Assembly (NCBI GenBank): GCA_032622095.1
Contig: CP136062.1
Span: 229,598,578-229,662,577, forward strand
Origin: Siphonodentalium dalli
Taxonomy: Eukaryota; Mollusca; Scaphopoda; Gadilida; Siphonodentaliidae
Length of the DNA stretch: 64,000 bases
Direction: 5' to 3'
Both the position numbers and the translations under genes were made by a program. The notes beneath the pieces were generated by a model, which did no database searches, had not been told where the DNA came from, and was given only the letters and a program-made list of their open reading frames with translations. This document shows positions 1 to 64,000 of the stretch, in pieces. The number at the start of each line of letters is the position of its first letter. Within the stretch, counting starts at the first letter, position 1.

Positions 1-166
1 TCAGATTTGCCCTACGGCCGGAAAATTGACATATACGCACCGTTCCCTTGTTAAAATCAAACTATTTCGCCAATTTAATGGAATCTCCGCAAAATCGGGA
101 AATGCTTCAAATAAACCTCCGCAAATGTAGACCTACTGCAAATCGTCACACCGTAACGACTCGGCA

Positions 167-190
167 ATTTCCGCTTCGCGAAGCGGAAAT
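167..190. promoter_or_regulatory. Perfect 24-bp palindrome in the proximal promoter
   Basis: The left arm ATTTCCGCTTCG is followed directly by its exact reverse complement, with no spacer. Each arm carries a GGAA core on one strand (GCGGAAAT), which resembles an ETS-type site. It could therefore bind a dimer symmetrically. It lies about 120 bp before the start codon. The palindrome is seen directly; factor binding is inference. Confidence 0.5.
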
Positions 191-229
191 GGCCGAATCG
201 ATGTAAATGTCCTCGTGACACGCTTCTCA

Positions 230-239
230 CTCACGTGAC
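230..239 (+). promoter_or_regulatory. CLEAR-like E-box
   Basis: CTCACGTGAC matches nine of ten bases of the CLEAR consensus GTCACGTGAC, which TFEB/TFE3/MITF proteins bind at lysosomal gene promoters. It lies 73 bp before the ATG. Position and gene class fit, but an isolated CACGTG also serves other bHLH factors. Confidence 0.55.
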
Positions 240-258
240 ACAGCTGATCGAACCATTT

Positions 259-268
259 GTCATGTGAC
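259..268 (+). promoter_or_regulatory. Second CLEAR-like E-box
   Basis: GTCATGTGAC differs from the CLEAR consensus at one central base and retains the flanking GT and AC. It follows the first E-box by 19 bp. A further half site (CGTGAC) lies at 214-219 and a CAGCTG E-box at 241-246, so this is a small cluster. Confidence 0.45.
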
Positions 269-311
269 AGCGTCGGGAAGCGCCGGCGAATTCTGACTTT
301 TTCTCCACAAA

Positions 312-458
312 ATGACATCAAAACCTCACCATTTTACCTGTATTTTATGCACATTATTTGTTATAATATTATATGCATCCGCAGACTTGTACTGGGTTGA
401 TGACAGTTCTGGTTACGGCCGCGTTTTTGATGGAATTGGAGGAATTAGTGGTGGTGGG
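312..458 (+). CDS. GALC: GALC exon 1: signal peptide and N-terminus
   Basis: The ATG at 312 opens 49 codons. Residues 1-24 form a secretory signal: a short basic start (Lys4, His6, His7), a hydrophobic core from about residue 8 to 22, and an Ala-Ser-Ala cleavage site before Asp25. Mature sequence then reads Trp-Val-Asp-Asp with FDGIGGISGGG, the family's conserved N-terminal glycine motif. The ORF runs past the exon, but the family match stops at the third Gly and a donor GTAGGT follows at 459, phase 0. The context of the ATG (aaaATGa) is acceptable and no better upstream ATG is in frame. Confidence 0.9.
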
Positions 459-490
459 GTAGGTTATATAGTGAAAACGAAGGACTACAG

Positions 491-545
491 TTATCAGTAG
501 TAGTACTACTACTAGTAGCAGTAGTAATACATGTAGTAATATAGT
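491..545. repeat. Trinucleotide TAG/TAC microsatellite
   Basis: A run of GTA/TAC triplets, partly self-complementary (GTAGTAGTACTACTAC), lies 30 bp downstream of the exon 1 donor. It looks like ordinary slippage-derived microsatellite DNA. Confidence 0.6.
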
Positions 546-1160
546 ATCACTAAGGTTACCATTGGTTACTAGTAGAAGAAGCTAAATGTTTTCCATAGAC
601 CATAGTCTTAAAGTTAGGCCACGCACATGTTAATTAAGTGACCAATTTTGAATGGGGATTTCCATGCAAATCATTGCAGCAAAAGTTATAAACTTATGGG
701 CACTCAAGCATCAATATCATTAAACATGTGCAGACATAACATTTAACTGGTGGCTGCGCTTGGTAAATTGCAAATTTTTGCTATAAATAATTTTTTTAGA
801 ATTTTTAACTGGAGCTATACAACACTTGACCTAGTTTAAAAAAAATCACTGCTGAATATAACATTAACAAAAATACAACAACTTTCTAATGGAATATATT
901 CCAAGCCGACCCGCCAGATAAATATATATTGTTTTCAATACTGCACAAAGTCACACCCAGAAATAATTGCAGCTCTGCAACTTGCTGCGGATATTTCCAT
1001 GGAAATGCCCATTCAAAATTGGTCACTTGACCTCTTCCTTAAAATTTACCATTTTGGAAGCGCACAATGCATAAGGTCAGAAGACCAACCCTTCCAACAT
1101 ATTTTGCCATTTACTTTAAGACTAGGAGTACTTTACCAGCCACATATTTTTTAGCTCAAT
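546..1160. repeat. Intron 1: possible MITE with ~35-bp inverted ends
   Basis: The segment near 634-668 (AAGTGACCAATTTTGAATGG) recurs in reverse complement near 995-1030. This makes inverted ends of about 35 bp around ~330 bp of AT-rich DNA. No coding sequence and no clear target-site duplication were seen. The rest of this stretch holds nothing I can name. Confidence 0.4.
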
Positions 1161-1334
1161 TAACTTGACAAAAGTTTGAGCTATTGCTATGGGTTAATTG
1201 TTATCTGCATTCGTCCATGCATCCGTGATCTGTCAACAATTTTCATTAGCACACAAAGTGACAATACAGGTCATATCTCTCATCTAATCATCACCAAACC
1301 ATCATATTAATCTTCAGGGTAACCTTTAGATGGG
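1161..1334. repeat. Fragment of intron repeat family A, left of the MULE
   Basis: It contains the family A phrases (aaagtttgagctattgc, tcatcaccaaacc, aacctttagatggg) that also fill 4018-7345. The family A unit is broken here by the element starting at 1335 and resumes at 2919. Confidence 0.6.
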
Positions 1335-2918
1335 CGGACCTCCTATTTACCGAGAACAACCGAGAACAAGTCCAAAATTAATAAATAAGTCATAATAATG
1401 TCCAAGTATAGTGTATATATCACTCTTAAGTAGATATTGTACCATATTTTACCATTTAAATGACATATATGTAGTTATTTTACGTATACCGAGAACTTGA
1501 AACATCGCCGCCATGTTCTCGGCTGGCGGTAACACAAAGGCATGAGTCGTGCCTAAGTGTTAATTAACGGGACCTGGGTCTGTTTGGTGATTAGAATTAA
1601 TTGAGTTGTGTACACTAATATGTGTTACTGTTAGTTAATCACTGCGATGTGTGAGTGCATACCATTGTAGGTGAGAAATATATTAAAGAAATAATTACAA
1701 CTGATGCAAAAAAACACCTTCTGTAATCTGTCACTTGGAAGAACAAATCCTACTTCTCAAATCAGCAATTGAAACTGGATCTATAATTGGTATCGACGGA
1801 ACATTTAATCTTGCATCTTGCTATGTAACAACTATTATTTTAAAAAACCCTAATATTATAAGGAAATCAACTTCAGATACACCAATATTTTTAGGACCTT
1901 TATTGTTGCATTGGGATGGTACTTTTTAATCTTACCATCGGTTTTTATCTTATTTATCAAGTAAGTTAGCAGGCATTTCACAAGATAAAGTAATATTTGG
2001 AACTGGTGATGAATTGTAACTTGTGAATGCCATAACATCTTGTTTTCCAAACAGCATGCATACACTATGCACACGCTATCTTAAGGACAATCTTCTCCAT
2101 AATATAAAAAGACCGACAATGACGAGACTGTGCAAAAAGTAATCAATAAGGTTTTCAATACAAAGACTGGACTTCTGACGACAATTGACAATGGCAGACA
2201 TACGATGAGACAGAAGCTGACATACTTACGCAAAACAGACGATATTTGACAAATTCATTCATGCCGAGATTACGAACTAAAATATTTGACGCTTGAAAGC
2301 AAAATAAAAACATTCCTAAATTTTGGACTAATAACAATTGTGAATCAATGAATAATATTATTAAATTATCAACCGATTGGAAAATATTAGAACCCCCAGA
2401 CTTAACAGACAGACTTTATGAAATTGTAAATGATCAACTCAGGGATATTAGAAGTGCGCTGCACTCAACTAGTGACTTGCCACCGGAACGAAGAGATAGA
2501 CGTCTAAAACAAATTCTACAATTCGTATCAGCTCCTTCGACTGTTTTGCTATCAACAGACGAAAAAAAAAGTCCCAAAGGGCAATGTCACACACTCCCCT
2601 TAGATGGGGTAAATGTGTCAAACCGAGAAGACACTACAAACCGAGAACAAGCTTAATTATCAAACCGAGAAGACACTACAAACCGAGCACAAGCTTAATT
2701 AATTAAGCCACTGCGCTGTGTGTTAAACGAGATCGTCGCTCGGTGGCGCTTACAATTTGTTAACAATATGTCGGTTAAATGCATAAAAGTAAACATTTTA
2801 ATGAAAATATTGATGTCTACTGTAGATATTTCAAATAAAACACTATATTTAATGTATATAAGGAATTTTAAACCTTGTTCTCGGTTTTTCTCGGTTGTTC
2901 TCGGTAAATAGGGTGACC
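1335..2918 (+). mobile_element. Mutator-like (MULE) DNA transposon relic
   Basis: Inverted ends read CTATTTACCGAGAACAACCG at the left and the same sequence in reverse complement at 2889-2912, with further CCGAGAA repeats inside. The flanks TTAGATGGG (1326-1334) and CTAGATGGG (2919-2927) form a 9-bp target duplication with one mismatch, as MULEs make. The inside codes for a broken transposase, listed separately. The element sits inside a family A repeat copy. Confidence 0.6.
1735..2656 (+). pseudogene. Degenerate MULE-type transposase
   Basis: Pieces in different frames follow the order of a DDE transposase of the Mutator-like type. At 1735-1926 a peptide with GIDGTFNL gives the likely first Asp and is followed by FLGPLLLHW. 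At 1945-2110 a second piece carries FGTGDEL, then a stop, then a Cys/His part (HTLCTRYLKDN). At 2336-2656 the reading NNCESMNN gives the likely catalytic Glu, followed by a helical stretch rich in charged residues. Frameshifts and stops separate the pieces, so it is not functional. Family assignment rests on motif order recalled from similar metazoan elements. Confidence 0.55.
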
Positions 2919-2978
2919 CTAGATGGGAGCTGTCAATTTTTTTCAAAATTTGTTAAAAAAAACATGGCTGCCAGTATA

Positions 2979-3302
2979 GCTGAAGGGGTCACTCTCACCA
3001 AAAAAAGTGCTGAAGGGTACACAGGGTTTGAAAATGTGCTGAAGGGTACACAGGGTTTGTGATCGGCACAAACACCATTACTTAAACTGTGTTTCTGAAA
3101 GTCTAGCGCCCATTAGCAGCTTGTTTTCAGTTCATTTTAATGTTCATTGGAACGTAAACAATTATTCTCTAACAGAAATCATGGCAGATACGAAAACTAA
3201 ACGTCATTTAAAACGACATTTCAAAACCTGTGTACCCTTCAGCACGTTTTAAAAACCTGTGTACCCTTCAGCACTTTTTCTGGTGAGAGTAACCCCTTCA
3301 GC
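2979..3302. mobile_element. Hairpin MITE with ~75-bp inverted ends
   Basis: The left end (GCTGAAGGGGTCACTCTCAC) and right end are reverse complements over about 75 bp, each holding two copies of GTGCTGAAGGGTACACAGG. CCAGTAT occurs just outside at both ends (2971-2977 and 3304-3310), a likely 7-8 bp target duplication. It is inserted in a family A repeat. No coding capacity. Confidence 0.6.
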
Positions 3303-3439
3303 CCCAGTATTTAAAATTTGGATCCACCAGCACACCCTGCAGCCCGCATTTATTGGAGAATTGTTTTGAAAATTTACAGGCATGTTTAGGATCAAGTCTA
3401 GATGGGAGCTATCAAATTTGAACAGAGATATTATAAGCA

Positions 3440-4017
3440 TAATAATTAATTATTCACCGCCCAGCGACTACCCCGCTTTCCGGCGTTGAATTGATCCGGA
3501 ATTTATTATATATCTCACAACTGGAACAGCCTTCACCTTCACGTCATTTGAAAATAATTTTGACAGTTGGACGTTCGATTATATTTTGATATAAAGATAT
3601 GTAAAATTTGAGCTTATGTCCGTATGGGAAGTTGACAATAAGTGATAGCAGTAAATATGAAGTCAATTGATATGTATTTCATAATCTTCATAGCTAATTG
3701 TATTGTGCGATAGATAGTTATTTGTTGGTGTCTGTAATCTTTATATCAGAAAAATGTTTGATGTCCTGAAAGTGAGCGAATGATGTGAGTTGAATGACAG
3801 TTGTGTGTTGATGGAGCTTAATGTAATGTAAACTAATGTATACTATGTAACTGAGCTTGCCTCATTGCTTCCATAATAAATCATGTACCGGTACTCAGCA
3901 TTGAGCCTTATTGTCTCTCCTAAACATAGAATCACATGTATATGTCGTAGCATTACCTCAGGTGTGTCCCTAATTCGGAATTAGTCTCACAGCCCCGTTT
4001 TATTAGGTCAACTTTAC
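3440..4017. other. Intron 1 sequence with no recognised feature
   Basis: AT-rich intronic DNA. I see no ORF of note, no inverted ends and no tandem units here. Confidence 0.5.
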
Positions 4018-7000
4018 TTTGTAAAGTTTGAGCTATTGCCATGGCTTGGTATCCGTCGTGCGTGTGTGCGTGATTCGTCAACAATTTCCTTTAGCACGGG
4101 CTACACTTCGTACCTTTGTTCCGATTATTATGAAATTTGTCATGGATGTTGACATTGACATGTAGATGGGAACGAGTCATTTTGGGGTCATTCGGAAAAA
4201 AAACATGGCCGCCAGTGGCCATCTTGGATTTCAAAATTCAATCCATTAGCACGGGATACAGGCCGTACTGTTCGTCTTATTGTCATGAAATTTGTCATGG
4301 ATGTTAATATTGACATGTAGATGGGAACGAATAATTTTGGGGTCATTCGGCCAAAAAACATGGCCGCCGGCAGCCATCTTAGATTTTACTCTTTGCATGA
4401 CTAAATCCTTTGACACGGGCTACAGGTCGTACCTTTGGTCGGATCATCATAAAATTTGTCATGGATGTTAACAATGACATGTAGATGGGAACGAGTCATT
4501 TTTGGGTCATTCGGCCAAAAAATATGACCACCAGCAGCAGTGTAGTTTCCAGTAATTATTTGGGGGCACCTGTTTATATGCCAAAGTCATATTCGAAGGC
4601 CGCAGCCCTAAGTTGGGGAGGGTATGGTGTGGCCTCCCCCTTGAACTACATGTACATACTGCCATAAAATGACAATTTGATGATTTAGTGTTAGTCGTGT
4701 TTGTTTTCTAGTATTAATGGTCAAAAAACAAATTATCTGAGGAATTTTTCTTCTTTCTAACTGTTTTTTGGGCGCCTGGAGTTTGGGCGCCCATACCTGT
4801 TACAGGTACCAAAACTGGCCTGGAAATTACCCTGACCAGCAGCCATCTTGGATTTTACTCTTTGTATGACTAAATCCTTTAGCACGGGCTACAGGTCGTA
4901 CCTTTAGTCTGATCATCATGAAATTTGTCATGGCTGTTGAAATTGGAATGTAGATGGGAACGAGTCATTTTGGGGTCATTCGGACAAAAAACATGGCCAC
5001 CAGCGGCCATCTTTGATTTCAAAATTTAATCCATTAGGACGGGCCACAGGTCGTACTCTTCGCCTGATCATCATGAAATTTGTCACTGATGTTAATTTTG
5101 ACATGTAGATGGGAACGAGTAATTTTGGGGTCATTCGGCCAAAAAACATGGCCGCTGGCAGCCATCTTAGATTTTACTCTTTGCATGACTAAATCCTTTA
5201 GCACGGGCTACAGGTCGTACCTTTGGTTAGATCATCATGAAATTTGTCATGGATGTTAACAATGACATCTAAATGGTAACGAGTAATTTTGGGGTCATTC
5301 GGCCAAAAAACATGGCCAGGCAGCCATCTTGGATTTTACTCTTTGTATGACTAAATCCTTTAGCACAGGCTACAGGTCGTACCTTTAGTCTGATCATCAT
5401 AAAATTTGTCATGGCTGTTGAAATTGGAATATAGATGGGAACGAGTCATTTTGGGGTCATTCGGACAAAAAACATGGCCGACAGCGGCCATCATGGATTT
5501 CAAAATTCAATCCATTAGCACGGGCTGCAGGTCGTACTGATCATCATACAATTTGTCATGGATGTTAATATTGACATGTAGATGGGAACAAGTAATTTTG
5601 GGGTCATTTGGCCAAAAAAACATGGCCGCCAGGCAGCAGCCATCTTGGATTTTACTCTTTGTATGACTAAATCATTTAGCACAGGCTACAGGTCGTACCT
5701 TTAGTCTGATCATCATAAAATTTGTCATGGCTGTTGAAATTGGAATATAGATGGGAACGAGTCATTTTGGGGTCATTCGGACAAAAAACATGGCCGACAG
5801 CGGCCATCTTGGATTTCAAAATTCAATCCATTAGCACGGGCTACAGGTCGTACTGTTCATCTGATTTTCATACAATTTGTCATGGATGTTAATATTGACA
5901 TGTAGATGGGAACAAGTAATTTTGGGGTCATTCGGCCAAAAAACATGGCCGCCAGCAGCCATCTTGGATTTTACTCTTTGCGTGACTAAATCCTTTGGCA
6001 TGGGCTACAGGTCGTACCTTTGGTCAGATCATTATGAAATTTGTCTTGACTTTTGACATGTAGATGGGAACGAGTCATTTTGGTGTTATTCGGCATTAAA
6101 ACATGGCTGCCATCAGCCATCTTGGTTTCTACTCTTTGCATTACTAAAGCTATCAAATGTTTTTGAATTGTTGGAAAACATAGCCGCCAGCAACCATCTT
6201 AGATTTTACTTTTATATACATGTATATATATATCTCTTCATGTTGATAAACTAGTAAATTAGACATTCAACTTTCCACATTCCTAATCACTCCATCGACA
6301 GTAACACATAAAAATTTTCCCTTTCCAAATTGAGCTACAGTGTCATTGACACTTTCATATTAGGGAGCAAGGGGAGTAATTATTTTCAACGTAAAACATG
6401 GCAGCCAGGAAGCCTTCTTGGATTTTACTCTTGGCATTACTAAATCCTTTTGCCCACCCTACAGACCACATCCCTCATCCGATCATCACCAAACTTCATA
6501 CGGCTTTTCTGGGTGACCTCCAGATGGGAGTTATCAATTCTTTCCGATTTTTTTTTTGAAAAAGTTGGCTAGCGGCCATCTTGGATTTTACTCTTTGTAT
6601 GACTAATTCCCTCGTCACAACCTGCAGGCCACCTCCCTCGTGTGATCATCACCAAACCATCATATGTATCTTCGTGGGGTAACCTTTAGATGGGAGACAT
6701 CAATTTTTTCTGAAATTTGTTAAAAAACATGACCTCCAGCAGCCATCTTGAATTTTTTATTTTAATCTATCGGCATACACTGCAGCCAGCATTTATTGGA
6801 GAATTGTTTTGAAAATTTACAGGCATGTTTAGAATGACATCTAGTTGGGAACTATTAAATTTGAACAATTATCGATGTAAAAATATATGGCTGCCGGCAG
6901 CCATATTTGATTTTATTCTTTGCATGACAAAATCCTTTGGCACACCCTACAGATCACATCCCTCATCCGATTGTCACCAAACTGTATATGGATCTTTTGG

Positions 7001-7345
7001 GTGACCCCCAGACACCAGCAGCCATCTTGGATTTTACTCTTTATATGACTTAATCCTTTGACACACCCTACAGATGACATCCCTTGCCCGATTGTTAATA
7101 AACTTTATATGGATCTTCGGAATGATTATTAGATGGAAGTCATCAAATTTATCTGAATGTTTTTAAAAACATGGCTGCCAGCAGCCATCTTGGATTTTAA
7201 CTCTTTGGATGACTAAATGTTTTGCCAAACCCTACAGACCACATCCCTCATCCGATTGTCACCAAACTTTATATTGATATTCAGTGTGACCACTAGATGG
7301 AGCTATCAATTTAAAAAAAAAATTCCATTGTAAAACATGGACGCC
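4018..7345. repeat. Family A diverged array (~160-bp units, about 20 copies)
   Basis: Imperfect units recur head to tail with a spacing near 155-165 bp. Each unit has a line such as agatgggaacgagtcatttt, then ggtcattcggccaaaaaaca, then ggccatcttggattttactc, then a caggtcgtacc segment. Two unit types (one with aaaattcaatccattagcac, one with ctctttgcatgactaaatcc) alternate in the first half. Past about 6240 units become more diverged. Short family A pieces also occur at 1161-1334, 2919-3440 and 24215-24890. Confidence 0.7.
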
Positions 7346-7502
7346 AGTGGTAGTTGGTACTTGTAGCCCTTAATTATATTGCCTGTGTATGCATCTTGAT
7401 TGTTATAATACAACATCTTATGATACTTGATCTTAAACTGTAAGATAAAGGTACTCAATCCGAATTAACCATCCTAAATATGTAAAAAAAAACAAACAAA
7501 AA
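7346..7502. other. Intron 1 tail, nothing recognised
   Basis: Short AT-rich intronic sequence between the family A array and the hairpin MITE cluster before exon 2. Confidence 0.4.
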
Positions 7503-7733
7503 ACATCCATTAACCTTCAGGGAGCCCCACACATATATAGAAGCATATAGAAGAGTGTCGTCTGCTCATGTTTGTCTGGGGCTATGTATGGGTGAAATTA
7601 TAAAATTGTTAAAGAATACAAGAAAAAATTATTAAAATTGTAAAAAATTGTTAGGCCAATGCATTCTCTTATATATGCGAGGCGACCTATGGTCGACTCA
7701 CATATATAAGAGAATGCATTGGCACAGGGTAAA
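7503..7733 (-). mobile_element. Composite hairpin MITE (family B), left of exon 2
   Basis: A GGGAGCCCCACACAT...GTCTGGGGCT segment and an A/T-rich linker lead to a near-perfect family B hairpin at about 7652-7733 (arms GCCAATGCATTCTCTTATAT, loop around a GTCGAC-like core). The same block recurs in reverse complement at 8928-9136, so exon 2 lies between two opposed copies. Confidence 0.65.
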
Positions 7734-8109
7734 AAACAAGGAACCCACCCATCAAAGCTCAGAGTGATCAGATATCGATTTCTTGAAGTTTGTTATTTCT
7801 CGAGATGTGCAATTAAATGTGGCCCTGAAACATGTGGTCAAATGGATGGTCTCGTACAAAATTACAGATTAAGATGGATAACTCTAAAATCAAGTTGTAA
7901 TATGGCCAAATTTCGTATATTTAACTGATGATACAGCCATATTTTGTTAACAAAAGTTGATAAATAACAAGTTTTGAGAAATTTGATACCATAGTTGACA
8001 GTGGTTAGCGTTATTTTGTTGCAATAAATCTATTCTGAAAACTAAAGCATATTTTGAAGAAATGTTGTTGTTTCTTGATGATATGGGGACCCTCTGATTT
8101 GATTGAGTA

Positions 8110-8300
8110 CCTTTGAACATCTTATTTTTATACTGGGGTTTTTTTTTGTGTTGTAGGCGACTTCCATCTTATCTTTATATTGGTTTTTTTTTGTGTTGTA
8201 GGCGACTTCCATCTTATCTTTATATTGGTTTTTTTTTTGTATTGTAGGCGACTTCCAACTTATCTTTATACTGGTGTTTTTTTGTATTGTAGGCGACTTC
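8110..8300 (+). repeat. Tandem array of the exon 2 splice acceptor (4 copies)
   Basis: A unit of 45-46 bp holds a T-rich tract, a TTGTAG acceptor and the first bases of exon 2 (GCGACTTCCA). It is present four times, with AGs at 8155-8156, 8200-8201, 8246-8247 and 8291-8292. Only the last AG joins the full exon. Use of the third would add 15 codons ending in TAG, the stop being made by the next acceptor itself. Confidence 0.85.
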
Positions 8301-8361
8301 CAAACTTTTGGTGAATTACCCAGTGAAGCAGAGGAATGAGATTCTCGACTATCTGTTCAAG
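8293..8361 (+). CDS. GALC: GALC exon 2
   Basis: Twenty-three codons read ATSKLLVNYP then a short linker and EILDYLFK, which aligns directly to the family segment after the glycine motif (start of the TIM barrel). Phase 0 at both ends; donor is GTTTGT at 8362. The acceptor is the 3'-most of four tandem copies. The preceding ~1.6 kb and following ~0.8 kb carry the same MITE in opposite orientation. Confidence 0.9.
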
Positions 8362-8396
8362 GTTTGTAAAAAGTTACAATCAACAGCTGCTTTTTA

Positions 8397-8512
8397 CAGT
8401 AATGCCATAAATAATCGACTCCTTAACCACAGCAGAATTATGGGTAATTTTACCCATAATATTACCCATAATTCTGCTGTGGTTAAGGAGTCGATTATTT
8501 AGGGCATTACTG
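8397..8512. mobile_element. Family D palindromic MITE, TA target
   Basis: The arms start CAGTAATGCC and end GGGCATTACTG, and the inside is a near-perfect palindrome. TA flanks both ends (8395-8396, 8513-8514). The element starts only 35 bp downstream of the exon 2 donor. The CAG...CTG ends plus TA duplication suggest a pogo/Tc1-mariner-related non-autonomous element; this class assignment is inference. Confidence 0.7.
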
Positions 8513-8876
8513 TATGTCTTCACACCATAATAGTTACATAGTCCATCTGCGTTACAGTAATCCTTTTCGGTGATTGGTCATCTGGGTCACCCATGTTATA
8601 CCCCAATAACACAGAATGTAACATGAACACGACGTCACAAATTGTTGACCTAATCAGTAAGAGCAGTCAGCAGAATAATTGGGCGTGCTTTTCAAAGTTC
8701 TGGCGATTTGCATCTGAAGCCAGTTATTTATATCAATCACGTTATCATTGCTAAGTGCTTGGAAATAATATATTGGGCTGACTTAATGAGCTGCGTGGGC
8801 GAGTCTCAAATTCTTGGCAGATTTTGTGAAAATATATAAAAATACATTCAGCTTTTTATGGGAAGAAAAAAGCTGT
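8513..8876. other. Intron 2 sequence, nothing recognised
   Basis: No coding or repeat structure that I can support. Confidence 0.4.
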
Positions 8877-9325
8877 ATAAATATGTGACCCGCCATATCA
8901 AATCCAGTCGTAAGTCGGGATTTTTTTACCCTGTGCCAATGCATTCTCTTATATATGCGAGATATAAGAGAATGCATTGGCCTAACAATTTTTTATCATT
9001 TTTAATAATTTTTTCTTGTATTCTTTAACAATTTTATAATTTCACCCATACAGAGCCCCAGACAAACATGAGCAGACGACACTCTTCTATATGCTTATAT
9101 ATATGTGTGGAGCTCCATGTAGGTTAATGGATGTTTTTTATTTTATGTCCTAAAAATTGTAAGAAACATTTATTTAAAAAAAATGATAAAAAATTGTTAG
9201 GCCAATGCATTCTCTTATATATGCGAGGCGACCTATGGTCGACTCGCATATATAAGAGAATGCATTGGCACAGGGTAAAAAAAATCCCGACTTACGACTG
9301 GATTTGATATGGCGGGTCACATATA
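8877..9325. mobile_element. Nested MITE with ~55-bp inverted ends and two family B hairpins
   Basis: The outer ends GTGACCCGCCATATCAAATC and its reverse complement (ending 9322) enclose a family B hairpin at each side (8928-8985 and 9199-9275). The middle holds a reversed copy of the AGCCCCAGAC...TGTGTGGAGCT block. The left hairpin has a shortened loop. Confidence 0.65.
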
Positions 9326-9332
9326 ATAAATT

Positions 9333-9473
9333 AATCTAGTGGGTGTATGTGTGATTGGGGGATATGATGCTGTGGTCATTAGGGAACATTTATTGAGAAC
9401 CGCTTTGTGGTTCATACAATGTTATCAAACGACCATAGTGCCGTATCCCCCAATTTACGCACACCCACTTAGA
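9333..9473. mobile_element. Small foldback element
   Basis: AGTGGGTGTATGTGTGATTG at the left pairs with the reverse complement ending near 9473 (CAATTTACGCACACCCACTT), giving arms of about 43 bp around a short loop. A poly-G run of about 16 follows at 9482. Confidence 0.55.
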
Positions 9474-9610
9474 GATGTTCTGGGGGGGGGGGGGGGGTGC
9501 AAAGGTACCCCTATTAGCTCCCGGACTATATTCCCAACATTATTTGTTCAACTTTATAAGGTTCTCTGTCAAAACTTCAAAAAGTTACTAGGTTTTGTAC
9601 TGGTGAAATT

Positions 9611-9801
9611 CAGTAATGCCCTAAGTAATCGACCCCTTAACCACAGCATAATTATGGGCAACTTTTCAGGATTTAGTCGGAAATATGGCTTGTTGCGAGA
9701 GCTTTCCGATGAATGGCAACAAGCCATATTTCCGACTAAATCCTGAAAAGTTACCCATAATTCTGCTGTGGTTGAGGGGTCGATTACTTAGGGCATTACT
9801 G
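9611..9801. mobile_element. Family D palindromic MITE
   Basis: It starts CAGTAATGCCCTAAGTAATC and ends in the reverse complement. The arms share the segment TTTCAGGATTTAGTCGGAAA. A TA follows the right end; the left flank is TT, so the duplication is imperfect here. Confidence 0.7.
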
Positions 9802-10046
9802 TATAATATCTGCTGGTGTTGGCCAGAGTGGAGATTCATGGTATGATTGACCTCATCTCGTGCTTTCCCACCCCCCCCCAAACATGTTCTGTGTCGATCA
9901 TCACTTTGTGATGAATTGTATGTTCCATCTCTTTTGGGTAAAACAACATTGATTACATATCAACTTGAGGTGCCTGGAGGTCTAATATTCAAGAAGGTAA
10001 AATATTCTTGCCAAAAAGACAGTTTTGATAAATTGATATGTTCCTC

Positions 10047-10689
10047 GTTGTAAAATATAGAGATCCGGGGGGGCTGGGAACACCACAGAATACAAGGGTA
10101 AACCTGTCTTCGGTAACATGGACAAAGGTGATCATTATCTAGGTACACATTCCGAAGCGCCACTTGGACCATTCCATAGTCAGTAAAATTAAAAACAGGA
10201 GCATAATAGAGGTATGCCTGGTGTTTTGAAATTTGGAAAATATAGGTATACCTATGACAGAGTATGCGTACCAGTATCGTAGAATCACGCACTATCATAA
10301 ATGAACTAGTTATACGTAGAGTATTAAAATATTCTTTAGTTTCATGATTGTCCCATACCGGTAGTTTCAGTAAAAGATGGGAGCGTGGTACATAGTTAGG
10401 TGTTACAAATTTAGAAATTAGGAACGTAAGCATAGGCCGCGAGTTTTCGAAAGGGTTAATTTTGAAATTTATAGTTATGTACATGAGTAAGCAGTTGTAG
10501 AATGTAAGTGTAGGTGTAAGTCTGAAGTTTAATGCTAAATTTCACTGGAATCGTCGTCAGTTATGTACCTGGTGATGGAGTGTTTAAACAAACCATCGCT
10601 TTTCGACACTTTTAAAAAGTTACCGAAGACAGGTTTACTCTTGTATTCTGTGGTGTTCCCAGCCCCCCCGGATCTCTATATTTTACAAC
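10047..10689. mobile_element. TIR element with ~70-bp, nearly identical ends
   Basis: GTTGTAAAATATAGAGATCC and the next ~50 bases recur in reverse complement at the right end with about one mismatch. The element has split a 27-bp tandem repeat: one copy lies before it and about nine after it. An ORF on the minus strand covers most of the interior but resembles nothing I know. High arm identity suggests recent insertion. Confidence 0.7.
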
Positions 10690-10922
10690 ATAAATTGATA
10701 TGTTCCTCGATTTTGATAAATTGATATGTTCCTCGATTTTGATAAATTGATATGTTCCTCGATTTTGATAAATTGATATGTTCCTCGATTTTGATAAATT
10801 GATATGTTCCTCGATTTTGATAAATTGATATGTTCCTCGATTTTGATAAATTGATATGTTCCTCGATTTTGATAAATTGATATGTTCCTCGATTTTGATA
10901 AATTGATATGTTCCTCGATTTT
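10690..10922. repeat. 27-bp tandem array, ~9 copies, upstream of exon 3
   Basis: Nearly identical units of the form GATTTTGATAAATTGATATG plus TTCCTCG run to 56 bp before the exon 3 acceptor. One further unit lies at 10021-10046, on the other side of the inserted TIR element. There are no unique spacers, so it is not a CRISPR-like array. Confidence 0.85.
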
Positions 10923-10978
10923 CTAGGATAGAATTAGGATTATGTTATTCTAACTGTATAAAATTGTTTTCTTTTCAG

Positions 10979-11042
10979 CCAAACTTTGGAGCTTCTTTGC
11001 AAATTTTGAAAATTGAAATTGGAGGAGATGCACAAAGCACAG
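10979..11042 (+). CDS. GALC: GALC exon 3
   Basis: The exon reads [21 protein letters not shown], matching the conserved barrel strand PNFGASLHILKVEIGGDGQ of the human enzyme. Acceptor cttttcAG at 10977-10978; 64 bases give 21 codons plus one base, and the donor is GTAATA (phase 1). Confidence 0.92.
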
Positions 11043-12281
11043 GTAATACAGTTCCCCATCAAAACATCTATTTCTATATATTATATTTATACGGCAATAA
11101 TTCATCATAAATTTATGAATTTGACACATTTTGTAATTGTTTAAAGATGCATAATCCGAATTAACGCTCGCAAATTACTATTTCCTTGGCTTCGGGGGTA
11201 AACAAATATTTGATTCGAGGAACCCACCCATCAAAGCTCACTAACAATATAAAGCTTGTCTGCCTGCCATTCTCTCTAAGTCTCTTGTGTTTGAAATGAG
11301 ATCTTATCTTACTGACAGTATTTGATAAACAAATTACAGAAATGGCTGCTTAATGTTTATTAGTGTCTCATTTCAATTTAAAATTAGATTAATTCCCATG
11401 TGCAGTGTTCTATGCAGTTGTACAGACAGGTGTTACAGTATTATGTTTATATATATAAACTCCTTTTCATCTGTGATAATGATATGTCTTATTTATTATG
11501 CTGATGATTTCAAGTAACAATTATCACAGGTGCCATGTTGATAACCCTCCCCTTAATTTTGTAATTTATTTTAAGGCTAATGAACTCACTTCAACTTCTA
11601 TATTATATCATTTGGAATGACTATATCAATGGATCTCATACATGTAGGTTGTGATTTACATTTGGTTCAAATAGGGGCAGAGACAGGATATTTAACACTC
11701 TCACACCCACCCTATCTATGGTATGAATTCATGTTTGGTACTTGTATATAGATTCCTATATTACATGTATTAATTTTGATATATGCCAGTATTATCAGTA
11801 AGGTTTTGATAAATTTCCATCAGTTGGAGATCTTGAAGTACCAGTTGTAATTTAGTTTGGTCCAGTTGGGAGGTAATGGGCAATGATCTATTGGGGGGTC
11901 GGGGTCAGGTTTGCAGTTTTTCAAGGTGGGTATCCGCATATCCCCTCCCATTATTCAATGACGACCCTCAACCTAGAACTACTTGTTTAAAGTGATTTGA
12001 CAAATACTGATGATTGTAGTCTTCAGAGTCCCAGTCTTTACAGTCTGGTTAGCGACCCCACAGTAATTGACTGTCTTGTTCTGTCTGTTGTCTGATTTTA
12101 TGACCTGAACACCCCTTTAAATGGATAATAGGTCATTCAAATGTATACTTTTATAACTGAATGGAAGAATCCATTTAGTATAGGAAGGGTTACTCTGTAT
12201 GGGGTATATTCACAGATCATGGTTCACCTTTCATTGAAGTTTCGATTTTGTTATTTAGTTATTTATGAATTCCTGAACAAT
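11043..12281. other. Intron 3, first part
   Basis: Mostly unremarkable AT-rich intron. The segment at 11217-11240 (aggaacccacccatcaaagctca) repeats part of 7739-7761, so a scrap of a dispersed repeat is present. No coding content seen. Confidence 0.4.
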
Positions 12282-12348
12282 TTAACCCTTCCATGACTGG
12301 AGCTTCCTGAAATTTTGTGAAAACCCTGTGCCAATGCATTCTCTTATA

Positions 12349-13369
12349 CAGGGTTTCCGCTATGGGTTGGGGGAATGTGGCCGTATTTGGGAAGAACAAA
12401 TTTATGTTTATCACTGAAAAGTAGCCATTTCGTTGCTCTTGAGACAACAAGCAGGAACATTGAAGCTTCGTATAGAAACCAAATTAAAATAGATCGTCTT
12501 TCTTTGATCTCAAGTTAATGAACTAAAAGCATGTAAGCACCATGTGGGGCCTACAATGGATACAACCACTTTTATAACGGTAGCAATATTAAAAACCGAC
12601 ATCAAAGAAATTACTGGGGTTGGAAAGACACATTGTCACACTCAGTGTCAAGCGTACTCCAGCAGTAATAAATGTTACGTCAGAGCTCATGTCACGTGCT
12701 TTGCACACGTTCTGCTTTCTTTGTATTTTATACAGTACTGATCAAAACAAGTTGGTGTGAACTCAAAAGCCATTCCTCAGACAGAGATGACCACATACTG
12801 GATTCGTATAATGGAAAATGTCGCATTCATTGGATAGGGAATAAATACACTGATAATAACTATTAATATTTTATTTTTTTTTAGTTTTAATTAAACATTT
12901 CTTTGATATTGAGGTAAAAGGTCTGCACTGCTGGTCTCAGGGAATGCAAAAACTCACCTGTGTTCATGGTTGTAGCTCAGTATTCAGCCCCCCGTAATGA
13001 CTTAACAATGTATAGTGCGCATTTTGATGGGAAATAGTGGGTCAGAAAGTTGAGACTTATAGACAGAAATCTACGGTAAATTAAAGTGTGAGAGGCCGAT
13101 TTAATTACTACTAAACAATCGCCAACAAAGCTTTACCCAGGATGGTGCAGACAACTGTACACGTGGTCCGCGCTATTGATCATGTCTTATTCAGGCACCA
13201 ATTGTAGGATTCCTTACAATCTGTTAATCATCAGTGTCGGTGATCGCTCGTCCTGAGTAAAAAGGCGGCTGAGTTGGTCTGTGGCTATTTTGTGACAAAT
13301 GTTATGTCAAGGATGGGGAAGGGAATGAGGCCGCTGGACGGCCGGCCTGCCATAGTAGCGGAAACCCTA
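12349..13369. mobile_element. hAT-like non-autonomous element nested in a family B hairpin
   Basis: The left end CAGGGTTTCCGCTA and the right end TAGCGGAAACCCT are inverted. The host hairpin reads CTCTTATA before it and ATCTTATA after it, seven of eight bases matching. CAGGG-type ends with an 8-bp duplication are typical of hAT elements. I see no transposase ORF. Confidence 0.55.
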
Positions 13370-13439
13370 TCTTATATATGCAAGTCTCCTATAGGGGGCC
13401 TCGCATATATAAGAGAATACATTGGCCTAACAATATTTA

Positions 13440-14608
13440 CAGCTATGCTCTAATTAATCGACCCTCCTTAACGAGGTTGACATGCGGTATGACCGCGGTG
13501 TAATACCGCCTGACCGCGGTGTAATACCGCCTGACCGCGGTGTAATACCGCCTGACCGCGGTGTAATACCGCCTGACCGCGGTGTAATACCGCCTGACCG
13601 CGGTGTAATACCGCGGTGTCTTGCGGTAAGGCATTTCATTACCGCGGTTGACTTACGCGGTAACGAATTTCATGACCGCGGTGGTGTCTTATAATAACTT
13701 CTTTTTATTTACACCTAATCGTGATTTAACTATAATAAAATGACTGGTGGAGGTAATTTGATCCGGAGAGTCTTAGATAAACTATGTTGTCATCAGATGC
13801 ATTAGCCAAAAAAAAACATGTCTGTTTCTGATTTCTTGAGCAAAAAAATCCAGGTAGGCAGGTCGGGAATTTTTGTTTGTTTGGGAATTTTTTTTCTTCA
13901 AAATCCTTCTAAATAAAGTTTCGTTGCATCTATAATGCACCATATTCTAAAAGCAAGATTAAAGTTGGTATTCTCAATACCCTTTGTATCCAGTTGCTGA
14001 AGTCAAACATAAAACTTGCTTTATATCTGACAATATACCCAATTCTATCTAGATATAAATAATGATACCCGTGCCATCATCTTGACATCAAATTTTCACC
14101 TGGCCATGCGACTCTCAGAATAAACGGAAAGCTACAGGTCAACAATCTGAAAGTTTTATTGCCCCGTGGTTGCCACGATTAATTGAATTAAACTGAGCAT
14201 TCTGTAACCACGAATGGTTGTTCCATCTGGTGACATCGTACTATATACAATACGTGACGTATCTCAATGACAGCACGTACTAGTACATGCCGCCAAATCT
14301 AAAACACGAGTACCCACAACGCACATATGCATGTACACGATTTGACACGGGGAATGACCGCGGTGTAAGGCGGTCGCGGAAAATACTACTGCGGTGTACG
14401 CCGGTAACGGACTAGATTACCGCGGTGGACTTCCAACACGACCGCGGTCAGATACCGCGTGTCACCGCGAATGCGCGGTGTACTACCGTATGACCGCGGT
14501 CTACTACCGTATGACCGTTGTGTAGTGACGGTATGACCGCGGTCATGACCGCGGTCATGACCGGCCCATAACCTTGTTAAAGGGGGTCAATTAATTAGAG
14601 CATAGCTG
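13440..14608. mobile_element. TA-flanked element with CCGCGG-rich arrays
   Basis: The ends CAGCTATGCTCTAATTAATC and its reverse complement (ending 14608) flank 1.17 kb; TA lies outside both ends. A related uninterrupted sequence, taacaatatttaccttgac, is seen at 30750-30768, which serves as an empty site. The ends resemble family D (CAGTAATGCC...), suggesting the same superfamily. Subterminal regions are packed with GACCGCGGT motifs. Confidence 0.65.
13484..13620. repeat. 21-bp tandem array of GACCGCGGTGTAATACCGCC units
   Basis: About six identical units form a GC-rich block in an AT-rich region. Each contains the palindrome ACCGCGGT. Both strands stay open over this stretch because the unit is 21 bp. 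Related but scrambled units lie at 14355-14570 near the other end of the same element. Confidence 0.85.
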
Positions 14609-14846
14609 TACCTTGACCTTGTAAGTCAGTGCATTTTCTTATATTTGTGAGGCACCATATGGGAGACTGGGCTTGCCTCGCATGTATAAGAGAATATATT
14701 GTCAAAAAATATTTACCTTGACTTTGCAAGCCAGTACATTCTCTTATATATGCAAGGCTCCCTATGGAGACTCACATAATTATATAAGAGAATGCACTGG
14801 CACAGGATCTTATTGCTGCACCAGCGCAGCTCCCACCATGAAAGGG

Positions 14847-15218
14847 TTAAATAACACTCCCGTATGGAGCCTCACACAGACCCAAGCAGACAACAGTCAT
14901 CAGTGCATTGTTCTCTCTGTCTGGGGCTCCATAAAGGGTTAAATAACACTCCTGTATGGAGCCTCACACAGACCCAAGCAGACGACAGTCATCAGTGCAT
15001 TGTTCTCTCTGTCTGGGGCTCCATAAAGGGTTAAATAACACTCCCGTATGGAGCCTCACACAGACCCAAGCAGACGACAGTCATCAGTGCATTCTTCTCT
15101 CTGTCTGGGGCTCCATAAAGGGTTAAATAACACTCCCTTATGGAGCCTCACACAAAACCAAGCAGAAGACAGTCATCAGTGCATTGTTCTCTCCGTCTGG
15201 GGCTCCATAAAGGGTTAA
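14847..15218. repeat. TTAA-bounded 92-bp tandem array (4 units), upstream of exon 4
   Basis: Four units run from one TTAA to the next (TTAA at 14847, 14939, 15031, 15123 and 15215). Each begins ATAACACTCCCGTATGGAGC and ends GGGGCTCCATAAAGGG, so each has short inverted ends. The array stops 24 bp before the exon 4 acceptor. Confidence 0.85.
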
Positions 15219-15242
15219 ATCTTTTCTTTAATTCTTTTTTAG

Positions 15243-15331
15243 ATGGAACTGAAGCATCTCATATGCACGATCCATGGGATGAGAATTATCAGCGCGGATA
15301 CGAGTGGTGGCTGATGGTCGAAGCTAAAAAG
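15243..15331 (+). CDS. GALC: GALC exon 4
   Basis: The exon reads [20 protein letters not shown] then [10 protein letters not shown], matching human DGTEPSHMH...GYEWWLMKEAKK. This includes the Thr near residue 93-96 that lines the galactose pocket in the known structure. Acceptor ttttttAG at 15241-15242, entering in phase 1; donor GTTTGT at 15332, phase 0. The 3' half of the exon plus donor is repeated about ten times downstream. Confidence 0.93.
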
Positions 15332-17195
15332 GTTTGTATGATCCGTGGGGGGAGGGGGTGGTAATCCATGGGATGAGAATTATCAGCGCGGATACGAGTG
15401 GTGGCTGATTGTCGAAGCTAAAAAGGTTTGTATGATCCGTGGGGGAAGGGAGTTGTCCATGGGGGTGGTGACCCGTGAGATGGGAGTTATCAGTGCAGAT
15501 ATGAGTGGTGGCTGATGTTCAAAGCTAAAAAGGTTTGTATGATCCGTGGGGGGGAGGGGGTGGTGACCCGTGGGATGAGAATCATCAGCGCGGATACGAG
15601 TGGTGGCTGATGGTCAAAGCTAATAAGGTTTGTATGATCCTTGTTTGGAGGGAGTTGTCCATGGGGGTGATGACCCGTGGGATGAGAATCATCAGCGCGG
15701 ATACGAGTGGTGACTGATGGTCAAAGCTAAAAAGGTTTGTATGATCCGTGGGGGGAGGGGGTGGTAGAGCCCGAAGCCGCCATCGTACGCCGCCGCCGCC
15801 AGCCATATTGGCCACAAGCCGCCGCCACCCATATTATTTCTAACGCCAGCCACATTTAAAAATCTCCGCCGCCGGAATTGTAAAATGGCTGAGCCGTGTG
15901 CATGGGCTTATATCAAGCACAACTGTACTGTGAATCGCAAAGAACTAAACCGCATTGCCTAATATTGGCATACTCGCATGGACACGGCATGGTTGTTATA
16001 TTATCAGAACACCTGGCCCCTTAATGTGGAATAGACTATCCCAATGCATGCTTTCATATAACTGATTCATTCGGTATTGAAAGGGTTAAAATATAAATTC
16101 GGTTTATATCGACAACACCTTGTCTCAGACATCACTGGCATTTGTCAATATATACACATAAGAATAGAAAACATTTTGAAATATTATATATCATTACTAT
16201 CGGGTTCATCATTCAATGATGCATGCATATATCGTAAGATGGCAGTGATGATAGCAGTCTGAAGTCGACAGAAGTCCCAATGTAACTACTTATACCGATT
16301 AGATGGGAAACTACATACATGTACATGTATAGTATATCCATGCCAGTCCTTCGTAAATTTTCGCCATAATGGAAAAGCCTAACATCAAAAGATTACGTGT
16401 GATCTGGAATTCTACGGGTTCACCACAAACGCTAAAAAAAACGGCATCTATAACCGGTAACAGGGGATTAGGAACATTTCGGAAACGAAAATACGCTGAA
16501 TGATAACATCTCAGCCGGCTGAGCCGCCATATTTCGTCAGCCACGAACGTCGTGACTGAGCCGGCTTAGCTAGCTAACCAGCCACGAAAATCGGTTGAGC
16601 CAGCCATGAAAACTATTTGTCGTGGCTTCGGGGTCTAGGGGGTGGTGACGCATGGGATGAGAATCATCAGCATGGATACAAGTGGTGGCTGATGGTCAAA
16701 GCTAAAAAGGTTTCTATGATCCGTATGGGGAGGGGGTGGTGATCCATGGGATGAGAATTATCAGCGCGGATACGAGTGGTGGCTGATGGTAAAAGCTAAA
16801 AAGGTTTGTATGATCCGTATGGGGAGGGGGTGGTGATCCGTGGGACGAGAATCATCAGCGTGGATACAAGTGGTGGCTGATGGTAAAAGCTAAATAGGTT
16901 TGTATGATCCTTGTTTGGAGGGAGTTGTCCATGGGTGAGGTGACCCGTGAGATGGGAGTTATCAGTGCAGATATGAGTGGTGGCTGATGGTCGAAGCTAA
17001 AAAGGTTTGTATGATCCGTGGGGGAAGGGAGTTGTCCATGGGGGTGGTGACCCGTGAGATGGGAGTTATCAGTGCAGATATGAGTGGTGGCTGATGGTCG
17101 AAGCTAAAAAGGTTTGTATGATCAGTGGGATTGAGAATTATAAACAAGGATATGAGTTGTGGTTGGTGGTCGAAACTAAAAAGGTTTGGGGGGGA
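15332..17195 (+). repeat. Tandem array of exon 4 3'-half plus splice donor (~10 extra copies)
   Basis: Degenerate copies of the last ~60 bases of exon 4 followed by GGTTTGTATGATCC and a G-rich spacer recur about every 95-110 bp. GT donors fall at 15426, 15533, 15628, 15735, 16710, 16804, 16898, 17005, 17112 and 17184. A MITE splits the array between the fourth and fifth copies. None of the copies has a convincing acceptor. Reading past the true donor reaches TAA at about 15362. Confidence 0.88.
15767..16635. mobile_element. TA-flanked TIR element inside the exon 4 array
   Basis: The left end GAGCCCGAAGCCGCC and right end GGCTTCGGGGTC are inverted, with TA at 15765-15766 and 16636-16637. Both subterminal regions are rich in AGCCGCC/AGCCACGA motifs. 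It interrupts the array of exon 4 copies, so it inserted after the array formed. No convincing ORF. Confidence 0.5.
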
Positions 17196-18758
17196 GGGGT
17201 TGGTGGTGTCCATGTCATGAATCTCTACTCCAGCTACACCCGTATAGGTCATATTCCACCAGTACAAAACATTGGAACTGTTTGATATTGTGACAGGGAA
17301 GTAGATAACATTGAAAAAACACCACAGGTAATATATATATATCTTTATTTCCTCCATCTAGGAGAGTATGGTTTACAAAATAATAATACAACATAATAAT
17401 ATATAAAGGAGAATAGATAATAATTCCCGCCACCATGAAGCACAAGCACTCATCCAAACAATCTCGCACAGGCACACAATCTCATCAGCTTGCATCCGAA
17501 TCCATGTATGCACATAGACATACAAAAGTATATACATACATGCTCACAAACCCTCACACATAAACATCCTTACATACACACATGTATACATATGCCCGTA
17601 CAACACAAATATAAACCTTATTTAGGTCGTTGCACAATCATACTTATGCACACACAGGCGCGCACACAAGCGTCCACATACACACGCACACATATATATA
17701 CTCAACTGCAATAACAATGAACAAAATATAGCCTTGATTAATGCCCAGGATTTTAATGCCTATAAGGTCACGACCCGTAGTAGTTGATAACTACCACACA
17801 TGCAGGCAAACATTCACAAGTGATATCAGGACATGCCAGGACATGGAATTCACGGGGGACTGAATGAAAGATAATCGACTTGAGTTAATCAGTTTGTAGT
17901 AAAAGTGGTCAAATGTTTACCAGTAATGTAAGTAAAATCACAAATTGCTTTTGCATCGCTTATAATCGTGGAATTTCTTCTGGGTCATTAATTCAACGTT
18001 TATTGCGATATCGGCTAACAAATTCACAAAAAGCATGTACTCTTATATTAACAAAGAAATAAATTCTCTGCCTTGTTTATTCAATGTTATAAAGTTGCCT
18101 GTCTGAATGGGTCAAATCATCTAAAAGTTCCCAGAGCAGTGATTCGTGGCATGACTTTTACTAGTATGATACCGCTTCTTTACAGCTAATGCACAATATA
18201 TTAAGTCATTGTATTGATACAGATCTTTGACCTTTGCAACATTTTCTAATGCGAAAAAAGCCCAGATACCAGAATGTGAAGTACTATCAGAAAGGTATAT
18301 CTATATGATTTAATTTATTTTATCCCCCATGATCCTCCGTCCGATCAGATATCTCAACCAATCGGTTGTCAGATCTCAATGATAATTTCGTATGAATGTT
18401 CAACGCTATGAGGACATTACGTGAAGTGTTCAATCGTTTTGTTCAGGTTTTCCATTCTAAAGTTATTTATCTTTGTTTTATCTGGAAATGACAATTTTTT
18501 TTTACCTACCCAGCAGATAACTCAACTGCAGGTTGTCGGGTTTCAATAAAATTTTGTATTGATATTCACTCCAGTCATAAACTCATTTTCTTTATAATTA
18601 TCATGTTTTTTGCATCGTTCATAAAGAACATGATTGTATTTTTTCACTCATCCATGGCTCAAATTCATTCATTTTTGCATATATTATGTTGAGCATAAAC
18701 CTTGAACATAATTTATATTATTTAAAGGTGTTGTTGATAATAAGAGTATAATATTTAA
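17196..18758. other. Intron 4, remaining part
   Basis: It contains a loose CA-rich tract (about 17480-17715, cacacataaacat-type) and otherwise AT-rich DNA. The ORFs seen here are low-complexity and do not look coding. Confidence 0.4.
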
Positions 18759-18914
18759 ACAGTTAACCGATAAATGTAATTTAAATTGAATTCATAATGC
18801 ATACGTTTGTACAGTTAACCGATAAATGTAATTTAAATTGAATTCATAATGCATACGTTTGTACAGTTAACCGATAAATGTAATTTAAATTGAATTCATA
18901 ATGCATACGTTTGT
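18759..18914. repeat. 52-bp tandem repeat, 3 copies, ending at the exon 5 acceptor
   Basis: Three identical units beginning ACAGTTAACCGATAAATGTA follow each other, and the last ends eight bases before exon 5. The repeated unit therefore supplies the branch-point region but not the AG itself. Confidence 0.9.
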
Positions 18915-18922
18915 ACTTTCAG

Positions 18923-19087
18923 AGAAATCCAAATATCAGGTTATATGCTCTGCCTTGGGCGTTCCCCGGTTGGCTTGGTAACGGAACAAGAAATCCATTC
19001 ACTAATCCAAAGATGACGGCTGTATATGTTGTGAAATTTATCATTGGTGCTAAAACTCACTATAATCTTAATATGGATTACGTCGGG
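18923..19087 (+). CDS. GALC: GALC exon 5
   Basis: Fifty-five codons start RNPNIRLYALPWAFPGWLGN, matching human [20 protein letters not shown]. The Trp of LPW falls at residue 135, the same number as an active-site Trp in the mammalian enzyme. NGT after GWLG is an N-glycosylation sequon. The exon ends HYNLNMDYVG. Acceptor ctttcAG at 18921-18922, donor GTGAGA at 19088, phase 0 at both ends. Confidence 0.94.
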
Positions 19088-19670
19088 GTGAGATCATTTA
19101 TTACACATTTTACCCAGGCAATGGTTAATTTATTTTTTTACTTTAAGTTATTACTTTGATTATATTTAATTGATTTTATACCATAATTGCTATTTTGCAT
19201 ATAACACTTATTTTGTAAATTTCATCTTTACACCCTACTGTGTGTATACAGCTTCCTACTGTGGGTATAAATTTCTACTGTGGGTGTAAATTTTCAAAGG
19301 TGATTCGTGTGTTAAATGTTTATACCCATAGTAGAACTACATCGTAGTTAGCAAAATAGTTCTTATGTTACATTCATTTAAAATTTGGAGATTGTCATGA
19401 TATCAATTAGAATTTCTTGCATTTCAATAAAATGTAGCATTCTATTGTTACATGAACTAGGTAACATATATGAATGGTAATATCAAGACTTTGTGATTGA
19501 TGGCTCAGAAACAGGCTGACGTCATGCCGTAACTGTAAGCATCACTACGCGTGATGCACATTCCTTATAGCGTCGAGTTTGTATCTCTCAGTGAGGATAC
19601 ACATTAAAAGTAAACAGCGGATTAGTTGATTTCGCGCAAAAATAAAAACAATAATTATGGCATAAATAAA
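19088..19670. other. Intron 5, first part
   Basis: AT-rich intron. Around 19225-19345 there are several TACTGTGGGTATA-like phrases, partly inverted (TATACCCATAGTAG), which relate to the foldback element that follows. Confidence 0.4.
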
Positions 19671-19782
19671 ATACACCCATAGTAGCCGAGAATACAAAAT
19701 TTTCACCGCCAAAAGACTCGTGGTTAACACCACAATTCTACTCGTGGTGAAAATTTTGTATTCTCGGCTACTATGGGTGTAT
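19671..19782. mobile_element. 112-bp foldback element
   Basis: ATACACCCATAGTAGCCGAG opens a near-perfect palindrome that closes with its reverse complement at 19782. The arms are about 47 bp, with a short loop around GTGGTTAACACCAC. Confidence 0.65.
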
Positions 19783-19869
19783 TCTATATATATATTACAC
19801 ATTTTACCTAGGCAATGGTTAATTAATTTTTTTACTTTAAGTTATTACTTTACTATATTTAAGTGATTA

Positions 19870-20082
19870 CAGTAATGCCCTAAGTAATCGACCTCTTAAC
19901 CAAAGCAGAATTATGGGTAACTTTTCAGGATTTAGTCGGAAATATGGCTTGTTGCCATTCATCAGAAAGCTTTCCCCGAGAGCTTTCCGATGAATGGCAA
20001 CAAGCCATATTTCCGACTAAATCCTGAAAAGTTACCCATAATTCTGCTTTGGTTAAGAGGTCGATTACTTAGGGCATTACTG
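19870..20082. mobile_element. Family D palindromic MITE, TA target
   Basis: CAGTAATGCCCTAAGTAATC to its reverse complement, with TA on both sides (19868-19869, 20083-20084). The two ~105-bp arms are almost identical, so the RNA would fold into a long hairpin. Confidence 0.75.
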
Positions 20083-20707
20083 TATACCCACCGTAATGAA
20101 ATTTAGATGATGGCTTCTACTCATGAATCTCTTGGATGAGCTAAAAAATCAGCTGTGCCCAAAAATTGTTATCAGGAGTTGTCCCTCCTGGATTGTTTAC
20201 CAGTTGCCTATTTTGCGACGTAAGCATGATAACTTTAACAAAAGTTATCGCTTTTGACCAAATTTGTTTCGCAAGTTGTACTCAAGCCCACATTTTCTAA
20301 TGTTACAACTCGACCACAGCATTGAGTTATGGGGGAGGGGTATATATCAGCATGTCCATCTGCCCGTCCGTCCATGAACATAACTTTGTCCAAGCTTTTT
20401 TAATATCTATAGTCTCAAATTAACATTGTTTTTATTTACTTTTTCCCCTTCTGTTCAGTTTCTATATCCCCTAATTTGCAGAAGATAATATGCATAAAGG
20501 AGGTAACTTAATTATTGTAAATAAAAATATATCGTCATGATTATGTTGTCGAAATACAGTAGAATTGACCATTATTCTGCCATAACTAGCGATAGTAAAA
20601 TTATTTATGCCACAGTTTATTTCTTGATTGTGTTGTGAAGTTGGCGTTTATTATTGTTATTGTTTGAGAATTGTGTTTCTGATTAAATGTTTTATGTCCA
20701 ATTTCAG
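20083..20707. other. Intron 5, last part
   Basis: No feature recognised apart from ordinary AT-rich intron leading to the exon 6 acceptor. Confidence 0.4.
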
Positions 20708-20746
20708 CTCTGGAATGAAAAGAATTATGATATAACTTACATCAAA
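20708..20746 (+). CDS. GALC: GALC exon 6: acid/base Glu182
   Basis: A 39-base exon reads LWNEKNYDITYIK and matches human IWNERSYNANYIK. The Glu of Trp-Asn-Glu is residue 182 in the assembled protein, the same number as the GH59 acid/base catalyst. Acceptor tttcAG at 20706-20707 and a strong donor GTAAGT at 20747; phase 0 at both ends. Too short to be found as an ORF. Confidence 0.94.
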
Positions 20747-21426
20747 GTAAGTATAATTATGTGTAACCATAGTATATTATTCTATAACCAATAGGAGAGA
20801 ATTTTGTATACAAACAATGACGTCACAGCGACCATGTGTGTTGGCTGCTGGTTAACAAAACAAAGGCCAGCTGTGTATAGATTAACATAGAAACACACAA
20901 TGATGTCTCGCAAAACATCCTATACATGAAATATTTAACGTAAAGTTCTTCCAGTGGCACAATAACATATTTGTATGTGAATACTGGCGCAGATTATAAT
21001 CATAACTGACGATTTTGTGACCATTTGGAGGATATTTCGACACGTGGTCATGCCGTTACTGCGGGTGTTATTGTTTTGTATTTGGTAAATTCGCCCGGGT
21101 GTTCCATTTACTAGCACACATACTCGATATATAAAATGCATCACCAAGTTCAAGTATTTGGTTGCAATTGTGCCCACCATGCATAATGTTTCATTTTATA
21201 TCAATAACATGTGCAGCGACAAATGCATTATTGTAATGTGGTCTCTCTGTTGGCTTATCGTGCAGTGCATGAATTGTCCCATTAGGTATAGATGTTGATT
21301 GACTGACATTGTAACGAGCAAAATGTATGAATTTATAAAATCAAGGAACATGGTTCACATACAAGCAGCAATTAGTACCCAATGTTCTTTATTTACTAGG
21401 TCCATATGCACCAATTAAGGACCGTT
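20747..21426. other. Intron 6, first part
   Basis: No coding or clear repeat structure seen. Confidence 0.4.
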
Positions 21427-21975
21427 TGGCAGGGTTCGCGCTGCCACTTGCCAAATTTGCCAATTTGCAAAAATAATTCACATTTGGCAAAAAATATTTT
21501 CATTTGGCAAAAGTTTTGGCAAGTCACTTTTTAATTCCTCAATAAAGTTGAAAAATATCGGTCAATCAATACCATTCATTTTAGGAAACTATTACAATAT
21601 AATTATATTAGTGGTGTTTTATATGGTTTCAGAAAAGTTAACACCTCCATTAAGATGCAGTTAATCTGGTAACATTATTATCGATGGGTGGATGGATTAC
21701 CAGTATTGAGTGTGGTGGTGGTGTTTACATAGCTAATCCTCTTGTGATGTTCCCTTGTGATGAAGCAATTCTTCTACCATTTTATTGTTCGGTGATTGGT
21801 TTATAGTTGTAAGATAAACCACAATAGAGATACGAGTATAATTATTAACTAACTTCATTCCTGTCAATATCAAACGTTGTTCAAACTGCGAGTGTCGAAA
21901 CATAAAACTCAAACAAGGTTGGGGAAAATGATACAATCAGGATAACATTTGGCAAAAGTAAATTTTGGTCCAGCG
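21427..21975. mobile_element. Possible non-autonomous element with weak inverted ends
   Basis: A left region with several TTTGGCAA phrases and GGGTTCGCGCTG faces a right region GGTCCAGCGCAAAG. A related end, GGTCCAGCGCGGAACC, is seen at 60283-60298. The ends are only loosely inverted and no target duplication was found. Confidence 0.3.
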
Positions 21976-22325
21976 CAAAGTCATATATTGTCCATTTCTT
22001 TTGACACATAACTGAGATAAATGCTCTTTGTTCGTACGATATTCTGAACAAAGTAACAATGAACGCTCTTTATTGCTTCATGTGCAAGGAATATTTTTGG
22101 AAACATGAGTGTGTCTTTCTACCATGTAAAGTACATTTAAAAAAAACTTGTTTCAAAGGTGAACTTGATAAGACTCTTCGAATATTCTAGTAACTAAATT
22201 AATTTAACAGCAAGTTTATAAGGTTTTAAAGTTCATTTATACAATTTCTTAACCCAAAGTGTATTTTGACTTTACGAAAAATGATTTGTTACTAAAATAT
22301 AATTTTACTGCCATTGTATTTTAGT
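21976..22325. other. Intron 6, nothing recognised
   Basis: AT-rich sequence between a possible element and the 36-bp minisatellite. Confidence 0.35.
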
Positions 22326-22722
22326 TTTGTTCTATCATGTATGCGTCACCGTCGAATCTGAGTTGTTCTATCATGTATGCGTCACCGTCGAATCTGAGTT
22401 GTTCTATCATGTATGCGTCACCGTTGAATCTGAGTTCTATCATGTATGCGTCACCGTCGAATCAGAGTTGTTCTATCATGTATGCGTCACCGTCGAATCT
22501 GAGTTGTTCTATCATGTATGTGTCACCGTCGAATCTGAGTTGTTCTATCATGTATGCGTCACCGTTGAATCTGAGTTGTTTTATCATGTATGCGTCACCG
22601 TCGAATCTGAGTTGTTCTATCATGTATGCGTCACCGTGGAATCTGAGTTGTTCTATCATGTATGCGTCACCGTTGAATCTGAGTTGTTCTATCATGTATG
22701 CGTCACCGTTGAATCTGAGTTG
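22326..22722. repeat. 36-bp minisatellite, ~11 copies
   Basis: Units of TTCTATCATGTATGCGTCAC plus CGTCGAATCTGAGTTG repeat with few changes; the third boundary has a short deletion. Because 36 is a multiple of three and the unit lacks stops, long ORFs appear in two forward frames and one reverse frame. I do not think it codes for protein. Confidence 0.88.
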
Positions 22723-22767
22723 TGCCATACACAAGAAAAAACACTGCCTCACCACTTTACCCTTTAA

Positions 22768-23142
22768 CCATCAAAACGGCCAAAACCGGCCAAATAAAGC
22801 TTCAACAGCCTAAAATATCTTCGGTCTGTCTCAATAGAACCATACAAATATGGATATCATTGGAACCGGCTCCTTGACCACATTGTGATAGTTACAGTTA
22901 TGCCCTGTGCCAATGCATTCTCTTATATATGCGAGTCGACCATAGGTCGCCTCGCATATATAAGAGAATGCATTGGCCTAAAAAAAATCCTTTTTTTACC
23001 ATTTTTTCTTACATTCTTTAACAATTTTATAATTTTTAATGTGTTAAGCCAATGCATTCTCTTATATATGCGAGGCGACCTATGGTCGACTCGCATATAT
23101 AAGAGAATGCATTGGCACAGGGCCCTTCTGTTGGGTAAAGGG
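22768..23142 (-). mobile_element. TTAA-flanked composite MITE (family B1)
   Basis: An AAACGGCCAAAACCGGCC end and a block reading ctcaatagaaccatacaaat lead into two opposed family B hairpins (22903-22980 and 23041-23125), ending TTGGGTAAAGGG before TTAA (23143-23146). A TTAA also lies at the left edge (22764-22767). Further copies: 30906-31360 and 47030-47408. Confidence 0.65.
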
Positions 23143-23146
23143 TTAA

Positions 23147-24214
23147 AATAACATTTGACCCAATGAAGGTGAATATCCCTGCCCTCCATGCTATTTAGAA
23201 ACGGGAGTACAAAATAATAAATTTCTAGAGGAGTAAATGTAGATGACAAATTCAAACGAAAAATAAACACAGCCAGATGGATATGTATATATATAAGAAT
23301 TTACAGCGGCGCTAGTGAAAATGATAGAAGTCGCGTTGAGAATTTCAACGAAGTCAGGGAAGTTTTTAAATTATCACAACCATTTAGCGATCAAATTGAA
23401 AATATAAACAAAAGTTGAAGTAGTCACTCCACTCCGTAGATCTTTTGTTTTGAGGATAGTATTTCATGTATGCGTCGATTACAATTATTCTGCGTATCAT
23501 ACACATGTATTTGTCATAACCCAATCTACCTTATTCTTAACATATAAGTTGTTATATTTATCAAACAGAAATATAAACACGAAAAATTGGAACACCCAAT
23601 AACATAACAACTATTCCCTTATTTAGTTTTTGCAGTTTTAATATCTTTCTTTGTTGTTCATATATATTTTTCAAACACGCATATTTTGACCGCATTGAGT
23701 GTAAACAAAGAACATCTGGTAGACTCTGGTCAATGTTTTGCCTTCCACTGCTAGGAACACATGTTGGTGTGACGTCATTGAATCTTGCCCTATAGATACA
23801 TCGGAGTTAAAGACCCAAGTTTCAAGCCTCAGATTGTATCTCTTTCATTTTGTCCTGGTGACAGTCCCTAAATGTGTAAAATTCTTTTATATGGACATTC
23901 TACTGGTATGTTAACTCTTCCATGACTGGAGCTTCCTGCAGTGACAGTATTGCAGGCTTAGGGGCTGGCGACAGAAAATAAGTCACCCAATTTGCCTCTT
24001 TGTTTCAGTGTCTATTTTCATTTGTGCAACGAAGTTGGTCAAAAATTTAACTAACGAAGTTTGACAAGAATTGAACAAAACAATCATTTATCATTGTCTG
24101 GTGTTGGTGTCATGCATGGCTTTTCAAAATAGTATTAATCCACCTGAAACAATGTAAAGACGCGATGCAAAGTAATATGTAGCTAGTGAGAGATAAGGAA
24201 ATATGCAATGGCTT
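23147..24214. other. Intron 6, middle part
   Basis: AT-rich; a TTAACTCTTCCATGACTGGAGC scrap at 23910 is the left end of a family B2 element without the rest. Nothing else supported. Confidence 0.4.
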
Positions 24215-24890
24215 TTTAGCTCAACTTTAAAATGTAAAGTTTGAGCTATTGCCTTGGGTTGCCGTCCATCGTGCATGCGTCAACAATTTTCTTCAGCACG
24301 CCCTACAGGCCGCATCCCTTATCCGATCTTACCAAACTTTATATGTATTTCCAGGTTGACCTATGAGCTATTGATTTTTTTCTTAATTTCATTGAAAAAC
24401 ATGGCTGCCAGCAGCCATCTTAGATTTCAAATTTGAATGCATTGGCACACCCTACAGCCCGTATTTATGGCCGGATCAAATTATAATTTTGCAGGCACGA
24501 TTGTGATTACCTGTAGATGGGAGCTGTCGAATTTGAACGATTTTCATTGAAAAACATGGCCGCTGGCAGCCATCTTGGATTATACTCTTTGCATGACTAA
24601 ATCCTTTGGCCACATCCCTCATCCGATCATTTGGGGTGACGTCTTGATGGGAGCTTCCTATTTTGACCGAAATTTGTTGAAAAACATGGCCGTCAGGAGC
24701 CATCTTGGAATTTAATCTTTGTATGACTAAAATTTAGTCACTAAATCCTTCGGCACACCATACAGGCCACATCTCTCATCCGATCATCACCAAACTTCAT
24801 ATGGATTTTTGGGCTAACCTCTAGTTTACATTCCTTCTTCTTAATCATTCTATTCATTGCTCAACAAAAAATTAACTCCTTCCCAAGTTG
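24215..24890. repeat. Family A repeat, ~4 diverged units
   Basis: It begins TTTAGCTCAACTTTAAAATG, like the start of the large array at 4018, and continues with the ggctgccagcagccatctt and catccctcatccgatcatc phrases. Its right end is split by the hAT-like element at 24908. Confidence 0.65.
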
Positions 24891-24907
24891 TGCTACAGTG
24901 TCATTGA

Positions 24908-25791
24908 TAGGCTTGCCGCGATTTTGGATTTTCAAAATCGATTAATCAGTGGCTATAATCGACGATTAATCGATTTTTCAACTCACGAAATTAAATCTCA
25001 AATAGAGATTTAATTTGTAGTAAATAGATGCCAAAAAAGTGACTATTAAGAGGTGCGTCTGGTAAGTGTAAGATGGTAAGTATAACGTCGGAAATGAAGG
25101 GCATTAGTTCTGAGAATTTGCTCCCATATAAATTCAAATGCCTCTATTAAACAATAAAAACAAAATAATTACTCGTAGTTTATGAACTTTATGTAAGCAC
25201 TAAGCAGATTCCGAAATCATTTTGATTAAACAAATTGAACGAAAAAATACTCCCAACTCTCGTCGGGCCACGTGCTTCGTGAGCCTGTTCGTGAATTTGG
25301 GATCGTGCATTAATTGAATTTGAAGTTCGGGATCGTACCTTAATATAAAGTCGGGAATCTCTCAATTCATTCGATTGTCAATACCCATAACCAATTGAAA
25401 ACTTCAAAAGCGGAATAGCACGTGACCGCTGAACATCTGCTATCACGCGTGCCGCGGAGTATACACATGCGTCGGCACATTAAAAGAAAAACCGCCGTGA
25501 AACCAAGACGGAACTAGATTACTCTGTCGGCCCGAACTCAACTGAAAGTTACATTGTCACAAATGTTTGCGTGGGTGGGTTTCTGTGTTAGATTAGTGCT
25601 GTAAATACAGTGCAAAATATTGCCTCTTAAGTTGAGATAAGTTCTTTGCAAATACGCTGTATGCCAGCGTTCTTGTGTTGTTGTATAATATGCATTGTTA
25701 TTTGAACTAAAAAAGTCAATTTTCAAAATGAAAATCGATTAATCGGCACCACTGACGATTGTTCGATTATTCCCAAAATCGCGCAAGCCTA
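24908..25791. mobile_element. hAT-like element with exact 8-bp target duplication
   Basis: Ends TAGGCTTGCCGCGATTTTGG and CCAAAATCGCGCAAGCCTA are inverted. GTCATTGA flanks it exactly at 24900-24907 and 25792-25799. The joined flanks (ctacagtgtcattgacac) occur intact at 6339-6356 in another family A unit, which acts as an empty site. Subterminal regions carry ATCGATTAATC repeats. No transposase seen, so non-autonomous. Confidence 0.75.
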
Positions 25792-25984
25792 GTCATTGAC
25801 ACTTTCATTTAATGATATAATAGGGGTTGCATGTGATATAGATAGACATGTTTAATCATCCAACCATGGTATATAGTACGAAGAATAAAAAACAGAATGG
25901 TAATAAACAATACCTATCCATGACGTGGAGAAGAGGAGCCTCGATTCATTATTACTGCATTGGGTGTTTGGAGCTAACTTTGTA

Positions 25985-26410
25985 ATTATACGTTGTGGGG
26001 GGGGGGGGGGGGGGGTATACTGGAATCAGCTCGTCCGTCGTCCGTCCGTGGACACAAATTTGTTCGGAGTTTTTCTCAGTCGTTTTTTTATCAATTTTCG
26101 TGAAACTTGGCACAGACATCAACCACCATGGGGACCTGTGCACCTGCGATTATGACATCTGTCCGACTTTTTTTGGTGGAGTTATCCCACTTTTTCGACT
26201 TAGAACATTTTCGCAACATGCATAATTTTGTCCGAGCTTTTATTCCTATATTTTTCGGTCAATAGGTTTAAGATTAGGGTTAGGGTTGTGCACCTACAAT
26301 GGGAACTGTTATTTTATTATTTTAACTAAATGTTTACTGACATGTGAAACATCTTAGTATTTTAAAAACAGGGGGGGGTATCCTTAGTCCCATTGGGACA
26401 GTCACACCTC
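25985..26410. repeat. Dispersed repeat starting with a G-run and GTCCGTCCGTCC
   Basis: A run of about 20 G, then a GTCCGTCCGTGGACACAAATTT-like phrase, then gtccgactttttttggtgga, then a double TTAGGG, ending near gtcacacctctagtt. The same order is found at 43577-44106. It looks like one dispersed repeat family. Confidence 0.6.
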
Positions 26411-26687
26411 TAGTTGTAGTCTATTTCCGCTTCTGGAGACTTGTCGGTGCATGGAGTAGGATATGACAAAATAGTGTATGTGAACATATGACAGGTTAAA
26501 TTCTGTCAAAGGAAAGATTTTTTATTTTTGTGACTTGCTCAATCAGCAGAATCTCGTAGCTTGCTATGCTCTTCCGGGGAGATCACGCTCCAATCTGGTC
26601 TGCACATATGCAGTAAAAAAATTACATCTTTTGTGTAACTTCTTGTTTTCGTTATATGGTTATGACATCATAACTCTTTGCTTACAG

Positions 26688-26815
26688 ACTTTGAGGCAGA
26701 CACTGGATGCATACAATTTACAGCACGTTCAGGTCGTAGCTGCGGATAATCATTGGGATATCGCTAAAGACATGCTAAAAGATGTAGCGTTAGCAAAAGC
26801 AGTTGGCATTATTGG
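26688..26815 (+). CDS. GALC: GALC exon 7
   Basis: The exon reads TLRQTLDAYNLQHVQVVAAD, NHWDIAKDMLKD and LAKAVGIIG, matching human [23 protein letters not shown]...VVDVIG. This is the barrel segment between the two catalytic Glu residues. Acceptor cttacAG at 26686-26687; 128 bases leave phase 2; donor GTTAGT. Confidence 0.93.
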
Positions 26816-27046
26816 GTTAGTATCGTAAGGAAAATAACCATCAACAATTTTGATAATATGAGTCTTATGCATCCATGCATTCTTATGAAGAGAGTTAAAT
26901 GTCAGACAAAAATGAAGCTTGAGATATTCAGGAAATTTCCTCGTTGGATCTGAATGAAGACAGATAAATTGTTGACAGAATTTCAACAGACCACTATTAA
27001 TAGAATAGAAGACACCAGGCATTTAGCAGCATTCAACCAAGCTGGA

Positions 27047-27480
27047 GTTTAGTGTGCCTGTAATTTGCAGAATGAGGTCCCCAGAGGGTGAATTTAGTGA
27101 CACTATCCTGCATAGTGGGCTAGCATCACCAAATTCACCCTCTGGAGACCTCAATCTGCATTGCCTCATTTGCTATGGGAGACATAGACTCAGATTTAAG
27201 TTCCCAAATGGTGAATATTGTGATGTACACCCATTGGGAACCTCGATTATGCAATGTGTCATCTGCCAAATTGGGAAAAAAGAGAAACTAAACTAATAAA
27301 GAAATAGAATCTATAGTTTCTATAGAAATTTGATAATAAAGAAACTGTCCAGAGAAGATGAGGCCAAAGCAGAATGAGGTCCCCAGAGGGGGAAGTTAGT
27401 GATGCTAGCTCGCTATTTGGGATAGCATAACTAAATTCACCCTCTGGGGACCTCATTCTGCAAATGACAGGCACACTAAA
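27047..27480. mobile_element. Family C composite: two palindromes around a unique core
   Basis: Each end is a ~110-bp palindrome whose arms read GCAGAATGAGGTCCCCAGAG and GGTGAATTTAGTGATGC. Between them is a ~200-bp core with ccatttgggaactt-type sequence. Short ORFs beginning MPVICRMRSPEGEF arise from the palindrome arms and are not genes. Confidence 0.7.
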
Positions 27481-27884
27481 CTCAGGCCTACATTAAACTA
27501 ATATTTCTGAAAATTTCAGCCACGCCGAATATGCCGTTTCATAAAACACAGCCTGAACTACGCACAATTACAAACAAACTCTCCTCATTTCAGGACAATT
27601 TTTTTTAATAAACAAATGCAATGATTCCTCATAACTACATATAATTTATATTTAATAATGAAGTTGTGTGCTACTAAGTTGGTCATAAAATTTATTAAAA
27701 TAGCATAATAATATTTCCGAAAATTTCATCCACACCAAATGTATCATTTCAGAAAACACAATGCATGAACAACGCACAATTTAATTATAAACAAACACTC
27801 CTCAGTTTTGTCAATAAAACAAACGCAATGATTCCTCATAACTGCATATAATTTATCTGCTATATATTTTGGAACTTATGTCTG
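27481..27884. repeat. Local duplication in intron 7
   Basis: The stretch at about 27505-27665 (aatatttctgaaaatttcagcc...tgattcctcataact) recurs with changes at about 27707-27850. The two copies are in the same orientation, about 200 bp apart. Confidence 0.5.
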
Positions 27885-28300
27885 TGTGTATGTATGTGTG
27901 TGTGTGTATGTATGTGTGTTATAGACTCGAAAACTGCTAGATTGATCTGACTTAAATTTGGAATGTAGGCCTACTTTGATCCAGGGAACAATATGGGCGG
28001 GTCCCATTTCATGTGCGACTATTCCTTGACCTTGACCATATACGCTCATATAGGCATGTTTCTGGACCTCGACCGATCTGATTCAAATTTGGTATGTAGG
28101 CCTACTTTGATCCAGGGAACAATATGGGTGGGTCCAATTTCACTTGCGACCTTGACCTCGCTCATATACGCTCATATCCGACTGAAATTTCTGGACCTCG
28201 ACCGATCCGACTCAAATTTGGTATGTAGGCCTACTTTGATCCTGGGAACAATATGGGCAGGTCCAATTTCACGTGCGACCATGTCCTTGACCGATCGATC
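27885..28300. repeat. TG microsatellite plus three ~117-bp tandem units
   Basis: A (TGTG/TATG) tract at 27885-27920 is followed by three units with tatgtaggcctactttgatc, gaacaatatgggcgggtcc and tggacctcgaccgatc. A long ORF across this stretch is a product of the repeat. Confidence 0.7.
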
Positions 28301-28574
28301 TGTATATTCTGCCCAGACTGAGGCGATCACAAAGAAATCCCTGCTAATAGCCCGGTCGGACATGATTCGGTATTCCAATTTGATCATTCCAGTCGCGTGT
28401 TTCTCATCGATTTAAGAAAATTAGACAATTTGTAAGAAATCACCAATCTGGGGTTCTGGTGTCTTTTGTTTTTGGAGTTGAAAATACAGGTGTTCAGTGA
28501 CTAATGGGTGACATCGCTAACTTCAACTGGGGAACTTCAATCTGATCCTAGGTCTCCCATAGCAGTTGAGGACT

Positions 28575-28720
28575 AAGCAAAATGAGGTCCCAAGAGGGTG
28601 AATTTGGTGATAGTGTCACAAAACTCACCCTCTGGGGACCTCATTCTGCAAATGACAGACATGGTATTTGCAGGCTTGTATCCCGCACCCTCTGGGAACC
28701 TCATTCTGCCTAGTCCTCAA
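28575..28720. mobile_element. Family C palindrome copy
   Basis: GAATGAGGTCCCAAGAGGGT faces its reverse complement about 60 bp later, and a third arm follows near 28690. A partial and rearranged copy. Confidence 0.55.
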
Positions 28721-29039
28721 CAGCTATGGGAGACCTAGATACAGATTGAAGTTTCCAAGGCTTCATATATGCTTTGAAAAATACTTGCCATGGTCACAGC
28801 CATTTTCCAGCTGTTTTCAATTTCTCACACAGAAGTGAAACAAATTCTTTTTAATTCTACCATAGGAAATGATTAACATGGAACGCTCTTTTCTGTTCCA
28901 TGCCGTGCACATTGCTGTTGTTTGTTTGGAATCCAAACACCATGTTCAATGTTTAATTTTTTTAGACTTCAATACGTATTTCTGTGACATATAATTCTCA
29001 CAGACAGGTAGTTCAAGTATTTATAAACTTATTTCGATA

Positions 29040-29254
29040 CAAAGAAAAATTCAATGATAAAAAAATGATAAAAATTGTTAAAGAATGTAAGAATTTTTTT
29101 TTTAAATTGTTAAAGAATGTAAGAAAAAATGATAAAAATTGTTAAAGAATTCATAAAAAATTATATTAAAAAAATGCATGGTCGACTTGCATATATAAGA
29201 GAATGCATTGGCACAGGGTCTTTAATGTTGTGCCAGTGCAGCTCCCATCATGAT
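29040..29254. mobile_element. Truncated family B2 MITE ending just before exon 8
   Basis: An A-rich linker (gttaaagaatgtaagaaaaa repeats), half a family B hairpin, then TGTGCCAGTGCAGCTCCCAT, the right end of family B2. The element stops about 16 bp before the exon 8 acceptor, so its edge lies at the polypyrimidine tract. Confidence 0.55.
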
Positions 29255-29269
29255 TTTTTTTGTTTGCAG

Positions 29270-29387
29270 TGCACATTACCCCGGTACACTGACGACAACT
29301 GATGCAATTAAAACTGGTAAACAGCTGTGGGCATCTGAGGATTATAGCACATTTAATGATAATGTTGGAGCCGGCTGTTGGGCTAGG
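29270..29387 (+). CDS. GALC: GALC exon 8: nucleophile Glu257
   Basis: The exon reads [20 protein letters not shown] then [19 protein letters not shown], matching human AHYPGTHSAKD...[21 protein letters not shown]. The Glu of Ala-Ser-Glu is residue 257 and equals the catalytic nucleophile (Glu258 in mammals). Acceptor tttgcAG at 29268-29269 in phase 2; donor GTTAGT at 29388 in phase 0. Confidence 0.95.
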
Positions 29388-29445
29388 GTTAGTATATAAA
29401 TTATTATAAATAGATTATGGCATCTGACACATGATGACTATCATA

Positions 29446-29620
29446 CAGTAATGCCCTAAGTAATCGACTCTTTAACTACAGCAGAATTATGGGTAACTTT
29501 TCAGGATTTAGGATCGAGTGCTTTCTGATGAATGGCAACAAGCCATATTTCCGACTAAATCCTGAAAAGTTACCCATAATTCTGCTGTAGTTAAAGAGTC
29601 GATTACTTAGGGCATTACTG
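29446..29620. mobile_element. Family D palindromic MITE, TA target
   Basis: CAGTAATGCCCTAAGTAATC to its reverse complement, with TA on both sides. One arm has an internal deletion, so the loop is off-centre. It starts 58 bp past the exon 8 donor. Confidence 0.7.
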
Positions 29621-29689
29621 TATATACCAGCATCATTATTACTCAATCTTAATGAAAAATCCACACCAGTCTCATACTATCACCACTAC

Positions 29690-29930
29690 CCATGCCCCCT
29701 CTTCTCTTCTCGTTTCTCCTCCACTATCTCTTTATTTTTCTCCCTTCCACTGTCCCTCCTGCTATCCCAGACACCTACTAGTATCTTCGTTCTTCTTCGA
29801 TGCCTAACTCAGATTTTGTTATATATATCTCACATTCTCTCCTGCTATCCCGGACACCTATCTTCCTTCTTCTTCTAAGCCAAACTCAGATTCTGTTATA
29901 TATCTCCCATTCTTCTTTCCAACTGTTCCC
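29690..29930. repeat. Pyrimidine-rich duplicated tract before exon 9
   Basis: A CT-rich stretch carries two ~105-bp copies of a segment with tcctgctatcccagacacct, aactcagattttgttatata. It acts as an extended pyrimidine tract about 80 bp before the exon 9 acceptor. Confidence 0.5.
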
Positions 29931-30007
29931 ATCTGAAATACAGAGGCATATACATGTACTTATTCTCCCTGATTGGGTAATGTGGTTTATTCTGCTTTTC
30001 TTTACAG

Positions 30008-30045
30008 ATTTTGAATCAGAATTACGTAACTGGATACATGACAAG
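30008..30045 (+). CDS. GALC: GALC exon 9
   Basis: A 38-base exon reads ILNQNYVTGYMT plus two bases of the next codon, matching human ILNQNYINGYMTS. Acceptor ctttacAG at 30006-30007, phase 0; donor GTGAGT at 30046, phase 2. Confidence 0.93.
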
Positions 30046-30085
30046 GTGAGTGAGTAATAATCGATCCATTTAACCAAGCCTTGAA

Positions 30086-30670
30086 ATAGGGTGTCTGTCA
30101 TTTGCAGAATGAGGTCCCCAGAGGGTGAATTTAGTGATGCTACCCCCGCATAGTGGACTCGCATAGCCAAATTCACCCTCTGGGGACCTAATTCTGCTTA
30201 CACCTCAAGGCTTGCATTTAACCCTTGTTAACCCTTCCCAGATAGCATGTCTGTCATTTGCAGAATGAGGTTCCCAGAGGGTAAATTTAGTGAAGCTATA
30301 CCGCATAGCTGGCTAGCATCACTAAATTCACCCTCTGGGGACCTCATTCTGCTAAGGCCCTCAACTTCTATGGCAGACCTAGGATCAGATTGAAGTTCTC
30401 CAGTTGAAGTTGGTGATGTTCACCCATTGGGCACCTCAATTATGAATTTTATCTTCTGCAAATTAGGGGATATAGAAACTTCCTAGAAGAGAAATGTAAC
30501 TAAAAACAATGTTAATTTGCTACTATAGATACTTCCCAGAAGATGAGGCCTAAGCAGAATGAGTTCTCCGGAGGGTGAATTTGGTGATGCTAGACCGCTG
30601 TGCTGGGATTGCATCACTAAATTCACCCTCTGGGGACCTCATTCTGCAAATGACAGACACGCCATGAATT
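30086..30670. mobile_element. Family C cluster in intron 9
   Basis: Three palindromes (about 30086-30210, 30240-30360 and 30553-30665) share GAATGAGGTCCCCAGAGGGT-type arms. The stretch 30360-30550 is the core segment with gttggtgatgttcaccc and atagaaacttcc. Confidence 0.65.
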
Positions 30671-30897
30671 GAAATATTGTGCCAATGCGTGCTCTTATAT
30701 ATGCGAGTCTCCCATATGGAGCCTCTTATATATAAGAGAATACGTTGGCCTAACAATATTTACCTTGACTTTGTAAGCCAGTGGCTTCTCTTATATATGC
30801 AAGGCTCCCTATGTTGGGAGACTATATAACTCACATGTATATAAGAGAATGCAATGGCACAGGACCTTTAATGCTGTACTTGCACCGCTCCCATTAA
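30663..30897. mobile_element. Family B2 MITE, partial
   Basis: Two family B hairpins (30678-30752, 30772-30865) separated by tttaccttgactttgtaagcc, then the GCTCCCATTAA end. The linker gives the empty-site reading for the insertion at 13440. Confidence 0.6.
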
Positions 30898-30905
30898 CCC
30901 TTTAA

Positions 30906-31360
30906 CTCTTTACCCAACAGAACGGCCCTGTGCCAATGTATTCTCTTATATATGCGAGTCGACCATAGGTCGCCTCGCATATATAAGAGAATGCATTGGC
31001 TTAACACATATTAAAAATGTTAAAATTGTCAAAGAATGTAGAAAAATATTATAAAAAATGTTAAAAAATGTAAGAACAAATTATAAAATTGTTAAAGAAT
31101 GTAAGAAAAAATGGTAAAAAGTGTTAAAAAAGATTTTTTTAGGCCAATGCATTCTCTTATATATGCGAGGCGACCTATGGTCGACTCGCGTATATAAGAT
31201 AATGCATTGGCACAGGGCATAACTGTAACCATCACAATGTGGTCAATGAACCGGTTCCAATGATATCCATATTTGTATGGTTCTATTGAGACAGACCAAA
31301 GATATTTTAGGCTGTTGAAGCTTTATTTGGGCGTTTTTTGCCGTTTTGTTGGGTAAAGGG
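30906..31360. mobile_element. Family B1 composite MITE, TTAA on both sides
   Basis: TTAA (30902-30905), CTCTTTACCCAACAGAACGG, two opposed hairpins with an A-rich linker, the tatccatatttgtatggttc block, and TTGTTGGGTAAAGGG before TTAA (31361-31364). It matches 47030-47408 from end to end. Confidence 0.7.
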
Positions 31361-31447
31361 TTAATGGTTATATAGCACATTCCACAATCAATTCATTTCA
31401 ATGCTCTTTACACCAATTATTACCCCGACAAGCTGCAACAAGCCTGG

Positions 31448-32690
31448 ATTTAGTGTGTTTGACATTTGCAGAATGAGGTCCCCAGAGGGTGAATTTATGG
31501 ATGCTACCCCACACAGTGGGCTAATATAACCAAATTCACCTTCTGGCAACCTCATTCTGCTTAGGCTTCAACTACTTAGGATCAGATTAAAGTTCCCCAG
31601 TTGAAGTTGGTGATGTTCACCCAATGGGCACCTCGATTATGCATTTTCTCTTCTGCAAATTAGAAACTGAACAGAAGGGAAACCAAAAACGATGTCAATT
31701 TGAGACTATAGTTACTTCCCAGAAGATGAGGCCTAAGCAGAACAAGCCTACAAAATAGTGTGTCTGTCATTAGCAGAATGAGATCCCCCAGAAGGTGAAT
31801 TTAATTATGCTACCCCGCGCAGAGGGCTAGCATCACCAAATTTACCCTCTGGGAAACTCATTCTGCTTAGGCCTCGGCTTCTGGGTAGTATCTATTGTCT
31901 CAAATTAACATTGTTTTAGTTACTTTTTCCCTTCTGTTCAGTTTCTATATCCCCTAATTTGCAGAAGATAAAATGCATAATCGAGGTGCCAATGGGTGAA
32001 CATCAACAACTTCAACTGGGGAACTTTAATCTGATCCTAGGTCTCCATAGCAGTTGAGGCCTATGCAGAAAGAGGTTCCCCAGAGGGTGAATTTGGTTGA
32101 ATATGATTCTGGGGCTCCCATTACAGATGAAGCCATGGAGAATGAGGTCCCCAGAGGATGTATTTGGTGACCCTTGCCCGCTGTGCAGGGTAGCGTCACT
32201 AAATTCGCCCACTGGGGACCTCATTCTGCAAATGTCTGGCACCATATTCTCAGGCCGGCACCTCAAATGAGGTCCCCAGAGGGTGAATTTAGTGACGCTA
32301 TCCTGCATAGTGGTCTAGCATCACTAAATTCATCCTCTGGAGACCTCATTCTGCATGGCCATATCTGCTATGGGAGACATGGATTCAGATTTAAGTTCCA
32401 AAATGGTGAATATTGTGATTTAAACCCATTGGGAACATCGACTAAGCAATGAGTCATCTGCCAATTTGGGGAAATAGAGAAACTAAACTAAAAAAGAAAT
32501 TGAATCTGTGAAGAAGTTTCTATAAAAATTTCATAATAAAGAACTTTTCCAAAGAAGATGAGGCCTAAGTAGAATGATGTCCCCAGAGGATGTATTTAGT
32601 GACCCCAGCCTGCTATGTGGGGTAGCATCACTATATTCACCCACTGGGGACCTCATTCTGCAAATGACAGGCACCTTATTCTCAGGCTTG
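31448..32690. mobile_element. Family C composite array
   Basis: At least five palindromes (starting near 31465, 31765, 32070, 32270, 32575) alternate with two types of core segment in both orientations. This suggests repeated nested or tandem insertion of the same family. Confidence 0.6.
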
Positions 32691-32753
32691 GTCAGTGATG
32701 TTGGACATCCATCTCGAACCTCACTGATAAAGTTTAATATTTAACCCACAGGG

Positions 32754-32830
32754 AGCCTCCCCCAGATAGAATCTTGCACTACAGAGTGTCGTCTGCTCCA
32801 GTTTATGTGGGGCTCTCCATGGGTTATACA
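32754..32830. mobile_element. Small element with GGGAGCC...GGGGCTC ends
   Basis: TTTAACCCACAGGGAGCCTC to GGGGCTCTCCATGGGTTATA. This is a single copy of the unit that is tandemly repeated at 38862-39275. Confidence 0.55.
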
Positions 32831-32897
32831 CAATAAACTCAGGCACCTTATTCTCAGACCTGACCATTATGGGCTGACTCTGAGAAAAGCCGTATTA

Positions 32898-33001
32898 CAG
32901 TAATGCCCTAAATAATCAACTCCTTAACCACAGCAGAATTATGGGTAATTATTCCGGATTTAGTCTGAAATATGGCTTGTTGCCATTCATCGGAAAGCTC
33001 T
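32898..33001. mobile_element. Half of a family D palindrome
   Basis: Only the left arm (CAGTAATGCCCTAAATAATC ... CGGAAAGCTCTC) is present. The other arm is missing and the retrotransposon's 3' end lies about 30 bp further on. Confidence 0.6.
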
Positions 33002-33206
33002 CAGTGACCCAATGTACATTCAAAGCCTGGGGAGTTAAAGTTAAAGTTAGATAAGTTTAATAGGCAAAACATCCTTATAAGGACAGTATGCAAACATATT
33101 AATATATAGTTGTACATTGAACAATACAATAAATGATATAATAATAGATGGTAATATATAACCATTTAAGTACAGCTGAATGTGCATAGGGTCGTCTCGT
33201 CTTCAT

Positions 33207-36200
33207 TTATTCATTGCTTATGAGGCGAAGCTCATCGCGTGCGGAAAATAATTTTCGGATTATATGACATATTGAAGTGCATGAATTTGAAATATTGTTG
33301 GATAGGATTTTGACAAGCTGTTCAGTTTGTGTCATGTTTTCAAAGTCTGGGAACTGTGTCTTCATAAGAGTTATTAGTTCGAGCCGCGGTGTGCGGTAAG
33401 CACTACATTCCAAAAGAAAGTGTTTTTCATCTTCAATAGCATCATCGGAACAAAATATACATAGTCTTTGTTCCAATGCCGTCGGTGGTTGGGTGTGGCG
33501 TCCCTTTTCAATAGCCAGTTTATGATTACTTATACGCAGTCTAGTAAAAACGATTCTATTTTCTATTGATGGTGTGTGAAGAAGATAAGGTTCTATTTCG
33601 TACTTAAGTTTGAAAAGTCGGTATGTTCGTAATTTATTACTTCCCGTTTTTGAGCATTCATCAGTGAGACTCTGTCTGAAATATATATAATAATCTTCAA
33701 TAAGATTTCTTTTGAATTGACTCAGAACTGGACCCGGATTGTTTAGGTCTGCAATATTCCACCCCAGTGATTCTGCCGTTTTGAAGATTGATTTCTTAAC
33801 CGATGCCACTTGTTGTTCCAACGCAGCATTACGGAGCAGATTACAGTCCGACCGTGAAATTATCTTAATTACATAAGATGAAAGTCTGCATGCCACGTCA
33901 ATAAATAATGGATGGCTCCCTAACTCGGCGCGAACAGCGTTGTTCGAAGAAAATCTGCCGACTCCGAGTAACCGCTTACAATATTTTATGTGTACCTTCT
34001 CACATGGAAGGCGGTCGTGATTTTTAGTGGTTATTTCCACACCCCATATTTCGCTACCATATAACAATATTGGCTTAATTAATCTATCGAAGAGTTTTAC
34101 AGAAGTCACTAGTGGAATCGGTGCGTCGTTTGTACATGCGTTAAATAAAGAATGCATTGCTTTGAGTCCTTTAGCACTCAATTCTTCCATTGCATGTGAG
34201 AATCTACCCGTATTACTAAATTTAATTCCAAGATAATTGTATTCATTAACAATTTCCAACTTTTGATTTCCAATGTGAAAGTCTGGTAAAGTTTTTGTTT
34301 TCCTACTTCTAAACACCACACATTTAGTTTTATCAGTGTTCACGGTGAGTTTATTGTTCTCAGTGTATCTATTTAGTCTGTTTAGACTGCACTGTAGCCC
34401 ACTTGGAGTATCAGAAAGTAAAACCAGGTCGTCAGCGAATAAAATGTGATTAAGTGTATCATTGCCTAAATGGACAGCCTCGCAAGGACTGTCAAACTCT
34501 TTTTTAATGTCGTCAATAAAGATTTTGAACAGGTTTGGGGACAATATGCATCCCTGCCTAACACCTATCGTGGATAAGCATGGAGGCCCCAACCCTTTGT
34601 TTGTTTTGGTGATATAGTAGCTATTGTCATATAGTGACTGTATTATCCGTAGTATGAGTCCCTTAATGCCCGCGCATTTTAATTTTTTAAAAAGTAATTG
34701 TCTGTTTACTGTATCGAACGCTTTTCTGAAATCTATGAATGCAGCATATAGGGGCTTTCCCAATCGTTTGTATTTTTGAATGGCCGCGTGCAGAACAAAT
34801 GCTCCATCAATGGTGCTCTTCCCTTTCGAAAAACCAAATTGGTTTTCGCTGATAATATTGTTTACATGTAAGAAATCGATTAACCGACGATTAATTATTT
34901 TGTTAAACAATTTACCGACCGCCGATGATATTGCTATTGCCCTGTAGTTATTGGGATCACTTTTGTCTCCTTTTTTGTGAATTAAAGTGAGGGTAGATTC
35001 GCTCCAATCACTCGGATAATGTCCTGTCTCCAGAATTAAGTTAAACAATTTTACAATTTCATCAATTATCAATGGAACGAGTGACTTCAGCAATTCGTTC
35101 GAAATTTGGTCGGGTCCAATCGCCTTTCCGTTTTTTAGTTCTCTTGTAGCGCCAAGAACTTCCTCTGTCGTGATATCATCATTATTGATAGCTTGATTAC
35201 AAGTTTGATATGTGTCCGAAGATAATCCACAATCTGGATTATCAGGTTTCGGACAATAAAGCTCAGTGAAAAAATCAACTGATCGATCAGCATCAAGTTC
35301 ATTTTGTGAGAGCGGTCTCTGCCGCATTTTTGTTATGATTTCCCAATATTGTTTTGGGTTGGTTGTTTCTAAAGTATCTAGTTTACAATATATATCTGCG
35401 TAGAATGCTCGTCGTTTAGCCTTCAGCGCCTTTTTGTACGCTTTTCGTTTCACATGGTATCGCGTTCTTAGGTTTGGGTCAAATGGGTTATTCCTCATAT
35501 CATTAATGATTTTTCCGAGATCGCGCTTAAATTCCCTACATTGTCCGTCAAACCATTTTCTTTTACGCGGAGTTTTCTTCCTATTAACTACCCTTCGTAC
35601 ACATGCGTACATGTTTACGTCTTTTACTATTTGCATAAGGTCTTTGGTCGCATTTTTGGCACCATAAACATCATGCTGATAGTGATACGTTTTATAATCA
35701 GCTAAGCGTCCGCGAATGGACGTATTATGCATGGCGTTGCGTAATTTCTCCTCACTATGCTCTGCCCATTTAAGATGTGTTCTAAGTTGGGTATATTTAT
35801 ATTTGTTTTGTGATTGGCATCGTTCATTGTCATATTTTAAGTGAAGAACTAATTGACAATGGTCAGAGAATTCAGTTGGAAGTTTAACACAAAAGTAATC
35901 AACCGCGCAAAGAAAACTCTCTGTTATAAGGATATAATCAACGACGCTCGCCCCATTATATTGATAGCTTGTGAAATGACCAAGTCTATCGCCTGTAGAT
36001 CGTCCATTAATTACACGAATACCACAACTTCGGCTGAGATTTATGAGCTGGCGACCAAAAGAGTTTATACGACTATCCATACTGGCTCTATTGGGGCACG
36101 TGTCAATTATGTAATCAGCTGGGAGTGGCGTGTGCTTATCACTGTCAGATACCACGTGGTCTGGCAATTCACCTGTGCGTGCATTGAAATCCCCGCCGAG

Positions 36201-36668
36201 AATTAATAGTTCACCGCTCTTGTATCGAGCTAAAGCCTTCTCGACACATTCAAATATATCATCGTCTTTATCTTTCGTCTTCCAAAAACTAGAATTGCTG
36301 GGCGGAATATACAATGACACAAATATTACTTTTGTGGATTGGTTAAGCATTTGACCATCGAACTCGACACATAGTGCTACCTCGTTTACAGTGTAGACTT
36401 TTCGCATGTACTTTTTGAATTTTGAGAGAAAATAAAAGGCTATACCACCCTTTTTCTTGGCCTGGGAACGACTTAAATTTAGATTTTCATACCCTTCTAA
36501 ATGAATATCTGGTGAATCTTGATGCCACGTTTCTACCAGAGTAATAAACTCATATCTCTCTATTTGGTTTCTAAAATCTGGATCTCTTATTTTTTTACGG
36601 ATCCCTTGCACATTCCAGCTTGTATATCGGATTGTATTACTGTGATCTGTTGAACTAGTGTCAGACAT
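33207..36668 (-). CDS. LINE APE endonuclease - reverse transcriptase ORF
   Basis: An uninterrupted 1153-codon ORF. The N-terminal ~280 residues are an AP-type endonuclease: SWNVQGI near residue 18, LVETWHQ near 42, LGGDFNAR near 160, VVDYILI near 243, and FSDHCQLVL near 267. A basic linker follows. The reverse transcriptase lies roughly at 510-790, with FIDFRKAFDTVN, GVRQGCILSPNLF and the catalytic FADDLVLL. Near residue 1080-1100 a CxxC...H...C motif (CIFCSDDAIEDEKHFLLEC) forms the usual C-terminal knuckle. No RNase H was seen. All catalytic motifs look intact. I cannot assign the clade firmly. Confidence 0.88.
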   Translation of the reverse strand: MSDTSSTDHSNTIRYTSWNVQGIRKKIRDPDFRNQIERYEFITLVETWHQDSPDIHLEGYENLNLSRSQAKKKGGIAFYFLSKFKKYMRKVYTVNEVALCVEFDGQMLNQSTKVIFVSLYIPPSNSSFWKTKDKDDDIFECVEKALARYKSGELLILGGDFNARTGELPDHVVSDSDKHTPLPADYIIDTCPNRASMDSRINSFGRQLINLSRSCGIRVINGRSTGDRLGHFTSYQYNGASVVDYILITESFLCAVDYFCVKLPTEFSDHCQLVLHLKYDNERCQSQNKYKYTQLRTHLKWAEHSEEKLRNAMHNTSIRGRLADYKTYHYQHDVYGAKNATKDLMQIVKDVNMYACVRRVVNRKKTPRKRKWFDGQCREFKRDLGKIINDMRNNPFDPNLRTRYHVKRKAYKKALKAKRRAFYADIYCKLDTLETTNPKQYWEIITKMRQRPLSQNELDADRSVDFFTELYCPKPDNPDCGLSSDTYQTCNQAINNDDITTEEVLGATRELKNGKAIGPDQISNELLKSLVPLIIDEIVKLFNLILETGHYPSDWSESTLTLIHKKGDKSDPNNYRAIAISSAVGKLFNKIINRRLIDFLHVNNIISENQFGFSKGKSTIDGAFVLHAAIQKYKRLGKPLYAAFIDFRKAFDTVNRQLLFKKLKCAGIKGLILRIIQSLYDNSYYITKTNKGLGPPCLSTIGVRQGCILSPNLFKIFIDDIKKEFDSPCEAVHLGNDTLNHILFADDLVLLSDTPSGLQCSLNRLNRYTENNKLTVNTDKTKCVVFRSRKTKTLPDFHIGNQKLEIVNEYNYLGIKFSNTGRFSHAMEELSAKGLKAMHSLFNACTNDAPIPLVTSVKLFDRLIKPILLYGSEIWGVEITTKNHDRLPCEKVHIKYCKRLLGVGRFSSNNAVRAELGSHPLFIDVACRLSSYVIKIISRSDCNLLRNAALEQQVASVKKSIFKTAESLGWNIADLNNPGPVLSQFKRNLIEDYYIYFRQSLTDECSKTGSNKLRTYRLFKLKYEIEPYLLHTPSIENRIVFTRLRISNHKLAIEKGRHTQPPTALEQRLCIFCSDDAIEDEKHFLLECSAYRTPRLELITLMKTQFPDFENMTQTEQLVKILSNNISNSCTSICHIIRKLFSARDELRLISNE

Positions 36669-37262
36669 TATTTCAGTGTACTAGCCATGGAGCTGGTAAG
36701 ATTTCCTATTCTCCCTACAATTGTACAATTTACCTAAATCAAACATTTGAAGTATACGTATATAATGCGTTCATACTAATAAAATTTAACAACAATACTA
36801 AAAAACAAAGAGTATACCATTATAGTGCTTCATCGTGCATGGCAACAGCATAATCTACAGAGGGACACATTTTACTTAAGGAATATTTTGAAATCATACA
36901 GAAATGAAAGTTACTTATCCACTGGGCGAAATGCTTTTGTTTGCTTTCATAACACATATTGTTTACACTGATGGCCTGTTATTGTATCCACATTGGTTCG
37001 TATGAAGATCGTTATAGATGATTTGATAACAAGCTGGTGGTCATCATTTAATTGATACATGGTGCTAACAAGTGAGATTATGGTAGATAATTACCAACAA
37101 TGCGTTCATTGTCGGTACATAAAAACGTGCCGACTTAAAGGGTCGATGTCGGATGTTAAACAAGTAATTAAAACGTTATTCAATTTGTATACAAGTGCGA
37201 TGAAACCAAAGTCCATCTTACTGGAGATTAAGCTGTGCCATGCCTACAAAAACCACATGGAA

Positions 37263-37560
37263 CTAATTTGTCCCTTTGATGCACGCTCTCAGTTCTGCTA
37301 TCAAACTACCGAGTTCAGAAGCCATTAAAGTTTGGGAGTCTTTCAAGTCACCCGCTGGGGACTGGTGATTCGTCGCAGGTTGTGAGTGTGACCACCGACC
37401 ATGCTGATGAAACGAAGGGTCAAAGGTCTGTCGACTGTTCGTCCCGTGGCGAATGTTTCTGCCCAATCGTTCCACGCCATCAGTGTTGGGATGCCATTTG
37501 TCATGGAACAGATGTACTGCTATGCGGGTTGATCGTGGTTCCACAAATGATTGGGCGTTA
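37263..37560 (-). pseudogene. Likely LINE ORF1 remnant, SGNH-esterase-like C-terminus
   Basis: The reading frame contains AVHLFHDKWHPNTDGVERLG, which resembles the block V motif (D-x-x-H-P-N-x-x-G) of SGNH-type esterase domains found in ORF1 of some LINE clades. It is cut by stops just upstream, so it is a 5'-truncated or decayed copy. Its place upstream of the RT ORF on the same strand supports this. Motif similarity is from memory and needs a profile search. Confidence 0.4.
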
Positions 37561-37600
37561 TCTATGTATTCAACGTTATGTTATTAGAAGAGAGTGACTT

Positions 37601-38100
37601 TCACCCAGCTTATGTAGGTTTATGTAATACAATACCGTTGTTGACATTCTCAATAGTCGTCAACAAAAGCTTGGACACTCGACATACTAATTAATTATAC
37701 TACAGTGCGGATGCGCAATTTCCGACGGATCGCCGAGGTGACTGCACTTCTATTAGTTGGACTTGATTGTTATTATTGGGGGATTGGAGGTGACAATTAG
37801 TACCGGTGGACCCACGAATTAACAAACCCAGGAAAATGTCCTAAATGGCTGAACCACGAAAATTTATACCAACAAATTTAAAGCCATTCACAGTACCTGT
37901 AATACCAAGAAACACGGAAACGTCAAATTTCTTATTGATATCAATGAAAAATTATCTTGAAAAACGATTTCATTCTCAGAAAATGGATTTTCAACAATTT
38001 CAATGTTTTTTGGTCTAAATTTCGATATTATGGTTTGCCCTGACGTGCCCAAATAACACAAATCTAAAGCTTTGCATTGGTCTTAACAGGTAGTGTTAGT
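37601..38100. other. Intron 9, last part
   Basis: AT-rich intron with nothing recognised before the exon 10 acceptor array. Confidence 0.4.
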
Positions 38101-38300
38101 TTTTTTTGTCTCTTACAGCACGATATCATTGAATCTGATAGCCCGATATTATTCAGCGCTCCTGTATTATGATTTCTCTGTCTATTACAGCTGAATATGG
38201 AATCTGATAGCCCGATTTTATTCAGCGCTCCCGTATTATGATTTCTCTGTCTATTACAGCACAATATCATGGAATCTGATAGCGAGTTACTATTCCGCAC
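38101..38300 (+). repeat. Tandem array of the exon 10 splice acceptor (3 copies)
   Basis: Units of 69-72 bp hold a TTTCTCTGTCTATTACAG acceptor and the first ~45 bases of exon 10. AGs are at 38117-38118, 38189-38190 and 38258-38259. In the second copy a short deletion puts TGA straight after the acceptor, and reading from the first copy runs into the same TGA. Confidence 0.88.
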
Positions 38301-38384
38301 TCCCGTATGCTCGAGATGGATTAATGACTGCAGCTGAGCCATGGAGTGGGAATTATGTTGTCGAATCTCCCATCTGGATAACTG
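38260..38384 (+). CDS. GALC: GALC exon 10
   Basis: The exon reads [41 protein letters not shown], matching human [41 protein letters not shown]. It forms the last barrel part. The true acceptor is the 3'-most of three; entry phase 2, donor GTCAGT at 38385, phase 1. The human Cys in this segment (Gly-Arg-Cys-Gly) is Asp here. Confidence 0.94.
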
Positions 38385-38411
38385 GTCAGTGTTATAATTA
38401 CTACCAAGCCT

Positions 38412-38830
38412 GATAGTGTGTCTGTCATTTGCAGAATGAGGTCCCTAGAGGGTGAATTTAGTGATGCTGTCCTGCATAGCGGGCTAGCATCACTAAATTC
38501 TCCCTCAGGGGACCTCATTCTGTTTAGACCTCATCTTCTCTGGACAGTTTCTTTATTAAAATTTCTATAGAAACTCGGATTCTATTTCTGTTTTGGTTCA
38601 GTTTCTCTATATCCCCAAATTGGCAGACAACACATTGCATAATCGAGGTTCCCAATGGGTGTACATCACAACATTCACCATTTGGGAACTTCAATCTGAG
38701 TGTATGTCTCCCATAGCAGATGGGGCTATGCATAATGAGGTCCCAGAGGTTGAATTTGGTGATCCTAGCCCCGCTAAATTCACCCTATGGGGACCTCATT
38801 CTGCAAATGATAGGCGCGCTAAACTCAGAC
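38412..38830. mobile_element. Family C composite
   Basis: Palindrome at 38415-38530, core at 38530-38730 reversed with respect to 27180-27360, second palindrome at 38735-38815 with a small deletion. Confidence 0.65.
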
Positions 38831-38861
38831 TTGTGTCAGTAACATAAGATATCCATCTCAA

Positions 38862-39290
38862 ATGTTTAACCCACAGGGAGCCTCCCCCAGATGGAAGCAT
38901 GCACCACAGAGTGTCGTCTGCTCCAGTCTATGTGGGGCTCTCCATGGGTTATACACACTAAACTCAGGCTTGTGTCAGTAACGTAAGATATCCTTCTCAA
39001 ACCTCACTGATAAAGTTTAATGTTTAACCCACAGGGAGCCTCCCCCAGATGGAAGCATGCACTACAGAGTGTCGTCTGCTCCAGTCTATGTGGGGCTCTC
39101 CATGGGTTATACACACTAAACTCAGGCTTGTGTCAGTAACGTAAGATATCCTTCTCAAACCTCACTGATAAAGTTTAATGTTTAACCCACAGGGAGCCTC
39201 CCCCAGATGGAAGCATGCACTACAGAGTGTCGTCTGCTCCAGTCTATGTGGGGCTCTCCATGGGTTATACACACTAAACTCAGGCTTGGG
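38862..39290. repeat. ~156-bp tandem array upstream of exon 11
   Basis: Three units of TTTAACCCACAGGGAGCCTC ... GGGGCTCTCCATGGGTTATA plus a cttgtgtcagtaacgtaaga spacer, then part of a fourth. Spacing is 156 bp (TTAA at 38866, about 39023 and about 39179). It ends about 180 bp before exon 11. Confidence 0.8.
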
Positions 39291-39471
39291 TGAGTACATT
39301 GATGGAGCACAAAGAATGAACAGAGTGTCGTCTCATCTGCCTCTGCTATGTGGGGCTCTCTGGGTTTTAAACTTATGTTATTCCAACTCAGTGTTATAAC
39401 TACTACTTCATCTTTAATTGTACGCTCATCGGCAGCTTATGTCGCTAAATGGCTACTGTTTCTCCTTGCAG

Positions 39472-39611
39472 CGCACACTACCCAGTTCACAGACATCGGC
39501 TGGAAATATTTATCGTCGGATCACGGTGTCGTCAAACTTCTCCACGGAGGCAGTATGGTTACTCTGGGCAGCCCAAATAAAAAAGATATCGCCATCATCA
39601 TAGAAACCATG
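39472..39611 (+). CDS. GALC: GALC exon 11
   Basis: The exon reads [39 protein letters not shown] and IAIIIETM, matching human [29 protein letters not shown]...LTIIIETM. Start of the beta-sandwich domain. Acceptor tccttgcAG at 39470-39471, phase 1 in; donor GTAACA at 39612, phase 0. Confidence 0.94.
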
Positions 39612-39820
39612 GTAACAAATCTATGATAACTCCTCCCATGGTTAGCCCAGATAAAATAGATATCAAATTCACCATTGTAACCATGGTAAAGTTTTTTATT
39701 AGAATAAAAAAGATATTATATCATCACGATAGAAACCATGATATCTGTGACAACTCCTCAAGCAGTCAGTCTGGAAAAGAAATAATATTACCATCGTCAT
39801 ATAAACCATGGTATAGTATT
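39612..39820 (+). repeat. Degenerate tandem copies of exon 11 3' end plus donor
   Basis: The last ~45 bases of exon 11 (AATAAAAAAGATATCGCC...GAAACCATG) recur about three times after the true donor, with ACCATGGTAA at 39681-39690, ACCATGATATC near 39736 and ACCATGGTATAG near 39806. Two keep a GT at the expected place. The units are more diverged than those of exons 2, 10 and 14. Read-through from exon 11 reaches TGA within 18 bases. Confidence 0.7.
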
Positions 39821-40081
39821 GCGATACGCTCTTTGAGTAGTCTGCTCAGAAAGTCACTCCTGTAGTCAGATGTAAGGCCCTGCGAATAATCAAATTGCAT
39901 TTTGATTATTGATTCAGTCTCCTGAATCGACAGAATCAAATCAAATTGTTTTTTGGTCGTCAGAGTTTCGATTCGATTCACAATATTTGAACTCTACCAT
40001 GAACTCTGTCTGGTAATTATGTCACAAAGAGAAACTGGCAGGGAGAATTAAAATAGCGCATTTTAGGCTTTTAGTTCTTTA

Positions 40082-40249
40082 GGGGATAACGGTGTGGTGT
40101 TTTGTGATTTCGGAAAGGGACAGGGCGAATATACTGTGGCAAATTTAGTTATTGGGCGATGGCTGAGCCGGAGCCCATTAATTGGTATTTGCCACAGTAT
40201 ATTCTCCCTGTACCTTTCCGAAATAACAAAACACCACACTGTTATCCCC
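40082..40249. mobile_element. 168-bp foldback element with ~62-bp arms
   Basis: GGGGATAACGGTGTGGTGTT to its reverse complement ending GTTATCCCC, with a few mismatches and a ~40-bp loop. A related single arm lies at 40690-40740. Confidence 0.65.
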
Positions 40250-41105
40250 ATTCTAATTCTCTTCGAACTTAAAACGTTATTTCGACGCACACATGCCTTG
40301 TAATTATCGATGAAATGTGCAGACATAGAAAACACTCAGCCAATTTACGACTTTTTGTTTTAAATTTAATGCGCTGGATAAAATATAGTCCCTCAATTAG
40401 CATTGCTCTTATCGTTAAAAATGTTGATAAAGATGAAAAATTGCCACCTCGAATAGAAATAAATATGCACAACAATTAGTTTCTGCATGTACCTGACGTC
40501 TTTTTCCGATGTTTACCACTTACAAATTGCGGTTTTGATTTTACCGCGAACTTGAAGGAGAAGACGAACTTGAAGTTGAATTGAAACAATGGAAAATTGT
40601 TTACTCATTGAGATGTATTTTACGCCGTGTCTGTCATGGTTACATGTCAAGATATTTGGTCAATTGATATCGAGACAATGATATTGATGGGATATAACGG
40701 TGTGTTGTTTTGTGATTTCTGAAAGTACATGTATACAGGGCGCATGTACTGACTGTCAAATTTTGGTTTGTTTATATAGCAACAAGCTAGTAACGGAAGT
40801 CAGTAGACCGGGCGCCAACTCTATGCATCTACTCCGTAACGTCGTCAGCATTTACTGCGTAAGGGTGACGTCATGGAGAGAAACGGAACAGTGAGCGGGG
40901 CTGGATTGTGCATGGACGAGATTATGAATTCATCTGACGTTAATATTGGCACGTAGGAATATCTAACATTGAAGCGGTGAACCGGACTATACATTGCAAC
41001 ATTTTATCGATAATTAACCCCCCCCCCGCCCCCCGCAAATATGTGATGTTTCAGGGGGTACATGTATATTGGCATAAGTGCATTAGAATGTGAAATAACC
41101 TTTAA
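40250..41105. other. Intron 11, middle part
   Basis: Contains one arm related to the preceding foldback element (about 40690-40740) and a poly-C tract near 41018. No coding content supported. Confidence 0.4.
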
Positions 41106-41675
41106 AGGGGTACTGTACGCCATTTTCAATAAATTTCCGATGATATCAATGATCTATTATCGATAATATATAGAAACATAAGTAATTTGAGTCGAAGATG
41201 TATTCTGTAAACGCTTAGGTTAATAGGCTATCTTAAAATTTAATAATTTAAAAGTTAATAATTTAATATAAATTGAATTTATGGCTGGAGCCATAAAATG
41301 GCGTAAATTAAAATACGAATTTCCGTGTACCAGACGTAATCAAATTATAATTGAGGGATACTGGATTAGTAAACCCATTGCACACACGATGGTTTGAAAC
41401 ATTATGCTGATACGGGGAGAAAACTGACTAGTGACGATAAATGAGTATATGGGACTAGTATGCATATATCATAAAACTTTTATTTGATACATTTGGTTGA
41501 AAACTGTACAAAAATTACTCGACAACAACAATTTGTATTTTTGCATTCCGGTAAATTTGCCATCCGTAACACTACTTCGTACTCAACAGACTTTCAAATA
41601 ATGGAAAAATTGTTACCTTATTCACCGACTCGGAGACTACAGAAACCAACAACAACATTTGGGTACAGTACCCCT
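41106..41675. mobile_element. TTAA-flanked MITE with AGGGGTACTGTAC ends
   Basis: AGGGGTACTGTAC at the left and GTACAGTACCCCT at the right, with TTAA immediately outside both (41102-41105, 41676-41679). About 570 bp, AT-rich inside, no ORF of note. Confidence 0.65.
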
Positions 41676-41778
41676 TTAAGTCAATATTAAAATTATAAAT
41701 ATATAACTGTAAAAATTGTTAGGCCAAGGCTCCAGTCATGAAAACGTTAAAAATAAAATAAAAAAATTACTTTACCTA

Positions 41779-41958
41779 CAGTAATGCCCAAAGTAAGTGA
41801 CCACTTAACCACAGCAGAATTATGGGTAACTTTTCTGGATTTAGTCGGAATTATGGCTTGTTGCCATTCATCAGAAAGCTCTCCCCGAGAGCTTTCCGAT
41901 GAATGGCAACAAGCCATATTTCCGACTAAATCCTGAAAAGTTACTTTGGGCATTACTG
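41779..41958. mobile_element. Family D palindromic MITE, TA target
   Basis: CAGTAATGCCCAAAGTAAGT to the reverse complement, TA on both sides. The right arm lacks the TAATTCTGCTGTGG section. It lies 58 bp upstream of exon 12. Confidence 0.7.
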
Positions 41959-42016
41959 TAAATGGCATCCACAATATTTAATCTTTATGTGATGATTATT
42001 TCCCATTTTGTTTCAG

Positions 42017-42106
42017 TCTCATGACCATTCAAAGTGTATACGGCCGTACTTACCAGAATACTCTGTTAAACCACAGAACATCACCATAAGGCTCGGTGGA
42101 TCCTTC
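42017..42106 (+). CDS. GALC: GALC exon 12
   Basis: Thirty codons read SHDHSKCIRPYLPEYSVKPQ and NITIRLGGSF. The Ile-Arg-Pro Arg (residue 383) equals the substrate-contacting Arg380 of mammals. NIT is a glycosylation sequon close to a human one. Acceptor tttcAG, donor GTAAGT, phase 0 at both ends. Confidence 0.94.
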
Positions 42107-42660
42107 GTAAGTTTTGAGTTATACCATAAAATGCGTGTTTAAAACTATATTTTATTTACAAATTGCTATCAATTCGGCACCATGAGGTGACTTTTTTTTA
42201 TCCCTTCTCAGCTAAAGTTTTGGCAATTATTGTATGCATAAAAGTGGAATACAGTTTGACCTTTATGCAAAAAATCCTTTTAAAATAGTCTTTTTTATGA
42301 GAAAATTGTTTGGTGATAGCATATTTTATGCAAATATCCTAATTATGCATTTAAGCGACATGTAATTAACTGAAATTGATTGTACACCTCAAAATAAGTA
42401 AGTTCCCCCTTATATGATATCCATTATGGTCTGTTAAACTCTGTTATTCATCCTATTAACATATTGAAATTTTTTGAAGAATTGAGCACATGGTAAATGC
42501 TGAACATTGTGTTAGTTAAAGGTTTTCTAACCTTCTGACTGTCACTTGATTGGAAAACAATGACCCTAAATTCCCACAGTAACTGATAACTGATCAAGTT
42601 AAAGATAATGCCATGCAGTTAGAAGGGTGATGACTCTTAACCGACACTTAAAACCCAGTT
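42107..42660. other. Intron 12, first part
   Basis: AT-rich intron with nothing recognised. Confidence 0.35.
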
Positions 42661-42910
42661 CCTTTGTATTACCTTGACCTATTTCTCCGAATGGGTCCTT
42701 TATACCCTTTATGGAGCCCCAGACAGAGAGAACAATCCACTGATCATCTGCTTGGGTCTGTGTGAGGTTCCTACCTCGACATTCTATTTCTCAGAATGGG
42801 TCCTTTATGGTGCCCCAGACAGAGAGAACAATCCACTGATGACTGTCGTCTGCCTGGGTTCGTGTGGGATTCCGACCTTGACCTTCTATATCTCCGAATT
42901 TTCACTTTAT
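42661..42910. repeat. Two ~125-bp tandem units
   Basis: Two copies of a segment with gaatgggtcctttat, ccccagacagagagaacaat and ctgcttgggtctgtgtgagg. It is related, in reverse, to the 92-bp units at 14847-15218. Confidence 0.6.
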
Positions 42911-43138
42911 ACCTTGTTTAATACCACAAGTCGACATTTGTAATGTAGAATGTCCATGTACCAAAATATATGCACAATGAGCTCCCCACGGAGGCCTCTA
43001 ACCAAGAAATAGTTCTCTGCTATATGCCTCATTATAAAGATTTATCAGACCATTTAGTTTACGAATGTCCAGTAGCGAGTCCATTAATGCAGACTGATTA
43101 CCCAGTTAACCAGCAATATTCGATGCTGTTAAGCACAG

Positions 43139-43472
43139 GGGCACCAGCCTAGAGGATGACTTGGGAGAGGACCAGCCTAGAGGATGACATGGGAGACGTC
43201 TTCTCCCCAAAATGTGCCACTTCTCCCTACTTTTGTCCTTGGGAGAAGTGACCGTATGCATATTTGAAGTATATTTACTGATTATAATGGTGTACTTACT
43301 CACTGTAATGGTTTTATAAATGAGCTCTTGTTTTGCATAAAAGTTATTGGATGATGGAGAGTAAATTGAACTTCAGCCTTTATGACTTCTCCCAGATAAC
43401 AGTCTCATTTCTCCCTATTAATTTAACAGGGAGAAGTGACTTCTCCAAATTTGAAATCTCTAGGCTGGTACC
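43139..43472. mobile_element. Small TIR element with CACCAGCCTAGAG ends
   Basis: GGCACCAGCCTAGAG at the left (the end is itself duplicated within 40 bp) and CTCTAGGCTGGTACC at the right. The inside has repeated CTTCTCCC/GGGAGAAG motifs in both orientations. Confidence 0.5.
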
Positions 43473-43576
43473 TGGTTGAGCATCAATGTTAAAGTGTGAT
43501 TTATGAAAATGGTTAATGTTCTAATCAATGTACATTCAGACAAAGGTTAATAGACAATGTGCATATCTTTTCTTTA

Positions 43577-44106
43577 TTATACCCCCCGCAACGAAGTTGG
43601 GGGGGGGGGGGGGGGGTATACTAGAATCAGCTTGTCCGTCCGTCCGTCTAACCATCCATGGACACAAATTTGTCCGGAGTTTTTCTGTCGTTTCATGATC
43701 ATTTTCCGGGAACCTGTGCACTGCGAGTATGATGGAGTTATTATGGTGGAGTTATTCCCCCTTTTTCGACTTAGAAATTTTTCGCAACATGTATAATTTT
43801 GTCCGAGCTTTTATTCCTACATTTTAATATAAATTTTTTTTAAACTGTGCACCTGTTATTATGAAGTCTGTCCGACATTTTTTGGTGGAGTTATCCTCCT
43901 TTTTCGATTTAGAAATGTTTTTGCAATATGCATAATTTTGTCCGAGCTTTTAGTCCTACATTTTTCGGTCAATAGGTTTAAGATTAGGGTTAGGGTTGTG
44001 CACCTGCAATGGGAACTGTTATTTTATCATTTTAACTAAATGTTTACTGACATGTGAAACATCTTAGTATTTTAAAAACACATTGGGAGAGTCACACCTC
44101 TAGTTC
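43577..44106. repeat. Second copy of the G-run / GTCCGTCC repeat
   Basis: Same order of segments as 25985-26410, with an extra duplication of the gttattcccccttttttcgac part. A G-run of about 18 lies near 43599. Confidence 0.6.
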
Positions 44107-44133
44107 ATTCAGACTGCATCGACATAAGGAATT

Positions 44134-44588
44134 TAAAGGCCCATTTAATTTTCGAATCACCAATTTTTTATAGTGACTTGATATACAGTTTTAATAACAA
44201 TCTTATGACATAAAATATGATTAAATTACTATAATTCATCACCATTTGGAACGTCTGTGTCTCAGAAGATGACCAAATAGTAATAGAAAATAGCTGAAAT
44301 CATAGAAAGATTTTCCCCATTTCGCTCCCAGATTGCAACAGAATACAAACTAAGAAATAGAGTTATTCCCCTTCCATTGAAAATAATAGACTTTGCAGTA
44401 CAGTCCAGATGGAACTTAAGCACAGAAAACATGTCGGTACCTCAGCAAAAACACATGTTCTCAGTTTATTACACCGGATAAGTTAATAATACAATGTTTT
44501 GGAGCTTCCTCTTTAAAATGGTATATAATATGGCATATATTTTATATAATGTGATCTGGGGTTTCAAAAATTAAGTGGGCCTTTAAAT
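44134..44588. mobile_element. Family S MITE ending just before exon 13
   Basis: TTTAAAGGCCCATTTAATTT at the left and AAAATTAAGTGGGCCTTTAAA at the right are inverted ends. It stops 17 bp before exon 13, so its right edge abuts the polypyrimidine tract. Related copies: 59393-59838 and part at 61296-61514. Confidence 0.7.
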
Positions 44589-44605
44589 TGATTTTTCATT
44601 TTCAG

Positions 44606-44695
44606 GCTAAGATTTCATCGCTTAATATTTGGTACAGCAAACTTGGCTTCAAAGGAACAAAAACAACAATGTTAAAGAAATTAACTCCCGTTAAA
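44606..44695 (+). CDS. GALC: GALC exon 13
   Basis: Thirty codons read AKISSLNIWYSKLGFKGTKT and TMLKKLTPVK, matching human [26 protein letters not shown]. Beta-sandwich domain. Acceptor atttttcattttcAG, donor GTGAGT, phase 0 at both ends. Confidence 0.92.
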
Positions 44696-44715
44696 GTGAG
44701 TAGTACATGTACAGT

Positions 44716-45427
44716 CAATCCTTCCATGATTAGAGCTTCCTGAATTTTTCGCAAACCCTGTGCCCATGCATTCTCTTATATATGCGAGTCTCCCATATAT
44801 ATGAGAGAATGCACTGGCTCGGGATCTTTAATGTAGGCTAATTCAATTTGATGCGATTCGGAATCTTTCATCTGATTCGATTCGATTTGAAATCGGCTGT
44901 CCTGATTTGAATTGTATCGAATCATTGGCACCAGTTGCATTGTCATTACTTCAACGGATCACATTGCTTTTTCGCAAAGATATATCATGATGCCAGCGCA
45001 TATAAATAACATTGCCGTTGACTCAGCTATACTATAGACCACCGAAGCATTGTAAGACTTGTGCAACTGATCTAGCAAAATTTCTATATATGTCAAACTT
45101 GTGAACGCGATTGCTGTCTGGCTTCAATATTATTGCTTCTGATAATGTTTCATTGTCATATAACAGAGACAATTTCCACAAAGATAGCGCACTTGCAAAT
45201 GATAAGACTTGCCTTTGATTCATTAATACATAATATTTATTTACATCGTATACTGATGGTCATTTATCGTCGTTATGAAGTGAGCAAATTGATATTCGTC
45301 ATGTATTATCTTCATCATCACTATTATTATGCCTGATTGAATTATTTGATTCGAGATTCGATGCGATTCGGAATCAGTTGGGCCCTACTTTAATGGTGAA
45401 CCAGCACACCTCCCGTCATGAAAGGGT
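44716..45427. mobile_element. Family B2 remnant interrupted by an ATTCGATTCG-rich element
   Basis: The B2 left end (CCTTCCATGATTAGAGCTTC) and right end (ccgtcatgaaagggttaa) are split near 44833-45388 by a segment whose ends carry GATGCGATTCGGAATC in the same region on both sides. A related scrap lies at 45650-45748. Confidence 0.45.
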
Positions 45428-45473
45428 TAATCACATAGCCTCGATGCAAGAGAAATTTATTGTAATAAGCGGA

Positions 45474-46395
45474 TATGTTTATGTCGGGATTCAGATATTT
45501 GGCCCATTTTGTGTGTACATTTTATTTACGATTTGATCACATCTTCCGTCGTCAATGCATCAATCATTGAATATTGCTGTTGCTTTATTTGTTTTCTACT
45601 TTTTTCTTTTTTAAGACACCAAAACTATCTTTGTAATTGGCAGAATGTGGTCTGATTCGATTCGAGATTTGATTAAAAATGAAAATGTCCGATTCGCAGG
45701 GCTCTACTTTAATTCTGAACCAGCACACCTCCCATCATGAAAGGGTTAATGACATAGCCTATATACAATAAGCGGGTATGTTTATGTCGGGATGTCCAAA
45801 ATTGAAATCGAATGGTGGCACAAGGACTGGATCGGTCGCTAGGTATTTAGTTTTAAATATACGAAGGGATGATGATTCTTTGATTTTCTTTGACATGGTG
45901 TTCCATTCCCTAGTTGTATTTGATAAAATGTGTGTTCAAAATGCTCAGTTCTTTTGAACGAATATAGAGGAAAACTTGTTTTATCTCTAAAATCATATCT
46001 AGCATCAGATTCGGGGCGGGAGGGTAAGAGATTGTGAAGGTATTTAGGGGTCGCATTATTAGATATTTTCTACATGGTATTCATTCTATGGGATTTCTTT
46101 CTGTTTGGTAAAGTCTGCAGCCGCAATTCTATGAGCATTTTAGGGACGGATCGACTGAGACCTGTAATAGTTCGACCCGCATCGGGTTCATGGTATATAA
46201 TATGGCATATATTTTGTATAATGTGATTTGGGGGTTCAATGGTATATAATATTGTATGTTTATGTCGGGATGCTGATATTTGGCCCATTTTGTGTGTACA
46301 TTTTATTTACGATTTGATCACATCTTCCGTTGTCAATGCATCAATCATTGAATATTGCTGTTGCTTTATTTATATTCCTACTTTTTCTTTTTTAA
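45474..46395. repeat. Local duplication holding a TTAA empty site
   Basis: The segment 45474-45650 (atgtttatgtcgggattcag ... ttttttaagacaccaaaac) recurs at 46256-46392 and continues after the MITE at 46666. The first copy lacks the MITE and so gives its pre-insertion sequence at 45610-45615. The stretch between, 45750-46255, shows nothing else. Confidence 0.7.
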
Positions 46396-46665
46396 CCCTT
46401 TGAGTGCCAGGTCCGATTTTTGTATCAACCCATATACCCTGTGCCAATGCATTCTCATATATATGCGAGTCGACCATAGGTCGCCTCGCATATATAAGAG
46501 AATGCATTGGCCTAACAATTTTTCATCAATTGTTATTATTTTTTACAATTTTTTACAATTTTAATAATTTTTTAAAAATCTAAAAAAAAAAAAAAAAACA
46601 AATTAGGGACGATTTTACAGACCGTAAATTAGGGCTGATGAGATCGGCCCCTGGCACTGAAAGGG
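46396..46665. mobile_element. TTAA-flanked MITE (CCCTTTGAGTGCCAGG ends), with empty site
   Basis: CCCTTTGAGTGCCAGG at the left and CCTGGCACTGAAAGGG at the right, with TTAA at 46392-46395 and 46666-46669. It contains one family B hairpin (46436-46515). Related copies: 55711-55996 and 60598-60834. Confidence 0.8.
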
Positions 46666-46692
46666 TTAAGACACCAAAACTATCTTTGTAAT

Positions 46693-46930
46693 TGGCAGAA
46701 TGAGGTCCCCAGAGGGTGAATTTAATTACACTATCCCACACAGCAGACCTCTTGGGACCACATTCTGCTTAGTCCTCAACTGCTATGGGAGACCTGGTAT
46801 CAAATTGAAGTTCTCCAGTTGAAGTTGGTGATGCTCATCAATTAGTTACCTTGATTATGCATTGTATCTTTTGCATATTAGGGGATGTAGAAACTTAACA
46901 GAAGGGAAAAAGTAACTAAAAACAGTTTTA
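46693..46930. mobile_element. Family C copy, partial
   Basis: GCAGAATGAGGTCCCCAGAG and a damaged second arm, followed by the core segment (gttggtgatgctcatc...aacagaaggg). Confidence 0.5.
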
Positions 46931-47029
46931 AAAAATTTGATGTTTTTTTTATATAATTTAAATTTTTCAAATAAACATCCAATGAAGAACAATTTTAATA
47001 ATATTTAAATTCTGTTGCTCTCTCTTTAA

Positions 47030-47408
47030 CCCTTTACCCAACAGAAGGGCCCTGTGCCAATGCATTCTCTTATATATGCGAGTCGACCATAGGTCGCCTC
47101 GCATATATAAGAGAATGCATTGGCTTAACACATTAAAAATTATAATTGTTAAAGAATGTAAGAAAAAATGGTAAAAAAAGATTTTTTTTAGGCCAATGCA
47201 TTCTCTTATATATGCGAGGCGACCTATGGTCGACTCGTATATATAAGAGAATGCATTAGCACAGGGCTAACTGTAACTATCACAATGTGGTCAAGGAGCC
47301 GGTTCCAATGATATCCATATGTGTATGGTTCTATTGAGACATACCGAAGATATTTTAGGCTTATGAAGCTTTATTTGGCCGGTTTTGGCCGGTTTGTTGG
47401 GTAAAGGG
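47030..47408. mobile_element. Family B1 composite MITE, TTAA on both sides
   Basis: CCCTTTACCCAACAGAAGGG at the left, two opposed hairpins, the tatccatatgtgtatggttc block and TTGTTGGGTAAAGGG at the right. TTAA at 47026-47029 and 47409-47412. Confidence 0.75.
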
Positions 47409-47412
47409 TTAA

Positions 47413-47618
47413 CCCATCAGTGCTAAGTCCGATTTTTGTATCAACCCATATTTCCTTGATCATTTTTCGAATTTATTGATTATAATAATGTGACACATTG
47501 ATGGAAAGATCTCTAAGAGCTCTTTCCATCAATGTATCACATTATTATAATCAATAAATTTGAAAAATGATCAAGGAAATATGGGTTGATACAAAAATCG
47601 GACTTGGCACCGAAAGGG
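47413..47618. mobile_element. Foldback MITE sharing a TTAA with its neighbour
   Basis: A long palindrome (arms about 95 bp) with CCCATCAGTGCTAAGTCCG and GGACTTGGCACCGAAAGGG ends. It lies between TTAA 47409-47412 and 47619-47622, so the first TTAA is shared with the B1 element to its left. Confidence 0.7.
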
Positions 47619-47689
47619 TTAACTCCACTTTTTTCCAGCTGGCTCACTACTGTCTTATGTACAAGGAACACTCACATTCTCTCGTTTTT

Positions 47690-48020
47690 TTATGACTTCG
47701 CTGTTTATTTTATACTTGAAATTTCACTGTTTTATAGGTAACAAATGGCCAGTTTTTATGATTTCGCCATTTATTTTATACTTGAAGTTTGACTGTTTTA
47801 TAGGTAACAAATGGCCAGTTTTTATGATTTCGTCATTTATTTTATACTTGAAGTTTGACTGTTTCATAGGTAACAAATGGCCAGTTTTTATGATTTCGCC
47901 ATTTATTTTATACTTGAAGTTTGACTGTTTTATAGGTAACAAATGGCCAGTTTTTATGATTTCACCATTTATTTTATACTTGAAGTTTCACTGTTTTATA
48001 GGTAACAAATGGCCAGTTTT
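47690..48020 (+). repeat. 66-bp tandem array of the exon 14 splice acceptor (5 copies)
   Basis: Five units hold an ACTGTTTTATAG acceptor and the first 19 bases of exon 14 (GTAACAAATGGCCAGTTTT). AGs lie at 47736, 47802, 47868, 47934 and 48000. The first four read GTAACAAATGGCCAGTTTTT then ATGA, which gives TGA after seven codons in the exon 14 frame. Only the last copy continues into the full exon. Confidence 0.92.
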
Positions 48021-48143
48021 CACTAGACCTTGCTCTTGATGAGGTTTACACACTGACAACAACAAATCGTGGCAATAAAGGCGACTACGGAACTCCGCCA
48101 GCATCGGCTCCATTCCCACTTCCCTATAAGGATAATTTTGAAG
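48002..48143 (+). CDS. GALC: GALC exon 14
   Basis: The exon reads VTNGQFSLDLALDEVYTLTT, TNRGNKGDYGTPPASAP and FPLPYKDNFE, matching human [44 protein letters not shown]. End of the beta-sandwich and linker to the lectin domain. Acceptor is the last of five; donor GTATGT at 48144, phase 1. Confidence 0.94.
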
Positions 48144-48268
48144 GTATGTAGTCCAATGTATTAATCAAAGTAATTCAATCGATTCTCACTTTGTATGAAG
48201 TCCAATCAAAGTAATTAAATCGATTCTCACTTTGTATGAAGTCCAATCAAAGTAATTAAATCAATTCT
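48144..48268. repeat. ~45-bp tandem repeat directly after the exon 14 donor
   Basis: Three units with tatgaagtccaatcaaagta and attaaatcgattctcacttt start at the donor GTATGTAGTCC. The exon end itself is not included, but the donor's intron bases are (tatgaagtcc). Confidence 0.75.
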
Positions 48269-48389
48269 CACTTGGTTCCAATAAAACAACTTTTCAGCAT
48301 CTATATTGCCCCCCAACAGTTTCTTTTAAATGTAAAACATATATGCATCATACATATTACCAGCCAATGTATTAATCAAAGAAATTAAA

Positions 48390-48600
48390 TCGATTAACCC
48401 TTTCATGACTGCAGCCAATGCATTGTCTTATATATGCCAATCTCCCATAGGGAGCCTCGCATATATAAGAGAATGGATTGGTCTAACAATATTTACCCTC
48501 ACCAGTGATTTCTCTTATATATGCGAGGCTCCTTGTGGGAAACTGCATATATAAGGCAAAGGATCTTTAATGCTGCACCAGCGCAGCTCCTGTCATGAAA
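48390..48600. mobile_element. Family B2 MITE, partial
   Basis: TTAACCCTTTCATGACTGCA, two hairpins (48410-48480, 48500-48560) and a GCGCAGCTCCTGTCATGAAA right end without the closing TTAA. Confidence 0.55.
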
Positions 48601-48999
48601 TGCTTCCAATGTATCGCATATTTTTACATTATCGTGTAATTTGTTCCATTCTGTATAAAAACGATTCCATGTAATAATTAGGAGATATACATACCCTGTT
48701 GTGTTGGATTCGAGCACGAAAACAGTTTGTGAACTAGATGGCTTGTTTTCATGCTCGAATCTCCAAGCCTGGTAAAAAGTCGATGAGAAGACGGTCTCGA
48801 ACCTAATTGCATATGGATGTGAATATCTCTAAAATCAAGTGCCGTTTATGTGTCAGATATTTGACAAACCGTCCTAATTTCGTTGAACAAAATGTTGATA
48901 AATAACAGGTTTTGGGAATTTTATACTATAATTGACCATGGTTAGCATTATTTTTGGGCAATTAATCGATTCTGATAACTGAAGACTCAATAGTCTCAA

Positions 49000-49650
49000 A
49001 ACAACATTGTTTTAGTTACTTCTGTTCAGTTTCTATATCCCACAATTTTCAGAAGATAAATTGAATAATCAAGATGACTTGAACTGGGGAACTTCAATCT
49101 GATCCTAGGTCTCCCATAGCAGTTGAGGCCTCGGCAGAATGACGTTCCCAGATACAAATATCCCCAGAGATCTAGAAACTGAACGGAAGGGAAAAAGTAA
49201 CTAAAAACAATGTCAATTTGAAACTATAGATACTTCCCAGAAGATGAGGCCTAAGCAGAATAAGGTCCACAGAGTGTGAAATTAGTGATGTTAGCCCACC
49301 TGTGCAGGATAACGTCACTAAATTCACTCTCTGGGGAACAATTTCTGCAAATGACAGACACTATTTGCAGGCTTGGCTGTCAAACTAGCCATCTCAGACA
49401 TCATGCCACATACTATAGTCGTCTTATGGCCAGAAAGTTTTCTAATACTACTTCTATTTATTTATAGATATCAAAATGCCGAAAGCAAAAAATAATGTGC
49501 AAAATCTGTATATCTATTTCTGTCATAATTCCCAGAACATGAGGATTAAGCGGAATGAGGTACCTAGAGGGTGAATTTGGTGATGCTGGCCCACACTGTG
49601 GAATGGTGTCACTGCATTCACCCTCTGGGGACCTCAAGCAAAACACGTCT
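49000..49650. mobile_element. Family C composite, two palindromes
   Basis: Core segment in reverse (49000-49130), damaged palindrome, core forward, palindrome at 49250-49370 and another at 49550-49640. Interrupted by about 150 bp of unrelated DNA. Confidence 0.5.
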
Positions 49651-49914
49651 GTTCTTTTGCAATGACAAGACATTGCCGGTGTATCCTCATGTCGAATTTG
49701 TTTGGCGATCGGTCGTCTGTATTATCGTCATCGTAGGGGCCTGCATGCTATGACCGTGTGATTAGAATGCAGGGTCTTTATCATTGACTGTTTCTTTGAC
49801 TGTATATAACGTCTATGTAACTATACCAGATATCAATTATGTACAAAATCCAAAACAAAAAGAGCATCTTTCTGCCATTGACCAATTTTCATGAATGTGA
49901 CCCAACAATAATAT

Positions 49915-50170
49915 CAACTCGGCAATGAATACACAATGAATACACAATGAATACACAATGAATACACAATGAATAACAATCAATACACAATCGATACACA
50001 ATCAATACACAATCGATACACAATGAATTCACAATGAATACACAATCGATACACAATGAATACACAATGAATACACAATCATTACACAATCGATACACAA
50101 TAAGTACACAATCAATACACAATCAATACACAATCGATACACAATCAATACACAATCAATACACAATGTT
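49915..50170. repeat. 10-11-bp minisatellite (ATACACAATGA / ATACACAATC)
   Basis: About 24 short units of AATACACAATG, AATACACAATC or GATACACAATC. It gives a Cys/Val/Tyr-rich spurious ORF on the minus strand. Confidence 0.85.
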
Positions 50171-50261
50171 AATTTCAATGCCAATCTAACACCGGAGATT
50201 GGCAAATAATGGTCCTATCAAATAATCGCGACATAGTAGACAATAGTCAGCTGTGCCTACT

Positions 50262-51248
50262 GTATACACCCGTCAGTATGCTCATCCTCGAAGATAAGCC
50301 TAGTCTCTATACACCCGTCAGTAAGCCCATCCTCGAAGATAAGCCTAGTCTCTATACACCCGTCAGTATGCTCATCCTCGAAGATAAGCCTAGTCTGTAT
50401 ACACCCATCAGTAAGCTCATCCTCGAAGATAAGCCTAGTCTGTATACACCCATCAGTAAGCTCATCCTCGAAGATAACCCTAGTCTGTATACACCCGTCA
50501 GTATGCTCATCCTCGAAGATAAGCCTAGTCTGTATACACCCATCAGTAAGCTCATCCTCGAAGATAAGCCTAGTCTGTATACACCCGTCAGTATGCTCAT
50601 CCTCGAAGATAAGCCTAGTCTGTATACACCCGTCAGTATGCTCATCCTCGAAGATAAGCCTAGTCTCTATACACCCGTCAGTAAGCCCATCCTCGAAGAT
50701 AAGCCTAGTCTCTATACACCCGTCAGTATGCTCATCCTCGAAGATAAGCCTAGTCTGTATACACCCATCAGTAAGCTCATCCTCGAAGATAAGCCTAGTC
50801 TGTATACACCCATCAGTAAGCTCATCCTCGAAGATAACCCTAGTCTGTATACACCCGTCAGTATGCTCATCCTCGAAGATAAGCCTAGTCTGTATACACC
50901 CATCAGTAAGCTCATCCTCGAAGATAAGCCTAGTCTGTATACACCCGTCAGTATGCTCATCCTCGAAGATAAGCCTAGTCTGTATACACCCGTCAGTATG
51001 CTCATCCTCGAAGATAAGCCTAGTCTGTATACACCCGTCAGTATGCTCATCCTCGAAGATAAGCCTAGTCTGTATACACCTGTCAGTATGCTCATCCTCG
51101 AAGATAAGCCTAGTCTGTATACACCCGTCAGTATGCTCATCCTCGAAGATAAGCCTAGTCTGTATACACCTGTCAGTATGCTCATCCTCGAAGATAAGCC
51201 TAGTCTGTATACACCCGTCAGTATGCTCATCCTCGAAGATAAGTCCAT
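50262..51248. repeat. 45-bp minisatellite, ~22 copies, with 8-unit higher-order repeat
   Basis: Each unit holds CTCATCCTCGAAGATAAGCC and tagtctgtatacacccgtcag. Variant units follow the same eight-unit order twice: the line starting 50281 equals the line starting 50641, 360 bp apart. The rest of the array is nearly uniform. The 45-bp period keeps long ORFs open on both strands. Confidence 0.92.
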
Positions 51249-51589
51249 TCTTGGTTTTTTACACTAAATAAAACATGGGGTGCTCCTCGTAGATAAGTCC
51301 ACCCCATTTCTGAGCATTTGGAAGGTGAATACAATCACGTCTTTCTATCCTGTAGAATAGGAGAAGATACTCAAGCACATCTGTGCTTTTATTATTTTTT
51401 CCAGTTGTTAATCTTAAAAAATAAAGATGTATAATAGTATACACTTGTGTTAATATTGGAGGGGGAGGGTGGGTGGATCTTCTCGTGTGTAAGCCCAGTA
51501 CCCACTTTTTTACCTAAAACGTGCACTAGCCCCCGGGCTTACTGACGGGTGTATACGGTACATACACAATGGCCCAATACACTATCAGT

Positions 51590-52040
51590 TGCTTGTACAT
51601 GTGCATTGTTTGAGTATATGCCGCAGATACACGTTTGAGTATAATACACAAGCTTCATACATCTCACCGTAAGTATATATGCTGCAGATATATACATGAG
51701 TATAATACACAAGCTTCGAACATCTCGCCATGAGTTTATATGCTGCGGTTACATGCGTGAGTATAATACACAAGCTTCAAACATCTCGCCATGAGTATAT
51801 ATGATGCAGATACATCCGTGAGTATAATACACAAGCTTCATACATCTCACCGTAAGTATATATACCTTGGATACATGCGTGAGTATAATACACATGCTTT
51901 GTACATCTCGCCATGAGTTTATATGCTGCGGTTACATCCGTGAGTATAATACACAAGCTTCATACATCTCACCGTAAGTATATATACCTTGGATACATGC
52001 GTGAGTATAATACACATGCTTTGTACATCTCGCCGTCATA
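51590..52040. repeat. ~62-bp tandem repeat, ~7 copies
   Basis: Units with gagtataatacacaagcttc and atctcaccgtaagtatatat. The last two units repeat a two-unit pattern (ataccttggatacatgcg), again suggesting a higher-order duplication. Confidence 0.8.
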
Positions 52041-52349
52041 ATTCTTGTATATTTTTGTAGTTAATTTTCTGCTATATTTTGACAGAGGGATGAAAGTTAC
52101 ATCATGAAAATGATATTGCAGAAACAATTTGAATTTTAAAACAACAGAACTTGACCTCTCTTCGATGGTGGTTTCCTGGCTATAGTCTATGAGGACTCAT
52201 TTGGTGCTGTGACATGCATTGATAATATCTTGACCTATTACCGAATGGTGGTTTCTTGGCTATTGTCTCATTGGGTGCTGTGACATACGCTGATAGTATC
52301 TTGACCGATTATCGGATGGTTATCCTGGCTATATATAGTATATAGTACT

Positions 52350-52680
52350 TGAGGGCTCATAGGCGGGCTAGCACCACCAAATTCACCCTCTGGCAACCTC
52401 ATTCTGCTTAGCCCTCAACTACTATGGGAGATCTGGGATCAGATTGGGTACCATGATGATGCATTTTATCTTCTGCAATTTAGGGGAGGATATAGAAACT
52501 GACAGAAGGGAGAAAGTAACTAAAAACTATTTTAATGTTAGACTAGATACTTCCCACAAGATAAGACCTAAGCAGAATGAGGTCCACAGAGGATGAATTT
52601 GGTGATGCTAGCCCGCTGTGCAGGGTAGCATCACTAAATTCACCCTCTGGAGACCTCATTATGCAGATTGCTTGGTTCAC
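52350..52680. mobile_element. Family C copy
   Basis: Half palindrome at 52365-52410, core to about 52560, full palindrome at 52570-52670. Confidence 0.55.
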
Positions 52681-52734
52681 ATGGGTATGAATGGATTTCT
52701 GCAGTTGAAGCTGAAATAACACATGAATGTTTTA

Positions 52735-52810
52735 TACCCGCAGGGAGCCTCACATAGATGGAAGCATGCAAGCCTGCTCAAGTCTTATGTGGGGCTCTCT
52801 ATGGGTTAGT
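52735..52810. mobile_element. Small GGGAGCC...GGGGCTC element
   Basis: ACCCGCAGGGAGCCTCACAT to GTGGGGCTCTCTATGGGTTA, the same unit type as 38862-39275, single copy. Confidence 0.5.
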
Positions 52811-53211
52811 TCAGTTAGTTCATTTCACAGGGGCGTTAATTGAGGCTTGGTTCATAGGGGCTCAATACTATAAAAGGTTAAAATATGCAATTGATTTGGT
52901 AGATTAACATTAGATCTGTTTTTGTACAAAAGTGGGTTCTTCATTGATAAATATTGAATTTGAAAATGACGGTCTATTTTTCTGCAGTACTAAAGTGTCT
53001 CCACCATGCCTGTTCTGGCCATGAAGTTTTTGTTCATCATCTGTGTTATAAGTTTTAGAACAGTTTATCCTAGAATTGTATACCTGATTTGTAAAATATA
53101 GCTTTTACTTGAGCGATTGGCATTGGAATTTTAGGAACCTATTCAGGCGTTTGTGAATTATGTCCTTATAAGTGTGTACATATTTGAAATAGTGAACTCC
53201 CTTGTAACATA

Positions 53212-53443
53212 TTAACCCTTTACCCAACAAACCGGACAAAACCGGCCAAATAAAGCTTCAACAGCCTAAAATATCTTCGGTCTGTCTCAATAGAACCATA
53301 CAAATATGGATATCATTGGAACCGGCTCCTTGACCACATTGTGATAGTTACAGTTACAGTTATGCCCTGTGCCAATGCATTCTCTTATATATGCGAGTCG
53401 ACCAGAGGTCGCCTCGCATATATAAGAGAATGCATTGGCCTAA
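53212..53443. mobile_element. Family B1 MITE, truncated on the right
   Basis: TTAACCCTTTACCCAACAAA, the AAAACCGGCC and tatttgtatggttc (reversed) blocks, one hairpin at 53362-53443, then the element ends without a second hairpin or TTAA. Confidence 0.6.
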
Positions 53444-53737
53444 AATCAGCAGCGCACCTGAAGGACTGTAGTGATGTGTTTGTTAAAGTGGCATGCTCAT
53501 TTTTTTTTTATTTATGATTTTTACTTGTTTTTAACGACACACCCGAACTGTTTATATCGATATTGACTGTAATGCTTGCAGTTATGCTCAATTGTGCAAC
53601 TCCTGATGATTAATTTGACACAGTGTTACTGTCACATGCTCCATTCAAATGATTTCAACTATCAGCAGGTGACCAATCAGAATACGTATTTTACCAACAA
53701 GTGTTACAATTACTAATACGATGATCTTACTCGCCAG

Positions 53738-53912
53738 GCTATGTTTATCATCAAGAGCCGTTTAATATGGCACAACAAACCGGGTCATACGAAGTGTTGT
53801 CAGCGACCACCAAAAACAAAATCCTCCGGCAAATGGTACAGCAGGTTCCGTGCTTGTGGTGCGCTGCTGATGGTGTCGGTATGAGCAGTAACGTGTTCGG
53901 CAACCATTCTTG
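53738..53912 (+). CDS. GALC: GALC exon 15a (alternative, first copy)
   Basis: The exon reads GYVYHQEPFNMAQQTGSYEV, LSATTKNKILRQMVQQVP, CLWCAADGVGMSSNVFGNHSW. It is one of three homologous exons opening the lectin domain (residues 482-540). It keeps the LRQ motif, the Trp at about residue 522 and ends Gly-Asn-His-Ser-Trp, so it has an N-H-S sequon. Acceptor CTCGCCAG has a weak pyrimidine tract; donor GTGAGA. Entry phase 1, exit phase 2, 175 bases. It cannot be joined to 15b or 15c without a prompt stop. Confidence 0.87.
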
Positions 53913-53944
53913 GTGAGAATTCAGAAATAAACAAGACTTGAAAT

Positions 53945-54360
53945 AGTGTGTCTGTCATTGCAAAATGAGGTCCCCAGGGGGTGACTTTAGTGACGATACT
54001 CCACACAGCAGGCTAGCATCACCAAATTCACCTTCTGGGGACCTCATTCTGCATAGGCCTCATATTCAGGGAAGTATCTATAGTCTCAAATTGACATTGT
54101 TTTTAGTTACTTTTTCCCTTCTGGGAAGTTTCTATATACCCTAATTTGCAGAAGATAAAATGCTTAATAGAGGTGACTAATGGGTGAACAGCACCAATAT
54201 CAACTGGGGAACTTCAATCTAATCCTAGGTCTCCCATAGCAGTTGAGGCCTCAGCAGAATGAGGTCCCCAGAGAGTGAATTCTGTGATGTTAGCCCACTG
54301 TGCGGGATAGCGTCACTCAATTCACCCTCTGGAACCTCATTCCGCAAATGCAGGCTTGCG
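53945..54360. mobile_element. Family C composite after exon 15a
   Basis: Palindrome at 53960-54050, core reversed, second palindrome at 54255-54345. It starts 32 bp after the exon donor. Confidence 0.6.
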
Positions 54361-55076
54361 CATCCATGTGTCCGGTCATCTGTCCACCCGTTTTCATTGA
54401 TAGCTTCTGTCTGGATAATCCACTCAGAACTAGGATCAGTGAAAATTAGATTCTCCAAATATGGTCGCAGTCCACTGATTTATATCAGAGTAACTAGGCG
54501 TTTTAACTTACAATATGCAGTTTTAGTTGTCTGAGTACTGGCCAAATTTAAAATGGTCCCAATTTTATACTTTTTGCCAGGATTATCCCCAACTTCTGAG
54601 ATTTCTCCAGGGTTAGGATACACTGTGATAACCACCTGTTATATATTAGTATCTTGGTATCTAATGGCTATTTTTACGAACTTGCTCATGTCTCTCTTGG
54701 CACATATTTTAGCATGTCATAGCACACAATGAACTGCATGTCCTCTATGTATGGCCTGTGATACCTTCTGTGCATAAACTATTTTGATTTTCATGTAAAT
54801 ATTTGGTTTTATGCTCTAAATAAGTTAATTCAAGTTAATTCTAGTTAACAATTTCAGGATAATTAATAATGAATAATAACTTTAAGAACAATATTGTTTT
54901 CAAATATTTTTCCATACTCTGTCAAACTTAAGCAGAAATATGAACTTTCGAAAGTGAGCCTACAATTGAAATGTAATCCGTGTCACTAAACCTGTGCCTA
55001 TAATACAATACTTAGGGACAGTTTAGAGTACACTGGCACGGAAATAATTAAACGATGGATTTCCCAGCCAATTCAT
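54361..55076. other. Intron between 15a and 15b, nothing recognised
   Basis: AT-rich intron without supported features. Confidence 0.35.
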
Positions 55077-55690
55077 CATATATATAAGGACCAAGTCTTC
55101 TTGGTTCACAACACCTTGGGACATCGGTTGGGTTGATGCTGTTTTGGACAGAGTCCTGTCCCGTTACTCTTCTATAATAGACTTTACACCCAGATTCATG
55201 GGCGGGAGTTATCTTGCTTATATGTCTTCGGATTAAGTCAAAAGAAACCTTTGCATATAAAAGATAAAGGGCAGCCTTTCCCAAGAATGATGATATCAAA
55301 CATGCTTATATCAGAGGTCCGTTATATGTCAAAGCAATGAGATTTATAAGTAAACAATGCCTTGTTTTACAGAGAATTTCGGTTTGTCGCACTATCAGAA
55401 AATGCATGTAAACATACATTAAACAATTGTATCATTGCTATACCCTTTTCTATCATGGTAAATGATATATCATTTTGAAGACAGATCAATTAATTAACAA
55501 GTCAGATGATTAATGACATTCAGGGGTTTACTTGAATGCCCTGGCTGGCTCCACGTGTACATGTAGTACGTCTTTTGAATGAAAGTCCATTATAGAAGAA
55601 CAACAGGGCGGGACTCCGTCCAAAATAGCTTCAACCCAACTGATATCCCAAGCTGTTGTGTACTGAGAAGACTTGGTCTACATATATATG
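55077..55690. mobile_element. Element with ~130-bp inverted ends (family DD), intron 15a-15b
   Basis: catatatataaggaccaagt at the left and acttggtctacatatatatg at the right belong to ~130-bp diverged inverted ends that include TTGGGTTGATGCTGTTTTGG. About 610 bp. A second, shorter copy lies in the next inter-exon intron. Confidence 0.65.
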
Positions 55691-55710
55691 ACAATATTTT
55701 GAGATATTAA

Positions 55711-55996
55711 CCCTTTGAGCGCCAGGTCCGATTTTTGTATCAACCCATATACCCTGTGCCAATGCATTCTCTTATACATGCGAGTCGACCATAGGTCACC
55801 TCGCATATATAAGACAATGCATTGGCCTAACAATTTTTCATCAGTTGTTATTATTTTTTACAATTTTTTACAATTTTAATAATTTTTTAAAAATCTAAAA
55901 AAATAAATATATGTTTTTAATTTTTTAATTTTTTTAGGGCCGATTTTACAGACCGTAAATTAGGGCCGATGAGATCGGCCCCTGGCACTGAAAGGG
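55711..55996. mobile_element. TTAA-flanked MITE (CCCTTTGAGCGCCAGG ends)
   Basis: TTAA at 55707-55710 and 55997-56000, one family B hairpin (55750-55830), and cctggcactgaaaggg at the right. It ends 51 bp upstream of exon 15b. Confidence 0.75.
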
Positions 55997-56047
55997 TTAA
56001 ATTGGATTTTGCACGTATTCTCAAATCATGTCTTCATTTTCCTACAG

Positions 56048-56225
56048 TATATACAGTTAATGGAGAACCATTCCATTTGTCTCAGCAAGTTGGCGTATAC
56101 GAAGTGCTGAAATCAACATCCCCACACCGGCAAATATTACGGCAGACTGTTCACTACCATCCAATCGAATGGTGCCCCATCATTAATAATCCATTTCCCG
56201 TAAACCTTATCGGGAATTATAACTG
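56048..56225 (+). CDS. GALC: GALC exon 15b (alternative, most human-like)
   Basis: The exon reads VYTVNGEPFHLSQQVGVYEV, LKSTSPHRQILRQTVHYHPI, EWCPIINNPFPVNLIGNYNW. It aligns best to human (TGVFEYFTNIE...[28 protein letters not shown]). It keeps the Trp at residue 523 (human about 524) and ends Asn-Tyr-Asn-Trp, which with Ser from exon 16 restores the conserved N-W-S/T sequon. Strong acceptor ttttcctacAG, donor GTAGGT, phases 1 and 2, 178 bases. Presumed ancestral/default copy. Confidence 0.92.
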
Positions 56226-56267
56226 GTAGGTTATCAGCTGAATGGTGTAATCCTAAAATATTCCTGT

Positions 56268-56440
56268 CATTTGCAGAATGAGGTCCCAGAGGGTAAATTT
56301 AGTGATGGTATCCCGCACACCGGGCTGGCATCAACACATTCACCCTCTGGGGACCTAATTCTGCTTAGGCCTCAAATGCTATGGGAGACATAGGATCAGA
56401 TTGAAGTTCCCCAGTTGAAGTTGGTGATGTTCACTTATTG
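56268..56440. mobile_element. Family C copy after exon 15b
   Basis: Palindrome (GCAGAATGAGGTCCCAGAGG and reverse) at 56275-56370, then part of the core segment, cut by the DD element. Confidence 0.55.
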
Positions 56441-56444
56441 GAAT

Positions 56445-56915
56445 GATGCTGTTTTTAGACCGAGTCCCACCTCGTTGCACTTCTATAACAGAATCGTGGG
56501 TGGGGGTTATATTGCTTGTATGTTTTCAGATTAGGTCAAATGGAAGCTTTACGCATATGAACATAGAGGGCAGCCTTTCCCAAGCATGATATCAAACATG
56601 CATATATCAGAGGTCTATATATAAGAGATATATAAGTAAACAAAACATAGTTTTCCAGAGAATTTTGATTTGTCGCACTATCAGAAAATGCATGTATCAT
56701 GGTAGGTGTATCATTTTGAAGAAAGATTAATCGCGACATGTCAAGTGATCAATCACATTCAGTGGTTTACATGAATGCCCGGGCTCCACATTTACATGCA
56801 GTAAGTCTTTTGAATGAACGACTGTTATAGAAGAGCAATGGGGCGGAACTCGGTCCAAAAACAGCATCATCCCAACCGATATCCCAAGCTGTTGTGGACC
56901 AAGAAGGCTCAACAC
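56445..56915. mobile_element. Second DD element, intron 15b-15c
   Basis: gatgctgtttttagaccgag at the left pairs with ctcggtccaaaaacagcatc near 56850. The left end is truncated relative to the right, which continues with ccgatatcccaagctgttgt. Same family as 55077-55690. Confidence 0.6.
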
Positions 56916-57049
56916 AGACAATGCGTAATGTTCTCCACCTTGGTCATTTTGAACTTTCTGCCACCAGCAATTTTTCTGTAGTTTTTGTACCTGCATAGAA
57001 TATATATATATATACATCATTACAACTACAGAATGTCTTTAAATGGAAA

Positions 57050-57430
57050 TCTGGGGACTGCATAGTGGGCTAGCATCACCAAATTCACCCTCTGGGGACC
57101 TTATTCTGCATGGCCTCATCTGCTATGGGAGACATAGACTCAGATTGGAGTTCACAAATGGTGAATATTGTGATATACACTGATTGGGAACCTCGATTAT
57201 GCAATTTGTCGTCTGCCAATTTGGGGATATAGAGAAACTAAACTAAATAATAAATAGAATCTATGTGAAGAAGTTTCTATAGAAATTTGTTAATAAAGAA
57301 ACTTTCCAGAGAAGATGAGGCCAAAACAGAATGAGGTCTCCAGAGGGTGAATTTAGTGATGCTAGCCCACATAGTCACTAAATTCACTCTCTGGGAACCT
57401 CATTCTGCAAATGGCCGGCACTATATTTTG
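57050..57430. mobile_element. Family C composite before exon 15c
   Basis: Half palindrome at 57055-57115, core as in 27180-27360, full palindrome at 57327-57412. It ends about 30 bp before the exon 15c acceptor. Confidence 0.6.
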
Positions 57431-57457
57431 AGGTCTCTTCCCCGTTTTATATTGTAG

Positions 57458-57632
57458 AATATGCGGAGTTCCAAGGGCCCTATAATTTAGCACCACAAAA
57501 CGGCGTGTATGAAGTGATGCACACAAGTGACAAAATACACGGCAACGTACTCAGACAAGTCATTCTGCATGAACCAATCGAAAGCTGCCGCAATTTCATG
57601 CCATTTTTGAGCAATGTGATTGGACAATTTTG
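57458..57632 (+). CDS. GALC: GALC exon 15c (alternative, third copy)
   Basis: The exon reads EYAEFQGPYNLAPQNGVYEV, MHTSDKIHGNVLRQVILHEP, IESCRNFMPFLSNVIGQFW. It shares NGVYEV and LRQ with 15b but has Ser where 15a/15b and human have the Trp before the Cys/Ala. It ends Gly-Gln-Phe-Trp and so lacks the sequon. No stops, strong acceptor gttttatattgtAG, donor GTATGT, phases 1 and 2, 175 bases. Open frame and kept phase argue that it is under selection. Confidence 0.87.
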
Positions 57633-57839
57633 GTATGTTGACTGAAATGAGTTATTTTCACACTATGCAGGGCAGAAAGTTTAATAATTTTTAATTTGTT
57701 TTTAATTTTTATTTATATAAGTTAACTACATACAGTGATGTTATAGAAACATATATGTAAGCAAACACATCATTTTAATAAATTTTTTACACCTTTGGAA
57801 AAAAAGGTCGTATTATGTAATCAGTTTAGCCATCCAACT

Positions 57840-58800
57840 GTCCGTCAGAATGTCCGTCTGTCCATCCATCCATTAACATTTTTGGTTCCTATCGATAACT
57901 CAAGTTTGGATTATTTGATCTGAACCAAAGTTGGTATGTGTATTTCCCAGCTGATAGTACAGGCCAAGTTCGAATATGGGTTCCGTCCAATTATTTTTAC
58001 ATGAGTTACGGCCCTTTTTTGACTTAGAATTTGACTGTCTGTTAACATTTTTGGTTTCCAGACGATAACTCCAGTGTGGATTATTTGATCTGAACCAAAG
58101 TTGGTATGTGTATTTTCCAGCTAAAGATACAGGCCATTTTCGAATATGGGCTCTGTCCAATTATTTTTACATGAATTACGGCCCTTTTTGTCCCCCGACG
58201 TTCTGAAAGAAAAGGGGGACTATAGAAACATTCGTTCGTCCGTCCGTCACACCTTTGAGTACCTTCATGGTGTAATCATCTCCTCCTACAAATTTCATCC
58301 CAGAGATTTGAAACTTCAGAATAGTGTTGACAATATATTGAAGATGTGCAACATATATATAGATGATGGAATTTTTTTGTTTTGACTGAGTTATTAACCC
58401 TTTTCGACTTAGAAAATTAAAAAAAAAATTATAATTTTCAGTATGAGGGTACCTTCATGGTGTAATCAACTCCTCCAACAGTTTTCATCCTAGAGATTTG
58501 AAACTTCAGAATATTGTTGCCCACATATTGGAGATGTGCAACATGTATATAGATGATTTTCGACTTTTTCAACATTTAAAAAAATATCTTTAACAAAGCG
58601 GCATCGACTTGCCACGTTGTCGGGGGACACTGTGGTTGGCTAACCTTTTATTCTACTAAAATTTGACCGATTTCATAACATTTCGGTTTCGGACCAATAA
58701 CTCCTGTTTGGATTATTTGATTTTAACCAAAGCTGGTATGTGTGTTTCCCAGCTAAAACTACAGGCCAAGTTCAAATATGGGTTCTCAACACCATTGTGA
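57840..58800. repeat. ~165-bp tandem units of a dispersed repeat
   Basis: Units with cgataactccagtgtggatt, atttgatctgaaccaaagtt and ggtatgtgtatttcccagct occur near 57890, 58065 and 58690. A different repeat starting GTCCCCCGACGTTCTGAAAG and ending gttgtcgggggacac lies inside (58190-58630), itself with two internal ~250-bp copies. Confidence 0.6.
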
Positions 58801-59392
58801 TTTTTTTGGGAGATTGATTCCATTCGACACCAAAATATTGAGTTGCGGGGATTAGTGAGCGCTATAATGGTATGTTGTAAACAACATGGTATAGTGTTAA
58901 CCAAGGTTCACTTAGTGGGATCCCCCCCCCCCCCCGGTGTTGAGTGTTTTGTTTATCACACACTCTTTACATACTGTACTGTAACATAATATGGCTTTTG
59001 TTTACAAACATGGCATACGATATTGACAATAACATGCTATTTATGCGATATTTATGATCGGCATAAGAACAAAATATGTCTATATTGTAATATTTCTTTC
59101 TGTTCATGGTGGTGTTAACAGATGTGACTATTTTAACAGCACTACCCACTGTGAAGGCCATCCGTATCTTTAAACATTTAAACTTTCTACATTCTTTATC
59201 GCTCCATTGACATTATCCCCTTTCCAAGTTGAACTTCAGTTTCATTGACAAATTTAATTAATTTACAGTTTTGTTTGCTCTCTCATTGAGGATAAAGGTT
59301 TTACATGTATGTTTGCTCTCTCATTGAGGGTAAAGCTTTTTCATACCGTAAAGTAATAAAGAAAGAAATTTAATCTGAAATATGTGGTTTAA
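58801..59392. other. Intron 15c-16, nothing recognised
   Basis: Contains a poly-C run of about 16 near 58923 and a short duplicated phrase (gtttgctctctcattgaggg at 59270-59335). No other feature supported. Confidence 0.4.
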
Positions 59393-59838
59393 TTTAAAGG
59401 TCCATTTAATTTTCGAGTCACCGATTATTTTGTTTATAGTGCCTTGATATATGGTTTTAATAACAATCTACGCCATAAAATATGATTAAAATACTACAAT
59501 TCATCACCATTAGAAACCATAGAAAGATTTCCCCGTTATGGCTCCCAGAATGCAACAGAATTCAAACTAAAAATGTATTTTCAATGGAAGGGGAATAACT
59601 TTATATCTTAATATATAGAGTTATTCCCCTTCCATTGAAAATAATACTTTTGCAGAAGCTTTAGCACAAACATGCTGTCGGTATCTCAACAAAAACAACA
59701 TGTTCACTGTTTATTACATCGAATAAGTTGAAAATATAATGTTTTGGAGCTTCCTCTTTCAAATGGTACATGTATATAATATGGCATATATTTTATATAA
59801 CATGATCTGGGGTTCGAAAATTAAGTGGGCCTTTTAAA
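59393..59838. mobile_element. Family S MITE, upstream of exon 16
   Basis: TTTAAAGGTCCATTTAATTT to AAAATTAAGTGGGCCTTTTAAA, as in 44134-44588. It ends 104 bp before exon 16. Confidence 0.7.
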
Positions 59839-59942
59839 GTATATTCTTGTCTCTAGTTTTGAAGAGTTGATCCTTCTAACTTGTGATGTGGTTTGATATT
59901 CTTTTTCATCTTTCATTATGCCGTTTTTGCGTATGATTACAG

Positions 59943-60112
59943 GAGCGATATTTATGTTGAGATAGACACGTCGATTGTTGGTGTGAATGCCACAGATGGC
60001 GTCTTCGTCGCAGCTCGTATAGACACTGGTGGCTGTCAAACATTTATGGCGACTGGGATATATTTCTTCATATTTCCCAAAAAGAATGAGTTCAAGGTCA
60101 CAGGGGATTTAG
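59943..60112 (+). CDS. GALC: GALC exon 16: lectin domain
   Basis: The exon reads SDIYVEIDTSIVGVNATDGV, FVAARIDTGGCQTFMATGIY and FFIFPKKNEFKVTGDL, matching human [25 protein letters not shown]...GIFFWIFANGSYRVTGDL. NAT is a sequon. Acceptor gattacAG at 59941-59942 in phase 2, donor GTAATT at 60113, phase 1. Its first base completes the Trp codon of whichever exon 15 is used. Confidence 0.93.
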
Positions 60113-60351
60113 GTAATTAATTAAATTATCAACTCCTCAATTTTTAAACAGGTCTCCCACAATCTGAATTCAACCATTTAAAACATTTTAAAAAGCTAGT
60201 CCCCCCTCTCCACCACCAGATATTTTCGATGAAATTATCAGATGTAATATCTAGAATGCAATTTGGGAAAAGTATATTTCGGTCCAGCGCGGAACCTGGT
60301 TTTCTGTATTTTCGCAATCCCAGTGCCATACCATTGATGGCAATTGCAAGT

Positions 60352-60563
60352 AGAGTAATGCCCTAAGTAATCGACTCCTTAACCACAGCAGAATTATGGG
60401 TAACTTTTCAGGATTTAGTCGGAAATATGGCTTGTTGCCATTCATCGGAAAGCTCCCACTGAGAGCTTTCCGATGAATGGCAACAAGCGATATTTCCGAC
60501 TAAATCCTGAAAAGTTACCCATAATTCTGCAGTGGTTAAGGAGTTGATTATTTAGGGCATTGC
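60352..60563. mobile_element. Family D palindromic MITE
   Basis: gagtaatgccctaagtaatc to its reverse complement (ending gggcattgc); arms about 100 bp with few mismatches. The ends have decayed, so the TA flanks are not clear. Confidence 0.65.
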
Positions 60564-60597
60564 ATGTAGTTTCCATTTTCCTATTGCCTTGTATTAA

Positions 60598-60834
60598 CCC
60601 TTTGAGTGCCAGGTCCGATTTTTGTATCAACCCATATACCCTGTGCCAATGCATTCTCTTATATATGCGAGTCGCCTAACAATTTTTCAACATTTGTTAT
60701 TATTTTTTACAATATTTTACAATTTTAATAATTTTTTTAAAATCTAAAAAAAAAAAAAGTTTTTTATTTTTTTAGGACCGTTTTTACAGACCGTAAATTA
60801 GGGCCGATGAGATCGGCCCCTACAACTGAAAGGG
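60598..60834. mobile_element. TTAA-flanked MITE with damaged hairpin
   Basis: TTAA at 60594-60597 and 60835-60838; CCCTTTGAGTGCCAGG left end and tacaactgaaaggg right end. Only half of the family B hairpin remains (60643-60680). Confidence 0.7.
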
Positions 60835-61095
60835 TTAATTAAAGCTTAAAATATACTTAGGAAATTTTGGTGCCAGATCGGGCCGAGCATCTTTTACAAC
60901 ATTTAGACCCAATTGAATGGTAATAGGTTGTCTTATGTGTCATCATGAATCTCTTTACTTTCATCATAAAAACAAACATGCTAACAATTTACATGCAACA
61001 GCATTTTTCAATTATTTGTGTGCTGTCTGATTTTGGATTATTTTGATCAAACTCACATAATGCCAGTATTATTTGTTCCGACTGTCTATCTTCAG

Positions 61096-61169
61096 CCCAG
61101 ACAAACACACTGACACATGGAAAGCTGAGTGGGCTAAAACCATGGAACAATCTCTCTCTGCTGATTAAG
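61096..61169 (+). CDS. GALC: GALC exon 17: lectin domain
   Basis: The exon reads AQTNTLTHGKLSGLKPWNNL then SLLIK. It is aligned by position to human [26 protein letters not shown]: the Gly-Lys/Gly-Arg turn, the Trp and the alternating hydrophobic strand agree, though overall identity is low. NLS is a possible sequon. Acceptor tatcttcAG at 61094-61095 in phase 1; donor GTAGGC at 61170, phase 0. It is the least certain exon, but phase and length (74, as expected) fit. Confidence 0.78.
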
Positions 61170-61227
61170 GTAGGCACTTTAAGGCAAAGCTTGATTGTTT
61201 AGTACTGGTACTGACACTAGGTATCAA

Positions 61228-61520
61228 GCCTGTAAATAGTGTGTCTGTAATTTGCAGAATGAAGTCCCCAGAGGGTGAATTTAGTGATGCTATATATATA
61301 TAGAGTTATTCCCCTTCCATTGAAAATAATAGACTTTTGCAGAAACTTTAACACAAAACACATCGTCTGTCTGTATCTTAACAAAAACAACATGTTCATA
61401 GTTTATTACATTGAATAAGTTGAAAATACAATGTTTTGGAGCTTCCTCTTTCAAATGGTGTATAATATGGCATCTATTTTTATATAACGTGATCTGGGGG
61501 TACGAAAATTAAGGCAAAGC
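61228..61520. mobile_element. Truncated family C joined to truncated family S
   Basis: A family C left arm (GAATGAAGTCCCCAGAGGGT) stops at a short TATA run near 61292, and a family S right portion follows to 61514. Confidence 0.55.
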
Positions 61521-61797
61521 TTGTTTAGTACCTCATACGAGTACCCAATCTGTTGTTGGCATATAATGATACTGAGTCTAATGTATTCCCATCAACTTTT
61601 CGTTTGTTGGAACGCTTGCGGTCTTCCCCCAAATTACATCACATCACACTAATTAATCGTTTTGATTGGACACTTTTATCTTGGTGCTACTAATAGTGAA
61701 TTCTGATTGGAGCTACTGACATGAAAACTTGCAGATCCGGAAATAGAAAGTTGACAAAAAATATTCAGCCATCTATTTAAGAGGGATCATTATTAAA
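61521..61797. other. Intron 17, nothing recognised
   Basis: AT-rich intron without supported features. Confidence 0.35.
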
Positions 61798-61798
61798 T

Positions 61799-62233
61799 AC
61801 CCTGTGCCAATGCATTCTCTTATATATGCGAGTTGACCATAGGTCGCCTCGCATATATAAGAGAATGCATTGGCCTAACAATTTTTGTACAATATTCAGA
61901 CCCACTCTAGAATAGCTTTACCTTGCAGGGAGCCCCACACATATATAGAAGCATATAGAAGAGTGTCGTCTGCTCATGTTTGTCTGGGGCTCTGTATGGG
62001 TGAAATTATAAAATTATAAATTATAAAACTTAGATTTCCCTGCAGGGAGCCCCACACATATAGAGAAGCATGTGTACTGAGTGTCGTCTGCTCATGTTTT
62101 ATGGGGCTCTGTATCCGTGAAATTATAAAATTGTTAAAGAATATAAGAAAAAATTAGGCCAATGCATTCTCTTATATATGCGAGGCGACCTATGGTCGAC
62201 TCGCATATATAAGAGAATGCATTGGCACAGGGT
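61799..62233. mobile_element. Composite of two family B hairpins around two GGGAGCCCC units
   Basis: Hairpins at 61799-61880 and 62153-62233 in opposite orientation enclose two tandem units of GCAGGGAGCCCCACACATAT...GGGGCTCTGTAT. The arrangement resembles 7503-7733 plus a second end. Confidence 0.65.
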
Positions 62234-64000
62234 ATTTGAAATTATTGGTGAAGGTGATGACTAGCCATCCTGATTGAGTATGTTTCCCGTATGTAGTGTC
62301 TTTACTGAATAAGGGACTCCAATAAATATACAATATATATATTAATACAATACCTGCTTCGATCATCACAAAGGTAATTTTCCATAATTAATGAATACAA
62401 ATATCTGCCTTCCGCATCAATTTGAGAAATAAATTCCCTGAGAAACTAATTTTTGTGTTTAAAGGTGATTATCTCTTTGTAAACATGTATTATATAGTTA
62501 CTGGGGTATAAAATATTAGATCTGAATCGAAGACTCCTGTCCGGAAATGATTCTATCGATTAATATTCATTTTATTTCAAATATTTTCTGGTCTAAAAAG
62601 GTGTGGTTGTTTAGCTAACAAACAATAGTGGTTACTGTTAACAGAGGCCAGAAATTTTATGGTGTAATTTTGTCACAAATAAACATTAATTATACTCATT
62701 GTCGCTTATTACTATGGAATATGACAATACAATCAATCAATCTGCGATATTTGACGTTCGATATGTAACCATAGGAACAGCCTAATGCTCTCTATTGCTA
62801 TATGGTATCACACGAATGGTCTGTTCGAAAAATAGACAAATAAAAGGTCCCAATAAAATTTTCGAAATAAAATCAATATTAATTGGTAGAAGCCTTTCTG
62901 GACAGGGGTCTTCAGTTCATATTTATTATTTTATACCCACGCAACTATTTCAAATTTGTTATTTAAAGAGATATTAAATCTATCTTTAATATCTGGCCAA
63001 ACCCTATAGAAATACACAGTGAAATTTCACAAAAATTTGAGCAAACATTTTAGTCAAAATATTTTAGACTATACAATGAAATTTCACTGATATTCTAATT
63101 AACTCATGATCTTTTCTGAAATTTGTAATAATATGTGCTTACATTTATATCTATCAGTAATCTCATTGGCATTCACTCTTATTAACAAATCCCAATTTCT
63201 GCGGTATCATGTCTCCAAGATTTTTAGGAAAATTCGGATGAAATATTCTTTTAGACCACAGTTAATTAAAATTCTGTTTGCGTCAGTCGAGATTTTAAAC
63301 AACTGATGTGTAATTATCTTGACATATTCATATCGTATGGTCATAAGAAACTTGCTAGGAATATGGAACAGCATGTGTCATTATCTGTGTTACGTTAGTA
63401 ATTGAGAGCTACCTGAACAAACATGATGACATGACCATAAAATTTGAAAATCGGAAGTAAACGTTCCAGTCAGTGCACCAATTTCTTGCAAACTTGCTTT
63501 TGATCGGGTGCAACTAAATAATTAAAGCTATTTGAATGTGGACAATTATTTGACAAAAACAAACATGATACGGCGATTGACGCTAAACTGACTTTCAAAT
63601 AACTGTGGCCAAATAACACCAAAATGTGTTGATTTCACCAAAATTTCACTTTGATTTTCTCTTGGGAAGCCAGGGCTGCCACGATTCATCGCGATTTTAA
63701 TGCATCGTATTGGGAGGGTGCGATGTGATACAAAAGCAATTCATGTATCAGAGTTATCAATAGCTAGTCAGAGATCCAAACTTTTCCTTTCAAAACTTCC
63801 CATCTAGGGACTGTAATAGCTGTTATAGTTTATAATACCTGGCCATGATTTTTGTCATTTTAGTTAGGTCTTGAAATTTATGTCAATGAATATGTTGAGG
63901 TGAACACTGATGAGAATATACATACAAAAAATGATTAATTGGTTCATATAGTTTTCACAGCCATTAGTTGCCAAAAAATTGCATCGTTATGCACATCGCA
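62234..64000. other. Intron 17 continued; no terminal exon seen
   Basis: I searched for the end of the lectin domain (a Gly-x-Ala-x-Ile-Gly strand and a Phe-Asp-Asn motif near the C-terminus) and found none in any frame. Near 63668 a segment CAGGGCTGCCACGATTCATC looks like the start of a hAT-type element that may run out of the window. Otherwise AT-rich intron. Confidence 0.5.

Follow-up and report, generated by a model that had tools for sequence, protein, structure and literature searches.

Tandem arrays spanning splice junctions in galactocerebrosidase genes of the scaphopod Siphonodentalium dalli

In the window analysed here, a stretch of 64,000 nucleotides from the scaphopod Siphonodentalium dalli, a galactocerebrosidase gene (GALC1) carries splice junctions inside tandem arrays of themselves. 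The sequence-only reading had placed three acceptors (exons 2, 10 and 14) and two donors (exons 4 and 11) in such arrays, and we confirmed all five, with 4, 3 and 5 copies for the acceptors and 11 and about 4 for the donors. Junction-spanning arrays are a kind already published, represented by the "mirages" of amphioxus and the donor repeat of human ABCA7. We think it fairly probable that those described here are minisatellites of the mirage kind, made from splice junctions by a pervasive local duplication that is tolerated, with the spare copies drifting. Array overlap with junctions does not exceed chance in the raw counts and does so moderately when each array is collapsed to one unit.

The gene was identified as GALC of family GH59 by a Pfam match to PF02057 (1.2e-123) and by the exon 4–10 stretch, which matches PDB chains 4ccc and 3zr5, named galactocerebrosidase, at 2e-97. 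Exons and phases were rebuilt, and all exons lie on the forward strand: exon 1 (from the start codon) at 312–458, exon 2 at 8293–8361, exon 3 at 10979–11042, exon 4 at 15243–15331, exon 5 at 18923–19087, exon 6 at 20708–20746, exon 7 at 26688–26815, exon 8 at 29270–29387, exon 9 at 30008–30045, exon 10 at 38260–38384, exon 11 at 39472–39611, exon 12 at 42017–42106, exon 13 at 44606–44695, exon 14 at 48002–48143, the alternative exons 15a, 15b and 15c at 53738–53912, 56048–56225 and 57458–57632 (the last with ends set by eye), exon 16 at 59943–60112 and exon 17 at 61096–61169, with exon 18 beyond the window end. The best named GALC relatives are those of molluscs. Rfam gave no matches in the window at gathering scores. 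A Pfam scan of ten open reading frames matched three (two PWWP pieces and one SRCR); the SRCR frame has no array of period at least 20 within about 900 bp and stands outside all counts.

All arrays of GALC1 are likewise given on the forward strand. The exon 2 acceptor array (45 bp × 4; 8118–8302) extends 10 nt into the exon, that of exon 10 (69–72 bp × 3; 38107–38308) 49 nt, and that of exon 14 (66 bp × 5.1; 47687–48020) 19 nt, the last having AG|GT present in the copies of its unit. The exon 4 donor array starts 57 nt inside the exon and comprises 11 aligned copies at a spacing of 94–107 bp, interrupted by 870 bases: copies 1–5 occupy 15275–15766 and copies 6–11 occupy 16637–17186, an approximate end (Tandem Repeats Finder, TRF, stops at 17129; copy 11 was recognized by eye). 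At the exon 11 donor, four degenerate copies, 56–63% alike, cover 39567–39815 with limits set by eye; this array was detected neither by TRF nor by a 28-of-40 window test. Arrays said to sit very near exons 3, 4 (5' side), 5 and 14 (3' side) were also found, ending 57 bp upstream of exon 3 (26 bp × 9; 10690–10922), 23 bp upstream of exon 4 (92 bp × 4.2; 14836–15220) and 7 bp upstream of exon 5 (52 bp × 3; 18759–18916; 6.2 copies in the paralogue), or beginning 20 bp past the exon 14 donor (41 bp × 2.7; 48163–48273).

Comparison was extended to a tandem paralogue downstream, GALC2, and to an adjoining NSD-type gene picked without regard to arrays; the sample is thus three genes, two of them paralogues that share arrays. 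GALC2 holds five junction arrays (exons 2, 4, 8, 10 and 11). That at the exon 8 acceptor (98 bp × 4) is absent from GALC1, where exon 8 is single, and exon 14 of GALC2 has no junction array, unlike that of GALC1. Copy numbers in GALC1 and GALC2 are 4 and 3 at exon 2, 11 and 3 at exon 4, 3 and 4 at exon 10, and about 4 and 5 at exon 11. Besides copy number, the paralogues' arrays also differ in whether they are present and in how far they have decayed. In the NSD-type gene, 6 of 28 junctions have a local copy when the limit is 600 bp, and 4 of 28 when it is 200 bp. Repeated duplication of segments straddling exon edges has occurred in two gene families that are not related; across the GALC genes the units span both acceptors (exons 2, 8, 10 and 14) and donors (exons 4 and 11), splice signals are retained in many spare copies, and unit size in the genes examined is about 33–115 bp.

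Homology suggests that the inner copy, the one adjoining the exon body, is the one used. Spare sites often score about as well as this inner site (three of three at exon 2, two of two at exon 10, seven of nine equal at exon 4), on a matrix trained on the same genes' own junctions with some ends of exons 15 and 17 misplaced; since they score alike, position must decide the choice. The earlier claim that all extra copies run into a stop held in GALC1, at 22 of 22 tested sites. Among these are 39740, which lacks GT, and 39640, which is none of the four copies aligned at exon 11; the exon 4 copy at 16709 lies outside the set. It failed elsewhere: in GALC2 8 of 13 extra sites give a stop and 5 are open, and in the NSD-type gene 4 of 5 give a stop and 1 is open. 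The open sites comprise all four extra donors of GALC2 exon 11, 72 nt apart and in frame, one of three extra acceptors of GALC2 exon 10, and a second donor at +33 nt of NSD exon d.

Between the paralogues, working copies are more alike than their paired spares: 98% identity against 96 and 83% at exon 2, 90% against 78% at exon 4, and 97% against 89 and 90% at exon 10. Intron blocks near exon 2 show 86.6 and 88.2% identity and intron blocks overall 79.7–97.6%; with one exon 2 spare 96% alike and the blocks so variable, the view that spares drift like intron rests on few copies. The greater divergence of spares and the differences between paralogues fit the proposal that junction duplications are tolerated, and the arrays look mostly tolerated rather than useful. 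Junction-spanning duplication may be nearly neutral because exon and splice site stay intact in the copy adjoining the exon body. The two closest sites across a short exon would be paired by exon definition, so that outer copies, though often equally strong in sequence, would mostly be skipped, remain intronic and drift.

How far junctions stand out depends on the null. The genome stretches read are densely packed with local tandem arrays: six 10 kb regions, hand-picked for contig spread from 20 random draws on contigs C1, C2, C3, C7 and C8 (C4, C5, C6 and C9 lay outside the draw), hold 0.43 arrays per kb (period at least 20) at 19.6% coverage. Because the genome is so full of arrays, the raw counts show a deficit, with local copies rarer at junctions (15/98) than in random intron windows (3262/11460, 28%; odds ratio 0.45, P = 0.003). 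With each array collapsed to a single ancestral unit, the figures become 13.3–15.3% of junctions versus 3.8–9.3% of intron, about 1.6- to 3.5-fold above introns (pooled P 0.00008 to 0.037; GALC2 exon 18 was placed 6 bases late in these window tests). With shared GALC junctions counted once, the NSD set taken without the two junctions of exon 79354–79427, and exon 17 ends misplaced by 3 bases in GALC1 and 12–19 in GALC2, 12 of 62 junctions have copies (P = 0.00005 if the rate is taken as 5%, 0.0055 if 8.5%). The earlier suggestion of edge-biased duplication lacks support from raw overlap and gains some from the collapsed excess, which goes beyond what tolerance of random duplications accounts for; arrays may have a modest added tendency to form or persist close to exons.

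A rival account, which we regard as rather unlikely, is that tandem duplication as a mutational process favours exon edges, perhaps owing to some property of splice-site DNA or to co-transcriptional structures. In its favour, GALC1 and GALC2 arrays reduced to one unit touch a junction in 9 of 67 cases (3.24 expected, P = 0.005) and lie within 60 bp of one in 18 of 67 (7.5 expected, P = 0.0004). These counts, like the identity, flank and circular-shift tests below, used approximate ends for exons 15 and 17, and every array lies more than 100 bp from those that were misplaced. Within 60 bp also lie 10 of 19 arrays of at least 95% identity (1.9 expected; a threshold picked after looking) and 7 of 9 arrays with both flanks alignable between paralogues (2.2 expected, P = 0.0015; 58 of 67 arrays dropped), and the NSD-type gene alone gives 6/28 (P 0.005–0.041). 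Against it stand the raw deficit, circular shifts without excess (4 arrays touching junctions versus 3.45, and 5 versus 4.57), a single array touching a junction among 11 of at least 97% identity (P = 0.37), the fall to 4/28 in the NSD-type gene at the 200 bp limit (P 0.02–0.15), the 4/36 junctions of GALC1 alone (P 0.045 to 0.43), thresholds generally picked after looking, and arrays common to the paralogues. Survivorship is a more credible account, though we put it at somewhat under an even chance: near-exon sequence, shielded from transposon insertion and deletion, would be older and have more arrays. It agrees with a gentle gradient in the collapsed duplication rate (6.9–9.3% at 21–250 bp from junctions versus 3.8–7.6% farther away) and with the many paralogue-alignable blocks that surround exons, but the excess also appears among high-identity, probably recent arrays and, for 9 arrays, in alignable sequence.

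The other accounts seem much less probable. It is very unlikely that the spares are regulatory decoys, whether by titrating splicing factors, as the sequence-only reading had raised, or by sending transcripts to decay: the stops in all three genes and the many spares that score like real sites would suit such decoys, as would ABCA7, where unit retention via a spare donor leads to a stop and decay (PMC5954066), but stops in intron are expected by chance, some extra sites are open in GALC2 and the NSD-type gene, arrays differ or are missing between paralogues, and spares diverge more than working copies in the pairs compared. The titration claim thus found no support here. Slightly less probable still is a length-variable protein produced by splice-site choice at in-frame arrays. 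The open sites of GALC2 exons 11 and 10 and NSD exon d speak for it; yet once a unit is open its copies are as well, and GALC inserts would land in a conserved enzyme. Tandem arrays are prone to misassembly, but an assembly artefact is highly improbable, given that the paralogues hold paired but diverged copies, that arrays recur at unrelated loci and that substitutions distinguish copies within one array.

Junction-spanning arrays have close precedents. Amphioxus mirages are described in Adh3 and the globins BflGb6 and BflGb9 (PMC3087553) and in TnC, with PGBD5 likened to them (PMC3902484); RT-PCR suggested regular splicing despite the mirages (PMC3087553). As in S. dalli, those tandem units cross the exon–intron boundary at acceptors and donors, AG/GT is kept in many copies and copy number varies; units measure 10–160 bp there versus about 33–115 bp here. 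In contrast, the host here is a mollusc, several junctions per gene are affected, background array density was estimated, and the arrays are known from sequence alone. In ABCA7 intron 18, a VNTR with a 25 bp unit has the exon 18 donor GT in its first copy, each unit repeats a donor, and splicing at times uses a spare donor lying one unit further downstream, which means that spares can be active; unlike the arrays here, it begins at the donor GT with no exonic part described in the unit, concerns one junction, and comes with measured polymorphism and splicing effects (PMC5954066). Variable internal repeats of human duplicated genes show that minisatellites can sit at an exon–intron boundary of recent paralogues, although that account deals largely with changes to exons and with putative novel introns, neither of which we claim (PMC2812944). 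In intron gain by tandem genomic duplication the duplicated segment likewise bears splice signals, but we claim no new intron (PMC4974935, PMC2891723).

A bolder view, which we consider unlikely, is that a recurrent duplication process coupled to transcription or splicing is aimed at exon edges and that a sizeable share of all junctions lies in mirages, amounting to natural genome-wide cis-competition on splice-site choice. Should junction arrays be as frequent across the genome as they are in the three genes, S. dalli would hold many natural near-identical splice-site duplicates, which would offer a ready test of how the cell chooses between equal sites as well as raw material for intron gain, and mirages would be no peculiarity of amphioxus.

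Tandem arrays are dense in the sampled stretches of this genome, where those with a period of at least 20 cover 19.6% of six random 10 kb regions (0.43 per kb); they recur at splice junctions in two unrelated gene families, and they differ and decay between paralogues. The window encodes, on the + strand, a galactocerebrosidase (GALC, glycoside hydrolase family 59), here GALC1, whose exons we located by tblastn with a human GALC sequence; junctions and phases were then read directly from the sequence. The protein matches Pfam PF02057 (1.2e-123) and the PDB entries 4ccc and 3zr5, both named galactocerebrosidase (2e-97). From 8000 scored candidates, 3521 had E ≤ 0.001, and among the best 120 of these, which were listed, the closest named proteins are from molluscs, at no more than 67% identity. 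The window corresponds to C2:229598578–229662577 of a genome that comprises 9 contigs totalling 2.23 Gb. The host is mollusc-like.

All five junction arrays that the sequence-only reading had described in GALC1 are present: at the acceptors of exons 2 (45 bp × 4), 10 (69–72 bp × 3) and 14 (66 bp × 5; window 47687–48020), and at the donors of exons 4 (11 copies in two blocks, spaced 94–107 bp) and 11 (about 4 degenerate copies, 56–63% alike). Judged by eye, the units lack kinship to one another, as that reading held, and its further arrays were recovered 57 bp 5' of exon 3, 23 bp 5' of exon 4, 7 bp 5' of exon 5 and 20 bp 3' of exon 14. In the exon 14 copies that were scored, the acceptor runs straight into a donor-like GT (AG|GTA); if an outer copy were used there, recursive splicing might in principle set this right. 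On the - strand, intron 9 contains a long LINE-type open reading frame (window 33207–36680) that includes endonuclease and reverse transcriptase domains.

GALC2, a tandem paralogue ~77 kb downstream, carries arrays at the acceptors of exons 2 (3 copies), 8 (98 bp × 4, 97%; without counterpart in GALC1) and 10 (4 copies) and at the donors of exons 4 (3 copies) and 11 (72 bp × 5, 95%), while its exon 14 is single and has no junction array. Three of the four GALC2 copies at exon 10 have a clear GALC1 partner. Between the paralogues, working copies, which adjoin the exon body, are 97% alike at exon 10, 98% at exon 2 and 90% at exon 4, compared with 89 and 90%, 96 and 83%, and 78% for the outer, spare copies; at exon 11 the GALC1 copies are too degenerate for pairing with those of GALC2. 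Intron blocks are 86.6 and 88.2% alike near exon 2 and 79.7–97.6% across the whole gene. The paired copies and the paralogue differences indicate that some arrays are older than the gene duplication and others probably younger, and that, among the copies paired, the spare ones diverge more than the working ones. Elsewhere in these genes, GALC1 has three divergent exon 15 variants of equal phases (window 53738–53912, 56048–56225 and 57458–57632), which are probably mutually exclusive; the Pomacea isoforms P0002 and P0003 differ solely in the exon 15 stretch. A 15a-like exon is the only one of these variants found in GALC2, which lacks a collinear partner for the ~5 kb of GALC1 holding 15b and 15c and carries a long satellite in intron 17 (79 bp × 96, 8.4 kb).

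A gene still further downstream encodes an NSD-type methyltransferase (NSD); it was recognised by PWWP pieces and by tblastn with a partial human NSD2 sequence, and picked because it was the next gene found rather than for its arrays. Local copies (at least 28 of 40 bases) accompany 6 of its 28 junctions within 600 bp and 4 of 28 within 200 bp. Clear cases are the acceptors of exons j (74 bp × 2.5) and h (54 bp × 1.9) and the donors of exons d (33 bp × 2.1, 100%) and c; the weakest is the exon c acceptor, which itself falls outside the NSD2 match and whose copy lies 361 bp off. Coding exon b itself contains a tandem repeat (96 bp × 2.9), and, judged by eye, a 17 bp array with printed units starting GTGAGT begins 12 bp downstream of the exon b donor. 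An intron holds a long satellite (53 bp × 157, 8.3 kb).

Whether junctions exceed chance depends on the null chosen. Counting every position, 4/36 junctions in GALC1 and 5/34 in GALC2 have a local copy, 15/98 once NSD is included, against 3262/11460 random intron windows (28%) from the same regions; junctions therefore fall short of introns (odds ratio 0.45, P 0.003), and long satellites weigh on these raw figures. At a 200 bp limit the counts are 13/98 and 2773/11470. For random regions the count is 323/1500 windows. Circular shifts of TRF arrays likewise yielded no excess touching junctions (4 vs 3.45, P 0.47; 5 vs 4.57, P 0.51). Because a long array offers many positions but one ancestral unit, while a junction counts once, we also collapsed arrays by weighting each position by its copy number. 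The duplicated fraction is then 13.3–15.3% at junctions (range over search and counting radius), 3.8–7.6% in introns beyond 250 bp, 6.9–9.3% at 21–250 bp (ranges over radii), 4.6% in random regions and 5.5% in exon interiors. Pooled P values are 0.00008–0.0073 against far and 0.014–0.037 against near intron (NSD alone, 0.005–0.057 and 0.024–0.15; GALC1 alone, 0.045–0.29 and 0.23–0.43), and these, like those that follow, overstate the case because some arrays are common to both paralogues and the data had been seen before thresholds were set. Under a one-unit null for GALC1 and GALC2, 9 of 67 TRF arrays touch junctions (3.24 expected, P 0.005) and 18 lie within 60 bp (7.5 expected, P 0.0004). 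With identity of at least 95%, 3/19 touch (vs 0.71, P 0.03) and 10/19 lie within 60 bp (vs 1.9); at 97% or above, 1/11 touches (P 0.37). Where both flanks align between paralogues, which drops 58 of the 67, 7/9 lie within 60 bp (vs 2.2, P 0.0015). The excess near exons may arise because duplication itself favours exon edges or because old sequence survives there, and the data of three genes do not discriminate between them; an edge-biased process is possible but unproven.

Spare sites often score like working ones, on a matrix that is not independent because it derives from GALC1 and GALC2 junctions, with some exon 15 and 17 ends misplaced. Spare acceptors score 14.0–14.9 at GALC1 exon 2 (inner copy 13.9), 14.5–14.7 at exon 10 (14.9) and 3.7–9.9 at exon 14 (10.1); at exon 4, seven of nine spare donors score 9.8, like the inner copy, and the others 8.5 and 4.8, and extra exon 11 sites score 0.1–6.8 (inner donor 5.6). 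That every extra copy leads to a stop held for 22/22 GALC1 sites tested, including one that is not an aligned copy and one without GT. However, 5/13 are open in GALC2 (the four extra exon 11 donors, spaced 72 nt, plus a single acceptor of exon 10; 8/13 stop) and one of five in NSD, 33 nt further on (4/5 stop), so the rule is valid in the window only. As classic work describes it, proximity and exon context govern the competition between duplicated splice sites. A duplication straddling an exon edge would leave one intact junction beside the exon body, exon definition would join the nearest sites across the short exon, and outer copies would mostly remain intronic. A decoy function of the spare copies is unlikely.

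Minisatellites spanning exon–intron junctions are known from amphioxus, where they are called mirages. TnC is given the same name and PGBD5 is likened to mirages (PMC3902484), and boundary tandem repeats in human duplicated genes are tied to possible new introns (PMC2812944). In the human ABCA7 intron 18 VNTR, the GT of the exon 18 donor opens the first unit. Use of a spare donor sometimes keeps one unit in the transcript, leading to a stop and decay, and exon 19 skipping increases with VNTR length (PMC5954066). Among the matches listed from open-licence literature, none was a mollusc junction array. The junction arrays are a real feature of a kind already known, here in a mollusc-like genome and at several junctions per gene.

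Follow-up and report, generated by a model that had tools for sequence, protein, structure and literature searches.

A GALC-like gene of the scaphopod Siphonodentalium dalli with a candidate trio of mutually exclusive exons

Does a GALC-like gene of Siphonodentalium dalli hold three interchangeable versions of one coding exon, and could it make three forms of its enzyme from them? The window analysed here, a stretch of 64,000 nucleotides of contig CP136062.1, contains three homologous open exons in tandem, 15a, 15b and 15c, between exons 14 and 16 of such a gene (Table 1). The original prediction was that exactly one of them enters each transcript. From the genomic sequence, the three are a strong candidate for mutually exclusive use, to which we give a probability of about 0.6; three enzyme variants, referred to below as predicted isoforms, are the probable products of the gene.

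Table 1. Positions of the gene, its exons and the surrounding repeats, counted from the first nucleotide of the window
Feature	Position	Strand	Remarks
GALC-like gene body	10979..61169	+	exons 3-12, 14, 15a/b/c, 16 and 17 located
Exon 14, upstream partner	48002..48143	+	open frame, AG/GT borders
Exon 15a, ancestral type, 175 nt	53738..53912	+	Trp at W524 position; counterpart in 4/4 paralogues
Exon 15b, 178 nt	56048..56225	+	Trp at W524 position; detected only in window gene copy; mouse GALC homologue
Exon 15c, 175 nt	57458..57632	+	Ser at W524 position; detected only in window gene copy; mouse GALC homologue
Exon 16, downstream partner	59943..60112	+	
Segment with 15b and 15c, missing from P2, about 5.1 kb	54326..59416	+	colinear flanks
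Foldback repeat, whole in window	54254..54345	.	truncated in P2 at left breakpoint
Second foldback repeat, both arms in window	59391..59837	.	P2 without most of left arm, right breakpoint
Foldback repeats able to pair across 15a or 15b	52365..57408	.	weak loop-out candidates

By sequence comparison, the host gene is GALC-like (glycoside hydrolase family 59) and looks intact where it was read. In a profile search, four exon matches inside the window exceeded the cut-off of Pfam PF02057 (Glyco_hydro_59), and exons 5-9 aligned with positions 112-274 of 3zr5 (E 2.3e-59). The likeness to mouse GALC extends from exon homology to the catalytic positions Glu182 and Glu258, both of which are kept as glutamate (at 170 and 246 of 3zr5; +12 gives mouse E182 and E258). 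Near 330-470, a leader-like frame carries a GALC-like N-terminal motif, a match of motif only that leaves the start codon unfixed; exons 2 and 13 and the last exon or exons were not located in the window. Four further GALC-like loci, here P2 to P5, lie on the same contig, making five in all, and their exon 14 shares 71-98% amino acid identity with that of the window gene over 41 residues. Divergence from P2, the nearest paralogue, is dN 0.029 and dS 0.129 (500 codons), and from P3 dN 0.158 and dS 1.24 (496 codons), with the matched exons free of stops. As judged from sequence, the gene is under constraint.

All three versions of exon 15 have AG..GT borders, enter in phase 1 and leave in phase 2, as predicted; each takes one base from exon 14 and gives two to exon 16. 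Their donors are gtgaga, gtaggt and gtatgt, and the 5' splice site of exon 14 (gtatgt) would serve all of them. By pyrimidine content the acceptor of 15a is weak, a rank that it shares with the constitutive exons 5 and 16, and those of 15b and 15c are good. When the eight possible copy sets, from none to all three, were translated in genomic order, only the three single-copy sets stayed open through exon 16 and the remaining five ran into a stop, which bears out the claim that transcripts with none or two copies are out of frame. The lengths of 175, 178 and 175 nt had also been offered as a length rule. The figures are correct, but they are not separate evidence for exclusion, because the copying of a phase 1-2 exon gives all versions 1-mod-3 lengths. 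In a passage of PMC3228551, mutually exclusive exons are recognized by length, splice sites, frame and homology, with a length difference of 20 amino acids allowed; exons 15a, 15b and 15c agree with that passage in length, splice-site pattern and phase, homology and frame.

Homology among the three is uneven. With 15b as the tblastn query, 15a was retrieved at E 1.6e-10 and 15c at E 4.7e-8; the direct match between 15a and 15c is weak (E 1.5 and 1.05 genome-wide, each as query), and at the sequence level their homology is linked through 15b and mouse. Identical residues number 22/57 (15a and 15b), 19/55 (15a and 15c) and 23/55 (15b and 15c), so the peptides do differ at well over half of their positions, as originally stated. 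Joined to exon 16, each of 15b, 15a and 15c matched mouse GALC in the PDB (E 7.4e-13, 2.5e-12 and 1.4e-11, respectively), values owed in part to exon 16. No fourth copy was seen by tblastn between exons 14 and 16, and no copy of 15b or 15c was detected elsewhere in the genome. A match of 15b on contig 9 (E 1.45) was put down to chance, since stops interrupt its frame and its surroundings contain no further GALC exon; three further genome matches of 15b are weak (E 6.3-7.4).

In the mechanism that we propose, the exon 14 donor would join one of three acceptors. Transcripts with none, two or three copies would shift frame and end in decay or a truncated protein, so that only one-copy transcripts would count. 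Which version is taken probably depends on how the three acceptors compete under the influence of splicing factors, perhaps aided by intronic foldback repeats that pair with one another, though such pairing is not specific. Between 52200 and 60300 we detected 31 inverted pairs of at least 30 nt, the longest (172 nt at 85%) formed by 54179-54350 with 56268-56439. Other introns are also rich in this foldback family, which has 49 half-copies in the window and is thus not specific to the exon cluster. Competing RNA structures of the docking/selector type operate in many mutually exclusive clusters, though not in all; around exons 15a-c none were identified, only these widespread repeats.

It is quite conceivable, at somewhat under even odds, that the versions are used alternatively with no exclusion machinery at all, several combinations being spliced and the decay of frame-shifted mRNAs leaving the one-copy transcripts. 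The introns between the versions (2135 and 1232 nt) present no evident steric block, and GT-AG borders throughout give no sign of a clash between spliceosome types; we found no direct evidence against this reading. It overlaps with mutual exclusion and differs from it in mechanism only, and confidences in the readings do not sum to 1.

Constraint on the two additional exons was tested with a codon model that we scripted ourselves, the tree being held fixed. The fit had lnL -915.09 when dN/dS was set to 1 for the branches of 15b and 15c together and -907.93 when the two were left free, so that this sequence model rejects neutrality of the pair (2 df, p about 0.0008). The expectation of dN/dS below 1 for each copy is borne out for the pair; for the exons singly, neutrality is not rejected (p 0.12 for 15b and 0.31 for 15c). 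In the free fit, the 15b branch came close to its bound at a length of 37, which points to saturation; pairwise NG86 estimates (15a-15b dN 0.64, dS 2.9; 15a-15c dN 0.65, dS 2.3; 15b-15c dS undefined) are too saturated for use. Residues common to 15a and mouse are kept by 15c (Fisher p 0.005; 0.008 with P3 as reference) and less clearly by 15b (p 0.07; 0.10 with P3 as reference). The open frames were said to have been kept, and indeed neither exon has a stop, frameshift or broken splice border; neutral simulation nevertheless gives each exon a 12-16% chance of having no stop, even at 40% identity.

These results bear on a reading in which only one of 15b and 15c works as an alternative to 15a and the other is a recently disused, intact-looking relic. 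The loss of fit is small when dN/dS of 1 is imposed on one of them (2dlnL 2.0 for 15b and 2.5 for 15c, against the one-ratio model), and 15c has lost the pocket tryptophan. We nevertheless consider a single relic unlikely: both exons keep their borders, phase, frame and acceptors of good pyrimidine content, and the mouse-common residues persist in 15c.

The paralogues indicate which version came first. Exon 15 was detected once in each of the four, always nearest to 15a, with amino acid identities of 91, 65, 57 and 51%. Since the single exon 15 of all four is of the 15a type, 15a is taken as the ancestral or reference type; the notion of 15b as the default exon is thereby reversed, 15b and 15c being the extra ones. 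Neither is present in P2, and none was detected in P3-P5. The flanks of the missing segment are colinear (window 54325 corresponds to P2 8550, and window 59417-59433 to P2 8558-8574). Both P2 breakpoints fall inside repeats of which the window has complete copies; P2 therefore lost 15b and 15c by deletion, and insertion into the window gene is ruled out. The arms of the right-hand repeat are 75% complementary, and another copy of it lies at 44130-44589.

Breakpoint repeats and the P2 deletion place the duplication before the split of the window gene from P2, confirming that it is old, and it is likely, on sequence grounds, to be older than the P3-P5 split as well. In the protein tree all 15a types group together (support 85/96). 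AU tests holding a single exon with window 15a and P2 rejected 15b (p 0.021) and not 15c (p 0.109), and third-codon-position differences lean the opposite way (31/57 between 15a and 15b, 42/57 between P3 and 15b). A duplication inside the window/P2 lineage after the P3-P5 split is the less likely course, and the AU test holding 15b and 15c jointly did not reject it (p 0.105). A separate oddity is a foldback repeat at almost equal distance downstream of 15a and 15b. A young duplication copying the repeat along with the exon was not adopted, the spacers of ~37 nt being unlike by eye; the repeat after 15b is 85.7% identical to one after P2 exon 15, against 87.6% to another family copy.

The paralogues also lend something to the view that 15a is constitutive and that 15b and 15c are unspliced relics heading for loss: P2 has already lost both, P3-P5 show neither, and only 15a has counterparts throughout. 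We hold this to be improbable, the rejection of joint neutrality and the intact frames and borders of both exons speaking against it. Five similar loci on one contig are a setting for misjoins, yet an assembly artefact that brought 15b and 15c in from another gene copy is very improbable, as neither exon was detected elsewhere, the flanks are colinear with P2, deletion accounts for the P2 breakpoints, and, apart from short weak matches, led by one to exon 17 in antisense (E 5.5e-4 without masking), the segment contains no other GALC exon.

A 15a-type exon was copied before the window gene and P2 separated, and the copies diverged strongly with frame, phase and splice borders kept. Under mutual exclusion, the swapped piece of ~58 residues would contain the positions that in mouse GALC form the saposin contact and hold the pocket-wall tryptophan; the corresponding mouse region covers R520, T523 and W524. 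Mouse GALC (3ZR5, 4CCC) has a single sequence in this region, whereas the window gene has three: V/L/W in 15a, H/E/W in 15b and E/E/S in 15c at those positions. The pocket-wall tryptophan is thus present in two of the three predicted isoforms, and the serine of 15c would make its isoform the most altered. Right after the W524 position each version has a cysteine, where mouse has alanine. With the swapped residues lying at the pocket wall and saposin contact, the isoforms would act on different substrates or with different saposins. More tentatively, and with somewhat greater doubt than assent, one GALC gene may make three enzymes that differ at the matches of R520, T523 and W524, splicing changing both the active-site wall and the saposin-docking face; the form with 15c, devoid of the pocket tryptophan, would have acquired a new substrate or would bind without catalysing, and the sister gene has kept 15a only.

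Tandem-duplicated mutually exclusive exons are known in Dscam, Mhc, MRP1 and others, according to passages of PMC3228551, PMC6071210 and PMC5740500. As far as those passages describe them, such clusters share with ours adjoining homologous exons of like length, the same phases, GT-AG borders and a frame broken by joint inclusion; they differ in that the present host is a lysosomal hydrolase and its cluster a prediction from the genome. GALC of the black fruit bat also has an exon duplication; it is situated nearer the N terminus, and alternative use is not described in the passage concerned (PMC12008523). Among the literature matches listed, none reported such splicing in GALC, in line with the original prediction, and nothing relevant concerned galactocerebrosidase gene duplication in molluscs. 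New here, by comparison of the loci, are the four additional GALC-like loci, the ancestry of 15a and the loss of 15b and 15c from P2.

If all three versions are used, a glycosphingolipid hydrolase would have its specificity for substrate and saposin retuned by splicing; enzymes of this class are commonly seen as the single product of a single gene. The contig offers a natural comparison: one gene copy has three choices, another has lost two through a clear deletion, and in the remaining three the 15a type alone was detected. The case also touches on how duplicated exons and duplicated genes may substitute for each other.

The three homologous versions of exon 15 in the GALC-like gene of the window (15a, 15b and 15c) form a strong genomic candidate for a mutually exclusive exon cluster, with splicing predicted from sequence. 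Each is preceded by AG and followed by GT, and their phases are identical: one base is left over from exon 14, every version opens with two bases that complete this codon and ends with two spare bases, to which exon 16 adds one. Positions, borders and phases are as the original prediction had them. Its claim that the peptides differ at well over half of positions also holds, identity being 22/57 (15a–15b), 19/55 (15a–15c) and 23/55 (15b–15c). In tblastn, 15b matched 15a (E 1.6e-10) and 15c (E 4.7e-8); the direct 15a–15c match was weak, and these two are linked via 15b and mouse GALC. When eight sets of copies in genomic order were translated from exon 14 to exon 16, three stayed open through exon 16, each with one copy only, and a stop was met in five (none, ab, ac, bc and abc). 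The proposed length rule is thus correct as to frame. However, any duplicate of a 1-mod-3 exon inherits such a length, so that the rule is an automatic consequence of duplication and not separate evidence for exclusion.

Exons of the candidate cluster, their splicing partners and the GALC-like paralogues
Feature	Position	Location	Description
Exon 14	48002-48143	window	upstream partner
15a	53738-53912	window	exon-15 version, 175 nt
15b	56048-56225	window	exon-15 version, 178 nt
15c	57458-57632	window	exon-15 version, 175 nt
Exon 16	59943-60112	window	downstream partner
P2	229.69-229.73 Mb	same contig	GALC-like
P3	229.38-229.44 Mb	same contig	GALC-like
P4	233.88-233.96 Mb	same contig	GALC-like
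P5	193.90-193.95 Mb	same contig	GALC-like

The window (C2:229598578-229662577 of a 2.2-Gb animal genome) contains four stretches above the Pfam GH59 cut-off. Sixteen exons were located (3-12, 14, 15a, 15b, 15c, 16 and 17), all open and with AG/GT borders; because the selection looked for open frames with conservation among paralogues, their being open is in part built in, and dN/dS is better evidence. A leader-like frame near 330-470 was recognized solely by a GALC-like N-terminal motif. Exons 2 and 13 were looked for and not found, nor did a narrow-motif scan up to 7 kb past the window find the last exon(s). Exons 5-9 matched mouse GALC with E 2.3e-59 and retain both catalytic glutamates, E182 and E258 being active-site residues (PMC4445328). 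Numbering of the structure chain 3zr5 was offset by +12, a manual count that was checked by E182 and E258 landing on the glutamates of WNE and SED, and by R520, T523 and W524 matching the arginine, threonine and tryptophan of RPITW. Tandem arrays at 15275-15765 and 16637-17129 (period about 94-107) reiterate the 3' half of exon 4 and its 5' splice site into the next intron, and the intron between exons 9 and 10 holds a 1157-aa stop-free frame (33207-36680, minus strand), perhaps a transposable element.

The single exon-15 match of each paralogue is nearest 15a in 4/4 (91, 65, 57 and 51% identity), so that 15a is the common type. P2 and P3 were compared with the window gene across located exons, with 15b, 15c and any match above E 0.001 left aside: dN was 0.029 and dS 0.129 for P2 (500 codons), and 0.158 and 1.24 for P3 (496 codons). 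No stop was found in any matched exon of either comparison, and all three are therefore constrained genes. In exon 11 (39472-39611), dS from P3 was 0.105 vs 1.24 across all exons, which suggests gene conversion. A lone GALC exon 4 match at G000:C2:194203470-194203562 (minus strand) is an apparent gene fragment. Queries with 15b and 15c against the genome to E 10 returned, beyond the window's own exons and 15a-type exons, just four weak 15b matches (E 1.45-7.4); this search scores best candidates only, so that lack of a match does not prove an exon absent. One of the four was inspected and attributed to chance. In agreement, sensitive tblastn detected no 15b or 15c counterpart in the exon 14-16 intervals of all four paralogues, the interval covered for P4 and P5.

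The window gene and P2 are colinear to window position 54325 and again from 59417-59433, and in P2 these two ends adjoin with a few odd bases between them. The left P2 breakpoint falls inside a foldback repeat that is intact in the window (54254-54345), and at the right one most of the left arm is gone from a second foldback repeat (window arms at 59391 and 59837). The simplest reading is that P2 deleted a 5.1-kb segment that had held 15b and 15c, which places the three-exon cluster before the window–P2 split, in line with the earlier view that the duplication is old. Exon 15 of P2 (7961-8131 of its sequence, L001) has Asn in place of Tyr/Phe and Arg in place of Met at sites that the window's 15a and P3 have kept, which may reflect relaxed constraint in this gene that lost 15b and 15c. 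A protein tree of eight rows grouped all 15a-type exons apart from 15b and 15c (85/96), suggesting a duplication older than the split from P3-P5; the AU test did not reject the alternative (p 0.105), towards which third codon positions lean.

Under a codon model on a fixed tree, the one-ratio fit for exon 15 gave dN/dS 0.24 (lnL -908.47). Fixing both 15b and 15c at 1 gave lnL -915.09 and freeing both -907.93, a difference of 14.3 (2 df, p about 0.0008, by manual arithmetic); at least one of them was thus under coding constraint. Fixing 15b or 15c alone cost 2.0 or 2.5 relative to the one-ratio model, and tests against the model with both free gave p 0.12 and 0.31, so that neutrality is rejected for the two jointly and for neither singly. 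The 15b branch lay near its upper bound in the free fit, and the data are therefore saturated. Second- versus third-position differences were 17:35 for 15b–15c (p 0.018), 19:31 for 15a–15b (p 0.12) and 21:33 for 15a–15c (p 0.13). Residues common to 15a and mouse were preferentially kept in 15c (p 0.005, or 0.008 when P3 serves as reference); for 15b the tendency was less clear (p 0.07, or 0.10). Neutral simulation without indels gave a 12-16% chance of no stop per exon at 40% identity, making open frames alone modest evidence.

As to how one version might be chosen, the 15a acceptor has a pyrimidine fraction of 0.59 and a longest run of 4, the lowest among the 16 located exons (tied with exons 5 and 16), compared with 0.68 and 7 for 15b and 0.77 and 10 for 15c; exon 15 acceptors of P3-P5 look stronger by eye. 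These strengths would be compatible with competition among acceptors, and no more. Inverted repeats are placed so that they could loop out 15a or 15b, in a layout resembling that in PMC6071210; as their foldback family is also dense in other introns, looping out is a possibility only. Copies of one and the same foldback repeat start about 40 nt 3' of both 15a and 15b, at near-equal offset (53912-54052 and 56225-56364). Steric hindrance is opposed by the lengths of the introns that separate the versions (2135 and 1232 nt), and all splice sites are GT-AG, with no obvious donor of the minor-spliceosome consensus. A 66-bp array of about five copies (47687-48020) repeats the exon 14 3' splice site and first bases, setting several acceptor copies in a row ahead of that exon, and intron 14 contains about 22 tandem copies of a 45-bp unit (50260-51243), with long stop-free stretches in several frames.

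Among the literature matches listed on mutually exclusive exons, duplicated exons or alternative splicing of GALC (galactosylceramidase), none reported such a cluster, the subscription literature lying mostly outside this scope; the original prediction likewise knew of none. A study whose title names abnormally spliced human GALC in Krabbe disease (PMC12731088) reportedly deals with patients. The 15a–15c cluster has the sequence features published for mutually exclusive exons, which on the fly X chromosome are found in 90/16180 exons not annotated as such (0.56%) (PMC3228551). A human survey warns that many highly similar neighbouring exons are not spliced mutually exclusively (PMC5740500).

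With the +12 offset, exon 15 corresponds in alignment to mouse GALC residues 485-540 or so. Saposin A residue 24 bonds with R520 and T523 (PMC5764952), and W524 is named in PMC4445328. The R520/T523/W524 positions are occupied by V/L/W in 15a, H/E/W in 15b, E/E/S in 15c, K/Y/W in P3 and K/L/Y in P4, where the Tyr lies in exon 15 at 5168-5341 of L003; P5 (exon 15 at 3555-3719 of L005) misses a three-codon stretch that includes the W524 position. The W524 site is variable both among paralogues and among 15a, 15b and 15c. A Cys follows it in all three versions, where mouse has Ala. The predicted isoforms would have pockets of different shape and different contacts with saposin. For a candidate cluster of this type the host gene is unusual, and its position within the gene is functionally telling.
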